From Taiwanofungus camphoratus (taxonomy: Eukaryota > Basidiomycota > Agaricomycetes > Polyporales > Taiwanofungaceae), in assembly GCA_003999685.1 (NCBI GenBank), contig CP021221.1:3162001-3226000 (forward strand): a DNA stretch of 64,000 bases. The letters are read 5' to 3'. Below, one piece after another: positions 1 to 64,000 of this stretch. Each line of letters opens with the position of its first letter. Positions within the stretch are counted from its first letter, which is position 1. The notes beneath the pieces were generated by a model. That model was given only the letters and a program-made list of their open reading frames with translations, made no database searches and was not told the origin of the DNA. A program made the translations under genes and the position numbers.

Positions 1-175
1 TACCCAGCCGCGTCGTTTCGTATTTTCGAAATACGAACTTTCGCGAGTAATAGCCGCCGCTGAGGTACGCGAAGGTTCGCGCGCGCAACGCTACGTTGCT
101 TTCTCAGACTGTCTCATCTATTCTTACCCTTCCGTAGAATCCTGCACCGCCAGCGGCGCACCACGGTTCTCTGCG

Positions 176-201
176 CTGCAACGGAACGTTTGCCGTTGCA
201 G
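176..201. repeat. Hairpin with 9-bp perfect arms
   Basis: CTGCAACGG and CCGTTGCAG are separated by 8 nt. The arms are kept in all units; the loop has one variable base (AACGTTTG here, AAGGTTTG elsewhere). It lies just downstream of two looser inverted repeats (CGTATTTTCGAAATACG and GCAACG-CTA-CGTTGC). Confidence 0.8.
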
Positions 202-551
202 ACCTGGACGAAGTTTCCTGGCCGTCTCGTATCTGGGGACCTTCTCGATCCTGCACTCGTTCATTCGGGTCCTCGTCATCAAACTATCCCCGGGCCTGTT
301 CAAAAGCCTACCAAGGTATCCCGCTGACTGACTGCAGAATTCCGGCTCTCGGGTATTTCGTGCATGAATTCTAGCGACTAGGTGTGCGTTACGCGGACAG
401 AGGTACGTTATGATCACGGTTGCGACGTACGATATGTCCCGCTTACCGAACTGTGTTTACTTTGATCCATCCTCTATGACCCTGCACGTCTACCAGTCTG
501 AGCAGAATATGGTCAAGGCTATGCGGACAGGATTCGACTGTACGAGCGCAG

Positions 552-570
552 ACGTACCTTCCAGGTACGT
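552..570. repeat. Hairpin ACGTACCT-TCC-AGGTACGT
   Basis: Perfect 8-bp arms around a 3-nt loop. The right arm contains a potential splice donor (CAG|GTACGT), so the hairpin would mask a 5' splice site if folded in RNA. Found in every unit. Confidence 0.75.
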
Positions 571-688
571 GATCTCTCGTCTCGCGGCGGGTGTCTTGCT
601 CACTGTGCGGGGCATTCGCCCTTTGTCTTCGCAGGTACGATGTTCCTTCGTTTCAGCGGGAGGAGACATCTTCCGCTCGTTTCGCTTG

Positions 689-704
689 TAGCGAAGCTTC
701 GCTA
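689..704. repeat. 16-bp perfect palindrome
   Basis: TAGCGAAGCTTCGCTA, self-complementary over its whole length. In units 6 and 7 the centre is changed (AAGGTTC), which destroys perfect symmetry. Units 1-5 keep it. Confidence 0.75.
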
Positions 705-1059
705 GCGATTGCGCTTGGTCCGATCGAGTACGTACGTGTGATTTCCCGTCTCCCGTGCGTCCTTCCCCACCCCATTCTCCGTTGCCCTTTCCGAGGCTGA
801 CGCGCTACGGAGATGCAGCGGCCACTTTCGCCCGTCTTCCCTGCAAGCGAGGACCCGAGCGTGGACAGCTCGTCGTCACCAGGGCACCGCGCCGCGTAGC
901 CTCTAGCGGGATGACGAGAGCCGCGCAGGAACACTGGGCGAGCGAATGCGAGATGGGCGGCATTTCTCGTCTCTCGCCTCCGCGGGTATTCGTTTCGCCT
1001 GGTTGGATGGAGGATGGGGTCGGCGTACCGGGGCGGAGATGGAAGGAGGAGGATTGGGG

Positions 1060-1065
1060 TATAAA
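1060..1065 (+). promoter_or_regulatory. TATA box with pyrimidine-rich leader, unit 1
   Basis: TATAAA in a G-rich context, followed by about 90 nt of C/T-rich sequence (a typical fungal core promoter and 5' leader) and an ATG at 1182. The arrangement is kept in all seven units, which fits a functional or recently functional promoter. What it would transcribe is unclear, because no gene is recognised in block III. Confidence 0.5.
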
Positions 1066-1181
1066 GCGGTGGGTGTTCTTGCCGTTCTCTTCTTCCGTCC
1101 CCTTTCCAGTCCGTCCTGTTTACCCTCTCTCTTCTCCTCCCCCCGTCTCTTCCCCGCATCTCGATCAGGCTTACCTCAATC

Positions 1182-1241
1182 ATGCCAACACTCACCATGC
1201 TTCCATCATGGAGCACCTTCCACGCAGTTCACCGTCGATGA
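1182..1241 (+). CDS. Short first-exon-like ORF downstream of TATA box, unit 1
   Basis: ATG at 1182 (MPTLTMLPS...) follows the pyrimidine-rich leader and stops after 19 residues. A potential splice donor (GATGAG|GTAAGG) lies at the stop, so it may be a first coding exon of a lost gene. Units 2 and 4 carry a different ending (...PSRCTFPARCS) next to GACGAG|GTAGGG. I do not recognise a family; low confidence that it is translated. Confidence 0.2.
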   Translation: MPTLTMLPSWSTFHAVHRR

Positions 1242-2427
1242 GGTAAGGAAGATACCTGTATTTCCGTCAATCTATGTACTGACATGTCTGCTACCTACCT
1301 GCACCATGCTCCCCATTCGCGATGCGGTCGCGTCGCTTGACTGCGCTCGCCGTTCGTGAGCGTCCGAACGCGTTCATGGCACGATCCTCACGGTAGCGAG
1401 GATGCCAGTGCCGTCGACTGCCCACCTGACCACTTGCCCGACCGCTCACTCGATCGCTCGCCCTTCGCCTCGCTCTCGATCACTTTCTCCCTCCGCTTCA
1501 CGCATCACGGAGCGTCAAGACCACAGGTACGTACCGGTTCGTCTGAGCCGGCCCGCCGCCGAACTCACCCTGCCGTTCCTCACATCCCAGACATCGCGCT
1601 CGCCGCGTGAGCGGCTCCGTTGGCAGGGGGGGCAGGCACGAAAGCGCGGAGGAAGGCGGTGTTGGCAGTATCATAGAAAGAAGTAGATTACCGTAGCGTA
1701 GCGTAGTTACACTCTCGGCCGTGCGCAGGTACGCCGGGTGGTGCATTGCGGCACTCGCGCCGCGCTCGTTCTCGGCCAGCCAGCCGGGACCCAATAGCGA
1801 GATTTGAGGGGGAAAGACGGGCATAGTGGATCCCGTCCGTCCCCCATTCCTCGAGCGCGCCGAGGCGCTCGCAGCTCGTACGGGGCGCAGCGTCGGTGGC
1901 TATGCGGCTTCGCCGAGGGAAACCGCACCAAGCCCGGGTCTACGCCGTTCGCAAGTGGGCGGGATAGCCACTGCTGGCAGCTGGCTGACTGCACGTCAAA
2001 CGACGAGCAGGGACCAGCCGCGAGCAGCACCGGTACCGCCAGGACGAGTGCCTCGAGAACGGCAGACGTCAGACGTCAGACGCTGGGAGCAGGGTTCAGC
2101 GAGCCGGGAGCAAGGCTGGGATGACGTACCTAGCGGGACATCCAACCCACGGCCGTGTCACGCCGGGCGTTGACACCAAACGCCGTTCGTCATCGGCCTG
2201 CCAGAGAAGGCACGGGCGCTGACTGGCATTGCGCGCGGATAGTCTGCGCGCGACGCTGGAATTCGTCAGCGCGTGAGGCGGTGCGCCGTTTGCGAACGTG
2301 CCGAGTTTGAGGCGGTTGCGAGTCGCGAGCCGTGGACGGCTGGATGGGATGGGCTGTTGGCGGTATCGCGGCGCACGGATCGGGGACAGTGGGCAGAGGG
2401 AAGGGGATACCGTCAGCACCGTCTCAC
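1242..2427. other. Block III, unit 1: no gene recognised
   Basis: About 1.2 kb of GC-rich sequence in which ORFs overlap in several frames on both strands without any recognisable protein. One intron-like stretch on the plus strand runs from 1527 (CAG|GTACGTACC) to 1590 (CATCCCAG). A short triplet run GTAGCGTAGCGTAG occurs near 1694. On the minus strand, acceptor- and donor-like sites flank 2130-2230, which might be a decayed further exon of the TMEM135-like gene, but it does not match that family. Confidence 0.5.
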
Positions 2428-3438
2428 CCTCAACGCCTGCTGCTCGATCGCGGTCCGCGGCCCGCGCTTCTCGAAGAGATTCGCAACCGCGCCCGCGAGC
2501 GCGGAGTATGATCGCCGCGTTCGCTTGCACAGCCACGCCTGGTGCGTCTGCGTGGCCGTCGAGAGGCACGGGCCGTGGCCTGCTCGGCGTCGTCAGGGAA
2601 GGGAGAGTCCGGGGAAGGGGACACGGAGTGGAGAAGGGTGTGGCGGAGGAGCGAGCGCGAGCGGGTGGAGTTGGCGTGCCGCGGCCTGGGCTCGGGGGGA
2701 GCGCGTTGAGTGACGAATTTGTAGAGGGGTCAGGGGCACGAGGGTGGTGGTGAGATGACGAGGCAACATGGATGATAAACGGGGGCGCACCGAGCATGGC
2801 TGCGAGTCTGAACGACTCGCGCCCGAACGCTGCATGCTGTATGAGCCCAAGGCACGTCTCGGTCAGTACAGCGGACGGAGAGACGTCGTGAGAGAGGTGG
2901 ATCGGAACGATCCACCGGTCGCTCGCTCTGCCTGCCGGGAGAGCGAAATGACGTAGCCCGTCTCAGCTGACGGGCTCTCTCGGCGGATCCGCGCTGTGTG
3001 CTATCGCTGTGTGCACGCATCGGGGCACTCACCTCGGCACGTTGTCGATTCGGGTCATGCGCAGGATCGGATTGACACCCGAGGGGATAGCGAACGCCAA
3101 GCCGCCCGCCCCTGGCGTTTGACAGCGCAAAGACGTCAAGATTCGCGACGCTGGAAAAGGCTGGGAGACGTACCGAGGCCGCCCCTGCTGCCGTGCTCGA
3201 GACACTCCCACAGGTCCTGCAGCTCGACGGGTCGCTCGCCCCTGTTCGCGCCAGACGATCTTGCGGGCCTCGCGGAGGCGCTCCCCGTAGTTTGCGAGTG
3301 CGACGGGGTTGTCGAACGAGGCCATGGCGCGCACTTGGGGGCGAATCCGAGGAAGGAGGGCGAGCGCGACAGGCCGGGTGCCTGGTCCGGGTCCGGGGAA
3401 AGCGGGGAAAGCGGCGTGGTGGCGTTGCGGGGAGCCAT
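2428..3438 (-). pseudogene. TMEM135/Tim17-like membrane protein gene, truncated fragment, unit 1
   Basis: Minus strand, starting at the ATG of MAPRNATTP. Visible pieces: a first exon with ASFDNPVALANYGERLREARKIVW and ELQDLWECLEH; a second exon (GGLAFAI.SGVN.ILRMTRID.VPR) bounded by GTACGT...CAG and GTGAGT introns; a third with LIQHAAFGPESFRLAA; then ALYKFVLNALP, AQTHQAWLCKRTRR and ALAGAVANLFEKRGPRTAIEQQ, ending at a GTGAGA donor (2427). The order matches the N-terminal half of fungal TMEM135-like proteins. In unit 1 exon 1 carries two compensating indels. A frame change before LSTAAQTHQ is shared by all units. The remaining C-terminal half is not found. Family assignment is from memory of conserved motifs. 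Confidence 0.6.
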
Positions 3439-4044
3439 GGTGCGCTTGGGGAGTCGGTTGCGGCTGGATAGCGGGAGCGTGAAGAGCAAGAGCGCCTGTG
3501 GCAGCGTGACGTCTGGTTGGCTTGGGGCGCGACTAGTGATGTGGGGGAACTCACCTGGGCGTGGCCGCAGTCTCTCTCGAGCCAGCGCGGGGACAAGGAT
3601 GGTTGCCGGAGAGCGGTGCCAGATGCGAGGCGTAGAATATGAGAGGTGGCGTCAGGACTGCTTGAGATGGCAGTCGCTGTCGAGATAAGCGCCCAACAGG
3701 CGCCGGGTGCGTTGGCTGAGAAGAACGACGATGCTGGAGACGAAACACCGAGAGCGCTGCGGCCACGCTCGTTCAGTGTGCATTTCCCTGCCCTACGTCT
3801 CTGTCCTCCTGAGCACTCTGCACACACGGCCAGGCTTCCACCCGCTCTAAGGCCGTGCTAGGATTCTATTCTGCGGCGGGGGAGCGTGTTTCCCGCGTGC
3901 CTATCGACAGCCGCAGGCCTGACCACGACGAGAATAGCGGCGTCTGACAGCGAATCACACTCGGATCGTCGACGAACGTGGCTGCCGTCCGCCCCGCCGA
4001 AGCCCTCCTTGCGCGTTTCTCACTGATGTGACCTGACACGAGCC
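3439..4044. promoter_or_regulatory. Head-to-head intergenic region, unit 1
   Basis: About 600 bp between the divergent start codons of the TMEM135-like fragment (3438, minus) and the phytase (4045, plus). It would be the shared promoter of both. It holds GC-rich sequence without a clear TATA box near either start. On the minus strand a donor-like GTGAG lies near 3555, so the TMEM135-like transcript may begin with a leader exon further upstream. Confidence 0.4.
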
Positions 4045-5363
4045 ATGTCCAAACGACAGAGCCAGCTCCTCCCCGACGCTTATAGCCGCTGCAGGAGCGC
4101 GAGGGGCATCAAGACTCTCGGCGCATACCCTGCTCTCAGCTGGACGAGGCGCACGCTCTGCGGCAAGATGTCGAGCCTCTTTCTCATCTGCGTGTCATTC
4201 TACATCTTTTGCGCGTACGTGACGCTGGTCGCGTCCAAGCCCGACTCGCGCTCTGGCAGGCAGCAGCCCACGACGTCGGGCGGGTTCGCTCTGCCGGAGA
4301 GCGCACACAGCTGGGCGATGTACACGCCGTACTACCCGCTGGACGACTACGTGCCTCCGCCACAGGACTGCGAGATTGTCCAGGTGAGCGTCGTGTGTGG
4401 TCTGCGTCGATCGATCGCGATCGTCCGCGGTGCAGAGTCGTGGTCCGCGGACGTATCGGGGCATTGCCCTTGCATTTCATATTGACGATCGCCGGTCATG
4501 TCACAGGTCAACATCGTACGTCATACGCTATCTCGTAGATACACCGCATCGACTGAGGCTTCCGCCAGCTGCAAAGACACGGCGCTCGGTACCCGACGAA
4601 ATCGGCCAGCAAGGCGATCAAGAAGGCGCTGAAGAAGCTGCAGGGCGCAAGGAACTTTACGGACCCCCAAATGTATTTCCTCCACAACTTCACCTACTCG
4701 CTCGGCAAAGACGACCTGGTGCCGTTCGGGGCTGCAGAGTGAGCGTGGTCCTGCTACGATCGGGCGGTGGACTGACGGAGGCCACATAGGTCGTACGACG
4801 CCGGCGAGCAGGCGTTCTGGCGGTACTCGGATCTGATGAGTGAGGACAAGCTGCCGTTCGTGCGGGCTTCGAGCAAACAGCGGGTGGTGGATTCGGCGAC
4901 GAACTGGACAGCAGGTATGTGGATGTTGTCAAGTTGATGGCCCGGCTCACGTTGTAGGAAGGATTCGCGGCGGCCAGCCACCAGCAATACGCGCCGGTCC
5001 TGTCGGTCATCCTGTCGGAAAGCGTAGGTCGGTCTCGCGCCATCTCACACACAGCCGGCACTCACGCACGCATAGGCCAACGACACCCTGGACGACGCGA
5101 ACTGCCCGAACGCCGGGTCAGCAGACGCACAGGACGCGGCGTGGCAGGCGGTGTACGCGCCGAACATCACCGCGGCGCTCAACGCGTACGCGCCGGGGGC
5201 GGACCTGGACGACGACGACACGGCGAGCCTGATCAGCCTGTGCCCGTTCGAGACGGTGGCAAACATGGGACGGAGCGGGTTCTGCGGGCTGTTCGAGCAG
5301 CTGGGGGCGTTCGCTGGGTACGAGTACGCGGGCGATGGAGGTGGAGGTGGAGTGGGGTGTTGA
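4045..5363 (+). CDS. Histidine-acid phytase, 3'-truncated, unit 1
   Basis: A basidiomycete-type phytase, which releases phosphate from phytate. Exons are 4045-4383, 4507-4515, 4569-4738, 4790-4914, 4962-5023 and 5076-5363, giving 330 residues. Residues ~42-64 ([21 protein letters not shown]) form one membrane or signal-anchor helix. Exon 2 is a 9-nt microexon (VNI). The junction of exons 2 and 3 gives [12 protein letters not shown] with the catalytic RHGxRxP motif. Then follow [55 protein letters not shown] and [19 protein letters not shown]. After that the reading runs into a glycine tail and a stop. Basidiomycete phytases continue for about 160 residues, including the HD proton-donor motif, so this copy is unlikely to be active. 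Confidence 0.85.
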
Positions 5364-5429
5364 GTGGGCGTGGGATGGTTACGTTTCGAAGAGAGGATTG
5401 GTGTGCATGGAGGTTAGGGTCAAAAACAG

Positions 5430-5485
5430 GTAAGTCCACGACGGTTTTTGGCTATGTCCACTGACATGGCTTCCCCTCCCCGCAG
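5430..5485 (+). other. 56-nt intron-like copy 1, unit 1
   Basis: Starts CAG|GTAAGTCC, has a CTGAC branch-like site 22 nt before the end, and ends CTTCCCCTCCCCGCAG. It has the form of a complete spliceosomal intron. Same length as the two related copies at 5555 and 5641. Confidence 0.6.
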
Positions 5486-5507
5486 GGACACTCCATTTTT
5501 ATCATTT

Positions 5508-5537
5508 CCAGGGGGGCACAGAAGATGTCCCCCCTGG
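5508..5537. repeat. Hairpin CCAGGGGGG/CCCCCCTGG
   Basis: Perfect 9-bp arms with a 12-nt loop, located between intron-like copies 1 and 2. A diverged relative (CCGGGG...CCCCGG) directly precedes the donor of copy 3. In unit 4 the G-run is expanded at 32,460-32,470 and the right arm is lost. Confidence 0.7.
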
Positions 5538-5554
5538 TAGAGCTAAATAAAGAT

Positions 5555-5610
5555 GCAAGTCCTCGACGGTTTCAGACTCCGTGGACTTGCATGACTTCCC
5601 CTCCCCGCTG
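5555..5610 (+). other. 56-nt intron-like copy 2 with both splice dinucleotides lost
   Basis: Aligns end to end with the copies at 5430 and 5641. The donor is GCAAGT instead of GTAAGT and the 3' end is CCCCGCTG instead of CCCCGCAG. It has gained a 10-bp inverted repeat (ATGCAAGTCC 5553-5562, GGACTTGCAT 5583-5592). It looks like a dead intron copy inside the exon between copies 1 and 3. Confidence 0.55.
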
Positions 5611-5640
5611 ACCCGGGGCATAGATGACGTGGCCCCCCCG

Positions 5641-5696
5641 GTAAGTCCAGATCCATTCTGGCCTCTGTTCACTTACGCGGCTTCCCCTCCCCGCAG
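5641..5696 (+). other. 56-nt intron-like copy 3, unit 1
   Basis: GTAAGTCC donor preceded by a C-run, CTTAC branch-like site and CTTCCCCTCCCCGCAG acceptor. The following exon start (GAGCACTCC) resembles the one after copy 1 (GGACACTCC), so intron and adjoining exon were duplicated together. Confidence 0.6.
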
Positions 5697-5757
5697 GAGC
5701 ACTCCAATCCACGCCGCAAAAGATCTGCCTTGGCTGCCAAAGGGAACAGCGTGGCCG

Positions 5758-5776
5758 AAACCCTAATCTAGGGTTT
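5758..5776. repeat. Telomere-like palindrome, unit 1
   Basis: AAACCCTAATCTAGGGTTT: 8-bp arms around ATC. The left half contains CCCTAA, the common fungal telomere repeat. Only one such unit is present per macrosatellite unit. Confidence 0.7.
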
Positions 5777-5809
5777 ATCGCTCTCAGCGGAACGCCTTCT
5801 GGAGGTCCC

Positions 5810-5856
5810 GTAAGTACTCCCAGCGACGACCGAGCGCTGCTCTAACTCACCGTTAG
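5810..5856 (+). other. 47-nt intron-like module GTAAGTACT...TTAG
   Basis: GTAAGTACT donor, CTAAC branch-like site 16 nt before the end, and CCGTTAG acceptor. Related copies lie at 6020 (acceptor lost) and 7697-7757 (donor changed to ATAAGT, acceptor CCGTTAG kept). The flanking 60-100 bp is also shared, including ACTCACCCTCCC, which on the minus strand reads as a GGTGAGT donor. Confidence 0.55.
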
Positions 5857-6188
5857 CGCGCTTTCCACAACAATCGAGATCAGAATGACTCACCCTCCCG
5901 GTAGTTGATGCACCGCAGGCCTTGTCTTCAACGGTTGCGACGCAGGACAGGCACAGATTGGTACGTGCTTCCCTCTTCATCCGCTTGTTTCTTGTGGCGG
6001 AACGTCGTTTGAGGGTTTCGTAAGTACTGCTTCGAATCGTGCTTAATACACCGCGCGCACAACGATTGAGGTCGAAATCACTCACCAGATGGTTCCAGAT
6101 AGCCGATACCCCGTCACAGGCCTTGTTTTCCACGGCACAGGACAGGCCTCAGAATCGTGCGTGCTACCCCACCAGTTGGTAACGCCAT

Positions 6189-6305
6189 ACGCCATTGATA
6201 ACCCAGCCTTAGGTTAGCGTTCTCCATGACGCAGCGGACGTCCCGGAACATAAAGTTCTGGCTCGCATCACAGTTAGCCCACTCGATGCGAAGATCGTGA
6301 CCGAA
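6189..6305 (-). pseudogene. Unidentified exon-like fragment (39 codons), unit 1
   Basis: Minus-strand open stretch with protein-like composition: FGHDLRIEWANCDASQ then NFMFRDVRCVMENANLRLGY. It has no start codon of its own at the left and is followed by unrelated sequence. Units 4-7 keep the frame with a few replacements; units 2 and 3 carry an extra ~20 nt that changes it. I do not recognise the family. Confidence 0.35.
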
Positions 6306-6537
6306 ACGACTTACCCCCCTCCTTCAAAATTCCTCCTCCTGACCCTGAGCATGTATGGCAAGCACGCCGCACACCTAGATGTACCTTAATAAAGGTAAAC
6401 CAATATTACATTTATTTCTAATGCTTACCTCCTGCGGGCAACTGAGTGACATCAACCTGCGTGACGTCAATGTGCGTGCCACAATCATCGCCAACGCAGA
6501 AGCCCGAACACAGCTTCCAATTCTCAACGTTGTGAAC

Positions 6538-7016
6538 GACGGGAGCTTGAAGCTCGCAACGACCGTTGCGCGTGCGCTCGCAGATGCGGAGATGCCCTTT
6601 GGATCTTCTAGACGGCCTCCTACCCCCTGCTCGCGGGACGTCGATATGTATAGATATTGCGATCCCGGCCTTGCTTTTCGCCCATATTGTGGTCAGATGA
6701 TAGTGTACGTTCAGCAACTTTATACACAACGGAGCTTGAAGCTCGCAACGACCATTGCGCTCGCAGGTGCGCTTCCCAGGGACCGAGATGCCCTTTGAAT
6801 CTTCAAGACGGCCTCCTGCCCCCTGCTCGCGGGACGTCGATATGTATATATATTGCCATCCCGGCCTCGCTTTTCGCCCATATCATGGTCAGATGCTAGT
6901 GTACGTTCAGCACCTTTATAGACAACGAGAAGCTCGAAACTCACAACCGTCGTCCTGCCTGCAGATGCCCTTTCGATCTTCAACATAGCCTCCTGCCCCT
7001 GCTCGCGGGACGTCGA
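6538..7016. repeat. ~190-bp subrepeat array, unit 1 (3 copies)
   Basis: The motif AAGCTCG(C/A)AAC recurs at 6550, 6739 and 6930 (spacing 189 and 191). Each copy contains a purine/pyrimidine stretch, CTGCTCGCGGGACGTCGATAT, an AT-rich core (GTATATATATTG) and CAGATG.TAGTGTACGTTCAGCA. The last copy runs into the RPT5 fragment. A further degenerate copy of the GGGACGTCGATATGTATA part lies near 7838. Confidence 0.85.
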
Positions 7017-7166
7017 TATCTCGATTCTGCGTTGCCTCGATTAGAACGGTTGGACAGGACGATCGAGTTCCCGTTGCCAAATGAGACGGCCCGCGCCTGC
7101 ATCCTTGAAATACACGCGCGAAAGATGTCTGTCTCCCTCAATGTTAACTACGAGGAGCTTGCTCGA
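7017..7166 (+). pseudogene. Proteasome 26S ATPase RPT5 fragment, unit 1
   Basis: Fifty codons ([21 protein letters not shown]... to ...NYEELAR) matching the AAA+ small-domain border of RPT5, where family members read [35 protein letters not shown]. The real protein is a regulatory-particle ATPase of about 430 residues that unfolds proteasome substrates. Here there is no Walker A or B segment upstream and the C-terminal helix (STDDFNGAQLKAV...) is absent. The arginine-finger region is changed (RLER for RSGR), and there is no start codon. It is a captured fragment, not a gene. Confidence 0.75.
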
Positions 7167-7335
7167 TGTCCTTGTCGATGCGCGCATTGAGAATGAACGT
7201 CTAGACGAAACACATACAAAACGAATATAGACGTTGCGACAGTGGCCTCGCTTTCGGCCCACATTGTGATGGTTCCCCCTCTCCGCAAGAATACTCCGTT
7301 CGAGTCCAATCCAGGCCGCGAGAGATTGAGAGCGC

Positions 7336-7578
7336 ATGCCTTTGCCAGGTTTGCGTGCAAACACGGTTGACCCTGATCTTGACCCCTACCTCCTACCCTC
7401 CTCTGCCTCCGCGGTGTGCACTGCGCTCGCAGTCGCGGCGCTGTGGCGGAACCTCATAGCGCACGCGGCCGTGGACGTAGAGATTGTCATTAGGGGATCA
7501 CGCGCAAAGATGGCAGAGCAGCTGGAGCAGATACTGGCTCTGCGTGCTGCGAACATGACCGTGCGCAAGCTGCTGTGA
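7336..7578 (+). CDS. Hypothetical 80-aa ORF, unit 1
   Basis: ATG at 7336. The C-terminal part has good codon structure ([21 protein letters not shown], ending ILALRAANMTVRKLL) and could be the last exon of a lost gene. Related ORFs are in units 3, 5, 6 and 7; units 2 and 4 keep much of the reading but not the start. No family recognised. Confidence 0.25.
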   Translation: MPLPGLRANTVDPDLDPYLLPSSASAVCTALAVAALWRNLIAHAAVDVEIVIRGSRAKMAEQLEQILALRAANMTVRKLL

Positions 7579-7757
7579 AGAGATGTCGGCCGTGGGGGCG
7601 GGATGGACAGTGCGAGAAGCACGAGTGGTTGATGCACACTGGTCTGGTCTGTTCGTCGCTCTCGCTTTTCGCAGCGAAATGTCTTTTCAAGGCCCCATAA
7701 GTACTCCCAGCAGTGTGCTCTACGTTTTCGATGACCCCTGCTCTAAATCACCGTTAG

Positions 7758-9075
7758 CACACTTTCCGCAGTGAGAGATCAAAACCACTCACCCTCCCAG
7801 TACGTGGTTCAACATAGCCTTTTGCCCCTGCTCGCGGGACGTCGATATGTATAGACATTGCAATAATGACCTTACTTTCGGTCCGTGTCGTGTTCTTCTA
7901 TAGCCACAGACTATAGCATTTCCGACTGGCATTACGAAGGCATAGCAGAGACGTGACGACGTCGGACTGCGACACCCTCTTATACCTTCATAATTATGCC
8001 GTTGCGCAATGGTTGCTACGAGTGACTTGACCGAACATTCCATCATATGTTGCATAACGTACATGATGTATAGCCATTGTAAACTGTTTTTACGTCTGAT
8101 CAAATCATTCATATATGAAGCGTGAACATTTCCGCCACCGGTTCTCGTGTGAATTTGGTTACTCTGGCGGTTTCGGCGGCGTCACCGTGTGACCGAGTCC
8201 ATGATACTACCGACCCGACCGTTATCTTATCTGCAAGCAGTTCCGTCTCGAAACATGAGATGGAGCTGCAGACAATACTTATGTCTGAGAAAGAGTGTAA
8301 ATGGCTGTCTGAGAGTGTGCAGAGTGTCGGCCCACAACCAAACTGACATCATGTTTAAGAAGGTAGTTCGTAGCAATTGCTTGTGAGCACAGGAGGTCGA
8401 TTGGCCGACCTTCAATCGAGCTTTCTCGCTGCGCAAAGCTCAATCCTCGGGTCTCAAATTTCTGTATACCAATTGCAATGTAGATGAAACTGTCTATTAA
8501 ATTACATGTGCCCCCATTTGCAGTGTGCTACAATATACTGACTGACTTGAAGCCGTGTGCATGCCTTCGGCCTAATTTCGAGCACAAAACAACAGAATGC
8601 TGGCGCAGCACTCGAAATTGGATCGACGCTCGTTCGTTCGCACTCTCTGGGACAATCTAATCAGCAACGATCCCAGATAAGTCACGTCTGGGAGTCTCTC
8701 CTCCGTTTCGCCATAATTCCGAGTCCACAACCATATCCTAGGGTGAGGATTTTTTTATTACAGATATGCGAGTCTGAGGACAATATCTACGCAATCGAGG
8801 TAAGTGCGCATACCTTTCCGCTGCATGAAACCCTATGCTAATCTGTTCAATTTTGTCTTTTGCCTTTTTCCGCGGAGCTGCGCTCCTGTCCTTACAATAC
8901 TAGGTATTACGGCCTCCCCGTTCCATCACGGCTACAGCAGGGAGCTCTCTATCCATTAATGCAAATTGAGATGAAATGTACCCACTGACTGTCCTGATAC
9001 ACTATTCATTCACAAGCCCGTTGTCTGCATGTACTCGTCATTACTGCCATCAAGATTCCATGTTGCAGGTAAATT
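7758..9075. other. Block XII, unit 1: mostly unassigned
   Basis: Lower GC than the rest. Besides the short ORF at 8122-8346 there is an exon-like piece around 8763-8798 (ICESEDNIYAIE on the plus strand), bounded by TTTTTTTATTACAG on the left and GAG|GTAAGT on the right. No known gene was recognised. The block is strongly conserved between units. Confidence 0.5.
8122..8346 (+). CDS. Hypothetical 74-aa ORF (MNISATG...), unit 1
   Basis: A 74-codon frame beginning MNISATGSRVNLVTLAVSAA and ending near KECKWLSESVQSVGPQPN. It is preserved in all six units where the region is present, with only a handful of replacements. No signal peptide, membrane span or known motif is evident. Conservation of so short a frame in young repeats is weak evidence of coding. 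Confidence 0.25.
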   Translation: MNISATGSRVNLVTLAVSAASPCDRVHDTTDPTVILSASSSVSKHEMELQTILMSEKECKWLSESVQSVGPQPN

Positions 9076-9286
9076 TACCCAGCCGCGTCGTTTCGTATTT
9101 TCGAAATACGAACTTTCGCGAGTAATAGCCGCTGCTGAGGTACGCGAAGGTTCGCGCGCGCAACGCTACGTTGCTTTCTCAGAGTGTCTCATCTATTCTT
9201 ACCGTTCCGTAGAATCCTGCACCGCCAGCGGCGCACCACGGTTCTCTGCGCTGCAACGGAAGGTTTGCCGTTGCAGACCTGGATGA
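9029..9286 (+). CDS. Hypothetical ORF across the unit 1/2 boundary
   Basis: 85 codons starting MYSSLLPSRFHVAGKFTQ. It passes through the hairpins of block I. In units 4-6 the same frame is longer (125-176 codons, ending GLFKSLPRYPAD...); in units 2 and 3 it is shortened by an indel near the end. The composition gives no family hint and the reading may be a by-product of the inverted repeats. Confidence 0.2.
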   Translation: MYSSLLPSRFHVAGKFTQPRRFVFSKYELSRVIAAAEVREGSRAQRYVAFSECLIYSYRSVESCTASGAPRFSALQRKVCRCRPG

Positions 9287-10093
9287 AGCTGTCTGGCCGT
9301 CTCTCCTATCCAGGGATCTTCTCAATCCCGCACTCGTTCATTCAGGTCCTCGTCATCAAACTATCCCCGGGCCTGTTCAAAAGCCTACCAAGGTATCCCG
9401 CTGACTGACTGCAGAATTCCGGCTCCCGGGTATTTCGTGCATGAATTCTAGCGGCTAGGTGCGCGTTACGATCACGGTTGCGACGTGGGATATGTCCTGC
9501 TTACCAAACTGTTTTACTTTCATCCATCCTCTACGACCCTGCATGTCCACCAGCCTGAGCAGAATATGGTCAGGATTCGACTGTACGAGCGCAGACGTAC
9601 CTTCCAGGTACGTGATCTCTCGTCTCGCGGCGGGTGTCTTGCTCACTGTGCGGGGCATTCGCCCTTTGTCTTCGCAGGTACGATGTTCCTTCGTTTCAGC
9701 GGGAGGAGACATCTTCCGCTCGTTTCGCTTGTAGCGAAGCTTCGCTAGCGATTGCGCTTGGTCCGATCGAGTACGTACGTGTGATTTCCCGTCTCCCGTG
9801 CGTCCTTCCCCACCCCATTCTCCGTTGCCCTTTCCGAGGCTGACGCGCTACGGAGATGCAGCGGCCACTTCCGCCCGTCTTCCCTGCAAGCGAGGGCCCT
9901 CGCGTGGACAGCTCGCCGTCACCAGGGCACCGCCCCGCGTAGCCTCTAGCGGGATGACGAGAGCCGCGCAGGGACGCCGGGCGAGCGAATGCGAGATGGG
10001 CGGCGTTTCTCGTCCGTGGGTATTCGTTTCGCCTGGTTGGATGGAGGATGGGGTCGGCGTACCGGGGCGGAGTTGGAAGGAGGAGGATTGGGG

Positions 10094-10099
10094 TATAAA
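10094..10099 (+). promoter_or_regulatory. TATA box, unit 2
   Basis: TATAAA, then a pyrimidine-rich leader and ATG at 10216. The first-exon-like ORF ends MLPSRCTFPARCS... next to GACGAG|GTAGGG, a variant shared with unit 4 only. Confidence 0.5.
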
Positions 10100-10282
10100 G
10101 CGGTGGGTGTTCTTGCCGTTCTCTTCTTCCGTCCCCTTTCCAGTCCGTCCTGTTTACCCTCTCTCTTCTCCTCCCCCCGTCTCTTCCCCGCATCTCGATC
10201 AGGCTTACCTCAATCATGCCAACACTCACCATGCTTCCATCACGGTGCACCTTCCCCGCGCGCTGTTCACCATCGACGAGGT

Positions 10283-11464
10283 AGGGAGCATATCTATATT
10301 TCTGTCAATCTATGTACTGACATGTCTGCTACCTACCTGCACCATGCTCCCCATTCGCGATGCGGCCGTGTCGCTTGACTGCGCTCACCACTCGTGAGCG
10401 TCCGAACGCGTTCATCGCGCGATCCTCACGGTAGCGAGGGTGCCAATGCCGTCGACTGCCCGCCTGACCACTCGCCCGACCGCTCACTCGATCGCTCGCC
10501 CTTCGCCTCGCTCTCGATCACTTTCTCCCTCCGCTTCACGCATCACGGAGCGTCAAGACCACAGGTACGTACCGGTTCGTCTGAGCCGGCCCGCCGCCGA
10601 ACTCACCCTGCCGTTCCTCACATCCCAGACATCGCGCTCGCCGCGTGAGCGGCTCCGTTGGCAGGGGGGGCAGGCACGAAAGCGCGGAGGAAGGCGGTGT
10701 TGGCAGTATCATAGAAAGAAGTAGATTACCGTAGCGTAGCGTAGTTACACTCTCGGTCGTGCGCAGGTACGCCGGGTGGTGCGTTGCGGCACTCGCGCCG
10801 CGTTCGTTCTCGGCCAGCCAGCCGGGACCCAATGGTGAGATTTGAGGGGGAAAGACGGGCATAGTGATCCCGTCCGTCCCCCATTCCTCGAGCGCACTGA
10901 GGCGCTCGCAGCTCGTACGGGGCGCAGCGTCGGTGGCTATGCGGCTTCGCCGAGGGAAACCGCACCAAGCTCGGGTCTGCGCCGTTCGCAAGTGGCGGGA
11001 TAGCCACTGCTGGCAACTGGCTGACTGCACGTGAAACGGCGAGCGGGGACCAGCCGCGAGCAGCATCGGTACCGCCAGGACGAGTGCCTCGAGAACGGCA
11101 GACGGCGGACGTCAGACGCTGGGAGCAGGGTTCAGCGAGCCGGGAGCAAGGCTGGGATGACGTACCTAGCGGCACATCCAACCCACGGCCGTGTCACGCC
11201 GGGCGTTGACGTCAAACGCCGTTCGTCGTCGGCCTGCCAGAGAAGGCACGGGCGCTGACTGGCATTGCACGCGGATAGTCTGCGCGCGACGCTGGAATTC
11301 GTCAGCGCGTGAGGCCGTGCGCCGTTTGCGAACGTGCTGCGTTTGAGACGGTTGCCAGTCGCGAGCCGTGGACAGCTGGATGAGATAGGCCGTGGGCGGT
11401 ATCGTGGCGCACGGATCGCGGACGGTGGGCAGAGGGGAAGGGGATACTGTCAGCACCGTCTCAC
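10283..11464. other. Block III, unit 2: no gene recognised
   Basis: Same content as 1242-2427, including the intron-like GTACGTACC...CATCCCAG stretch (about 10,565-10,628). Confidence 0.5.
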
Positions 11465-12491
11465 CCTCAACGCCTGCTGCTCGATCGCGGTCCCCGGCCC
11501 GCGCTTCTCGAAGAGATTCGCAACCGCACCCGTGAGCGCGGAGTATGATCGCCGCGTTCGCTTGCACAGCCACGCCTGGTGCGTCTGCGCGCCCGTCAAG
11601 AGGCGCGGGCCGTGGCCTGCTCGGCGTCGTCAGGGAAGGGAGAGTGCGGGGAAGGGGACGCGGAATGGAGAAGGGTGTGGCGGAGGAGCGAGCGCGAGCG
11701 GGTGGAGTTGGCATGCCACGGCCTGGGCTCGGGGGGAGCGTGTTGAGGACGAATTTGTAGAGGGCGACGAACGAGCCCGGGGTCAGGGGCACGAGGGTGG
11801 TGGTGAGATGACGAGGCAACATGGATGATAAACGGGGGCGCACCAAGCATGGCTGCAGATCTGACTGAGTCAGGCCCGAACGCTGCATGCTGTATGAGCG
11901 CAAGGCACGTCTCGGTCAGTACAGCGGACGGAGAGGCGTCGTGAGAGAAGTGGATCGTTCCGATCCACCGGTCGCTCGCTCTGCCTGCCGGGAGAGCGAA
12001 ATGACGTAGCCCGTCTCAGCTGATGGGCTCTCTCGGCAGATCCGCGCTGTGTGCTATCGCTGTGTGCACACATGGGGACACTCACCTCGGCAGGTCGTCG
12101 ATTCGGGTCATGCGCAGGATCGGATTGACACCCGAGGGGATAGCGAACGCCAAGCCACCCGCCCCTGGCGTTTGACAGCGCAAAGGCGTCAAGATTCGCG
12201 ACGCTGGAAAAGGCTGGGGGACGTACCGAGGCCGCCCCTGCTGCCGTGCTCGAGACACTCCCACAGGTCCTGCAGCTCGACGGGTCGCTCGCCCCTGTTC
12301 GCGCCAGACGATCTTGCGGGCCTCGCGGAGGCGCTCCCCGTAGTTTGCGAGTACGACGGGGTTGTCGAACGAGGCCATGGCGCGCACTTGGGGGCGAATC
12401 CGAGGAAGGAGGGCGAGCGCGACAGGTCGGGTGCCTGGTCCGGGTCCGGGGAAAGCGGGGAAAGCGGCGTGGTGGCGTTGCGGGGAGCCAT
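11465..12491 (-). pseudogene. TMEM135/Tim17-like fragment, unit 2
   Basis: Same exon pieces as unit 1. Exon 1 has the same two compensating indels (2 nt and 1 nt), so FDNPVALANYGERLREARKIVW lies in a different frame from the parts before and after it. The RTRRSYSALAGAV region is open. The GTGAGA donor that ends the recognisable part is at 11,464. GSFVALYKFVLN is clearly visible near 11,745-11,785. Confidence 0.6.
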
Positions 12492-13076
12492 GGTGCGCTT
12501 GGGGAGTCGGTTGCGGCTGGATAGCGGGAGCGTGAAGAGCAAGAGCGCCTGTGGCAGCGTGACGTCTGGTTGGCTCGGAGCGCGACTAGTGATGTGGGGG
12601 AACTCACCTGGGCGTGGCTGCAGCCTCTCTCGAGCCAGCGTGGGGACAAGGATGGTTGCCGGAGAGCGGTGCCAGATGCGAGGCGTGCAATATGAGAGGT
12701 GGCGTCAGTGCTGCTTGAGATGGCAGTCGCTGTCGAGATAAGCGCCCAGCAGGCGCCGGGTGCGTTGGCTGAGAGGAACGACGATGCTGGAGACGAAACA
12801 CCGAGAGCGCTGCGGCCACGCTCGTTCAGTGTGCATTTCCCTGCCCTACGTCTCTGTCCTCCTGAGCACTCTGCACACACGGCCAGGCTTCCACCCGCTC
12901 CAAGGCCGTCTGCGGCGGGGGAGCGTGTTTCCCGCGTGCCTATCGACAGCCGCAGGCCTGACCACGACGAGAATAGCGGCGTCTGACAGCGAATCACACG
13001 TCGACGAACGTGGCTGCCGTCCGCCCCGCCGAAGCCCTCCTTGCGCGTTTCTCACTGATGTGACCTGACACGAGCC
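12492..13076. promoter_or_regulatory. Head-to-head intergenic region, unit 2
   Basis: Divergent intergenic segment. Relative to unit 1 it lacks short runs near 12,905 (GCTAGGATTCTATT) and 12,998 (CTCGGAT). Confidence 0.35.
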
Positions 13077-14392
13077 ATGTCCAAACGACAGAGCCAGCTC
13101 CTCCCCGACGCTTATAGCCGCTGCAGGAGCGCGAGGGGCATCAAGACTCTCGGTGCGTACCCTGCTCTGATCTGGACGAGGCGCACGCTCTGCGGCAAGA
13201 TGTCGAGCCTCTTTCTCATCTGCGTGTCGTTCTACGTCTTTTGCGCGTACGTGACGCTGGTCGCGTCCAAGCGCGACTCGCGCTCTGGCAGGCAGCAGCC
13301 CACGACGTCGGGCGGGTTCGCTCTGCCGGAGAGCGCACACAGCTGGGCGATGTACACGCCGTACTATCCGCTGGACGACTACGTGCCTCCGCCACAGCAC
13401 TGCGAGATTGTCCAGGTGAGCGTCGTGTGCGGTCTGCGTCGATCGATCGCGATCGTCCGCGGTGCAGAGTCGTGGTCCGCGGACGTATCGGGGCATTCCC
13501 CCTTGCATTTCATATTGACGATCGCCGGTCATGTCACAGGTCAACATCGTACGTCATACGCTATCTCGTAGATACACCGCATCGACTGAGGCTTCCGCCA
13601 GCTGCAAAGACACGGCGCTCGGTACCCGACGAAATCGGCCAGCAAGGCGATCAAGAAGGCACTGAAGAAGCTGCAGGGCGCAAAGAAGTTTACGGACCCC
13701 CAGATGTATTTCCTCCACAACTTCACCTACTCGCTCGGCAAAGACGACCTGGTGCCGTTCGGGGCTACAGAGTGAGCGTGGTCCTGCTACGATGGGGCGG
13801 TGGACTGACGGAGGCCACATAGGTCGTATGAGGCCGGCGAGCAGGCGTTCTGGCGGTACGCGGATCTGATCAGCAAAGAGAAGCTGCCGTTCGTGCGGGC
13901 TTCGAGCAAACAGCGGGTGGTGGATTCGGCGACGAACTGGACAGCAGGTATGTTGACGTCGTCAAGTTGATGGCCCGGCTCACGTCGTAGGAAGGATTTG
14001 CGGCGGCCAGTCACAAGCAATACGCGCCGGTCCTGTCGGTCATCCTGTCGGAAAGCGTAGGTCGGTCTCGCGCCATCTCACAGCCGGCACTCACGCACGC
14101 ATAGGCCAACGACACCCTGGACGACGCGAACTGCCCGAACGCCGGGTCAGCGGACGCACAGGACGCGGCGTGGCAGGCGGTGTACGCGCCGAACATCACC
14201 GCGGCGCTCAACGCGTACGCGCCGGGGGCGGACCTGGACGACGACGACACGGGGAGCCTGATGAGCCTGTGCCCGTTCGAGACGGTGGCCAAGATGGGAC
14301 GGAGCGGGTTCTGCGGGCTGTTCGAGCAGCTGGGGGCGTTCGCTGGGTACGAGTACGCGGGCGATGGAGGTGGAGGTGGAGTGGGGTGTTGA
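13077..14392 (+). CDS. Histidine-acid phytase, 3'-truncated, unit 2
   Basis: Exons 13077-13415, 13540-13548, 13602-13771, 13823-13947, 13995-14056 and 14105-14392. All splice sites and exon lengths equal those of unit 1, with an open frame of 330 codons. The protein differs from unit 1 by several replacements, for example RYADLISKEKLPF where unit 1 has [13 protein letters not shown], and [29 protein letters not shown] is intact. The C-terminal third of the enzyme is missing at the same point. Confidence 0.85.
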
Positions 14393-15570
14393 GTGGGCGT
14401 GGGATGGTTACGTTTCGAAGAGAGGATTGGTGTGCTTGGAGGTTAGGGTCAAAAACAGGTAAGTCCACGACGGTTTTTGGCTATGTCCACTGACATGGCT
14501 TCCCCTCCCCGCAGGGACACTCCATTTTTATCATTTCCAGGGGGGCACAGAAGATGTCCCCCCTGGTAGAGCTAAATAAAGATGCAAGTCCTCGACGGTT
14601 TCAGACTCCGTGGACTTGCATGACTTCCCCTCCCCGCTGACCCGGGGCATAGATGACGTGGCCCCCCCGGTAAGTCCAGATCCATTCTGGCCTCTGTTCA
14701 CTTACGCGGCTTCCCCTCCCCGCAGGAGCACTCCAATCCACGCCGCAAAAGATCTGCCTTGGCTGCCAAAGGGAACAGCGTGGCCGAAACCCTAATCTAG
14801 GGTTTATCGCTCTCAGCGGAACGCCTTCTGGAGGTCCCGTAAGTACTCCCAGCGACGACCGAGCGCTGCTCTAACTCACCGTTAGCGCGCTTTCCACAAC
14901 AATCGAGATCAGAATGACTCACCCTCCCGGTAGTTGATGCACCGCAGGCCTTGTCTTCAACGGTTGCGACGCAGGACAGGCACAGATTGGTACGTGCTTC
15001 CCTCTTCATCCGCTTGTTTCTTGTGGCGGAACGTCGTTTGAGGGTTTCGTAAGTACTGCTTCGAATCGTGCTTAATACACCGCGCGCACAACGATTGAGG
15101 TCGAAATCACTCACCAGATGGTTCCAGATAGCCGATACCCCGTCACAGGCCTTGTTTTCCACGGCACAGGACAGGCCTCAGAATCGTGCGTGCTACCCCA
15201 CCAGTTGATAACGCCATACGCCATTGATAACCCACCCTTAGGTCAGCATTCTCTGCAAGAAATCACCCTCCGTGACGCAGCGGATGTCCCGGAACATAAA
15301 CTTCTGGCTCGCATCACAGTTAGCCCACTCGACGCGAAGATCGTGACCGAAACAACTTACCCCCCTCCTTCAAAATTCCTCCTCCTGACCCTGAGCATGT
15401 ATGGCAAGCACGCCGCACACCTAGATGTACCTTAATAAAGGTAAACCAATAACATATTTATTTCTAATGCTTACCCCTCGCGGGCAACCGAGTGAGATCA
15501 ACCTGCATGACGTCAATGTGCGCGCCCTATCAACCACGATCATCGCCAACGCAGATCAACGTTGTGAACG
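14393..15570 (+). other. Block VII-VIII, unit 2: intron-like modules
   Basis: The three 56-nt copies are at 14459-14514, 14584-14639 (dead) and 14670-14725; the GTAAGTACT modules begin at about 14,839 and 15,049. The unit-1 exon-like fragment (FMFRD...) is interrupted by an extra ~20 nt near 15,250. Confidence 0.55.
14787..14805. repeat. Telomere-like palindrome, unit 2
   Basis: Same AAACCCTAATCTAGGGTTT sequence as in unit 1. Confidence 0.7.
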
Positions 15571-16067
15571 ACGGGAGCTTGAAGCTCGCAACGACCGTTG
15601 CGCGCGCGCTCGCAGATGCGCTTCCCGGGGACCGAGATGCCCTTTGGATCTTCTAGACGGCCTCCTACCCCCTGCTCGCGGGACGTCGATATGTATAGAT
15701 ATTGCCATCCCGGCCTCACTTTTGGCCCATATCGTGGTCAGATGCTAGTGTACCTTCAGCAACTTCATAGACAACAGAGGTCGAAGCTCGCAACGACCAT
15801 TGCGCGCGCGCTCACAGATGCGCTTCCCGGGGACCGAGATGCCCCTTGGATCTTCAAGACGGCCTCCTGCCCCCTGCTCGCGGGACGTCGATATGTATAC
15901 ATATTGCGATCCTGGCCTCACTTTTGGCCCATATCGTGGTCAGATGCTAGTGTACGTTCAGCACCTTTATAGACAACGAGAAGCTCGAAGCTCACAACCG
16001 TCGTCCTGCCTGCAGATGCCCTTTCGATCTTCAACATAGCCTCCTGCCTCTGCTCGCGGGACGTCGA
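15571..16067. repeat. ~190-200-bp subrepeat array, unit 2 (3 copies)
   Basis: AAGCTCG marks at 15582, 15784 and 15981 (spacing 202 and 197). The longer spacing than in unit 1 comes from an extra GCGC..GCTC segment in the first two copies. Confidence 0.85.
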
Positions 16068-16217
16068 TATCTCGATTCTGCGTTGCTCCGATTAGAACGG
16101 TTGGACAGGAAGATTGAGTTCCCGTTGCCAAACGAGACGGCCCGCGCCTGCATCCTTGAAATACACGCGCGAAAGATGTCTGTCTCCCTCAACGTTAACT
16201 ACGAGGAGCTTGCTCGT
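16068..16217 (+). pseudogene. RPT5 fragment, unit 2
   Basis: Reads [18 protein letters not shown], closer to real RPT5 than unit 1 (LLR and RK instead of LPR and RT). The frame stays open for another 50 codons into unrelated sequence. Same limits as in the other units. Confidence 0.75.
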
Positions 16218-17192
16218 TGTCCTTGTCGATGTGCGTATTGGAGACGAACGTCTAGACGAAACACATATGAAACGAATATGAACATTGCGACAGCGGCCTC
16301 GCTTTCAGCCCACATTGTGATGGTTCCCCCTCTCCGCAAGAATACTCCGTTCGAATCCAATCCGGGCCGCTAAAGATCTTCCCCTGGCCGCTGTGAGAGT
16401 GCGTGTGCTGCCTTTGCTGGGTTTGTATGCCAACGTGGCTGGCCCGATCTTGACCCCTACCTCCTACCCTCCTCTGCCTCCGCGGTGTGCACTGCGCTCG
16501 CAGTCGCGGCGCTGCGGCGGAACCTCATAGCGCACACGGCCGTGGACGTAGAGATTGTCATTAGGGGATCACGCGCAAAGATGGCAGAGCAGCTGGAGCA
16601 GATACTGGCTCTGCGTGCTGCGAACATGACCGTGCGCAAGCTGCTGTGAAGAGATGTCGGCCGTGGGGGCGGGATGGACAGTGCGAGAAGCACGAGTGGT
16701 TGATGCACACTGGTCTGGTCTGTTCGTCGCTCTCGCTTTTCGCAGCGAAATGTCTTTTCAAGGCCCCATAAGTACTCCCAGCAGTGTGCTCTACGTTTTC
16801 GATGACCCCTGCTCTAAATCACCGTTAGCACACTTTCCGCAGTGAGAGATCAAAACCACTCACCCTCCCAGTACGTGGTTCAACATAGCCTTTTGCCCCT
16901 GCTCGCGGGACGTCGATATGTATAGACATTGCAATAATGACCTTACTTTCGGTCCGTGTCGTGTTCTTCTATAGCCACAGACTATAGCATTTCCGACTGG
17001 CATTACGAAGGCATAGCAGAGACGTGACGACGTCGGACTGCGACACCCTCTTATACCTTCATAATTATGCCGTTGCGCAATGGTTGCTACGAGTGACTTG
17101 ACCGAACATTCCATCATATGTTGCATAACGTACATGATGTATAGCCATTGTAAACTGTTTTTACGTCTGATCAAATCATTCATATATGAAGC
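16218..17192. other. Blocks XI-XII, unit 2: no gene recognised
   Basis: Carries the reading of the 80-aa ORF of unit 1 without its start codon (about 16,445-16,649), then the third GTAAGTACT-family module (ATAAGT at about 16,768). Nothing else recognised. Confidence 0.5.
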
Positions 17193-17417
17193 GTGAACAT
17201 TTCCGCCACCGGTTCTCGTGTGAATTTGGTTACTCTGGCGGTTTCGGCGGCGTCACCGTGTGACCGAGTCCATGATACTACCGACCCGACCGTTATCTTA
17301 TCTGCAAGCAGTTCCGTCTCGAAACATGAGATGGAGCTGCAGACAATACTTATGTCTGAGAAAGAGTGTAAATGGCTGTCTGAGAGTGTGCAGAGTGTCG
17401 GCCCACAACCAAACTGA
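17193..17417 (+). CDS. Hypothetical 74-aa ORF, unit 2
   Basis: Identical in protein to the unit 1 copy at 8122. Confidence 0.25.
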   Translation: MNISATGSRVNLVTLAVSAASPCDRVHDTTDPTVILSASSSVSKHEMELQTILMSEKECKWLSESVQSVGPQPN

Positions 17418-18146
17418 CATCATGTTTAAGAAGGTAGTTCGTAGCAATTGCTTGTGAGCACAGGAGGTCGATTGGCCGACCTTCAATCGAGCTTTCTCGC
17501 TGCGCAAAGCTCAATCCTCGGGTCTCAAATTTCTGTATACCAATTGCAATGTAGATGAAACTGTCTATTAAATTACATGTGCCCCCATTTGCAGTGTGCT
17601 ACAATATACTGACTGACTTGAAGCCGTGTGCATGCCTTCGGCCTAATTTCGAGCACAAAACAACAGAATGCTGGCGCAGCACTCGAAATTGGATCGACGC
17701 TCGTTCGTTCGCACTCTCTGGGACAATCTAATCAGCAACGATCCCAGATAAGTCACGTCTGGGAGTCTCTCCTCCGTTTCGCCATAATTCCGAGTCCACA
17801 ACCATATCCTAGGGTGAGGATTTTTTTATTACAGATATGCGAGTCTGAGGACAATATCTACGCAATCGAGGTAAGTGCGCATACCTTTCCGCTGCATGAA
17901 ACCCTATGCTAATCTGTTCAATTTTGTCTTTTGCCTTTTTCCGCGGAGCTGCGCTCCTGTCCTTACAATACTAGGTATTACGGCCTCCCCGTTCCATCAC
18001 GGCTACAGCAGGGAGCTCTCTATCCATTAATGCAAATTGAGATGAAATGTACCCACTGACTGTCCTGATACACTATTCATTCACAAGCCCGTTGTCTGCA
18101 TGTACTCGTCATTACTGCCATCAAGATTCCATGTTGCAGGTAAATT
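17418..18146. other. End of unit 2: unassigned
   Basis: Identical or nearly so to 8347-9075. It holds the exon-like ICESEDNIYAIE piece and the start of the boundary ORF (18100-18357). Confidence 0.5.
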
Positions 18147-19164
18147 TACCCAGCCGCGTCGTTTCGTATTTTCGAAATACGAACTTTCGCGAGTAATAGC
18201 CGCTGCTGAGGTACGCGAAGGTTCGCGCGCGCAACGCTACGTTGCTTTCTCAGAGTGTCTCATCTATTCTTACCGTTCCGTAGAATCCTGCACCGCCAGC
18301 GGCGCACCACGGTTCTCTGCGCTGCAACGGAAGGTTTGCCGTTGCAGACCTGGATGAAGCTGTCTGGCCGTCTCTCCTATCCAGGGATCTTCTCAATCCC
18401 GCACTCGTTCATTCAGGTCCTCGTCATCAAACTATCCCCGGGCCTGTTCAAAAGCCTACCAAGGTATCCCGCTGACTGACTGCAGAATTCCGGCTCCCGG
18501 GTATTTCGTGCATGAATTCTAGCGGCTAGGTGCGCGTTACGATCACGGTTGCGACGTGGGATATGTCCTGCTTACCAAACTGTTTTACTTTCATCCATCC
18601 TCTACGACCCTGCATGTCCACCAGCCTGAGCAGAATATGGTCAGGATTCGACTGTACGAGCGCAGACGTACCTTCCAGGTACGTGATCTCTCGTCTCGCG
18701 GCGGTTCTCTTGCTCACTGTGCGGGGCATTCGCCATTTGTCTTCGCAGGTACGATGTTCCTTCGTTTCAGCGGGAGGAGACATCTTCCGCTCGTTTCGCT
18801 TGTAGCGAAGCTTCGCTAGCGATTGCGCTTGGTCCGATCGAGTACGTACGTGTGATTTCCCGTCTCCCGTGCGTCCTTCCCCACCCCATTCTCCGTTGCC
18901 CTTTCCGAGGCTGACGCGCTACGGAGATGCAGCGGCCACTTCCGCCCGTCTTCCCTGCAAGCGAGGGCCCTCGCGTGGACAGCTCGCCGTCACCAGGGCA
19001 CCGCCCCGCGTAGCCTCTAGCGGGATGACGAGAGCCGCGCAGGGACGCCGGGCGAGCGAATGCGAGATGGGCGGCGTTTCTCGTCCGTGGGTATTCGTTT
19101 CGCCTGGTTGGATGGAGGATGGGGTCGGCGTACCGGGGCGGAGTTGGAAGGAGGAGGATTGGGG

Positions 19165-19170
19165 TATAAA
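19165..19170 (+). promoter_or_regulatory. TATA box, unit 3
   Basis: TATAAA with the same leader; ATG at 19287, followed by the unit-1 type ending and GATGAG|GTAAGG donor-like site. Confidence 0.5.
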
Positions 19171-19351
19171 GCGGTGGGTGTTCTTGCCGTTCTCTTCTTC
19201 CGTCCCCTTTCCAGTCCGTCCTGTTTACCCTCTCTCTTCTCCTCCCCCCGTCTCTTCCCCGCATCTCGATCAGGCTTACCTCAATCATGCCAACACTCAC
19301 CATGCTTCCATCATGGAGCACCTTCCACGCAGTTCACCGTCGATGAGGTAA

Positions 19352-20530
19352 GGAAGATACCTGTATTTCCGTCAATCTATGTACTGACATGTCTGCTACC
19401 TACCTGCACCATGCTCCCCATTCGCGATGCGGCCGCGTCGCTTGACTGCGCTCACCGTTCGTGAGCGTCCGAACGCGTTCATCGCGCGATCCTCACGGTA
19501 ACGAGGATGCCAGTGCCGTCGACTACCCGCCTGACCACTCGCCCGACCGCTCACTCGATCGCTCGCCCTTCGCCTCACTCTCCATCACTTTCTCTCTCCG
19601 TCTCGCGCATCATAGAGTGCCAAGACCACAGGTACGTACCAGTTCGTCTGAGCTGGCCCGCTGCCGAACTCACTCTGCCGTTCCTCAGGTTCCAGACATC
19701 GCGCTCGCCGCGTGAGCGGCTCCGTTGGCAGGGGGGCAGGCACCAAGCGTGGAGGAAGGCGGTGGTGGCAGTATCATAGAAAGAAGTAGATTACCGTAGC
19801 GTAGCGTAGTTACCCTCTCGGTCGTGCACAGGTACGGCGGGTGGTGCGTTGCAACACTCGCGCCGTGTTCGTTCTCGGCGAGGCAGCCGAGACCCAGTGG
19901 CGAGATTTGAGGGGGAAAGACGGGCATAGTGATCCCGTCCGTCCCCCATTCCTCGAGCGCGCCGAGGCGCTTGCAGCTCGTACGGGGCGCAGCGTCGGTA
20001 GCTATGCGGCTTCGCCGAGGGAAACCGCACCAAGTCCGGGTCTACGCCGTTCGCAAGTGGGCAGGATAGCTGCTGGTGGCAACTGGCTTACTGCACGTGA
20101 AACGACGAGCAGGGACCAGCCGCGAGCAGCGTCGGTACCGCCAGGACGAGTGCCCCGAGAACGGCAGATGGCGGACGTCAGACGCTAGGCGCAGGGTTCA
20201 GCGAGCCGGGAGCAAGGCTGAGATGACGTACCTAGCGGGACATCCAACCCACGGCCGTGTCACGCTGGGCGTTGACGTCAAACGCCGTTCGTCATCGGCC
20301 TGCCAGAGAAGGCACGGGCGCTGACTGGCATTGCACGCGGATAGTCTGCGCGCGACGCTGGAATTCGTCAGCGCGTGAGGCCGTGCGCCGTTTGCGAACG
20401 TGCTGCGTTTGAGACGGTTGCCAGTCGCGAGCCGTGGACAGCTGGATGAGATAGGCCGTGGGCGGTATCGTGGCGCACGGATCGGGGACGGTGGGCAGAG
20501 GGGAAGGGGATACTGTCAGCACCGTCTCAC
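19352..20530. other. Block III, unit 3: no gene recognised
   Basis: More diverged than the other copies around 19,560-19,900, with several C/T and G/A differences and small deletions. The intron-like stretch near 19,632-19,693 ends CAGGTTCCAG instead of CACATCCCAG. Confidence 0.5.
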
Positions 20531-21562
20531 CCTCAACACCTGCTGCTCGATCGCGGTCCGCGGCCCGCGCTTCTCGAAGAGATTCGCAAGCGCGCCCACC
20601 AGCGCGGAGCATCATCGCCGCGTTCGCTTGCACAGCCACGCCTGGTGCGTCTGCGCGCCCGTCGAGAGGCGCGGGCCGCGGCCTGCGCGGCGTCGTCAGG
20701 GAAGGGAGAGTCCGGGGAAGGGGACGCGGAATGGAGAACGGTGTGGCGGAGGAGCGAGCGCGAGCGGGTGGAGTCGGCGCGCCGCGGCCTGGGCTCGGGG
20801 GAAGCGCGTTGAGGACAAATTTGTAGAGGACGACGAACGAGCCCGGGGTCAGGGGCACGAGGGTGGTGGTGAGATGACGAGGCGCTACGGGTGATAAACG
20901 GAGGCGCACCGAGCACGGCTGCGAGTCTGAACGACTCGGGCCCGAACGCTGCATGCTGTATGAGCGCAAGGCACGTCTCGGTCAGTACACGCGGACGGAG
21001 AGACGTCGTGAGAGAGGTGGATCATTCCGATAAGAACGGCGCAGTCGCTCGCTCTGCCCGCTGAGAGAGCGAAATGACGTAGCCCGTCTCAGTTGACGGG
21101 CTCTCTCGGCAGATCCGCGCTGTGTGCTATCGCTGTGTGCACACATGGGGACACTCACCTCGGCACGTCGTCGATTCTGGTCATGCGCAGGATCAGATTG
21201 ACACCCGGGCGAATAGCGAACGCCAAGCCGCCCGCCCCTGGCGTTTGACAGCGCAAAGGCGTCAAGATTCGCGACGCTGGAAAAGGCTGGGAGACGTACC
21301 GAGGCCGCCCCTTCTGCCATGCTCGAGACACTCCCACAGGTCCTGCAGCTCGACGGGCCGCTCGCCCCTGTTCGCGCCAGACGATCTTGCGGGCCTCGCG
21401 GAGGCGCTCCCCTTAGTTTGCGAGTGCGACGGGGTTGTCGAACGAGGCCATGGCGCGCTTGGGGGCGAATTCGAGGAAGGAGGGCGAGCGCGACAGGCCG
21501 GGTGCCTGGTCCGGGTCCGGGGAAAGCGGGGAAAGAGGCGTGGTGGTGTTGCGGGGAGCCAT
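20531..21562 (-). pseudogene. TMEM135/Tim17-like fragment, unit 3
   Basis: Exon 1 runs ...SPSFLEFAPKRAMASFDNPVALAN in one frame and then meets a stop (TAC of ANYGE changed to TAA), as in units 4, 6 and 7. Exon 2 is closest to the family here (AIRPGVNLILRMTRIDDVPR). A second stop lies before ALVGALANLFEKRG. LVRRP/GSFVVLYKFVLN is visible near 20,810-20,850. Confidence 0.6.
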
Positions 21563-22165
21563 GGCGCGCTTGGGGAGTCGGTTGCGGCTGGGCAGGGGGA
21601 GCGCGAAGAGCAAGAGCGCCTGTGGCAGCGTGACGTCTGGTTGGCTTGGGGCGCGACTAGTGATGTGGGGGAACTCACCTGGGCGTGGCTGCAGTCCCTC
21701 TCGAGTCGACGCGGGGACAAGGATGGTTGCCGGAGACGGTGCCAGACACGAGGCGTTCAATATGAGAGGTGGCGTCAGTGCTGCTTGAGATGGCAGTCGC
21801 TGTCGAGATAAGCGACCAACAGGCGCCGGGTGCGTTGGCTGAGAAAAACGACGATGCTGGAGACGAAACACCGAGAGCGCTGCGGCCACGCTCGTTCAGT
21901 GTGAATTTCCCCGTCTTGCGTCTCTGTTCTCCTGAGCATTCTGCACACACGGCCAGGCTTCCACCCGCTCCAAGGCCGTGCTAGGATTCTATTCTGCGGC
22001 GGGAGCGTGTTTCCCGCGTGCCTATCGACAGCCGCAGGCCTGACCACGACGAGAATAGCGGCGTCTGACAGCGAATCACACTCGGATCGTCGACGAACGT
22101 GCCTGCCGTCCGCCCCGCCGAAGCCCTCCTTGCGCGTTTCTCACTGATGTGACCTGGCACGAGCC
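21563..22165. promoter_or_regulatory. Head-to-head intergenic region, unit 3
   Basis: Divergent intergenic segment that keeps both short runs (GCTAGGATTCTATT and CTCGGAT) seen in unit 1. Confidence 0.35.
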
Positions 22166-23481
22166 ATGTCGAAGCAACAGAGCCAGCTCCTCCCCGACGC
22201 TTATAGCCGCTGCAGGAGCGCGAGGGGCATCAAGACTCTCGGTGCGTACCCTGCTCTGATCTGGACGAGGCGCACGCTCTGCGGCAAGATGTCGAGCCTC
22301 TTTCTCATCTGCGTGTCGTTCTACGTCTTTTGCGCGTACGTGACGCTGGTCGCGTCCAAGCGCGACTCGCGCTCTGGCAGGCAGCAGCCCACGACGTCGG
22401 GCGGGTTCGCTCTGCCGGAGAGCGCACACAGCTGGGCGATGTACACGCCGTACTATCCGCTGGACGACTACGTGCCTCCGCCACAGCACTGCGAGATTGT
22501 CCAGGTGAGCGTCGTGTGCGGTCTGCGTCGATCGATCGCGATCGTCCGCGGTGCAGAGTCGTGGTCCGCGGACGTATCGGGGCATTCCCCCTTGCATTTC
22601 ATATTGACGATCGCCGGTCATGTCACAGGTCAACATCGTACGTCATACGCTATCTCGTAGATACACCGCATCGACTGAGGCTTCCGCCAGCTGCAAAGAC
22701 ACGGCGCTCGGTACCCGACGAAATCGGCCAGCAAGGCGATCAAGAAGGCACTGAAGAAGCTGCAGGGCGCAAAGAAGTTTACGGACCCCCAGATGTATTT
22801 CCTCCACAACTTCACCTACTCGCTCGGCAAAGACGACCTGGTGCCGTTCGGGGCTACAGAGTGAGCGTGGTCCTGCTACGATGGGGCGGTGGACTGACGG
22901 AGGCCACATAGGTCGTATGAGGCCGGCGAGCAGGCGTTCTGGCGGTACGCGGATCTGATCAGCAAAGAGAAGCTGCCGTTCGTGCGGGCTTCGAGCAAAC
23001 AGCGGGTGGTGGATTCGGCGACGAACTGGACAGCAGGTATGTTGACGTCGTCAAGTTGATGGCCCGGCTCACGTCGTAGGAAGGATTTGCGGCGGCCAGT
23101 CACAAGCAATACGCGCCGGTCCTGTCGGTCATCCTGTCGGAAAGCGTAGGTCGGTCTCGCGCCATCTCACAGCCGGCACTCACGCACGCATAGGCCAACG
23201 ACACCCTGGACGACGCGAACTGCCCGAACGCCGGGTCAGCGGACGCACAGGACGCGGCGTGGCAGGCGGTGTACGCGCCGAACATCACCGCGGCGCTCAA
23301 CGCGTACGCGCCGGGGGCGGACCTGGACGACGACGACACGGGGAGCCTGATGAGCCTGTGCCCGTTCGAGACGGTGGCCAAGATGGGACGGAGCGGGTTC
23401 TGCGGGCTGTTCGAGCAGCTGGGGGCGTTCGCTGGGTACGAGTACGCGGGCGATGGAGGTGGAGGTGGAGTGGGGTGTTGA
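22166..23481 (+). CDS. Histidine-acid phytase, 3'-truncated, unit 3
   Basis: Exons 22166-22504, 22629-22637, 22691-22860, 22912-23036, 23084-23145 and 23194-23481. Identical to unit 2 from shortly after the start; the N-terminus reads MSKQQSQ instead of MSKRQSQ, a variant shared with units 6 and 7. Full 330-codon spliced frame. Confidence 0.85.
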
Positions 23482-24655
23482 GTGGGCGTGGGATGGTTAC
23501 GTTTCGAAGAGAGGATTGGTGTGCTTGGAGGTTAGGGTCAAAAACAGGTAAGTCCACGACGGTTTTTGGCTATGTCCACTGACATGGCTTCCCCTCCCCG
23601 CAGGGACACTCCATTTTTATCATTTCCAGGGGGGCACAGAAGATGTCCCCCCTGGTAGAGCTAAATAAAGATGCAAGTCCTCGACGGTTTCAGACTCCGT
23701 GGACTTGCATGACTTCCCCTCCCCGCTGACCCGGGGCATAGATGACGTGGCCCCCCCGGTAAGTCCAGATCCATTCTGGCCTCTGTTCACTTACGCGGCT
23801 TCCCCTCCCCGCAGGAGCACTCCAATCCACGCCGCAAAAGATCTGCCTTGGCTGCCAAAGGGAACAGCGTGGCCGAAACCCTAATCTAGGGTTTATCGCT
23901 CTCAGCGGAACGCCTTCTGGAGGTCCCGTAAGTACTCCCAGCGACGACCGAGCGCTGCTCTAACTCACCGTTAGCGCGCTTTCCACAACAATCGAGATCA
24001 GAATGACTCACCCTCCCGGTAGTTGATGCACCGCAGGCCTTGTCTTCAACGGTTGCGACGCAGGACAGGCACAGATTGGTACGTGCTTCCCTCTTCATCC
24101 GCTTGTTTCTTGTGGCGGAACGTCGTTTGAGGGTTTCGTAAGTACTGCTTCGAATCGTGCTTAATACACCGCGCGCACAACGATTGAGGTCGAAATCACT
24201 CACCAGATGGTTCCAGATAGCCGATACCCCGTCACAGGCCTTGTTTTCCACGGCACAGGACAGGCCTCAGAATCGTGCGTGCTACCCCACCAGTTGATAA
24301 CGCCATACGCCATTGATAACCCACCCTTAGGTCAGCATTCTCTGCAAGAAATCACCCTCCGTGACGCAGCGGATGTCCCGGAACATAAACTTCTGGCTCG
24401 CATCACAGTTAGCCCACTCGACGCGAAGATCGTGACCGAAACAACTTACCCCCCTCCTTCAAAATTCCTCCTCCTGACCCTGAGCATGTATGGCAAGCAC
24501 GCCGCACACCTAGATGTACCTTAATAAAGGTAAACCAATAACATATTTATTTCTAATGCTTACCCCTCGCGGGCAACCGAGTGAGATCAACCTGCATGAC
24601 GTCAATGTGCGCGCCCTATCAACCACGATCATCGCCAACGCAGATCAACGTTGTG
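23482..24655 (+). other. Block VII-VIII, unit 3: intron-like modules
   Basis: 56-nt copies at 23548-23603, 23673-23728 (dead) and 23759-23814. The sequence is the same as unit 2 at an offset of 9089. Confidence 0.55.
23876..23894. repeat. Telomere-like palindrome, unit 3
   Basis: Same sequence as in unit 1. Confidence 0.7.
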
Positions 24656-24954
24656 AACGACGGGAGCTTGAAGCTCGCAACGACCGTTGCGCGTGCGCTC
24701 GCAGATGCGCTTCCCGGGGACCGAGATGCCCTTTGGATCTTCTAGACGGCCTTCCGCCCCCTGCTCGCGGGACGTCGATATGTATATATATTGCGATCCC
24801 GGCCTCGCTTTTCGCCCATATCGTGGTCAGATGCTAGTGTACGTTCAGCAACTTTGTAGACAACGAGAAGCTCGAAACTCACAACCGTCGTCCTGCCTGC
24901 AGATGCCCTTTCGATCTTCAACATAGCCTCCTGCCCCTGCTCGCGGGACGTCGA
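24656..24954. repeat. ~190-200-bp subrepeat array, unit 3 (2 copies)
   Basis: AAGCTCG marks at 24671 and 24868 only. The identity with unit 2 ends in this array, suggesting that recombination between subrepeats removed one copy. Confidence 0.85.
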
Positions 24955-25104
24955 TATCTCGATTCTGCGTTGCTCCGATTAGAACGGTTGGACAGGAAGA
25001 TCGAGTTCCCGTTGCCAAACGAGACGGCCCGCGCCTGCATCCTTGAAATACACGCGCGAAAGATGTCTGTCTCCCTCAACGTTAACTACGAGGAGCTTGC
25101 TCAA
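24955..25104 (+). pseudogene. RPT5 fragment, unit 3
   Basis: [18 protein letters not shown]...NYEELAQ. The last codon differs from unit 2 (Q for R). Confidence 0.75.
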
Positions 25105-25273
25105 TGTCCTTGTCGACGTGCGTATCGGGGACAAACGTCTAGACGGAATGCATACGAAACGAATATAGACGTTGCGACAGTGGCCTCGCTTTCGGCCCAC
25201 ATTGTGATGGTTCCCCCTCTCCGCAAGAATACTCCGTTCGAATCCAATCCAGGCCGCGAAAGATCGAGAGCGC

Positions 25274-25486
25274 GTGGACCCTGATCTTGACCCCTATCTC
25301 CTACCCCCCTCTGCCTCCGCAGTGTGCACTGCGCTCGCAGTCGCGGCGCTACGACGGAACCTCATAGCGCACGCGGCCGTGGACGTAGAGATTGTCATTG
25401 GGGGACCACACATAAAGATGGCAGAGCAGCTGGAGCGGATACTGCCTCTGCGTGCTGCGAACATGACCATGCACAAGCTGCTGTGA
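25274..25486 (+). CDS. Hypothetical 70-aa ORF, unit 3
   Basis: Counterpart of the unit 1 ORF at 7336 with a different start, because the segment just upstream is shortened. It ends [10 protein letters not shown]. Confidence 0.2.
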
Positions 25487-26029
25487 AGAGATGTCGGCCG
25501 TGGGGGCGGGATGGACAGTGCGAGAAGCACGAGTGGTTGATGCACGCTGGTCTGGTCTGTTCGTCGCTCTCGCTTTTCGCAGCGAAATGTCTTTTCAAGG
25601 CCCCATAAGTACTCCCAGCAGTGTGCTCTACGTTTTCGATGACCCCTGCTCTAAATCACCATTAGCACACTTTCCGCAGTGAGAGATCAAAACCACTCAC
25701 CCTCCCAGTACGTGATTCAACATAGCCTTCTGCCCCTGCTCGCGGGACGTCGATATGTATAGACATTGCAATAATGACCTTACTTTCGGTCCGTGTCGTG
25801 TTCTTCTATAGCCACAGACTATAGCATTTCCGACTGGCATTACGAAGGCATAGCAGAGACGTGACGACGTCGGACTGCGACACCCTCTTATACCTTCATA
25901 ATGATGCCGTTGCGCAATGGTTGCTACGAGTGACTTGACCGAACATTCCATCATATGTTGCATAACGTACATAATGTATAGCCATTGTAAACTGTTTTTA
26001 CGTCTGATCGAATCATTCATATATGAAGC
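25487..26029. other. Blocks XI-XII, unit 3: no gene recognised
   Basis: Holds the third GTAAGTACT-family module (ATAAGT at about 25,605) and a degenerate GGGACGTCGATATGTATA subrepeat piece near 25,742. Confidence 0.5.
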
Positions 26030-26254
26030 GTGAACATTTCCGCCACCGGTTCTCGTGTGAATTTGGTTACTCTGGCGGTTTCGGCGGCGTCACCGTGTGA
26101 CCGAGTCCATGATACTACCGACCCGACCGTTATCTTATCTGCAAGCAGTTCCGTCTCGAAACATGAGATGGAGCTGCAGACAATACTTATGTCTCAGAAA
26201 GAGTGTAAATGGCTGTCTGAGAGTGTGCAGAGTGTCGGCCCACAACCAAACTGA
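26030..26254 (+). CDS. Hypothetical 74-aa ORF, unit 3
   Basis: One replacement from unit 1 (MSQKECKW for MSEKECKW). Confidence 0.25.
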   Translation: MNISATGSRVNLVTLAVSAASPCDRVHDTTDPTVILSASSSVSKHEMELQTILMSQKECKWLSESVQSVGPQPN

Positions 26255-26765
26255 CATCATGTTTAAGAAGGTAGTTCGTAGCAATTGCTTGTGAGCACAG
26301 GAGGTCGATTGGCCGACCTTTGATTGAGCTTTCTCGCTGCGCAAAGCTCAATCCTCGGGTCTCAAATTTCTGTATACCAATTGCAATGTAGATGAAACTG
26401 TCTATTAAATTACATGTGCCCCCATTTGCAGTGTGCTACAATATACTGACTGACTTGAAGCCGTGTGCATGCCTTCGGCCTAATTTCGAGCACAAAACAA
26501 CAGAATGCTGGTGCAGCACTCGAAATTGGATCGACGCTCGTTCGTTCGCACTCTCTGGGACAATCTAATCAGCAACGATCCCAGATAAGTCACGTCTGGG
26601 AGTCTCTCGCCGTTTCGCCGTGATTCCGAGTCCACAGCCATATCCTAGGGTGAGTATTTTTTTTATTACGGATATGCAAGTCTGAGGACAATATCTACGC
26701 AATCGAGGTAAGTGCGCATACTTTCCCGCTGCATGAAACTGTGCTAATCTATTCAATTTTGTTTT

Positions 26766-27296
26766 TTGCCCTTTTCTGCGGAGCCGTGCTCCTACCCTTA
26801 CAATGCTAGATATTATGGCTTTTCCGTTCCATTGAGGCTACAACAGGGAGGTGAAATCTTGTGCCCACTGACTGTCTGTATTCCCGACACATTATTCCTT
26901 CACAAGCCCGTCATCTGCATGTACTCGTCATTACTGCCATCAAGATTCCAAGTTGCAGGTAAATTTACCCAGCCGCGTCGTTTCGTATTTTCGAAATACG
27001 AACTTTCGCGAGTAATAGCCGCTGCTGAGGTACGCGAAGGTTCACGCGCGCAACGCTACGTTGCTTTCTCAGACTGTCTCATCTATTCTTACCCTTCCGT
27101 AGAATCCTGCACCGCCAGCGGCGCACCACGGTTCTCTGCGCTGCAACGGAAGGTTTGCCGTTGCAGACCTGGACGAAGTTTCCTGGCCGTCTCGTATCTG
27201 GGGACCTTCTCGATCCTGCACTCGTTCATTCGGGTCCTCGTCATCAAACTATCCCCGGGCCTGTTCAAAAGCCTACCAAGGTATCCCGCTGACTGA
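26766..27296 (+). CDS. Hypothetical 176-aa ORF across the unit 3/4 boundary
   Basis: The longest version of the boundary ORF. It includes an extra 5' part (MPFSAEPCSYPYN...) absent from the other junctions, because the 160 bp before the boundary differ here. No family recognised. Confidence 0.2.
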   Translation: MPFSAEPCSYPYNARYYGFSVPLRLQQGGEILCPLTVCIPDTLFLHKPVICMYSSLLPSRFQVAGKFTQPRRFVFSKYELSRVIAAAEVREGSRAQRYVAFSDCLIYSYPSVESCTASGAPRFSALQRKVCRCRPGRSFLAVSYLGTFSILHSFIRVLVIKLSPGLFKSLPRYPAD

Positions 27297-28004
27297 CTGC
27301 AGAATTCCGGCTCCCGGGTATTTCGTGCATGAATTCTAGCGGCTAGGTGCGCGTTACGATCACGGTTGCGACGTACGATATGTCCTGCTTACCGAACTGT
27401 TTTACTTTGATCCATCCTCTACAACCCTGCACGTCTACCAGCCTGAGCAGAATACGGTCAAGGTTATGCGGACGGGATTCGACTGTACGAGCGCAGACGT
27501 ACCTTCCAGGTACGTGATCTCTCGTCTCGCGGCGGTTCTCTTGCTCACTGTGGTGGGCATTCACCGTTTGTCTTCGCAGGTATGATGTTCCTTCGTTTCA
27601 GCGGGAGGAGACATCTTCCGCTCGTTTCGCTTGTAGCGAAGCTTCGCTAACGATTGCGCTTGGTCCGATCGAGTACGTACGTGTGATTTCCCGTCTCCCG
27701 TGCGTCCTTCCCCACCCCATTCTCCGTTGCCCCTTCCGAGGCTGACGCGCTACGGAGATGCAGCGGCCACTTCCGCCCGTCTTCCCTGCAAGCGAGGACC
27801 CGAGCGTGGACAGCTCGTCGTCACCAGGGCACCGCGCCGCGTAGCCTCTAGCGGGATGACGAGAGCCGTGCAGGGACGCCGGGCGAGCGAATGCGAGATG
27901 GGCGGCGTTTCTCGTCTCTCGCCTCCGCGGGTATTCGTTTCGCCTGGTTGGATGGAGGATGGGGTCGGCGTACCGGGGCGGAGATGGAAGGAGGAGGATT
28001 GGGG

Positions 28005-28010
28005 TATAAA
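28005..28010 (+). promoter_or_regulatory. TATA box, unit 4
   Basis: TATAAA with a slightly altered leader (CCCCGATTCCAG, CTCCATCTTCTC); ATG at 28128 and the unit-2 type first exon ending. Confidence 0.5.
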
Positions 28011-28195
28011 GCGGTGAGTGTTCTTGCCGTTCTCTTCTTCCGTCCCCGATTCCAGTCCGTCCTGTTTACCCTCCATCTTCTCCTCTCCCTGTCTTCTCCC
28101 CGCATCTCGATCAGGCTTACCTCAATCATGCCAACACTCACCATGCTTCCATCACGGTGCACCTTCCCCGCGCGCTGTTCACCATTGACGAGGTA

Positions 28196-29384
28196 GGGAG
28201 CATATCTATATTTCTGTCAATCTATGTACTGACATGTCTGCTACCTACCTGCACCATGCTCCCCATTCACGATGCGGCCGCATCGCTTGACTGCGCTCGC
28301 CGTTCGTGAGCGTCCGAACGCGTTCATGGCACGATCCTCACGGTAGCGAGGATGCCAATGCCGTCGGCCACCCGCCTGGCCACTCACCCAACCGCTCGCC
28401 CGACCGCTCACCCCGACCGCTCGCCCTCGCTCTCCGTCACGTTCTCTGTCCGCTTCGCGCATCACAGTGTCAAGACTACAGGTACGTACCGGTTCATCTG
28501 AGTTGGCCCGCCGCCGAACTCACCCTGCCGTTCCTCACATTCCAGACGTCGCGCTCGCCGCGTGAGCGGCTCCGTTGGCAGGGGGGGCGGGCACAAAAGC
28601 GTGGAGGAAGGCGGTGGTGGCAGTATCATAGAAAGAAGTAGATTACCGTAGCGTAGCGTAGTTACCCTCTCGGTCGTGCACAGGTACGGCGGGTGGTGCG
28701 TTGCGGCACTCGCGCCGTGTTCGTTCTCGGCCAGCCAGCCGAGACCCAGTGGTGATATTTGAGGGGGAAAGACGGGCATGGTGATCCCGTCCGTCCCCCA
28801 TTCCTCGAGCGCACCGAGGCGCTCGCAGCTCGTACGGGGCGCAGCGTCGGTGGCTATGCGGCTTCGCCGAGGGAAACCGCACCAAGCCCGGGTCTGCGCC
28901 GTTCGCAAGTGGGCGGGATAGCCACTGCTGGTGGCAACTGGCTTACTGCACGTGAAACGACGAGCAGGGACCAGCCGCGAGCAGCGTCGGTACCGCCAGG
29001 ACGAGTGCCTCGAGAACGGCAGATGGCGGACGTCGGACGCTAGGCGCAGGGTTCAGCGAGCCGGGAGCAAGGCTGAGATGACGTACCTAGCGGGACATCC
29101 AACCCACGGCCGTGTCACGCCGGGCGTTGACGTCAAACGCCGTTCGTCGTCGGCCTGCCAGAGAAGGCACGGGCGCTGACTGGCATTGCACGCGGATAGT
29201 CTGCGCGCGACGCTGGAATTCGTCAGCGCGTGAGGCCGTGCGCCGTTTGCGAACGTGCCGAGTTTGAGGCCGTTGCGAGTCGCGAGCCGTGGACGGCTGG
29301 ATGAGATAGGCCGTGGGCGGTATCGCGGCGCACGGATCGGGGATGGTGGGCGGAGGGAAGGGGATACTGTCAGCACCGTCTCAC
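28196..29384. other. Block III, unit 4: no gene recognised
   Basis: Contains an expanded C/G-rich segment near 28,380-28,430 (repeated ACCGCTC/CGACCGCTC) not seen in units 1-3. Otherwise as in unit 1. Confidence 0.5.
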
Positions 29385-30411
29385 CCTCAACGCCTGCTGC
29401 TCGATCGCGGTCCGCGGCCCGCGATTCTCGAAGAGATTCGCAAGCGCGCCCGCCAGCGCGGAGCATCATCGCCGCGTGCGCTTGCACAGCCACGCCTGGT
29501 GCGTCTGCGCGGCCGTCGAGAGGCACGGGCCGCGGCCTCCTCGGCGTCGTCAGGGAAGGGAGAGTCCGGGGAAGGGGACGCGGAATGGAGAAGGGTGTGG
29601 CGGAGGAGCGAGCGCGAGCGGGTGGAGCTGGCGCGCCGCGGCCTGGGCTCGGGGGGAGCGTGTTGAGGACGAATTTGTAGAGGACGACGAACGAGCCCGG
29701 GGTCAAGGGCACGAGGGTGGTGGTGAGATGACGAGGCAACATGGATGATAAACGGGGGCGCACCGAGCACGGCTGCGAGTCTGAACGACTCGGGCCCGAA
29801 CGCTGCATGCTGTATGAGCGCAAGGCACGTCTCGGTCAGTACACGCGGACGGAGAGACGTCGTGAGAGAGGTGGATCGTTCCGATCCACCGGTCGCTCGC
29901 TCTGCCTGCCGGGAGAGCGAAATGACGTAGCCCGCCTCAGCTGACGGGCTCTCTCGGCGGATCCGCGCTGTGTGCTATCGCTGTGTGCACACATGGGGAC
30001 ACTCACCTCGGCAGGTCGTCGATTCTGGTCATGCGCAGGATCGGATTGACACCCGAGGGGATAGCGAACGCCAAGCCGCCCGCCCCTGGCGTTTGACAGC
30101 GCAAAGGCGTCAAGATTCGCGACGCTGGAAAAGGCTGGGAGACGTACCGAGGCCGCCCCTGCTGCCATGCCCGAGACACTCCCACAGGTCCTGCAGCTCG
30201 ACGGGACGCTCGCCCCTGTCGCGTCAGACGATCTTGCGGGCCTCGCCGAGGCGCTCCCCTTAGTTTGCGAGTGCGACGGGGTTGTCGAACGAGGCCATGG
30301 CGCGCACTTGGGGGCGAATCCGAGGAAGGAGGGCGAGCGCGACAGGCCGGGTGCCTGGTCCGGGTCCGGGGAAAGCGGGGAAAGCGGCGTGGTGGCGTTG
30401 CGGGGAGCCAT
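29385..30411 (-). pseudogene. TMEM135/Tim17-like fragment, unit 4
   Basis: Has the 2-nt insertion of units 1 and 2 without the compensating base, plus the TAA in ANYGE, so exon 1 is broken. Exon 2, LIQHAAFGPESF-type residues and GSFVVLYKFVLNTLP are recognisable. A stop precedes the ANLFEKRG.RTAIEQQ part. Confidence 0.6.
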
Positions 30412-30998
30412 GGTGCGCTTGGGGAGTCGGTTGCGGCTGGATAGCGGGAGCGTGAAGAGCAAGAGCGCCTGTGGCAGCGTGACGTCTGGTTGGCTTGGGG
30501 CGCGACTAGTGATGTGGGGGAACTCACCTGGGCGTGGCTGCAGTCCCTCTCGACTCGACGCGGGGACAAGGATGGTTGCCGGAGACGGTGCCAGACACGA
30601 GGCGTAGAATATGAGAGGTGGCGTCAGTGCTGCTTGAGATGGCAGTCGCTGTCGAGATAAGCGCCCAGCAGGCGCCGGGTGCGTTGGCTGAGAACGACGA
30701 TGCTGGAGACGAAACACCGAGAGCGCTGCGGCCACGCTCGTTCAGTGTGAATCCCGTCCCTGCGCCAGTGCCTCTCTGTCCTCCTGAGCACTCTGCACAC
30801 ACGGCAAGGCTTCCACCCGCTCTAAGGCCGTCTGCGGCGGGGGAGCGTGTTTCCCGCGTGCCTATCGACAGCCGCAGGCCTGACCACGACGAGAATAGCG
30901 GCGTCTGACAGCGAATCACACGTCGACGAACGTGGCTGCCGTCCGCCCCGCCGAAGCCCTCCTTGCGCGTTTCTCACTGATGTGACCTGACACGAGCC
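30412..30998. promoter_or_regulatory. Head-to-head intergenic region, unit 4
   Basis: Differs from units 1-3 near 30,752-30,775, where GAATCCCGTCCCTGCGCCAG replaces the usual sequence, a variant shared with unit 5. Confidence 0.35.
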
Positions 30999-32313
30999 AT
31001 GTCCAAACGACAGAGCCAGCTCCTCCCCGACGCTTATAGCCGCAGCAGGAGCGCGAGGGGCATCAAGACTCTCGGTGCGTACCCTGCTCTGATCTGGACG
31101 AGGCGCACGCTCTGCGGCAAGATGTCGAGTCTCTTTCTCATCTGCGTGTCGTTCTACGTCTTTTGCGCGTACGTGACGCTGGTCGCGTCCAAGCGCGACT
31201 CGCGCTCTGGCAGGCAGCGGCCCACGACGTCCGGCGGGTTCACTCTGCCGGAGAGTGCACACAGCTGGGCGATGTACACGCCGTACTATCCGCTGGACGA
31301 CTATGCGCGTCCGCCACAGCACTGCGAGATTGTCCAGGTGAGCGTCGTGTGCGGTCTGCGTCGATCGATCGCGATCGTCCGCGGTGCAGAGTCGTGGTCC
31401 GCGGACGTATCGGGGCATTGCCCTTGCATTTCATATTGACGATCGCCGGTCATGTCACAGGTCAACATCGTACGTCATACGCTATCTCGTAGATACACCG
31501 CATCGACTGAGGCTTCCGCCAGCTGCAAAGACACGGCGCCCGGTACCCGACGAAATCGGCCAGCAAGGCGATCAAGAAGGCGCTGAAGAAGCTGCAGGGC
31601 GCAAGGAACTTTACGGACCCCCAAATGTATTTCCTCCACAACTTCACCTACTCGCTCGGCAAAGACGACCTGGTGCCGTTCGGGGCTGCAGAGTGAGCGT
31701 GGTCCTGCTACGATCGGGCGGTGGACTGACGGAGGCCACATAGGTCGTACGACGCCGGCGAGCAGGCGTTCTGGCGGTACTCGGATCTGATGAGTGAGGA
31801 CAAGCTGCCGTTCGTGCGGGCTTCGAGCAAACAGCGGGTGGTGGATTCGGCGACGAACTGGACAGCAGGTATGTTGACGTCGTCAAGTTGATGGCCCGAC
31901 TCACGTCGTAGGAAGGATTTGCGGCGGCCAGTCACAAGCAATACGCGCCGGTCGTGTCGGTCATCCTGTCGGAAAGCGTAGGTCGGTCTCGCGCCATCTC
32001 ACAGCCAGTGCTCACGCACGCATAGGCCAACGACACCCTGGACGACGCGAACTGCCCGAACGCCGGGTCAGCGGACGCACAGGACGCGGCGTGGCAGGCG
32101 GTGTACGCGCCGAACATCACCGCGGCGCTCAACGCGTACGCACCGGGGGCGGACCTGGACGACGACGACACGGGGAGCCTGATGAGCCTGTGCCCGTTCG
32201 AGACGGTGGCCAAGATGGGACGGAGCGGGTTCTGCGGGCTGTTCGAGCAGCTGGGGGCGTTCGCTGGGTACGAGTACGCGGGCGATGGAGGTGGAGGTGG
32301 AGTGGGGTGTTGA
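30999..32313 (+). CDS. Histidine-acid phytase, 3'-truncated, unit 4
   Basis: Exons 30999-31337, 31461-31469, 31523-31692, 31744-31868, 31916-31977 and 32026-32313, open for 330 codons. Own replacements in exon 1 (SRSRSARG, RQRPTTSGGFTL, DDYARPPQHCE). Exons 3-4 follow unit 1 ([28 protein letters not shown]) but exon 6 follows unit 2 ([17 protein letters not shown]). So a conversion breakpoint lies inside the gene. Confidence 0.85.
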
Positions 32314-32713
32314 GTGGGCGTGGGATGGTTACGTTTCGAAGAGAGGATTGGTGTGCATGGAGGTTAGGGTCAAAAACAGGTAAGTTCACGACGACTTTTG
32401 GCTATGTCCACTGACATGGTTTCCCCTCCCCGCAGGGACACTCCGTTTTTATCATTTCCGGGGGGGGGGGCACAGAAGATGTCCCCCACGATAGGGCTAA
32501 AAAAAAAGATGCAAGTCCTCGACGGTTTCAGACTCCGTGGACTTGCATGACTTCCCCTCCCCGCTGACCCGGGGCATAGATGACGTGGCCCCTCCGGTAA
32601 GTCCAGATTGATTCTGGCCTCTGTTCACTTACGCGGCTTCCCCTCCCCGCAGGAGCACTCCAATCCACGCCGCAAAAGATCTGCCTTGGCTGCCAAAGGG
32701 AACAGCGTGGCCG

Positions 32714-32732
32714 AAACCCTAATCTAGGGTTT
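32714..32732. repeat. Telomere-like palindrome, unit 4
   Basis: Same sequence as in unit 1. Confidence 0.7.
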
Positions 32733-33126
32733 ATCGCTCTCAGCGGAACGCCTTCTGGAGGTCCCGTAAGTACTCCCAGCGACGACCGAGCGCTGCTTTA
32801 ACTCACCGTTAGCGCGCTTTCCACAACAATCAACATCGGAACGACTCACCCTCCCGGTAGGCAGTGCCTTGTCTTCAACGGTTGCGGCGCAGGACAGGCC
32901 CAGATTGGTACGTGCTTCCCTCTTCATCCGCTTGCTTCTTGCGGCAGAACGTCGTTTGAAGGTTTCGTAAGTACTGCTTTCAATCATCCTTAATACGCCG
33001 CGCGCACGATGATCTGGAGTGGAATTGCAGTTCAAGATGGCCGCTATCCCACCACAGGCCTTGTTTTCCACGGCGCAGGACAGGCCTCAGAATCGTGCGT
33101 GCTGCCCCACCAGTTGGTAACGCCAT

Positions 33127-33243
33127 ACGCCATTGATAACCCAGCCTTAGGTTAGCGTTCTCCATGACGCAGCGGACGTCCCGGAACATAAAGTTCTGGC
33201 TCGCATCACGGTTAGCCCACTCGACGCGAAGATCGTGACCGAA
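33127..33243 (-). pseudogene. Unidentified exon-like fragment, unit 4
   Basis: FGHDLRVEWANRDASQ then NFMFRDVRCVMENANLRLGY; two replacements relative to unit 1, frame kept. Confidence 0.35.
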
Positions 33244-33474
33244 ACGACTTACCCCCCTCCTTCAAAATTCCTCCTCCTGACCCTGCGCATGTATGGCAAG
33301 CACGCCGCACACCTAGATGTACCTTAATAAAGGTAAACCAATATTACATTTATTTCTAATGCTTACCTCCTGCGGGCAACTGAGTGACATCAACCTGCGT
33401 GACGTCAATGTGCGTGCCACAATCATCGCCAACGCAGAAGCCCGAACACAGCTTCCAATTCTCAACGTTGTGAA

Positions 33475-34149
33475 CGACGGGAGCTTGAAGCTCGCAACGA
33501 CCGTTGCGCGTGCGCTCGCAGATGCGGAGATGCCCTTTGGATCTTCTAGACGGCCTCCTACCCCCTGCTCGCGGGACGTCGATATGTATAGATATTGCGA
33601 TCCCGGCCTTGCTTTTCGCCCATATTGTGGTCAGATGATAGTGTACGTTCAGCAACTTTATACACAACGGAGCTTGAAGCTCGCAACGACCATTGCGCTC
33701 GCAGGTGCGCTTCCCAGGGACCGAGATGCCCCTTGGATCTTCAAGACGGCCTTCCGCCCCCTGCTCGCGGGACGTCGATATGTATATATATTGCGATCCG
33801 GCCTTGCTTTTGGCCCATATCGTGGCCAGATGATAGTGTACGTTCAGCAACTTTATAGACAACGGAGCTTAAAGCTCGCAATGACCATTGCGCTCGCAGG
33901 TGCACTTCCCGGGGACCGAGATGCCCTTTGAATCTTCAAGACGGCCTTCTGCCCCCTGCTCGCGGGACGTCGATATGTATATATATTGCCATCCCGGCCT
34001 CGCTTTTCGCCCATATCATGGTCAGATGCTAGTGTACGTTCAGCACCTTTATAGACAACGAGAAGCTCGAAACTCACAACCGTCGTCCTGCCTGCAGATG
34101 CCCTTTCGATCTTCAACATAGCCTCCTGCCCCTGCTCGCGGGACGTCGA
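33475..34149. repeat. ~190-bp subrepeat array, unit 4 (4 copies)
   Basis: AAGCTCG marks at 33488, 33677, 33872 and 34063 (spacing 189, 195, 191). The first two copies match unit 1, so the extra one looks like an internal duplication or an unequal exchange. Confidence 0.85.
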
Positions 34150-34299
34150 TATCTCGATTCTGCGTTGCCCCGATTAGAACAGTTGGACAGGAAGATCGAG
34201 TTCCCGTTGCCAAATGAGACGGCCCGCGCCTGCATCCTTGAAATACACGCGCAAAAGATGTCTGTCTCCCTCAATGTTAACTACGAGGAGCTTGCTCAA
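34150..34299 (+). pseudogene. RPT5 fragment, unit 4
   Basis: [18 protein letters not shown]... with IHAQKM and EELAQ; more replacements than the other copies, frame still open. Confidence 0.75.
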
Positions 34300-35268
34300 T
34301 GTCCTTGTCGACGTGCGCATTGGGGACGAACGTCTAGACGAAACGCATACGAAACGAATATAGACGTTGTGACAGTGGCCTCGCTTTTGGCCCACATTGT
34401 GATGGTTCCCCCTCTCCGCAAGAATACTTCGTTTGAATCCAATCCGGGCCGCTAAAGATCTTCCCCTGGTCGCTGTGAGAGTGCGCGTGCTGCCTTTGCT
34501 GGGTTTGCATGCCAACGTGGCTGGCCCGATCTTGACCCCTACCTCCTACCCTCCTCTGCCTTCGCGGCATGCACTGCGCTCGCAGTCGTGGCGCTGCGGC
34601 GGAACCTCACAGCGCATGCGATGGTGGACGTGGAGATTGTCGTTGGAGGATCGCGTGCAAAGATGGTGGAGCAGCTGGAGCGGATACTGCCTCTGCGTGC
34701 TGCGAACACGACCGTGCACAAGCTGCTGTGAAGAGATGTCGGCCGTGGGGGTGGAATGGACAGTGCGAGGAACATGAGTGGTTGATGCACGCTGGTCTGG
34801 TCTGTTCGTCGCTCTCGCTTTTCGCAGCGAAATGCCTTTTCAAGGCCTCATAAGTATTCCCAGCAGTGTGCTCTACGTTTTCGATGACCCCTGCTCTAAA
34901 TCACCATTAGCACACTTTTCACAGTGAGAGATCAGAACCACTCACCCTCCCAGTACGTGGTTCAACGTAGCCTCTGCCCCTTGCTCGCGGGACGTCGATA
35001 TGTATAGACATTGCAATACTGACCTTACTTTCGGTCCGTGTCATGTTCTTCTATAGACTATAGCATTTCCGACTGGCATTACGAAGGCATAGCAGAGACG
35101 TGACGACGTCGGACTGCGACACCCTCTTATACCTTCATAATGATGCCGTTGCGCAATGGTTGCTACGAGTGACTTGACCGAACATTCCATCATATGTTGC
35201 ATAACGTACATAATGTATAGCCATTGTAAACTGTTTTTACGTCTGATCAAATCATTCATATATGAAGC
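34300..35268. other. Blocks XI-XII, unit 4: no gene recognised
   Basis: The reading of the 80-aa ORF is diverged here (about 34,520-34,730) and lacks a proper start. The third GTAAGTACT-family module (ATAAGT at about 34,850) is present. Confidence 0.5.
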
Positions 35269-35493
35269 GTGAACATTTCCGCCACCGGTTCTCGTGTGAA
35301 TTTGGTTACTCTGGCGGTTTCGGCGGCGTCACCGTGTGACCGAGTCCATGATACTACCGACCCGACCGTTATCTTATCTGCAAGCAGTTCCGTCTCGAAA
35401 CATGAGATGGAGCTGCAGACAATACTTATGTCTGAGAAAGAGTGTAAATGGCTGTCTGAGAATGTTCAGAATGTCAGCCCACAACCAAATTGA
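35269..35493 (+). CDS. Hypothetical 74-aa ORF, unit 4
   Basis: Differs at the end (SENVQNVSPQPN for SESVQSVGPQPN). Frame and length conserved. Confidence 0.25.
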   Translation: MNISATGSRVNLVTLAVSAASPCDRVHDTTDPTVILSASSSVSKHEMELQTILMSEKECKWLSENVQNVSPQPN

Positions 35494-36213
35494 CACCAAG
35501 TTTAAGAAGGTAGTTCGTAGCAATTGCCTGTGAGCACAGGAGGTCGATTGGCCGACCTTCGATTGAGCTTTCTCGCTGCGCAAAGCTCAATCCTCGGGTC
35601 TCAAATATCTGTATACCAATTGCAATGTAGATGAAACTGTCTATTAAATTACATGTGCCCCCATTTGCAGTGTGCTACAATATACTGACTGACTTGAAGC
35701 CGTGTGCATGCCTTTGGCCTAATTTCGAGCACAAAACAAAAGAATGCTGGTGCAGCACTCGGAATTCAATCGACGCTCGTTCGTTCGCACTCTCTGGGAC
35801 AATCTAATCAACGACGATCCCAGATAAGTCACGTCTGGGAGTCTCTCGCCATTTCGCCGTGATTCCGGGTCCACAACCATATCCTAGGGTGAGGATTTTT
35901 TTATTACAGGTATGCGAGTCTGAGGACAATATCTTCACAATCGAGGTAAGTGTGCATACTTTTCCGCTGCATGAAACTGTGCTAATCTGTTCAATTTTGT
36001 CTTTTGCCTTTTTCCGCGGAGCTGCGCTCCTGTCCTTACAATACTAGGTATTACGGCCTCCCCGTTCCATCACGGCTACAGCAGGGAGCTCTCTATCCAT
36101 TAATGCAAATTGAGATGAAATGTACCCTGTCCTGATACATTATTCCTCCACAAGCCCGTTGTCTGCATGTACTCATCATTACTGCCATCAAGATTCCATG
36201 TTGCAGGCAAGTT
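35494..36213. other. End of unit 4: unassigned
   Basis: Holds the exon-like ICESEDN piece with a changed acceptor (TTATTACAG|GTATGC) and the start of the boundary ORF (36167-36544, 125 codons). Nothing recognised. Confidence 0.5.
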
Positions 36214-37272
36214 TACCCAGCCGCGTCGTTTCGTATTTTCGAAATACGAACTTTCGCGAGTAATAGCCGCCGCTGAGGTACGCGAAGGTTCGCGCGCGCA
36301 ACGCTACGTTGCTTTCTCAGACTGTCTCATCTATTCTTACCCTTCCGTAGAATCCTGCACCGCCAGCGGCACACCACGGTTCTCTGCGCTGCAACGGAAG
36401 GTTTGCCGTTGCAGACCTGGACGAAGTTTCCTGGCCGTCTCGTATCTGGGGACCTTCTCGATCCTGCACTCGTTCATTCGGGTCCTCGTCATCAAACTAT
36501 CCCCGGGCCTGTTCAAAAGCCTACCAAGGTATCCCGCTGACTGACTGCAGAATTCCGGCTCTCGGGTATTTCGTGCATGAATTCTAGCGACTAGGTGCAC
36601 GTTACGCGGACAGAGGTACGTTATGATCACGGTTGCGACGTACGATATGTCCCGCTTACCGAACTGTGTTTACTTTGATCCATCCTCTATGACCCTGCAC
36701 GTCTACCAGTCTGAGCAGAATATGGTCAAGGCTATGCGGACAGGATTCGACTGTACGAGCGCAGACGTACCTTCCAGGTACGTGATCTCTCGTCTCGCGG
36801 CGGGTGTCTTGCTCACTGTGCGGGGCATTCGCCCTTTGTCTTCGCAGGTACGATGTTCCTTCGTTTCAGCGGGAGGAGACATCTTCCGCTCGTTTCGCTT
36901 GTAGCGAAGCTTCGCTAGCGATTGCGCTTGGTCCGATCGAGTACGTACGTGTGATTTCCCGTCTCCCGTGCGTCCTTCCCCACCCCATTCTCCGTTGCCC
37001 TTTCCGAGGCTGACGCGCTACGGAGATGCAGCGGCCACTTTCGCCCGTCTTCCCTGCAAGCGAGGACCCGAGCGTGGACAGCTCGTCGTCACCAGGGCAC
37101 CGCGCCGCGTAGCCTCTAGCGGGATGACGAGAGCCGCGCAGGGACGCCGGGCGAGCGAATGCGAGATGGGCGGCGTTTCTCGTCTCTCGCCTCCGTGGGT
37201 ATTCGTTTCGCCTGGTTGGATGGAGGATGGGGTCGGCGTACCGGGGCGGAGATGGAAGGAGGAGGATTGGGG

Positions 37273-37278
37273 TATAAA
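37273..37278 (+). promoter_or_regulatory. TATA box, unit 5
   Basis: TATAAA; ATG at 37395, with the unit-1 type first exon. Confidence 0.5.
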
Positions 37279-37457
37279 GCGGTGAGTGTTCTTGCCGTTC
37301 TCTTCTTCCGTCCCCTTTCCAGTCCGTCCTGTTTACCCTCTCTCTTCTCCTCCCCCTGTCTCTTCCCCGCATCTCGATCAGGCTTACCTCAATCATGCCA
37401 ACACTCACCATGCTTCCATCATGGAGCACCTTCCACGCAGTTCACCGTCGATGAGGT

Positions 37458-38639
37458 AAGGAAGATACCTGTATTTCCGTCAATCTATGTACTGACATGT
37501 CTGCTACCTACCTGCACCATGCTCCCCATTCGCGATGCGGCCGTGTCGCTTGACTGCGCTCGCCGTTCGTGAGCGTCCGAACGCGTTCATGGCACGATCC
37601 TCACGGTAGCGAGGATGCCAATGCCGTCGACCACCCGCCTGGCCACTCACCCAACCGCTCGCCCGACCGCTCGCCCTTCGCCTCGCTCCCGATCACTTTC
37701 TCCCTCCGCTTCACGCATCACGGAGCGTCAAGACCACAGGTACGTACCGGTTCGTCTGAGCCGGCCCGCCGCTGAACTCACCCTGCCGTTCCTCACATCC
37801 CAGACATCGCGCTCGCCGCGTGAGCGGCTCCGTTGGCAGGGGGGCGGGCACAAAAGCGTGGAGGAAGGCGGTGTTGGCAGTATCATAGAAAGAAGTAGAT
37901 TACCGTAGCGTAGCGTAGTTACCCTCTCGGTCGTGCACAGGTACGGCGGGTGGTGCGTTGCGGCACTCGCGCCGTGTTCGTTCTCGGCCAGCCAGCCGGG
38001 ACCCAGTGGTGATATTTGAGGGGGAAAGACGGGCATAGTGGATCCCGTCCGTCCCCCATTCCTCGAGCGCGCCGAGGCGCTTGCAGCTCGTACGGGGCGC
38101 AGCGTCGGTGGCTATGCGGCTTCGCCGAGGGAAACCGCACCAAGCCCGGGTCTGCGCCGTTCGCAAGTGGGCGGGATAGTTGCTGCTGGCAACTGGCTGA
38201 CTGCACGTGAAACGGCGAGCGGGGACCAGCCGCGAGCAGCGTTGGTACCGCCAGGACGAGTGCCCCGAGAACGGCAGATGGCGGACGTCGGACGCTGGGA
38301 GCAGGATTCGGCGAGCCGGGAGCAAGGCTGGGATGACGTACCTAGCGGCACATCCAACCCACGGCCGTGTCACGCTGGGCGTTGACGTCAAACGCCGTTC
38401 ATCATCGGCCTGCCAGAGAAGGCACGGGCGCTGACTGGCATTGCACGCGGATAGTCTGCGCGCGACGCTGGAATTCGTCAGCGCGTGAGGCCGTGCGCCG
38501 TTTGCGAACGTGCCGAGTTTGAGGCCGTTGCGAGTCGCGAGCCGTGGACGGCTGGATGGGATGGGCCGTTGGCGGTATCGCGGCGCACGGATCGGGGATG
38601 GTGGGCGGAGGGAAGGGGATACTGTCAGCACTGCCCAAC
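37458..38639. other. Block III, unit 5: no gene recognised
   Basis: As in unit 1. The 372-codon minus-strand frame that runs from here (37,900) to 39,018 joins several unrelated blocks in GC-rich sequence. Only its upstream third (GSFVALYRFVLN) belongs to a recognisable gene. Confidence 0.5.
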
Positions 38640-39684
38640 CCTCAACGTCTGCTGCTCGATCGCGGTCCGCGGCCCGCGCTTCTCGAAGAGATTCGCAACC
38701 GCGCCCGCGAGCGCGGAGCATCATCGCCGCGTGCGCTTGCACAGCCACGCCTGGTGCGTCTGCGCGGCCGTCGAGAGGCACGGGCCGCGGCCTCCTCGGC
38801 GTCGTCAGGGAAGGGAGAGTCCGGGGAAGGGGACGCGGAATGGAGAAGGGTGTGGCGGAGGAGCGAGCGCGAGCGGGTGGAGTTGGCGCGCCGCGGCCTG
38901 GGCTCGGGGGGAGTGCGTTGAGGACGAATCTGTAGAGGGCGACGAACGAGCCCGGGGTCAGGGGCACGAGGGTGGTGGTGGGATGACGAGACGCTACGGG
39001 TGATAAACGGAGGCGCACCGAGCACGGCTGCGAGTCTGAACGACTCGGGCCCGAATGCCGCGTGCTCTATGAGCGCAAGGGCGGTAGCTTCTTGCACGTC
39101 TCGGTCAGTGCACGCGGACGGAGAGACGTCGTGAGAGAGGTGGATCGTTCCGATAAGAACGGCGCAGTCGCTCGCTCTGCCCGCTGAGAGAGCGAAACGA
39201 CGTAGCCCGTCTCAGTTGACGGGCTCTCTCGGCAGATCCGCGCTGTGTGCTATCGCTGTGTGCACACATGGGGACACTCACCTCGGCACGTTGTCGATTC
39301 AGGTCATGCGCAGGATCGGATTGACACCCGAGGGGATAGCGAACGCCAAGCCGCCCACCCCTGGCGTTTGACAGCGCAAAGGCGTCAAGATTCGCGACGC
39401 TGGAAAAGGCTGGGAGACGTACCGAGGCCGCCCCTGCTGCCATGCCCGAGACACTCCCACAGGTCCTGCAGCTCAACGGGTCGCTCGCCCCTGTCGCGCC
39501 AGACGATCTTGCGGGCCTCGCGGAGGCGCTCCCCGTAGTTTGCGAGTGCGACGGGGTTGTCGAACGAGGCCATGGCGCGCTTGGGGGCGAATTCGAGGAA
39601 GGAGGGCGTGCGCGACAGGCCGGGTGCCTGGTCCGAGTCCGGGGAAAGCGGGGAAAGAGGCGTGGTGGCGTTGCGGGGAGCCAT
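38640..39684 (-). pseudogene. TMEM135/Tim17-like fragment, unit 5 (best preserved)
   Basis: Exon 1 (39423-39684, 262 nt) is open throughout: MAPRNATTPLSPL..., ASFDNPVALANYGERLREARKIVW, ELQDLWECLGHG. Exon 2 (39282-39360, 79 nt) gives GGLAFAIPSGVNPILRMT and ends VPR. Exon 3 (39019-39090) keeps 14 nt lost elsewhere, so the family-typical SYR can be read ahead of LALIEHAAFGPESFRLAAVLG, but in a different frame. Exon 4 has ALYRFVLNALP. A stop precedes ALAGAVANLFEKRG, and the final donor is changed (GTTGGG). The C-terminal half is absent. Confidence 0.65.
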
Positions 39685-40271
39685 GGTGCGCTTGGGGAGT
39701 CGGTTGCGGCTGGATAGCGGGAGCGTGAAGAGCAAGAGCGCCTGTGGCAGCGTGACGTCTGGTTGGCTCGGAGCGCGACTAGTGATGTGGGGGAACTCAC
39801 CTGGGCGTGGCCGCAGTCTCTCTCGAGCCAGCGCGGGGACAAGGATGGTTGCCGGAGACGGTGCCAGACACGAGGCGTTCAATATGAGAGGTGGCGTCAG
39901 TGCTGCTTGAGAGATGCTGTCGAGATAAGCGCCCAACAGGCGCTGGGTGCCTTGGCGGAGAGGAACGACGATGCTGGAGACGAAACGCCGAGGCTGTCGT
40001 ACGCGCTCGTTCAGTGTGAATCCCGTCCCTGCGCCAGTGCCTCTCTGTCCTGAGCATTCTGCACACACGGCAAGGCTTCCACCCGCTCCAAGGCCGTCTG
40101 CGGCGGGGGAGCGTGTTTCCCGCGTGCCTATCGACAGCTGCAGGCCTGACCACGACGAGAATAGCGGCGTCTGACAGCGAATCACACTCGGATCGTCGAC
40201 GAACGTGCCTGCCGTCCGCCCCGCCGAAGCCCTCCTTGCGCGTTTCTCACTGATGTGACCTGACACGAGCC
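39685..40271. promoter_or_regulatory. Head-to-head intergenic region, unit 5
   Basis: Has its own small indels near 39,910-40,000 (for example loss of GGCAGTCGC and of GAGAGCGCTG). Confidence 0.35.
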
Positions 40272-41618
40272 ATGTCCAAACGACAGAGCCAGCTCCTCCC
40301 CGACGCTTATAGCCGCTGCAGGAGCGCGAGGGGCATCAAGACTCTCGGTGCGTACCCTGCTCTGATCTGGACGAGGCGCACGCTCTGCGGCAAGATGTCG
40401 AGCCTCTTTCTCATCTGCGTATCGTTCTACATCTTTTGCGCGTACGTGACGCTGGTCGCGTCCAAGCGCGACTCGCGCTCTGGCAGGCAGCAGCCCACGA
40501 CGTCGGGCGGGTTCGCTCTGCCGGAGAGCGCACACAGCTGGGCGATGTACACGCCGTACTATCCGCTGGACGACTACGTGCCTCCGCCACAGGACTGCGA
40601 GATTGTCCAGGTGAGCGTCGTGTGCGGTCTGCGTCGATCGATCGCGATCGTCCGCGGTGCAGAGTCGTGGTCCGCGGACGTATCGGGGCATTCCCCCTTG
40701 CATTTCATATTGACGATCGCCGGTCATGTCACAGGTCAACATCGTACGTCATACGCTATCTCGTAGATACATCGCATCGACTGAGGCTTCCGCCAGCTGC
40801 AAAGACACGGCGCCCGGTACCCGACGAAATCGGCCAGCAAGGCGATCAAGAAGGCGCTGAAGAAGCTGCAGGGCGCAAAGAAGTTTACGGACCCCCAGAT
40901 GTATTTCCTCCACAACTTCACCTACTCGCTGGGCAAGGACGACCTGGTGCCGTTCGGAGCTGCAGAGTGAGCGTGGTCCTGCTACGATCGGGCGGTGGAC
41001 TGACAGAGGCCACATAGGTCGTATGAGGCCGGCGAGCAGGCGTTCTGGCGGTACTCGGATCTGATGAGCGAGGACAAGCTGCCGTTCGTGCGGGCTTCGA
41101 GCAAACAGCGGGTGGTGGATTCGGCGACGAACTGGACAGCAGGTATGTTGACGTCGTCAAGTTGATGGCCCGACTCACGTCGTAGGAAGGATTCGCGGTG
41201 GCCAGCCACCAGCAATACGCGCCGGTCCTGTCGGTCATCCTGTCGGAAAGCGTAGGTCGGTCTCGCGCCATCTCACACACAGCCGGCACTCACGCACGCA
41301 TAGGCCAACGACACCCTGGACGACGCGAACTGCCCGAACGCCGGGTCAGCGGACGCACAGGACGCGGCGTGGCAGGCGGTGTACGCGCCGAACATCACCG
41401 CGGCGCTCAACGCGTACGCACCGGGGGCGGACCTGGACGACGACGACACGGGGAGCCTGATGAGCCTGTGCCCGTTCGAGACGGTGGCCAAGATGGGACG
41501 GGAGCGGGTTCTGCGGGCTGTTCGAGCAGCTGGGGGCGTTCGCTGGGTACGAGTACGCGGGCGATGGAGGTGGAGGTGGAGTGGGGTGTTGAGGGGGCGT
41601 GTGATGCTTACGTTTTGA
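40272..41618 (+). CDS. Histidine-acid phytase, truncated with altered tail, unit 5
   Basis: Exons 40272-40610, 40735-40743, 40797-40966, 41018-41142, 41190-41251 and 41304-41618. Splice sites and RHGARYPT are intact. Exon 6 carries one extra G in the MGR codon region (about 41,500), so [19 protein letters not shown] is replaced by an arginine-rich tail ([14 protein letters not shown]...RVMLTF). The change is shared with units 6 and 7. It removes about 25 further conserved residues compared with units 1-4. Confidence 0.8.
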
Positions 41619-42344
41619 AGAGAGGATTGGTGTGCATGGAGGTTAGGGTCAAAAACAGGTAAGTTCACGACGGTTTTTGGCTATGTCCACTGACATGGCT
41701 TCCCCTCCCCGCAGGGACACTCCGTTTTTATCATTTCCAGGGGGGCACAGAAGATGTCCCCCCTGGTAGAGCTAAATAAAGATGCAAGTCCTCGACGGTT
41801 TCAGACTCCGTGGACTTGCATGACTTCCCCTCCCCGCTGACCCGGGGCATAGATGACGTGGCCCCCCCGGTAAGTCCAGATCCATTCTGGCCTTTATTCA
41901 CTTACGCGGCTTCCCCTTCCCGCAGGAACACTCCAATTCACGCCGCAAAAGATCTGCCCTGGCCGCTGTCCCCATCTCAAAGGGATGAGCATCGTCGAAA
42001 CCCTAATCTAGGGTTTATCGCTCTCAGCGGAACGCCTTCTGGAGGTCCCGTAAGTACTCCCAGCGACGACCGAGCACTGCTCTAACTCACCGTTAGCGCG
42101 CTTTCCACAACAATCGAGATCGGAATGACTCACCCTCCCGGTAGTTGATGCACCGCAGGCCTTGTCTTCAACGGTTGCGACGCAGGACAGGCCCAGATTG
42201 GTACGTGCTTCCCTCTTCGTCCGCTTGTTTCTTGCGGTGGAACGTCGTTTGAAGGTTTTGTAAGTACTGCGCGCGCACAATGATCCAGATCAAAATCACT
42301 CACCAGGTGGTTTCAGATAGCTGATATCCCACCACAGGCCTTGT
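41619..42344 (+). other. Block VII, unit 5: intron-like modules
   Basis: First 56-nt copy at 41659-41714, dead copy and third copy following as in unit 1. The exon after the third copy is altered (CCGCTGTCCCCATCTCAAAG), and here one frame stays open from 41,810 to 42,085 (…DEHRRNPNLGFIALSGTPSGGP…). Confidence 0.55.
41998..42016. repeat. Telomere-like palindrome, unit 5
   Basis: Same AAACCCTAATCTAGGGTTT sequence, although the sequence just upstream differs from units 1-4. Confidence 0.7.
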
Positions 42345-42354
42345 TTTCCACGGC

Positions 42355-42880
42355 ATACGGGCACACCATACTCGATATACCACGGTGGGTAGTACGGCAC
42401 GAGCAGCCTGTCAATTTGGATGACACCGCCTGTGCCCCCACCAGTCGTAGACCGTCCCCACGAGAGCACGCTGACCACAGTGCCTTCCTCACTTTCGAGC
42501 TCCCGGAAGATAATATTGCCGTAGATCGACTCTGAGGTATGTAGCATCGAGTACGACAGGGAGTCGTTGATGGCTAGGGGTTGGTTGTTGTACAGTACAT
42601 CCTCCACACCCGCGAGTGGATTCTGTGCTGCTGGGGTCGGCGTCAGAGGTGTTGGTTGATGATTGCACGTAAACGCTCTTCGTCGGCATATAGCGCCGTC
42701 AAATTAACCTGTTTGAATGCACCGTCCATTGGGCACAGAAGTGTCCACCCACCGCCACCCAGGCCCATGTCCACCCACTGTGAACCCTCGGGCGGCACAG
42801 TATCATTCAGCACCCAATCAAGCCCAGCCTTCATCGTCATCGTCGCCATGGTTGTACCCTTCGCGGCTCTGATGAGCTTG
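42355..42880 (-). pseudogene. Fasciclin (FAS1) domain protein fragment, unit 5
   Basis: Minus strand. One frame reads KLIRAAKGTT.., MKAGLDWVLNDTVPP, WTLLCPMDGAFKQVNL, YADEERLRAIINQHL; after a one-base frame change it continues TPTPAAQNPLAGVEDVLYNN, SLSYSMLHTSESIYGNIIF, VLSWGRSTTGGGTGGVIQID and LLVPYYPPWYIEYG. This is the second half of a basidiomycete extracellular fasciclin-like adhesion protein. The N-terminal secretion signal and first FAS1 part are absent. It sits between ends (CCACGGCA and GAATCGTGCG) that are only ~17 nt apart in units 1-4. Confidence 0.8.
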
Positions 42881-42947
42881 CTGACAGTGAGTTGCGCGGA
42901 GCATGGGAGAGAATCGTGCGTGCTGCCCCTCCAGTTTGAAACGCCAT

Positions 42948-43064
42948 ACGCCGTTGATAACCCAGTCTTAGGTTAGCGTTCTCCATGACGCAGCGGACGT
43001 CCAGGAACATAAAGTCCTGGCTCGCACCGTCATTAGCCCACTCGACGCGAAGATCGTGATCGAA
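42948..43064 (-). pseudogene. Unidentified exon-like fragment, unit 5
   Basis: FDHDLRVEWANDGASQ then DFMFLDVRCVMENANLRLGY; more replacements than unit 4 but the frame is open. Confidence 0.3.
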
Positions 43065-43285
43065 ATGACTTACCCCCCTCCTTCAAAATTCCTCCTCCTG
43101 ACCTTGCGCATGTATGGCAAGCACGCCGCACACCTAGATGTACGTTAATAAAGGTAAACCAATGACATATTTATTTCTAATGCTTACCTCTCGTGGGCAA
43201 CCGAGCGAGATCAACCTGCATGACGTCAATGTGCGCGCCCTATCAACCACGATCATCGCCAACGCAGATCAACGTCGTGAACGAC

Positions 43286-43774
43286 CAGAGCTTGAAGCTC
43301 GCAACGACCGTTGCGCGCGCGCTCGCAGATGCGCTTCCCGGGGACCGAGATGCCCCTTGGATCTTCAAGACGGCCTCCTGCCCCCTGCTCGCGGGACGTC
43401 GATATGTATACATATTGCGATCCCGGCCTTGCGTTTGGCCCATATCGTGGTCAGATGATAGTGTACCTTCAGCAACTTCATAGACAACAGAGGTCGAAGC
43501 TCGCAACGACCATTGCGCTCGCAGGTGCACTTCCCGGGGACCGAGATGCCCTTTGAATCTTCTAGACGGCCTTCTGCCCCCTGCTCGCGGGACGTCGATA
43601 TGTATATATATTGCCATCCCGGCCTCGCTTTTCGCCCATATCATGGTCAGATGCTAGTGTACGTTCAGCACCTTTATAGACAACGAGAAGCTCGAAACTC
43701 ACAACCGTCGTCCTGCCTGCAGATGCCCTTTCGATCTTCAACATAGCCTCCTGCCCCTGCTCGCGGGACGTCGA
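43286..43774. repeat. ~190-200-bp subrepeat array, unit 5 (3 copies)
   Basis: AAGCTCG marks at 43295, 43497 and 43688 (202 and 191 apart). Confidence 0.85.
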
Positions 43775-43924
43775 TATCTCGATTCTGCGTTGCCTCGATT
43801 AGAACGGTTGGACAGGACGATCGAGTTCCCGTTGCCAAATGAGACGGCCCGCGCCTGCATCCTTGAAATACACGCGCGAAAGATGTCTGTCTCCCTCAAT
43901 GTTAACTACGAGGAGCTTGCTCGA
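43775..43924 (+). pseudogene. RPT5 fragment, unit 5
   Basis: Same protein reading as unit 1 ([15 protein letters not shown]), unlike the neighbouring unit 4. Confidence 0.75.
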
Positions 43925-44093
43925 TGTCCTTGTCGATGTGCGCATTGAGAATGAACGTCTAGACGAAACACATACAAAACGAATATAGACGTTGCGACAG
44001 TGGCCTCGCTTTCGGCCCACATTGTGATGGTTCCCCCTCTCCGCAAGAATACTCCGTTCGAGTCCAATCCAGGCCACGAGAGATTGAGAGCGC

Positions 44094-44336
44094 ATGCCTT
44101 TGCCAGGTTTGCGTGCAAACACGGTTGACCCTGATCTTGACCCCTACCTCCTACCCTCCTCTGCCTCCGCGGTGTGCACTGCGCTCGCAGTCGCGGCGCT
44201 GCGGCGGAACCTCATAGCGCACGCGGCCGTGGACGTAGAGATTGTCATTAGGGGATCACGCGCAAAGATGGCAGAGCAGCTGGAGCAGATACTGGCTCTG
44301 CGTGCTGCGAACATGACCGTGCGCAAGCTGCTGTGA
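44094..44336 (+). CDS. Hypothetical 80-aa ORF, unit 5
   Basis: One replacement from unit 1 (ALRRNL for ALWRNL). Confidence 0.25.
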   Translation: MPLPGLRANTVDPDLDPYLLPSSASAVCTALAVAALRRNLIAHAAVDVEIVIRGSRAKMAEQLEQILALRAANMTVRKLL

Positions 44337-44880
44337 AGAGATGTCGGCCGTGGGGGCGGGATGGACAGTGCGAGAAGCACGAGTGGTTGATGCACGCTGG
44401 TCTGGTCTGTTCGTCGCTCTCGCTTTTCGCAGCGAAATGTCTTTTCAAGGCCCCATAAGTACTCCCAGCAGTGTGCCTCTACGTTTTCGATGACCCCTGC
44501 TCTAAATCACCGTTAGCACACTTTCCGCAGTGAGAGATCAAAACCACTCACCCTCCCAGTACGTGGTTCAACATAGCCTTTTGCCCCTGCTCGCGGGACG
44601 TCGATATGTATAGACATTGCAATAATGACCTTACTTTCGGTCCGTGTCGTGTTCTTCTATAGCCACAGACTATAGCATTTCCGACTGGCATTACGAAGGC
44701 ATAGCAGAGACGTGACGACGTCGGACTGCGACACCCTCTTATACCTTTATAATTATGCCGTTGCGCAATGGTTGCTACGAGTGACTTGACCGAACATTCC
44801 ATCATATGTTGCATAACGTACATAATGTATAGCCATTGTAAACTGTTTTTACGTCTGATCAAATCATTCATATATGAAGC
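44337..44880. other. Blocks XI-XII, unit 5: no gene recognised
   Basis: Third GTAAGTACT-family module (ATAAGT at about 44,455) and a degenerate subrepeat piece near 44,592. Confidence 0.5.
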
Positions 44881-45105
44881 GTGAACATTTCCGCCACCGG
44901 TTCTCGTGTGAATTTGGTTACTCTGGCGGTTTCGGCGGCGTCACCGTGTGACCGAGTCCATGATACTACCGACCCGACCGTTATCTTATCTGCAAGCAGT
45001 TCCGTCTCGAAACATGAGATGGAGCTGCAGACAATACTTATGTCTGAGAAAGAGTGTAAATGGCTGTCTGAGAGTGTGCAGAGTGTCGGCCCACAACCAA
45101 ACTGA
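44881..45105 (+). CDS. Hypothetical 74-aa ORF, unit 5
   Basis: Same protein as unit 1. Confidence 0.25.
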   Translation: MNISATGSRVNLVTLAVSAASPCDRVHDTTDPTVILSASSSVSKHEMELQTILMSEKECKWLSESVQSVGPQPN

Positions 45106-45842
45106 CATCATGTTTAAGAAGGTAGTTCGTAGCAATTGCTTGTGAGCACAGGAGGTCGATTGGCCGACCTTTGATTGAGCTTTCTCGCTGCGCAAAGCTC
45201 AATCCTCGGGTCTCAAATTTCTGTATACCAATTGCAATGTAGATGAAACTGTCTATTAAATTACATGTGCCCCCATTTGCAGTGTGCTACAATATACTGA
45301 CTGACTTGAAGCCGTGTGCATGCCTTCGACCTAATTTCGAGCACAAAACAACAGAATGCTGATGCAGCACTCGAAATTGGATCGACGCTCGTTCGTTCGC
45401 ACTCTCTGGGACAATCTAATCAGCAACGATCCCAGATAGGTCACATCTGGGAGTCTCTCGTCCGTTTCGCCGTGATTCCGAGTCCACAACCATATCCTAG
45501 GGTGAGGATTTTTTTATTACAGATATGCGAGTCTGAGGACAATATCTACGCAATCGAGGTAAGTGCGCATACCTTTCCGCTGCATGAAACTGTGCTAATC
45601 TGTTCAATTTTGTCTTTTGCCTTTTTCCGCGGAGCTGCGCTCCTGTCCTTACAATACTAGGTATTACGGCCTCCCCGTTCCGTCATGGCTACAGCAGGGA
45701 GCTCCCTATCCATTAACGCAAATTGAGATGAAATTGTGTACCCACTGACTGTCTGTATTCCCGACACATTATTCCTTCACAAGCCCGTCATCTGCATGTA
45801 CTCGTCATTACTGCCATCAAGATTCCATGTTGCAGGTAAATT
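45106..45842. other. End of unit 5: unassigned
   Basis: Holds a 114-codon frame (45316-45660) that reads through the exon-like ICESEDN piece, and the start of the boundary ORF. No family recognised. Confidence 0.5.
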
Positions 45843-46212
45843 TACCCAGCCGCGTCGTTTCGTATTTTCGAAATACGAACTTTCGCGAGTAATAGCCGCC
45901 GCTGAGGTACGCGAAGGTTCGCGCGCGCAACGCTACGTTGCTTTCTCAGAGTGTCTCATCTATTCTTACCCTTCCGTAGAATCCTGCACCGCCAGCGGCA
46001 CACCACGGTTCTCTGCGCTGCAACGGAAGGTTTGCCGTTGCAGACCTGGACGAAGTTTCCTGGCCGTCTCGTATCTGGGGACCTTCTCGATCCTGCACTC
46101 GTTCATTCGGGTCCTCGTCATCAAACTATCCCTGGGCCTGTTCAAAAGCCTACCAAGGTATCCCGCTGACTGCAGAATTCCGGCTCCCGAGTATTTCGTG
46201 CATAAATTCTAG
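45736..46212 (+). CDS. Hypothetical 158-aa ORF across the unit 5/6 boundary
   Basis: Extended version of the boundary ORF (MYPLTVCIPDTLFLHKP... to ...EYFVHKF). Low confidence of coding. Confidence 0.2.
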   Translation: MYPLTVCIPDTLFLHKPVICMYSSLLPSRFHVAGKFTQPRRFVFSKYELSRVIAAAEVREGSRAQRYVAFSECLIYSYPSVESCTASGTPRFSALQRKVCRCRPGRSFLAVSYLGTFSILHSFIRVLVIKLSLGLFKSLPRYPADCRIPAPEYFVHKF

Positions 46213-46896
46213 CGGCTAGGTGCGCGTTACGCGAACAGAGGTACGTTACGATCACGGTTGCGACGTACGATATGTCCTGCTTACCGAACTGTTTTACTTT
46301 GATCCATCCTCTACAACCCTACACATCTACCGGTCTGAGCAGAATATGGTCAAGGCTATGCGGACGGGATTCGACTGTACGAGCGCAGACGTACCTTCCA
46401 GGTACGTGATCTCTCGTCTCGCGGCGGTTCTCTTGCTCACTGTGGTGGGCATTCGCCGTTAGTCTTCGCAGGTACGATGTTCCTCCGTTTCAGCGGGAGG
46501 AGACATCTTCCGCTCGTTTCGCTTGTAGCGAAGGTTCGCTAGCGATTGCGCTTGGTCCGATCGAGTACGTACGTGTGATTTCCCGTCTCCCGTGCGTCCT
46601 TCCCCACCCCATTCTCCGTTGCCCTTTCCGAGGCTGACGCGCTACGGAGATGCAGCGGCCACTTCCGCCCGTCTTCCCTGCAAGCGAGGACCCGAGCGTG
46701 GACAGCTCGTCGTCACCAGGGCACCGCGCCGCGTAGCCTCTAGCGGGATGACGAGAGCCGCGCAGGGACGCCGGGCGAGCGAATGCGAGATGGGCGGCGT
46801 TTCTCGTCTCTCGCCTCCGCGGGTATTCGTTTCGCCTGGTTGGATGGAGGATGGGGTCGGCGTACCGGGGCGGAGATGGAAGGAGGAGGATTGGGG

Positions 46897-46902
46897 TATA
46901 AA
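46897..46902 (+). promoter_or_regulatory. TATA box, unit 6
   Basis: TATAAA; ATG at 47019, unit-1 type first exon. Confidence 0.5.
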
Positions 46903-47081
46903 GCGGTGAGTGTTCTTGCCGTTCTCTTCTTCCGTCCCCTTTCCAGTCCGTCCTGTTTACCCTCCATTTTCTCCTCCCCCCGTCTCTTCCCCGCATCTCG
47001 ATCAGGCTTACCTCAATCATGCCAACACTCACCATGCTTCCATCATGGAGCACCTTCCACGCAGTTCACCGTCGATGAGGT

Positions 47082-48263
47082 AAGGAAGATACCTGTATTT
47101 CCGTCAATCTATGTACTGACATGTCTGCTACCTACCTGCACCATGCTCCCCATTCGCGATGCGGCCGTGTCGCTTGACTGCGCTCACCACTCGTGAGCGT
47201 CCGAACGCGTTCATCGCGCGATCCTCACGGTAGCGAGGATGCCAGTGCCGTCGACTGCCCGCCTGACCACTCGCCCGACCGCTCACTCGATCGCTCGCCC
47301 TTCGCCTCGCTCTCGATCACTTTCTCCCTCCGCTTCACGCATCACGGAGCGTCAAGACCACAGGTACGTACCGGTTCGTCTGAGCCGGCCCGCCGCCGAA
47401 CTCACCCTGCCGTTCCTCACATTCCAGACGTCGCGCTCGCCGCGTGAGCGGCTCCGTTGGCAGGGGGGCGGGCACAAAAGCACGGAGGAAGGCGGTGGTG
47501 GCAGTATCATAGAAAGAAGTAGATTACCGTAGCGTAGCGTAGTTACCCTCTCGGTCGTGCACAGGTACGGCGGGTGGTGCGTTGCGGCACTCGCGCCGTG
47601 TTCGTTCTCGGCCAGCCAGCCGAGACCCAGTGGCGAGATTTGAGGGGGAAAGACGGGCATAGTGGATCCCGTCCGTCCCCCATTCCTCGAGCGCGCCGAG
47701 GCGCTCGCAGCTCGTACGGGGCGCAGCGTCGGTAGCTATGCGGCTTCGCCGAGGGAAACCGCACCAAGTCCGGGTCTACGCCGTTCGCAAGTGGGCAGGA
47801 TAGTTGCTGCTGGCAACTGGCTTACTGCACGTGAAACGACGAGCAGGGACCAGCCGTGAGCAGCGTCGGTACCGCCAGGACGAGTGCCTCGAGAACGGCA
47901 GATGGCGGACGTCAGACGCTGGGAGCAGGGTTCAGCGAGCCGGGAGCAAGGCTGGGATGACGTACCTAGCGGGACATCCAACCCACGGCTGCGTCACGCC
48001 GGGCGTTGACATCAAACGCCGTTCGTCATCGGCCTGCCAGAGAAGGCACGGGCGCTGACTGGCATTGCGCGCGGATAGTCTGCGCGCGACGCTGGAATTC
48101 GTCAGCGCGTGAGGCCGTGCGCCGTTTGCGAACGTGCTGCGTTTGAGACGGTTGCCAGTCGTGAGCCGTGGAAGGCTGGATGGGATGGGCCGTTGGCGGT
48201 ATCGCGGCGCACGGATCGGGGACAGTGGGCAGAGGGAAGGGGATACTGTCAGCACCGTCTCAC
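47082..48263. other. Block III, unit 6: no gene recognised
   Basis: As in unit 1; intron-like stretch about 47,365-47,428 ending CACATTCCAG. Confidence 0.5.
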
Positions 48264-49290
48264 CCTCAACGCCTGCTGCTCGATCGCGGTCCGCGGCCCG
48301 CGCTTCTCGAAGAGATTCGCAAGCGCGCCCGCGAGCACGGAGTATGATCGCCGCGTTCGCTTGCACAGCCACGCCTGGTGCGTCTGCGCGGCCGTCGAGA
48401 GGCACGGGCCGCGGCCTCCTCGGCGTCGTCAGGGAAGGGAGAGTCCGGGGAAGGGGACGCGGAATGGAGAACGGTGTGGCGGAGGAGCGAGCGCGAGCGG
48501 GTGGAGCTGGCGCGCCGCGGCCTGGGCTCGGGGGGAGTGCGTTGAGGACGAATTTGTAGAGGACGACGAACGAGCCCGGGGTCAGGGGCACGAGGGTGGT
48601 GGTGAGATGACGAGGCAACATGGATGATAAACGGGGGCGCACCGAGCACGGCTGCGAGTCTGAACGACTCGGGCCCGAACGCTGCATGCTGTATGAGCGC
48701 AAGGCACGTCTCGGTCAGTACAGCGGACGGAGAGACGTCGTGAGAGAGGTGGATCGGAACGATCCACCGGTCGCTCACTCTGCCTGCCGGGAGAGCGAAA
48801 TGACGTAGCCCGTCTTAGCTGACGGGCTCTCTCGGCAGATCCGCGCTGTGTGCTATCGCTGTGTGCACACATGGGGACACTCACCTCGGCAGGTCGTCGA
48901 TTCTGGTCACGCGCAGGATCAGATTGACACCCGAGGGGATAGCGAACGCCAAGCCACCCGCCCCTGGCGTTTGACAGCGCAAAGGCGTCAAGATTCGCGA
49001 CGCTGGAAAAGGCTGGGGGACGTACCGAGGCCGCCCCTTCCGCCATGCTCGAGACACTCCCACTGGTCCTGCAGCTCTTCGACGGGCCGCTCGCCGCTGT
49101 CGCGCCAGACGATCTTGCGGGCCTCGCGGAGGCGCTCCCCTTAGTTTGCGAGTGCGACGGAATTGTCGAACGAGGCCATGGCGCGCTTGGGGGCGAATTC
49201 GAGGAAGGAGGGCGTGCGCGACAGGCCGGGTGCCTGGTCCGAGTCCGGGGAAAGCGGAGAAAGAGGCGTGGTGGCGTTGCGGGGAGCCAT
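48264..49290 (-). pseudogene. TMEM135/Tim17-like fragment, unit 6
   Basis: Exon 1 open to MASFDNSVALAN and then a stop (TAA). The next part reads GERPVEELQDQWECLEHGGRGGLG with an extra codon. Exon 3 has the 14-nt loss (TCLALIQHAAFGPESF). RRSYSALAGALANLFEKRG is open, unlike units 3-5. Confidence 0.6.
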
Positions 49291-49871
49291 GGCGCGCTTG
49301 GGGAGTCGGTTGCGGCTGGACAGGGGGAGCGCGAAGAGCAAGAGCGCCTGCAGCTGCGTGACGTCTGGTTGGCTTGGAGCGCGACTAGTGATGTGGGGGA
49401 ACTCACCTGGGCGTGGCTGCAGCCTCTCTCGAGCCAGCGCGGGGACAAGGATGGTTGCCGGAGACGGAGCCAGACACGAGGCGTACAATATGAGAGGTGG
49501 CGTCAGTGTTGCTGAGATTGTCGAGATAAGCGACCAACAAGCGCTGGGTGCGTTGGCTGAGAGGAACGACGATGCTGGAGACGAAACACCGAGAACGCTG
49601 CGGTCGCGCTCGTTCAGTGTGAATTTCCCCGTCTTGCGACTCTGTCCTCCTGAGCACTCTGCACACACGGCAAGGCTTCCACCCGCTCTAAGGCCGTCTG
49701 CGGCGGGGGAGCGTGTTTCCCGCGTGCCTATCGACAGCTGCAGGCCTGACCACGACGAGAATAGCGGCGTCTGACAGCGAATCACACTCGGATCGTCGAC
49801 GAACGTGCCTGCCGTCCGCCCCGCCGAAGCCCTCCTTGCGCGTTTCTCACTGATGTGACCTGACACGAGCC
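49291..49871. promoter_or_regulatory. Head-to-head intergenic region, unit 6
   Basis: Shortened near 49,510 (CTGAGATTGTCGAG), otherwise like unit 3. Confidence 0.35.
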
Positions 49872-51218
49872 ATGTCGAAGCAACAGAGCCAGCTCCTCCC
49901 CGACGCTTATAGCCGCTGCAGGAGCGCGAGGGGCATCAAGACTCTCGGTGCGTACCCTGCTCTGATCTGGACGAGGCGCACGCTCTGCGGCAAGATGTCG
50001 AGCCTCTTTCTCATCTGCGTGTCGTTCTACGTCTTTTGCGCGTACGTGACGCTGGTCGCGTCCAAGCCCGACTCGCGCTCTGGCAGGCAGCAGCCCACGA
50101 CGTCGGGCGGGTTCGCTCTGCCGGAGAGCGCACACAGCTGGGCGATGTACACGCCGTACTATCCGCTGGACGACTACGTGCCTCCGCCACAGGACTGCGA
50201 GATTGTCCAGGTGAGCGTCGTGTGCGGTCTGCGTCGATCGATCGCGATCGTCCGCGGTGCAGAGTCGTGGTCCGCGGACGTATCGGGGCATTCCCCCTTG
50301 CATTTCATATTGACGATCGCCGGTCATGTCACAGGTCAACATCGTACGTCATACGCTATCTCGTAGATACATCGCATCGACTGAGGCTTCCGCCAGCTGC
50401 AAAGACACGGCGCCCGGTACCCGACGAAATCGGCCAGCAAGGCGATCAAGAAGGCGCTGAAGAAGCTGCAGGGCGCAAAGAAGTTTACGGACCCCCAGAT
50501 GTATTTCCTCCACAACTTCACCTACTCGCTGGGCAAGGACGACCTGGTGCCGTTCGGAGCTGCAGAGTGAGCGTGGTCCTGCTACGATCGGGCGGTGGAC
50601 TGACAGAGGCCACATAGGTCGTATGAGGCCGGCGAGCAGGCGTTCTGGCGGTACTCGGATCTGATGAGCGAGGACAAGCTGCCGTTCGTGCGGGCTTCGA
50701 GCAAACAGCGGGTGGTGGATTCGGCGACGAACTGGACAGCAGGTATGTTGACGTCGTCAAGTTGATGGCCCGACTCACGTCGTAGGAAGGATTCGCGGTG
50801 GCCAGCCACCAGCAATACGCGCCGGTCCTGTCGGTCATCCTGTCGGAAAGCGTAGGTCGGTCTCGCGCCATCTCACACACAGCCGGCACTCACGCACGCA
50901 TAGGCCAACGACACCCTGGACGACGCGAACTGCCCGAACGCCGGGTCAGCGGACGCACAGGACGCGGCGTGGCAGGCGGTGTACGCGCCGAACATCACCG
51001 CGGCGCTCAACGCGTACGCACCGGGGGCGGACCTGGACGACGACGACACGGGGAGCCTGATGAGCCTGTGCCCGTTCGAGACGGTGGCCAAGATGGGACG
51101 GGAGCGGGTTCTGCGGGCTGTTCGAGCAGCTGGGGGCGTTCGCTGGGTACGAGTACGCGGGCGATGGAGGTGGAGGTGGAGTGGGGTGTTGAGGGGGCGT
51201 GTGATGCTTACGTTTTGA
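49872..51218 (+). CDS. Histidine-acid phytase, truncated with altered tail, unit 6
   Basis: Exons at the unit 5 positions plus 9600: 49872-50210, 50335-50343, 50397-50566, 50618-50742, 50790-50851 and 50904-51218. The N-terminus is MSKQQSQ, and exon 1 has ASKPDSRS where unit 5 has ASKRDSRS. Beyond that the gene is identical to unit 5, including the extra G in exon 6. Confidence 0.8.
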
Positions 51219-51944
51219 AGAGAGGATTGGTGTGCATGGAGGTTAGGGTCAAAAACAGGTAAGTTCACGACGGTTTTTGGCTATGTCCACTGACATGGCT
51301 TCCCCTCCCCGCAGGGACACTCCGTTTTTATCATTTCCAGGGGGGCACAGAAGATGTCCCCCCTGGTAGAGCTAAATAAAGATGCAAGTCCTCGACGGTT
51401 TCAGACTCCGTGGACTTGCATGACTTCCCCTCCCCGCTGACCCGGGGCATAGATGACGTGGCCCCCCCGGTAAGTCCAGATCCATTCTGGCCTTTATTCA
51501 CTTACGCGGCTTCCCCTTCCCGCAGGAACACTCCAATTCACGCCGCAAAAGATCTGCCCTGGCCGCTGTCCCCATCTCAAAGGGATGAGCATCGTCGAAA
51601 CCCTAATCTAGGGTTTATCGCTCTCAGCGGAACGCCTTCTGGAGGTCCCGTAAGTACTCCCAGCGACGACCGAGCACTGCTCTAACTCACCGTTAGCGCG
51701 CTTTCCACAACAATCGAGATCGGAATGACTCACCCTCCCGGTAGTTGATGCACCGCAGGCCTTGTCTTCAACGGTTGCGACGCAGGACAGGCCCAGATTG
51801 GTACGTGCTTCCCTCTTCGTCCGCTTGTTTCTTGCGGTGGAACGTCGTTTGAAGGTTTTGTAAGTACTGCGCGCGCACAATGATCCAGATCAAAATCACT
51901 CACCAGGTGGTTTCAGATAGCTGATATCCCACCACAGGCCTTGT
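51219..51944 (+). other. Block VII, unit 6: intron-like modules
   Basis: Identical to unit 5 at a lag of 9600; first 56-nt copy 51259-51314. Confidence 0.55.
51598..51616. repeat. Telomere-like palindrome, unit 6
   Basis: Same sequence as in unit 1. Confidence 0.7.
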
Positions 51945-51954
51945 TTTCCACGGC

Positions 51955-52480
51955 ATACGGGCACACCATACTCGATATACCACGGTGGGTAGTACGGCAC
52001 GAGCAGCCTGTCAATTTGGATGACACCGCCTGTGCCCCCACCAGTCGTAGACCGTCCCCACGAGAGCACGCTGACCACAGTGCCTTCCTCACTTTCGAGC
52101 TCCCGGAAGATAATATTGCCGTAGATCGACTCTGAGGTATGTAGCATCGAGTACGACAGGGAGTCGTTGATGGCTAGGGGTTGGTTGTTGTACAGTACAT
52201 CCTCCACACCCGCGAGTGGATTCTGTGCTGCTGGGGTCGGCGTCAGAGGTGTTGGTTGATGATTGCACGTAAACGCTCTTCGTCGGCATATAGCGCCGTC
52301 AAATTAACCTGTTTGAATGCACCGTCCATTGGGCACAGAAGTGTCCACCCACCGCCACCCAGGCCCATGTCCACCCACTGTGAACCCTCGGGCGGCACAG
52401 TATCATTCAGCACCCAATCAAGCCCAGCCTTCATCGTCATCGTCGCCATGGTTGTACCCTTCGCGGCTCTGATGAGCTTG
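51955..52480 (-). pseudogene. Fasciclin (FAS1) fragment, unit 6
   Basis: Identical to unit 5, including the frame change between INQHL and TPTPAAQ. Confidence 0.8.
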
Positions 52481-52547
52481 CTGACAGTGAGTTGCGCGGA
52501 GCATGGGAGAGAATCGTGCGTGCTGCCCCTCCAGTTTGAAACGCCAT

Positions 52548-52664
52548 ACGCCGTTGATAACCCAGTCTTAGGTTAGCGTTCTCCATGACGCAGCGGACGT
52601 CCAGGAACATAAAGTCCTGGCTCGCACCGTCATTAGCCCACTCGACGCGAAGATCGTGATCGAA
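52548..52664 (-). pseudogene. Unidentified exon-like fragment, unit 6
   Basis: Identical to unit 5. Confidence 0.3.
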
Positions 52665-52885
52665 ATGACTTACCCCCCTCCTTCAAAATTCCTCCTCCTG
52701 ACCTTGCGCATGTATGGCAAGCACGCCGCACACCTAGATGTACGTTAATAAAGGTAAACCAATGACATATTTATTTCTAATGCTTACCTCTCGTGGGCAA
52801 CCGAGCGAGATCAACCTGCATGACGTCAATGTGCGCGCCCTATCAACCACGATCATCGCCAACGCAGATCAACGTCGTGAACGAC

Positions 52886-53374
52886 CAGAGCTTGAAGCTC
52901 GCAACGACCGTTGCGCGCGCGCTCGCAGATGCGCTTCCCGGGGACCGAGATGCCCCTTGGATCTTCAAGACGGCCTCCTGCCCCCTGCTCGCGGGACGTC
53001 GATATGTATACATATTGCGATCCCGGCCTTGCGTTTGGCCCATATCGTGGTCAGATGATAGTGTACCTTCAGCAACTTCATAGACAACAGAGGTCGAAGC
53101 TCGCAACGACCATTGCGCTCGCAGGTGCACTTCCCGGGGACCGAGATGCCCTTTGAATCTTCTAGACGGCCTTCTGCCCCCTGCTCGCGGGACGTCGATA
53201 TGTATATATATTGCCATCCCGGCCTCGCTTTTCGCCCATATCATGGTCAGATGCTAGTGTACGTTCAGCACCTTTATAGACAACGAGAAGCTCGAAACTC
53301 ACAACCGTCGTCCTGCCTGCAGATGCCCTTTCGATCTTCAACATAGCCTCCTGCCCCTGCTCGCGGGACGTCGA
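52886..53374. repeat. ~190-200-bp subrepeat array, unit 6 (3 copies)
   Basis: Identical to unit 5 at a lag of 9600. Confidence 0.85.
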
Positions 53375-53524
53375 TATCTCGATTCTGCGTTGCCTCGATT
53401 AGAACGGTTGGACAGGACGATCGAGTTCCCGTTGCCAAATGAGACGGCCCGCGCCTGCATCCTTGAAATACACGCGCGAAAGATGTCTGTCTCCCTCAAT
53501 GTTAACTACGAGGAGCTTGCTCGA
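53375..53524 (+). pseudogene. RPT5 fragment, unit 6
   Basis: Identical to unit 5. Confidence 0.75.
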
Positions 53525-53693
53525 TGTCCTTGTCGATGTGCGCATTGAGAATGAACGTCTAGACGAAACACATACAAAACGAATATAGACGTTGCGACAG
53601 TGGCCTCGCTTTCGGCCCACATTGTGATGGTTCCCCCTCTCCGCAAGAATACTCCGTTCGAGTCCAATCCAGGCCACGAGAGATTGAGAGCGC

Positions 53694-53936
53694 ATGCCTT
53701 TGCCAGGTTTGCGTGCAAACACGGTTGACCCTGATCTTGACCCCTACCTCCTACCCTCCTCTGCCTCCGCGGTGTGCACTGCGCTCGCAGTCGCGGCGCT
53801 GCGGCGGAACCTCATAGCGCACGCGGCCGTGGACGTAGAGATTGTCATTAGGGGATCACGCGCAAAGATGGCAGAGCAGCTGGAGCAGATACTGGCTCTG
53901 CGTGCTGCGAACATGACCGTGCGCAAGCTGCTGTGA
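53694..53936 (+). CDS. Hypothetical 80-aa ORF, unit 6
   Basis: Identical to unit 5. Confidence 0.25.
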   Translation: MPLPGLRANTVDPDLDPYLLPSSASAVCTALAVAALRRNLIAHAAVDVEIVIRGSRAKMAEQLEQILALRAANMTVRKLL

Positions 53937-54480
53937 AGAGATGTCGGCCGTGGGGGCGGGATGGACAGTGCGAGAAGCACGAGTGGTTGATGCACGCTGG
54001 TCTGGTCTGTTCGTCGCTCTCGCTTTTCGCAGCGAAATGTCTTTTCAAGGCCCCATAAGTACTCCCAGCAGTGTGCCTCTACGTTTTCGATGACCCCTGC
54101 TCTAAATCACCGTTAGCACACTTTCCGCAGTGAGAGATCAAAACCACTCACCCTCCCAGTACGTGGTTCAACATAGCCTTTTGCCCCTGCTCGCGGGACG
54201 TCGATATGTATAGACATTGCAATAATGACCTTACTTTCGGTCCGTGTCGTGTTCTTCTATAGCCACAGACTATAGCATTTCCGACTGGCATTACGAAGGC
54301 ATAGCAGAGACGTGACGACGTCGGACTGCGACACCCTCTTATACCTTTATAATTATGCCGTTGCGCAATGGTTGCTACGAGTGACTTGACCGAACATTCC
54401 ATCATATGTTGCATAACGTACATAATGTATAGCCATTGTAAACTGTTTTTACGTCTGATCAAATCATTCATATATGAAGC
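53937..54480. other. Blocks XI-XII, unit 6: no gene recognised
   Basis: Identical to 44337-44880. Confidence 0.5.
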
Positions 54481-54705
54481 GTGAACATTTCCGCCACCGG
54501 TTCTCGTGTGAATTTGGTTACTCTGGCGGTTTCGGCGGCGTCACCGTGTGACCGAGTCCATGATACTACCGACCCGACCGTTATCTTATCTGCAAGCAGT
54601 TCCGTCTCGAAACATGAGATGGAGCTGCAGACAATACTTATGTCTGAGAAAGAGTGTAAATGGCTGTCTGAGAGTGTGCAGAGTGTCGGCCCACAACCAA
54701 ACTGA
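54481..54705 (+). CDS. Hypothetical 74-aa ORF, unit 6
   Basis: Identical to unit 5. Confidence 0.25.
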   Translation: MNISATGSRVNLVTLAVSAASPCDRVHDTTDPTVILSASSSVSKHEMELQTILMSEKECKWLSESVQSVGPQPN

Positions 54706-55442
54706 CATCATGTTTAAGAAGGTAGTTCGTAGCAATTGCTTGTGAGCACAGGAGGTCGATTGGCCGACCTTTGATTGAGCTTTCTCGCTGCGCAAAGCTC
54801 AATCCTCGGGTCTCAAATTTCTGTATACCAATTGCAATGTAGATGAAACTGTCTATTAAATTACATGTGCCCCCATTTGCAGTGTGCTACAATATACTGA
54901 CTGACTTGAAGCCGTGTGCATGCCTTCGACCTAATTTCGAGCACAAAACAACAGAATGCTGATGCAGCACTCGAAATTGGATCGACGCTCGTTCGTTCGC
55001 ACTCTCTGGGACAATCTAATCAGCAACGATCCCAGATAGGTCACATCTGGGAGTCTCTCGTCCGTTTCGCCGTGATTCCGAGTCCACAACCATATCCTAG
55101 GGTGAGGATTTTTTTATTACAGATATGCGAGTCTGAGGACAATATCTACGCAATCGAGGTAAGTGCGCATACCTTTCCGCTGCATGAAACTGTGCTAATC
55201 TGTTCAATTTTGTCTTTTGCCTTTTTCCGCGGAGCTGCGCTCCTGTCCTTACAATACTAGGTATTACGGCCTCCCCGTTCCGTCATGGCTACAGCAGGGA
55301 GCTCCCTATCCATTAACGCAAATTGAGATGAAATTGTGTACCCACTGACTGTCTGTATTCCCGACACATTATTCCTTCACAAGCCCGTCATCTGCATGTA
55401 CTCGTCATTACTGCCATCAAGATTCCATGTTGCAGGTAAATT
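54706..55442. other. End of unit 6: unassigned
   Basis: Identical to the end of unit 5. Confidence 0.5.
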
Positions 55443-55812
55443 TACCCAGCCGCGTCGTTTCGTATTTTCGAAATACGAACTTTCGCGAGTAATAGCCGCC
55501 GCTGAGGTACGCGAAGGTTCGCGCGCGCAACGCTACGTTGCTTTCTCAGAGTGTCTCATCTATTCTTACCCTTCCGTAGAATCCTGCACCGCCAGCGGCA
55601 CACCACGGTTCTCTGCGCTGCAACGGAAGGTTTGCCGTTGCAGACCTGGACGAAGTTTCCTGGCCGTCTCGTATCTGGGGACCTTCTCGATCCTGCACTC
55701 GTTCATTCGGGTCCTCGTCATCAAACTATCCCTGGGCCTGTTCAAAAGCCTACCAAGGTATCCCGCTGACTGCAGAATTCCGGCTCCCGAGTATTTCGTG
55801 CATAAATTCTAG
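55336..55812 (+). CDS. Hypothetical 158-aa ORF across the unit 6/7 boundary
   Basis: Identical to the ORF at 45736. Confidence 0.2.
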   Translation: MYPLTVCIPDTLFLHKPVICMYSSLLPSRFHVAGKFTQPRRFVFSKYELSRVIAAAEVREGSRAQRYVAFSECLIYSYPSVESCTASGTPRFSALQRKVCRCRPGRSFLAVSYLGTFSILHSFIRVLVIKLSLGLFKSLPRYPADCRIPAPEYFVHKF

Positions 55813-56496
55813 CGGCTAGGTGCGCGTTACGCGAACAGAGGTACGTTACGATCACGGTTGCGACGTACGATATGTCCTGCTTACCGAACTGTTTTACTTT
55901 GATCCATCCTCTACAACCCTACACATCTACCGGTCTGAGCAGAATATGGTCAAGGCTATGCGGACGGGATTCGACTGTACGAGCGCAGACGTACCTTCCA
56001 GGTACGTGATCTCTCGTCTCGCGGCGGTTCTCTTGCTCACTGTGGTGGGCATTCGCCGTTAGTCTTCGCAGGTACGATGTTCCTCCGTTTCAGCGGGAGG
56101 AGACATCTTCCGCTCGTTTCGCTTGTAGCGAAGGTTCGCTAGCGATTGCGCTTGGTCCGATCGAGTACGTACGTGTGATTTCCCGTCTCCCGTGCGTCCT
56201 TCCCCACCCCATTCTCCGTTGCCCTTTCCGAGGCTGACGCGCTACGGAGATGCAGCGGCCACTTCCGCCCGTCTTCCCTGCAAGCGAGGACCCGAGCGTG
56301 GACAGCTCGTCGTCACCAGGGCACCGCGCCGCGTAGCCTCTAGCGGGATGACGAGAGCCGCGCAGGGACGCCGGGCGAGCGAATGCGAGATGGGCGGCGT
56401 TTCTCGTCTCTCGCCTCCGCGGGTATTCGTTTCGCCTGGTTGGATGGAGGATGGGGTCGGCGTACCGGGGCGGAGATGGAAGGAGGAGGATTGGGG

Positions 56497-56502
56497 TATA
56501 AA
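56497..56502 (+). promoter_or_regulatory. TATA box, unit 7
   Basis: TATAAA; ATG at 56619. Confidence 0.5.
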
Positions 56503-56681
56503 GCGGTGAGTGTTCTTGCCGTTCTCTTCTTCCGTCCCCTTTCCAGTCCGTCCTGTTTACCCTCCATTTTCTCCTCCCCCCGTCTCTTCCCCGCATCTCG
56601 ATCAGGCTTACCTCAATCATGCCAACACTCACCATGCTTCCATCATGGAGCACCTTCCACGCAGTTCACCGTCGATGAGGT

Positions 56682-57863
56682 AAGGAAGATACCTGTATTT
56701 CCGTCAATCTATGTACTGACATGTCTGCTACCTACCTGCACCATGCTCCCCATTCGCGATGCGGCCGTGTCGCTTGACTGCGCTCACCACTCGTGAGCGT
56801 CCGAACGCGTTCATCGCGCGATCCTCACGGTAGCGAGGATGCCAGTGCCGTCGACTGCCCGCCTGACCACTCGCCCGACCGCTCACTCGATCGCTCGCCC
56901 TTCGCCTCGCTCTCGATCACTTTCTCCCTCCGCTTCACGCATCACGGAGCGTCAAGACCACAGGTACGTACCGGTTCGTCTGAGCCGGCCCGCCGCCGAA
57001 CTCACCCTGCCGTTCCTCACATTCCAGACGTCGCGCTCGCCGCGTGAGCGGCTCCGTTGGCAGGGGGGCGGGCACAAAAGCACGGAGGAAGGCGGTGGTG
57101 GCAGTATCATAGAAAGAAGTAGATTACCGTAGCGTAGCGTAGTTACCCTCTCGGTCGTGCACAGGTACGGCGGGTGGTGCGTTGCGGCACTCGCGCCGTG
57201 TTCGTTCTCGGCCAGCCAGCCGAGACCCAGTGGCGAGATTTGAGGGGGAAAGACGGGCATAGTGGATCCCGTCCGTCCCCCATTCCTCGAGCGCGCCGAG
57301 GCGCTCGCAGCTCGTACGGGGCGCAGCGTCGGTAGCTATGCGGCTTCGCCGAGGGAAACCGCACCAAGTCCGGGTCTACGCCGTTCGCAAGTGGGCAGGA
57401 TAGTTGCTGCTGGCAACTGGCTTACTGCACGTGAAACGACGAGCAGGGACCAGCCGTGAGCAGCGTCGGTACCGCCAGGACGAGTGCCTCGAGAACGGCA
57501 GATGGCGGACGTCAGACGCTGGGAGCAGGGTTCAGCGAGCCGGGAGCAAGGCTGGGATGACGTACCTAGCGGGACATCCAACCCACGGCTGCGTCACGCC
57601 GGGCGTTGACATCAAACGCCGTTCGTCATCGGCCTGCCAGAGAAGGCACGGGCGCTGACTGGCATTGCGCGCGGATAGTCTGCGCGCGACGCTGGAATTC
57701 GTCAGCGCGTGAGGCCGTGCGCCGTTTGCGAACGTGCTGCGTTTGAGACGGTTGCCAGTCGTGAGCCGTGGAAGGCTGGATGGGATGGGCCGTTGGCGGT
57801 ATCGCGGCGCACGGATCGGGGACAGTGGGCAGAGGGAAGGGGATACTGTCAGCACCGTCTCAC
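56682..57863. other. Block III, unit 7: no gene recognised
   Basis: Identical to unit 6. Confidence 0.5.
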
Positions 57864-58890
57864 CCTCAACGCCTGCTGCTCGATCGCGGTCCGCGGCCCG
57901 CGCTTCTCGAAGAGATTCGCAAGCGCGCCCGCGAGCACGGAGTATGATCGCCGCGTTCGCTTGCACAGCCACGCCTGGTGCGTCTGCGCGGCCGTCGAGA
58001 GGCACGGGCCGCGGCCTCCTCGGCGTCGTCAGGGAAGGGAGAGTCCGGGGAAGGGGACGCGGAATGGAGAACGGTGTGGCGGAGGAGCGAGCGCGAGCGG
58101 GTGGAGCTGGCGCGCCGCGGCCTGGGCTCGGGGGGAGTGCGTTGAGGACGAATTTGTAGAGGACGACGAACGAGCCCGGGGTCAGGGGCACGAGGGTGGT
58201 GGTGAGATGACGAGGCAACATGGATGATAAACGGGGGCGCACCGAGCACGGCTGCGAGTCTGAACGACTCGGGCCCGAACGCTGCATGCTGTATGAGCGC
58301 AAGGCACGTCTCGGTCAGTACAGCGGACGGAGAGACGTCGTGAGAGAGGTGGATCGGAACGATCCACCGGTCGCTCACTCTGCCTGCCGGGAGAGCGAAA
58401 TGACGTAGCCCGTCTTAGCTGACGGGCTCTCTCGGCAGATCCGCGCTGTGTGCTATCGCTGTGTGCACACATGGGGACACTCACCTCGGCAGGTCGTCGA
58501 TTCTGGTCACGCGCAGGATCAGATTGACACCCGAGGGGATAGCGAACGCCAAGCCACCCGCCCCTGGCGTTTGACAGCGCAAAGGCGTCAAGATTCGCGA
58601 CGCTGGAAAAGGCTGGGGGACGTACCGAGGCCGCCCCTTCCGCCATGCTCGAGACACTCCCACTGGTCCTGCAGCTCTTCGACGGGCCGCTCGCCGCTGT
58701 CGCGCCAGACGATCTTGCGGGCCTCGCGGAGGCGCTCCCCTTAGTTTGCGAGTGCGACGGAATTGTCGAACGAGGCCATGGCGCGCTTGGGGGCGAATTC
58801 GAGGAAGGAGGGCGTGCGCGACAGGCCGGGTGCCTGGTCCGAGTCCGGGGAAAGCGGAGAAAGAGGCGTGGTGGCGTTGCGGGGAGCCAT
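57864..58890 (-). pseudogene. TMEM135/Tim17-like fragment, unit 7
   Basis: Identical to unit 6, with the same disruptions. Confidence 0.6.
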
Positions 58891-59471
58891 GGCGCGCTTG
58901 GGGAGTCGGTTGCGGCTGGACAGGGGGAGCGCGAAGAGCAAGAGCGCCTGCAGCTGCGTGACGTCTGGTTGGCTTGGAGCGCGACTAGTGATGTGGGGGA
59001 ACTCACCTGGGCGTGGCTGCAGCCTCTCTCGAGCCAGCGCGGGGACAAGGATGGTTGCCGGAGACGGAGCCAGACACGAGGCGTACAATATGAGAGGTGG
59101 CGTCAGTGTTGCTGAGATTGTCGAGATAAGCGACCAACAAGCGCTGGGTGCGTTGGCTGAGAGGAACGACGATGCTGGAGACGAAACACCGAGAACGCTG
59201 CGGTCGCGCTCGTTCAGTGTGAATTTCCCCGTCTTGCGACTCTGTCCTCCTGAGCACTCTGCACACACGGCAAGGCTTCCACCCGCTCTAAGGCCGTCTG
59301 CGGCGGGGGAGCGTGTTTCCCGCGTGCCTATCGACAGCTGCAGGCCTGACCACGACGAGAATAGCGGCGTCTGACAGCGAATCACACTCGGATCGTCGAC
59401 GAACGTGCCTGCCGTCCGCCCCGCCGAAGCCCTCCTTGCGCGTTTCTCACTGATGTGACCTGACACGAGCC
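58891..59471. promoter_or_regulatory. Head-to-head intergenic region, unit 7
   Basis: Identical to unit 6. Confidence 0.35.
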
Positions 59472-60818
59472 ATGTCGAAGCAACAGAGCCAGCTCCTCCC
59501 CGACGCTTATAGCCGCTGCAGGAGCGCGAGGGGCATCAAGACTCTCGGTGCGTACCCTGCTCTGATCTGGACGAGGCGCACGCTCTGCGGCAAGATGTCG
59601 AGCCTCTTTCTCATCTGCGTGTCGTTCTACGTCTTTTGCGCGTACGTGACGCTGGTCGCGTCCAAGCCCGACTCGCGCTCTGGCAGGCAGCAGCCCACGA
59701 CGTCGGGCGGGTTCGCTCTGCCGGAGAGCGCACACAGCTGGGCGATGTACACGCCGTACTATCCGCTGGACGACTACGTGCCTCCGCCACAGGACTGCGA
59801 GATTGTCCAGGTGAGCGTCGTGTGCGGTCTGCGTCGATCGATCGCGATCGTCCGCGGTGCAGAGTCGTGGTCCGCGGACGTATCGGGGCATTCCCCCTTG
59901 CATTTCATATTGACGATCGCCGGTCATGTCACAGGTCAACATCGTACGTCATACGCTATCTCGTAGATACATCGCATCGACTGAGGCTTCCGCCAGCTGC
60001 AAAGACACGGCGCCCGGTACCCGACGAAATCGGCCAGCAAGGCGATCAAGAAGGCGCTGAAGAAGCTGCAGGGCGCAAAGAAGTTTACGGACCCCCAGAT
60101 GTATTTCCTCCACAACTTCACCTACTCGCTGGGCAAGGACGACCTGGTGCCGTTCGGAGCTGCAGAGTGAGCGTGGTCCTGCTACGATCGGGCGGTGGAC
60201 TGACAGAGGCCACATAGGTCGTATGAGGCCGGCGAGCAGGCGTTCTGGCGGTACTCGGATCTGATGAGCGAGGACAAGCTGCCGTTCGTGCGGGCTTCGA
60301 GCAAACAGCGGGTGGTGGATTCGGCGACGAACTGGACAGCAGGTATGTTGACGTCGTCAAGTTGATGGCCCGACTCACGTCGTAGGAAGGATTCGCGGTG
60401 GCCAGCCACCAGCAATACGCGCCGGTCCTGTCGGTCATCCTGTCGGAAAGCGTAGGTCGGTCTCGCGCCATCTCACACACAGCCGGCACTCACGCACGCA
60501 TAGGCCAACGACACCCTGGACGACGCGAACTGCCCGAACGCCGGGTCAGCGGACGCACAGGACGCGGCGTGGCAGGCGGTGTACGCGCCGAACATCACCG
60601 CGGCGCTCAACGCGTACGCACCGGGGGCGGACCTGGACGACGACGACACGGGGAGCCTGATGAGCCTGTGCCCGTTCGAGACGGTGGCCAAGATGGGACG
60701 GGAGCGGGTTCTGCGGGCTGTTCGAGCAGCTGGGGGCGTTCGCTGGGTACGAGTACGCGGGCGATGGAGGTGGAGGTGGAGTGGGGTGTTGAGGGGGCGT
60801 GTGATGCTTACGTTTTGA
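59472..60818 (+). CDS. Histidine-acid phytase, truncated with altered tail, unit 7
   Basis: Exons 59472-59810, 59935-59943, 59997-60166, 60218-60342, 60390-60451 and 60504-60818. Identical to unit 6. Confidence 0.8.
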
Positions 60819-61543
60819 AGAGAGGATTGGTGTGCATGGAGGTTAGGGTCAAAAACAGGTAAGTTCACGACGGTTTTTGGCTATGTCCACTGACATGGCT
60901 TCCCCTCCCCGCAGGGACACTCCGTTTTTATCATTTCCAGGGGGGCACAGAAGATGTCCCCCCTGGTAGAGCTAAATAAAGATGCAAGTCCTCGACGGTT
61001 TCAGACTCCGTGGACTTGCATGACTTCCCCTCCCCGCTGACCCGGGGCATAGATGACGTGGCCCCCCGGTAAGTCCAGATCCATTCTGGCCTTTATTCAC
61101 TTACGCGGCTTCCCCTTCCCGCAGGAACACTCCAATTCACGCCGCAAAAGATCTGCCCTGGCCGCTGTCCCCATCTCAAAGGGATGAGCATCGTCGAAAC
61201 CCTAATCTAGGGTTTATCGCTCTCAGCGGAACGCCTTCTGGAGGTCCCGTAAGTACTCCCAGCGACGACCGAGCACTGCTCTAACTCACCGTTAGCGCGC
61301 TTTCCACAACAATCGAGATCGGAATGACTCACCCTCCCGGTAGTTGATGCACCGCAGGCCTTGTCTTCAACGGTTGCGACGCAGGACAGGCCCAGATTGG
61401 TACGTGCTTCCCTCTTCGTCCGCTTGTTTCTTGCGGTGGAACGTCGTTTGAAGGTTTTGTAAGTACTGCGCGCGCACAATGATCCAGATCAAAATCACTC
61501 ACCAGGTGGTTTCAGATAGCTGATATCCCACCACAGGCCTTGT
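60819..61543 (+). other. Block VII, unit 7: intron-like modules
   Basis: As in unit 6 except for one C fewer at 61,062-61,067, just before the donor of the third 56-nt copy. This breaks the 276-nt plus-strand frame seen in units 5 and 6. Confidence 0.55.
61197..61215. repeat. Telomere-like palindrome, unit 7
   Basis: Same sequence as in unit 1. Confidence 0.7.
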
Positions 61544-61553
61544 TTTCCACGGC

Positions 61554-62079
61554 ATACGGGCACACCATACTCGATATACCACGGTGGGTAGTACGGCACG
61601 AGCAGCCTGTCAATTTGGATGACACCGCCTGTGCCCCCACCAGTCGTAGACCGTCCCCACGAGAGCACGCTGACCACAGTGCCTTCCTCACTTTCGAGCT
61701 CCCGGAAGATAATATTGCCGTAGATCGACTCTGAGGTATGTAGCATCGAGTACGACAGGGAGTCGTTGATGGCTAGGGGTTGGTTGTTGTACAGTACATC
61801 CTCCACACCCGCGAGTGGATTCTGTGCTGCTGGGGTCGGCGTCAGAGGTGTTGGTTGATGATTGCACGTAAACGCTCTTCGTCGGCATATAGCGCCGTCA
61901 AATTAACCTGTTTGAATGCACCGTCCATTGGGCACAGAAGTGTCCACCCACCGCCACCCAGGCCCATGTCCACCCACTGTGAACCCTCGGGCGGCACAGT
62001 ATCATTCAGCACCCAATCAAGCCCAGCCTTCATCGTCATCGTCGCCATGGTTGTACCCTTCGCGGCTCTGATGAGCTTG
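61554..62079 (-). pseudogene. Fasciclin (FAS1) fragment, unit 7
   Basis: Identical to unit 5. Confidence 0.8.
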
Positions 62080-62146
62080 CTGACAGTGAGTTGCGCGGAG
62101 CATGGGAGAGAATCGTGCGTGCTGCCCCTCCAGTTTGAAACGCCAT

Positions 62147-62263
62147 ACGCCGTTGATAACCCAGTCTTAGGTTAGCGTTCTCCATGACGCAGCGGACGTC
62201 CAGGAACATAAAGTCCTGGCTCGCACCGTCATTAGCCCACTCGACGCGAAGATCGTGATCGAA
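62147..62263 (-). pseudogene. Unidentified exon-like fragment, unit 7
   Basis: Identical to unit 5. Confidence 0.3.
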
Positions 62264-62484
62264 ATGACTTACCCCCCTCCTTCAAAATTCCTCCTCCTGA
62301 CCTTGCGCATGTATGGCAAGCACGCCGCACACCTAGATGTACGTTAATAAAGGTAAACCAATGACATATTTATTTCTAATGCTTACCTCTCGTGGGCAAC
62401 CGAGCGAGATCAACCTGCATGACGTCAATGTGCGCGCCCTATCAACCACGATCATCGCCAACGCAGATCAACGTCGTGAACGAC

Positions 62485-62973
62485 CAGAGCTTGAAGCTCG
62501 CAACGACCGTTGCGCGCGCGCTCGCAGATGCGCTTCCCGGGGACCGAGATGCCCCTTGGATCTTCAAGACGGCCTCCTGCCCCCTGCTCGCGGGACGTCG
62601 ATATGTATACATATTGCGATCCCGGCCTTGCGTTTGGCCCATATCGTGGTCAGATGATAGTGTACCTTCAGCAACTTCATAGACAACAGAGGTCGAAGCT
62701 CGCAACGACCATTGCGCTCGCAGGTGCACTTCCCGGGGACCGAGATGCCCTTTGAATCTTCTAGACGGCCTTCTGCCCCCTGCTCGCGGGACGTCGATAT
62801 GTATATATATTGCCATCCCGGCCTCGCTTTTCGCCCATATCATGGTCAGATGCTAGTGTACGTTCAGCACCTTTATAGACAACGAGAAGCTCGAAACTCA
62901 CAACCGTCGTCCTGCCTGCAGATGCCCTTTCGATCTTCAACATAGCCTCCTGCCCCTGCTCGCGGGACGTCGA
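62485..62973. repeat. ~190-200-bp subrepeat array, unit 7 (3 copies)
   Basis: Identical to units 5 and 6. Confidence 0.85.
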
Positions 62974-63123
62974 TATCTCGATTCTGCGTTGCCTCGATTA
63001 GAACGGTTGGACAGGACGATCGAGTTCCCGTTGCCAAATGAGACGGCCCGCGCCTGCATCCTTGAAATACACGCGCGAAAGATGTCTGTCTCCCTCAATG
63101 TTAACTACGAGGAGCTTGCTCGA
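62974..63123 (+). pseudogene. RPT5 fragment, unit 7
   Basis: Identical to unit 5. Confidence 0.75.
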
Positions 63124-63292
63124 TGTCCTTGTCGATGTGCGCATTGAGAATGAACGTCTAGACGAAACACATACAAAACGAATATAGACGTTGCGACAGT
63201 GGCCTCGCTTTCGGCCCACATTGTGATGGTTCCCCCTCTCCGCAAGAATACTCCGTTCGAGTCCAATCCAGGCCACGAGAGATTGAGAGCGC

Positions 63293-63535
63293 ATGCCTTT
63301 GCCAGGTTTGCGTGCAAACACGGTTGACCCTGATCTTGACCCCTACCTCCTACCCTCCTCTGCCTCCGCGGTGTGCACTGCGCTCGCAGTCGCGGCGCTG
63401 CGGCGGAACCTCATAGCGCACGCGGCCGTGGACGTAGAGATTGTCATTAGGGGATCACGCGCAAAGATGGCAGAGCAGCTGGAGCAGATACTGGCTCTGC
63501 GTGCTGCGAACATGACCGTGCGCAAGCTGCTGTGA
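63293..63535 (+). CDS. Hypothetical 80-aa ORF, unit 7
   Basis: Identical to unit 5. Confidence 0.25.
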   Translation: MPLPGLRANTVDPDLDPYLLPSSASAVCTALAVAALRRNLIAHAAVDVEIVIRGSRAKMAEQLEQILALRAANMTVRKLL

Positions 63536-64000
63536 AGAGATGTCGGCCGTGGGGGCGGGATGGACAGTGCGAGAAGCACGAGTGGTTGATGCACGCTGGT
63601 CTGGTCTGTTCGTCGCTCTCGCTTTTCGCAGCGAAATGTCTTTTCAAGGCCCCATAAGTACTCCCAGCAGTGTGCCTCTACGTTTTCGATGACCCCTGCT
63701 CTAAATCACCGTTAGCACACTTTCCGCAGTGAGAGATCAAAACCACTCACCCTCCCAGTACGTGGTTCAACATAGCCTTTTGCCCCTGCTCGCGGGACGT
63801 CGATATGTATAGACATTGCAATAATGACCTTACTTTCGGTCCGTGTCGTGTTCTTCTATAGCCACAGACTATAGCATTTCCGACTGGCATTACGAAGGCA
63901 TAGCAGAGACGTGACGACGTCGGACTGCGACACCCTCTTATACCTTTATAATTATGCCGTTGCGCAATGGTTGCTACGAGTGACTTGACCGAACATTCCA
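63536..64000. other. Blocks XI-XII, unit 7, cut by the window end
   Basis: Same as 44337-44802. The third GTAAGTACT-family module (ATAAGT at about 63,655) is present; the 74-aa ORF lies beyond the window. Confidence 0.5.

Follow-up and report, generated by a model that had tools for sequence, protein, structure and literature searches.

The window, by which we mean the whole 64,000-nucleotide stretch of DNA analysed here (C2:3162001-3226000, from a genome of 33.19 Mb in 15 contigs, with C2 spanning 3,401,759 bp), lies within a tandem array whose unit is not a random chimera. We found that each unit consists of a common element of about 8 kb, which we denote E, and about 1.4 kb comprising the promoter and 5' part of a phytase gene. 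If the promoter and 5' part of a host gene are denoted G5', and the remainder of that gene G3', then the layout of the loci is G5'-[E-G5']n-G3'. This geometry is observed; the mechanism it suggests is one in which an insertion duplicated the gene fronts and spared the gene, and we infer that this account replaces the reading of the array as a satellite of random gene fragments.

A reading made from the sequence alone had described seven head-to-tail units of 8.8-9.6 kb, and this description held. Repeat and junction analysis showed that tandem units fill the window (1..64000, plus strand), with seven junctions between gene and E at 5335, 14364, 23453, 32285, 41564, 51164 and 60764. The corresponding units measure 9029, 9089, 8832, 9278, 9600, 9600 and 9597 bp (8832-9600 bp overall), the last extending beyond the window; kilobase units in tandem make the C2 array a macrosatellite. 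Read from its gene/E junction, a 9,600-bp unit contains about 8.2 kb of E followed by about 1.38 kb of G5', and a representative E runs from the junction to its 3' end motif at 41564..49787 (plus strand). The phytase G5' copies, delimited by their junctions and all on the plus strand, lie at 3960..5334 (ATG 4168, ending at the E junction as judged by junction alignment), 13000..14363 (ATG 13200), 22082..23452 (ATG 22289), 30922..32284 (a variant copy), 40188..41563 (ATG 40395), 49788..51163 (ATG 49995) and 59388..60763 (ATG 59595). The last three share a one-base frameshift, which in the 40188..41563 copy is close to the end.

When one unit was matched to C2, the main block of the array spanned C2:3126249-3289951 (about 164 kb), with remnants reaching back to 3090945. 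There are 18 E starts within 235 kb of C2 around the window, one of which heads a short unit of 4780 bp. In an alignment of 15 full units, the right-hand eight are approximately 100% identical, while the remaining seven, which are older, show 95-97% identity both among themselves and with the right-hand class. A long tandem array with nearly identical right-hand units might be taken for a centromeric or heterochromatic satellite, or for an assembly artefact. We regard both as highly improbable, because the arrays are interstitial on four contigs, the older units differ by 3-5% and carry distinct indels, and the assembly looks near complete from the telomere repeats found at most contig starts (all starts and the C2 end were read). 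TTAGG-type repeats open 13 of the 14 long contigs, and on C4 they lie inside the first 120 bases; C15 (151 kb) has an AT-rich start without such repeats. Nor is this a subtelomeric family, as had been suggested: about 112 kb separate the main block from the C2 terminus, and the related loci on C5, C12 and C1 lie 0.53-0.63 Mb inside the closer end of their contigs. Beginning about 12 kb from the array's right edge are long ORFs that, by eye, resemble ordinary genes.

The identity of the gene part was recognised correctly from the sequence alone, as the joined exon pieces match Pfam His_Phos_2 (E-value 4e-21). The accompanying claim that no gene is complete is true inside the window, but a complete phytase gene stands at the right edge of the array (C2:3288787-3290523). 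Near 3289951 the last unit leads not into E but into the other half of the phytase. The downstream ORF at 3290017-3290520 also matches His_Phos_2 (5.6e-24), and the edge gene has its ATG at 3288787, the RHGARYP motif and, later, the SHDNE motif, the last two of which we take to be phytase catalytic motifs. Because the edge gene is continuous with the last unit, the units carry copies of the front of the phytase gene. The downstream gene copy is intact, and the host thus keeps a complete gene at the array edge. Among the explanations offered earlier, an amplified capture product therefore comes nearest, except that the phytase part is the duplicated front of the edge gene and not a stray capture. 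Elsewhere in the genome, the closest phytase-like sequences, on C7 and C1, share 47% and 44% identity respectively.

Within E, short insertions belonging to the C2 lineage comprise RPT5 and fasciclin (FAS1) pieces and a piece of a gene on C6. The RPT5 piece is indeed present in all seven window units, with a 157-bp exon piece at 43771..43927 and others starting at 7013, 16064, 24951, 34146, 53371 and 62970 (all plus strand), and it occurs at 17 places across the C2 region. Its source is C7:1404186-1404343 (90% identical), and the closest solved structure to the source ORF is 26S subunit 6A/RPT5 (E-value 2.5e-101). FAS1 had been reported in some units, and we found it in three of the seven, at 51950..52510 (minus strand) and otherwise in the window only at 42350-42910 and 61549-62109; the source, C1:2080843-2081451, is 85% identical and matches Pfam Fasciclin. 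Ten whole copies of this 561-bp piece, and one copy split by a transposon, are present in the C2 region. All are 99.8-100% identical, including those in two older units that otherwise differ by 3-5%, and near-identity even in diverged units indicates exchange between units and recent spread. The C6-gene piece (215 bp; 44167..44381, no strand assigned) had been overlooked. It is found in all seven window units and at 17 places in the C2 region, with its source at C6:1949744-1949958 (83%). No Pfam or PDB match was obtained for the source gene, which adjoins a MINDY-deubiquitinase gene; we rejected the piece itself as MINDY, since the MINDY domain sits in the neighbouring ORF. A retrocopy origin of the FAS1 and C6 pieces was likewise set aside: the sources are 45-57 bp longer, but the intron borders are not clean, and we do not claim intron loss. 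The TMEM135-like piece was not upheld. It has no Pfam match, its reading frame is broken by stops or shifts in the majority of the 15 units, and a genome search with a 62-aa composite query gave matches in the arrays of C2 and C12 and in one C2 remnant, and nowhere else.

The tandem array is one of four loci that we found to contain the common element E, which is composite and in which no coding sequence was recognised. Searching the genome with E revealed three more, on C5, C12 and C1. The C5 locus has units of about 8.88 kb on the minus strand with 10 E starts, and the C12 locus has two copies of a 9,863-bp unit with 2 E starts. The C1 locus is degenerate, and a second E copy there is without the E 5' end. 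Between loci, E is mostly 64-77% identical, with islands at 80-85%; no near-identical donor of E was found in the genome, the E of other loci being in that 64-77% range. One island is the E 5' end itself (51164..51374, plus strand, with further copies starting at 5335, 14364, 23453, 32285, 41564 and 60764), which is 81-83% identical in the C5, C12 and C1 arrays. The other, island 2, at 46488..46817 (plus strand, seven window copies), is non-coding, contains palindromes and is 85% identical to C5. The E 3' part is common to C2 and C12, and different in C5 and C1.

At each locus the E 5' end follows a truncated host gene, and the gene is a different one each time. On C5 it is an RVSF-motif gene and on C12 a zinc-finger-like gene, both named and oriented by eye, with no Pfam domain in the parts of these two genes that were scanned. 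On C1 it is a PacC-like C2H2 gene (Pfam zf-C2H2), with an enolase piece (Enolase_C) between the gene and E. Across all four loci, the position in E of the gene/E junction agrees to within a few tens of bp, and E is always oriented like the gene. Random template switching does not predict a common E 5' end, a constant orientation and the invariable involvement of a gene front at four loci, and these observations argue against it.

The arrangement of the gene around E is equally consistent. At the downstream edge, the gene runs on into its remaining part at all three loci read (C2, C5 and C12), the completeness of the C5 and C12 genes being judged from this continuity alone. At the other edge, G5' lies ahead of the first E at C12:653423-655495 (99%) and at C5:2238438-2240838 (94%). 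A 140-bp read of the C12 left edge shows unrelated DNA giving way to G5' in a sharp switch, at precisely the point that marks the end of E in the units; on C5 the left-edge match is older, diverged and less sharp, and its exact boundary is uncertain. On C1, a second stretch of PacC 5' DNA lies downstream (C1:3751339-3751901, 98% over 563 bp, placed by position only); the left gene copy was read over 885 bp. At the C2 left edge a LINE and a 23.4-kb transposon disrupt the array, and the upstream G5' is not cleanly visible there. G5' copies and E starts number 11 and 10 on C5 (excluding two extra small G5' pieces near its edges, one of them inverted), 3 and 2 on C12, 2 and 1 on C1, and 19 and 18 on C2, where one truncated copy is counted along with the edge gene. 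The duplication spans 2.05 kb at C12 (9,863 minus 7,815) and about 2.4 kb at C5. A host segment thus stands on both sides of the insert, as in a cycle of templated insertion, at C12 and C5, and at C1 for PacC by position. Had E simply lain upstream of the phytase gene, and E and the 5' part of the gene been duplicated and amplified together, the window and the C2 right edge, taken alone, would look as they do. We nevertheless consider plain tandem duplication quite unlikely, since on C12 and C5 a G5' stands ahead of the first E and follows DNA unlike E, and since four genes with an identical E breakpoint would be needed. Plain duplication of a gene-adjacent E does not yield G5'-[E-G5']n-G3'; this layout would be produced by a cycle of templated insertion, or by homologous integration of a circle, with unequal exchange afterwards.

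We therefore favour, as the probable explanation, that the four genes were seeded by one recurrent insertion, through a templated-insertion cycle or a circle, followed by amplification into arrays of E and G5'. In such a cycle, a fork or broken end inside the gene body would switch to E as template and copy it (at C1, an enolase-gene piece would be copied as well), and a switch back upstream of the gene would then produce G5'-E-G5'-G3', as a germline counterpart of the cycle of templated insertion. The C1 locus, with the enolase piece and E in series, resembles what a two-step cycle could leave. Alternatively, a circle of E and G5' could integrate by homology, with an identical product. Unequal exchange and gene conversion between direct G5' repeats would subsequently build and homogenise the arrays; unequal exchange between G5' copies could account for the arrays themselves, for the near-identical right block and for the spread of FAS1.

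A further explanation is that E is a genuine transposable element, of a type so far undescribed, which has a fixed 5' end and makes a kilobase-scale target duplication over promoter and gene start. This would fit the E 5' end, constant within tens of bp, and the sense orientation at four of four loci, neither of which follows from the templated-insertion account. It would also fit the C5-like units that C1 carries, in which divergence is much the same for E and for the adjoining 5' part of the C5 gene (73-76% identity in the main blocks), as though the two had moved jointly; joint copying of E and a captured gene front is evident from these units. We consider a transposable element unlikely, however, because the 10 long ORFs of one C2 unit contain no Pfam family, and so no recognised transposase, RT or Rep of an autonomous element, because TIR, LTR and Helitron ends are absent from the C12 E, and because only four loci were found. 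To our knowledge, 2-kb target duplications are not made by any transposase. A related proposal, which we think unlikely, is that E represents an undescribed class of promoter-taking repeat, which would integrate in sense inside a gene, produce a kilobase duplication, leave the host gene in place, grow in tandem and carry a gene front onward, as in the C5-type unit at C1.

Read-through capture by a rolling-circle (Helitron-like) element producing concatemers has a very slim chance of being correct. A fixed 5' end, a variable downstream end and tandem copies are what end-bypass capture would give (PMC5148889). Against it, TC...CTRR ends are lacking (the C12 E reads GATGGAAGG...TTTGGCTGGTG), and Helitrons make no target duplication (PMC4289320), whereas duplications of 2.05 kb (C12) and about 2.4 kb (C5) flank E.

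The phytase pieces have retained coding-like features. Across the exon pieces of eight distinct units, 38 of 672 sites are variable, distributed 7/6/25 over the codon positions. With mutations drawn from the spectrum of the array itself (20,000 draws), 13.4 changes would be expected at position 3, where 25 are seen (p 1e-4); the 18 non-synonymous changes compare with 25.8 expected (p 0.006). Variable sites make up 5.7-6.0% of the gene part versus 11.9% of E. The four phytase exon pieces tested are stop-free and keep their frame length in 15/15 units, and 9/15 have a one-base frameshift just past these pieces. The likeliest source of this constraint is renewal from the selected, intact edge gene; translation of the pieces is a less likely possibility. 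There is no RIP-like loss of CpG, with observed/expected values of 1.13-1.16 per unit versus 1.01 in one 20-kb flank, although sites within CpG are roughly twice as variable as the remaining C and G sites.

The promoter and 5' exons of each unit read into E, and chimeric transcripts would be expected on this basis. The motif GTAAGT occurs 4, 5 and 4 times at the E start in C2, C5 and C1, versus 0.17-0.18 in shuffles, and once at that of C12 (with three antisense). A protein from the E 5' island was discarded as a candidate, as the post-junction frames differ between loci by eye. In island 2, which is conserved and palindromic, no shared reading frame was seen, and the covariation term for a conserved RNA structure was unfavourable (+2.39, 5 sequences). 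ARAGORN found no tRNA in the window, and Rfam found no known RNA in 33000-64000 at the gathering threshold; below it there was one match, in one unit (E-value 0.64).

We suggest that the unit may be read as the fossil of one insertion event, with the intact parent gene marking the array edge, and that other "chimeric" macrosatellites may be open to this reading. If germline templated insertion with a preferred template, or a mobile E, is responsible, then it would constitute a novel way for gene starts to be duplicated, for genes to fuse and for copy number to change. If E integrates as a promoter-taker, it would acquire a promoter while the working host gene is retained. Our literature search found no paper pairing a macrosatellite with a basidiomycete and no report of the arrangement of E and gene fronts, which is not proof of absence.

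Several known systems share parts of this arrangement. Human cancer genomes contain cycles of templated insertions that re-replicate a host segment (PMC7025897). Our loci resemble these in having the host segment twice with foreign segments between, two in the case of C1 (enolase piece and E), and differ in being fixed in a fungal genome, in involving one element with a common end at all four genes, and in later forming 9-kb arrays. Gene pieces joined to a repeat recall Helitron gene capture (PMC4289320, PMC5148889), for which PMC5148889 reports tandem copies and circles; in our case the ends of E and the target duplication do not fit, and Pfam domains are absent from the unit ORFs scanned. 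As in the fungal hAT transduplication of histone H3, a repeat amplifies a piece of a host gene many-fold; that case (PMC6710886) is transposon-borne, intronless and RIP-decayed, whereas the C2 array is tandem, intron-colinear and attached to its parent gene. Finally, the kilobase tandem units, partly homogenised in the C2 array, resemble the macrosatellites D4Z4, DXZ4 and RNU2 (PMC3018141, PMC3081327, PMC4132748), from which our array differs in that its unit combines E with the front of an adjacent gene and belongs to a family seeded at four genes.

The phytase pieces of the array units carry a one-base frameshift, an extra G, in three of the seven copies in the window. These are the last three copies, with the additional base at window positions 41478, 51078 and 60678. 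Across the array, the same frameshift is present in 9/15 full units, while it is absent from the six older full units and from the complete phytase gene at the right edge of the array.

The element E, the ~8-kb part of the unit that is shared between loci, contains a conserved non-coding island (window 46488-46817, with six further copies). Conservation of this island spans the four loci that carry E, and palindromes such as TTCGCTTGTAGCGAA are found within it. The first ~1.4 kb of E contains degenerate short repeats (e.g. window 51164-52560), and here we found several sense GTAAGT motifs in the copies on C2, C5 and C1, but no more than one on C12.

Outside the window, an array unit is interrupted by a 23.4-kb insertion (C2:3102789-3126248), which splits the unit's FAS1 piece, a fragment of a fasciclin gene. 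The insertion has inverted ends (TAGTGTTGCCGCGGCT...), is associated with an 8-bp target repeat, GACCACAG, and encloses pieces of genes for fatty-acid-synthase alpha, a BRR2-type helicase and FKS1 glucan synthase. When two parts of the insertion were used as queries, long copies with 99-100% identity were found on C3, C4 and C11, along with a shortened copy on C5. A Pfam scan of the presumed transposase ORF returned no match. The insertion is probably a hAT-like transposon of giant size that carries gene fragments as cargo; the hAT assignment was made by eye and from the 8-bp repeat. An old array unit also hosts a LINE (C2:3093877-3099207) with a poly-T end and a target repeat, whose ORF of 1710 aa encodes endonuclease, RT and RNase H domains (Pfam).

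At the contig starts, we observed a TTAGG-like telomere repeat of 5 bp, which to our knowledge is unusual in fungi.
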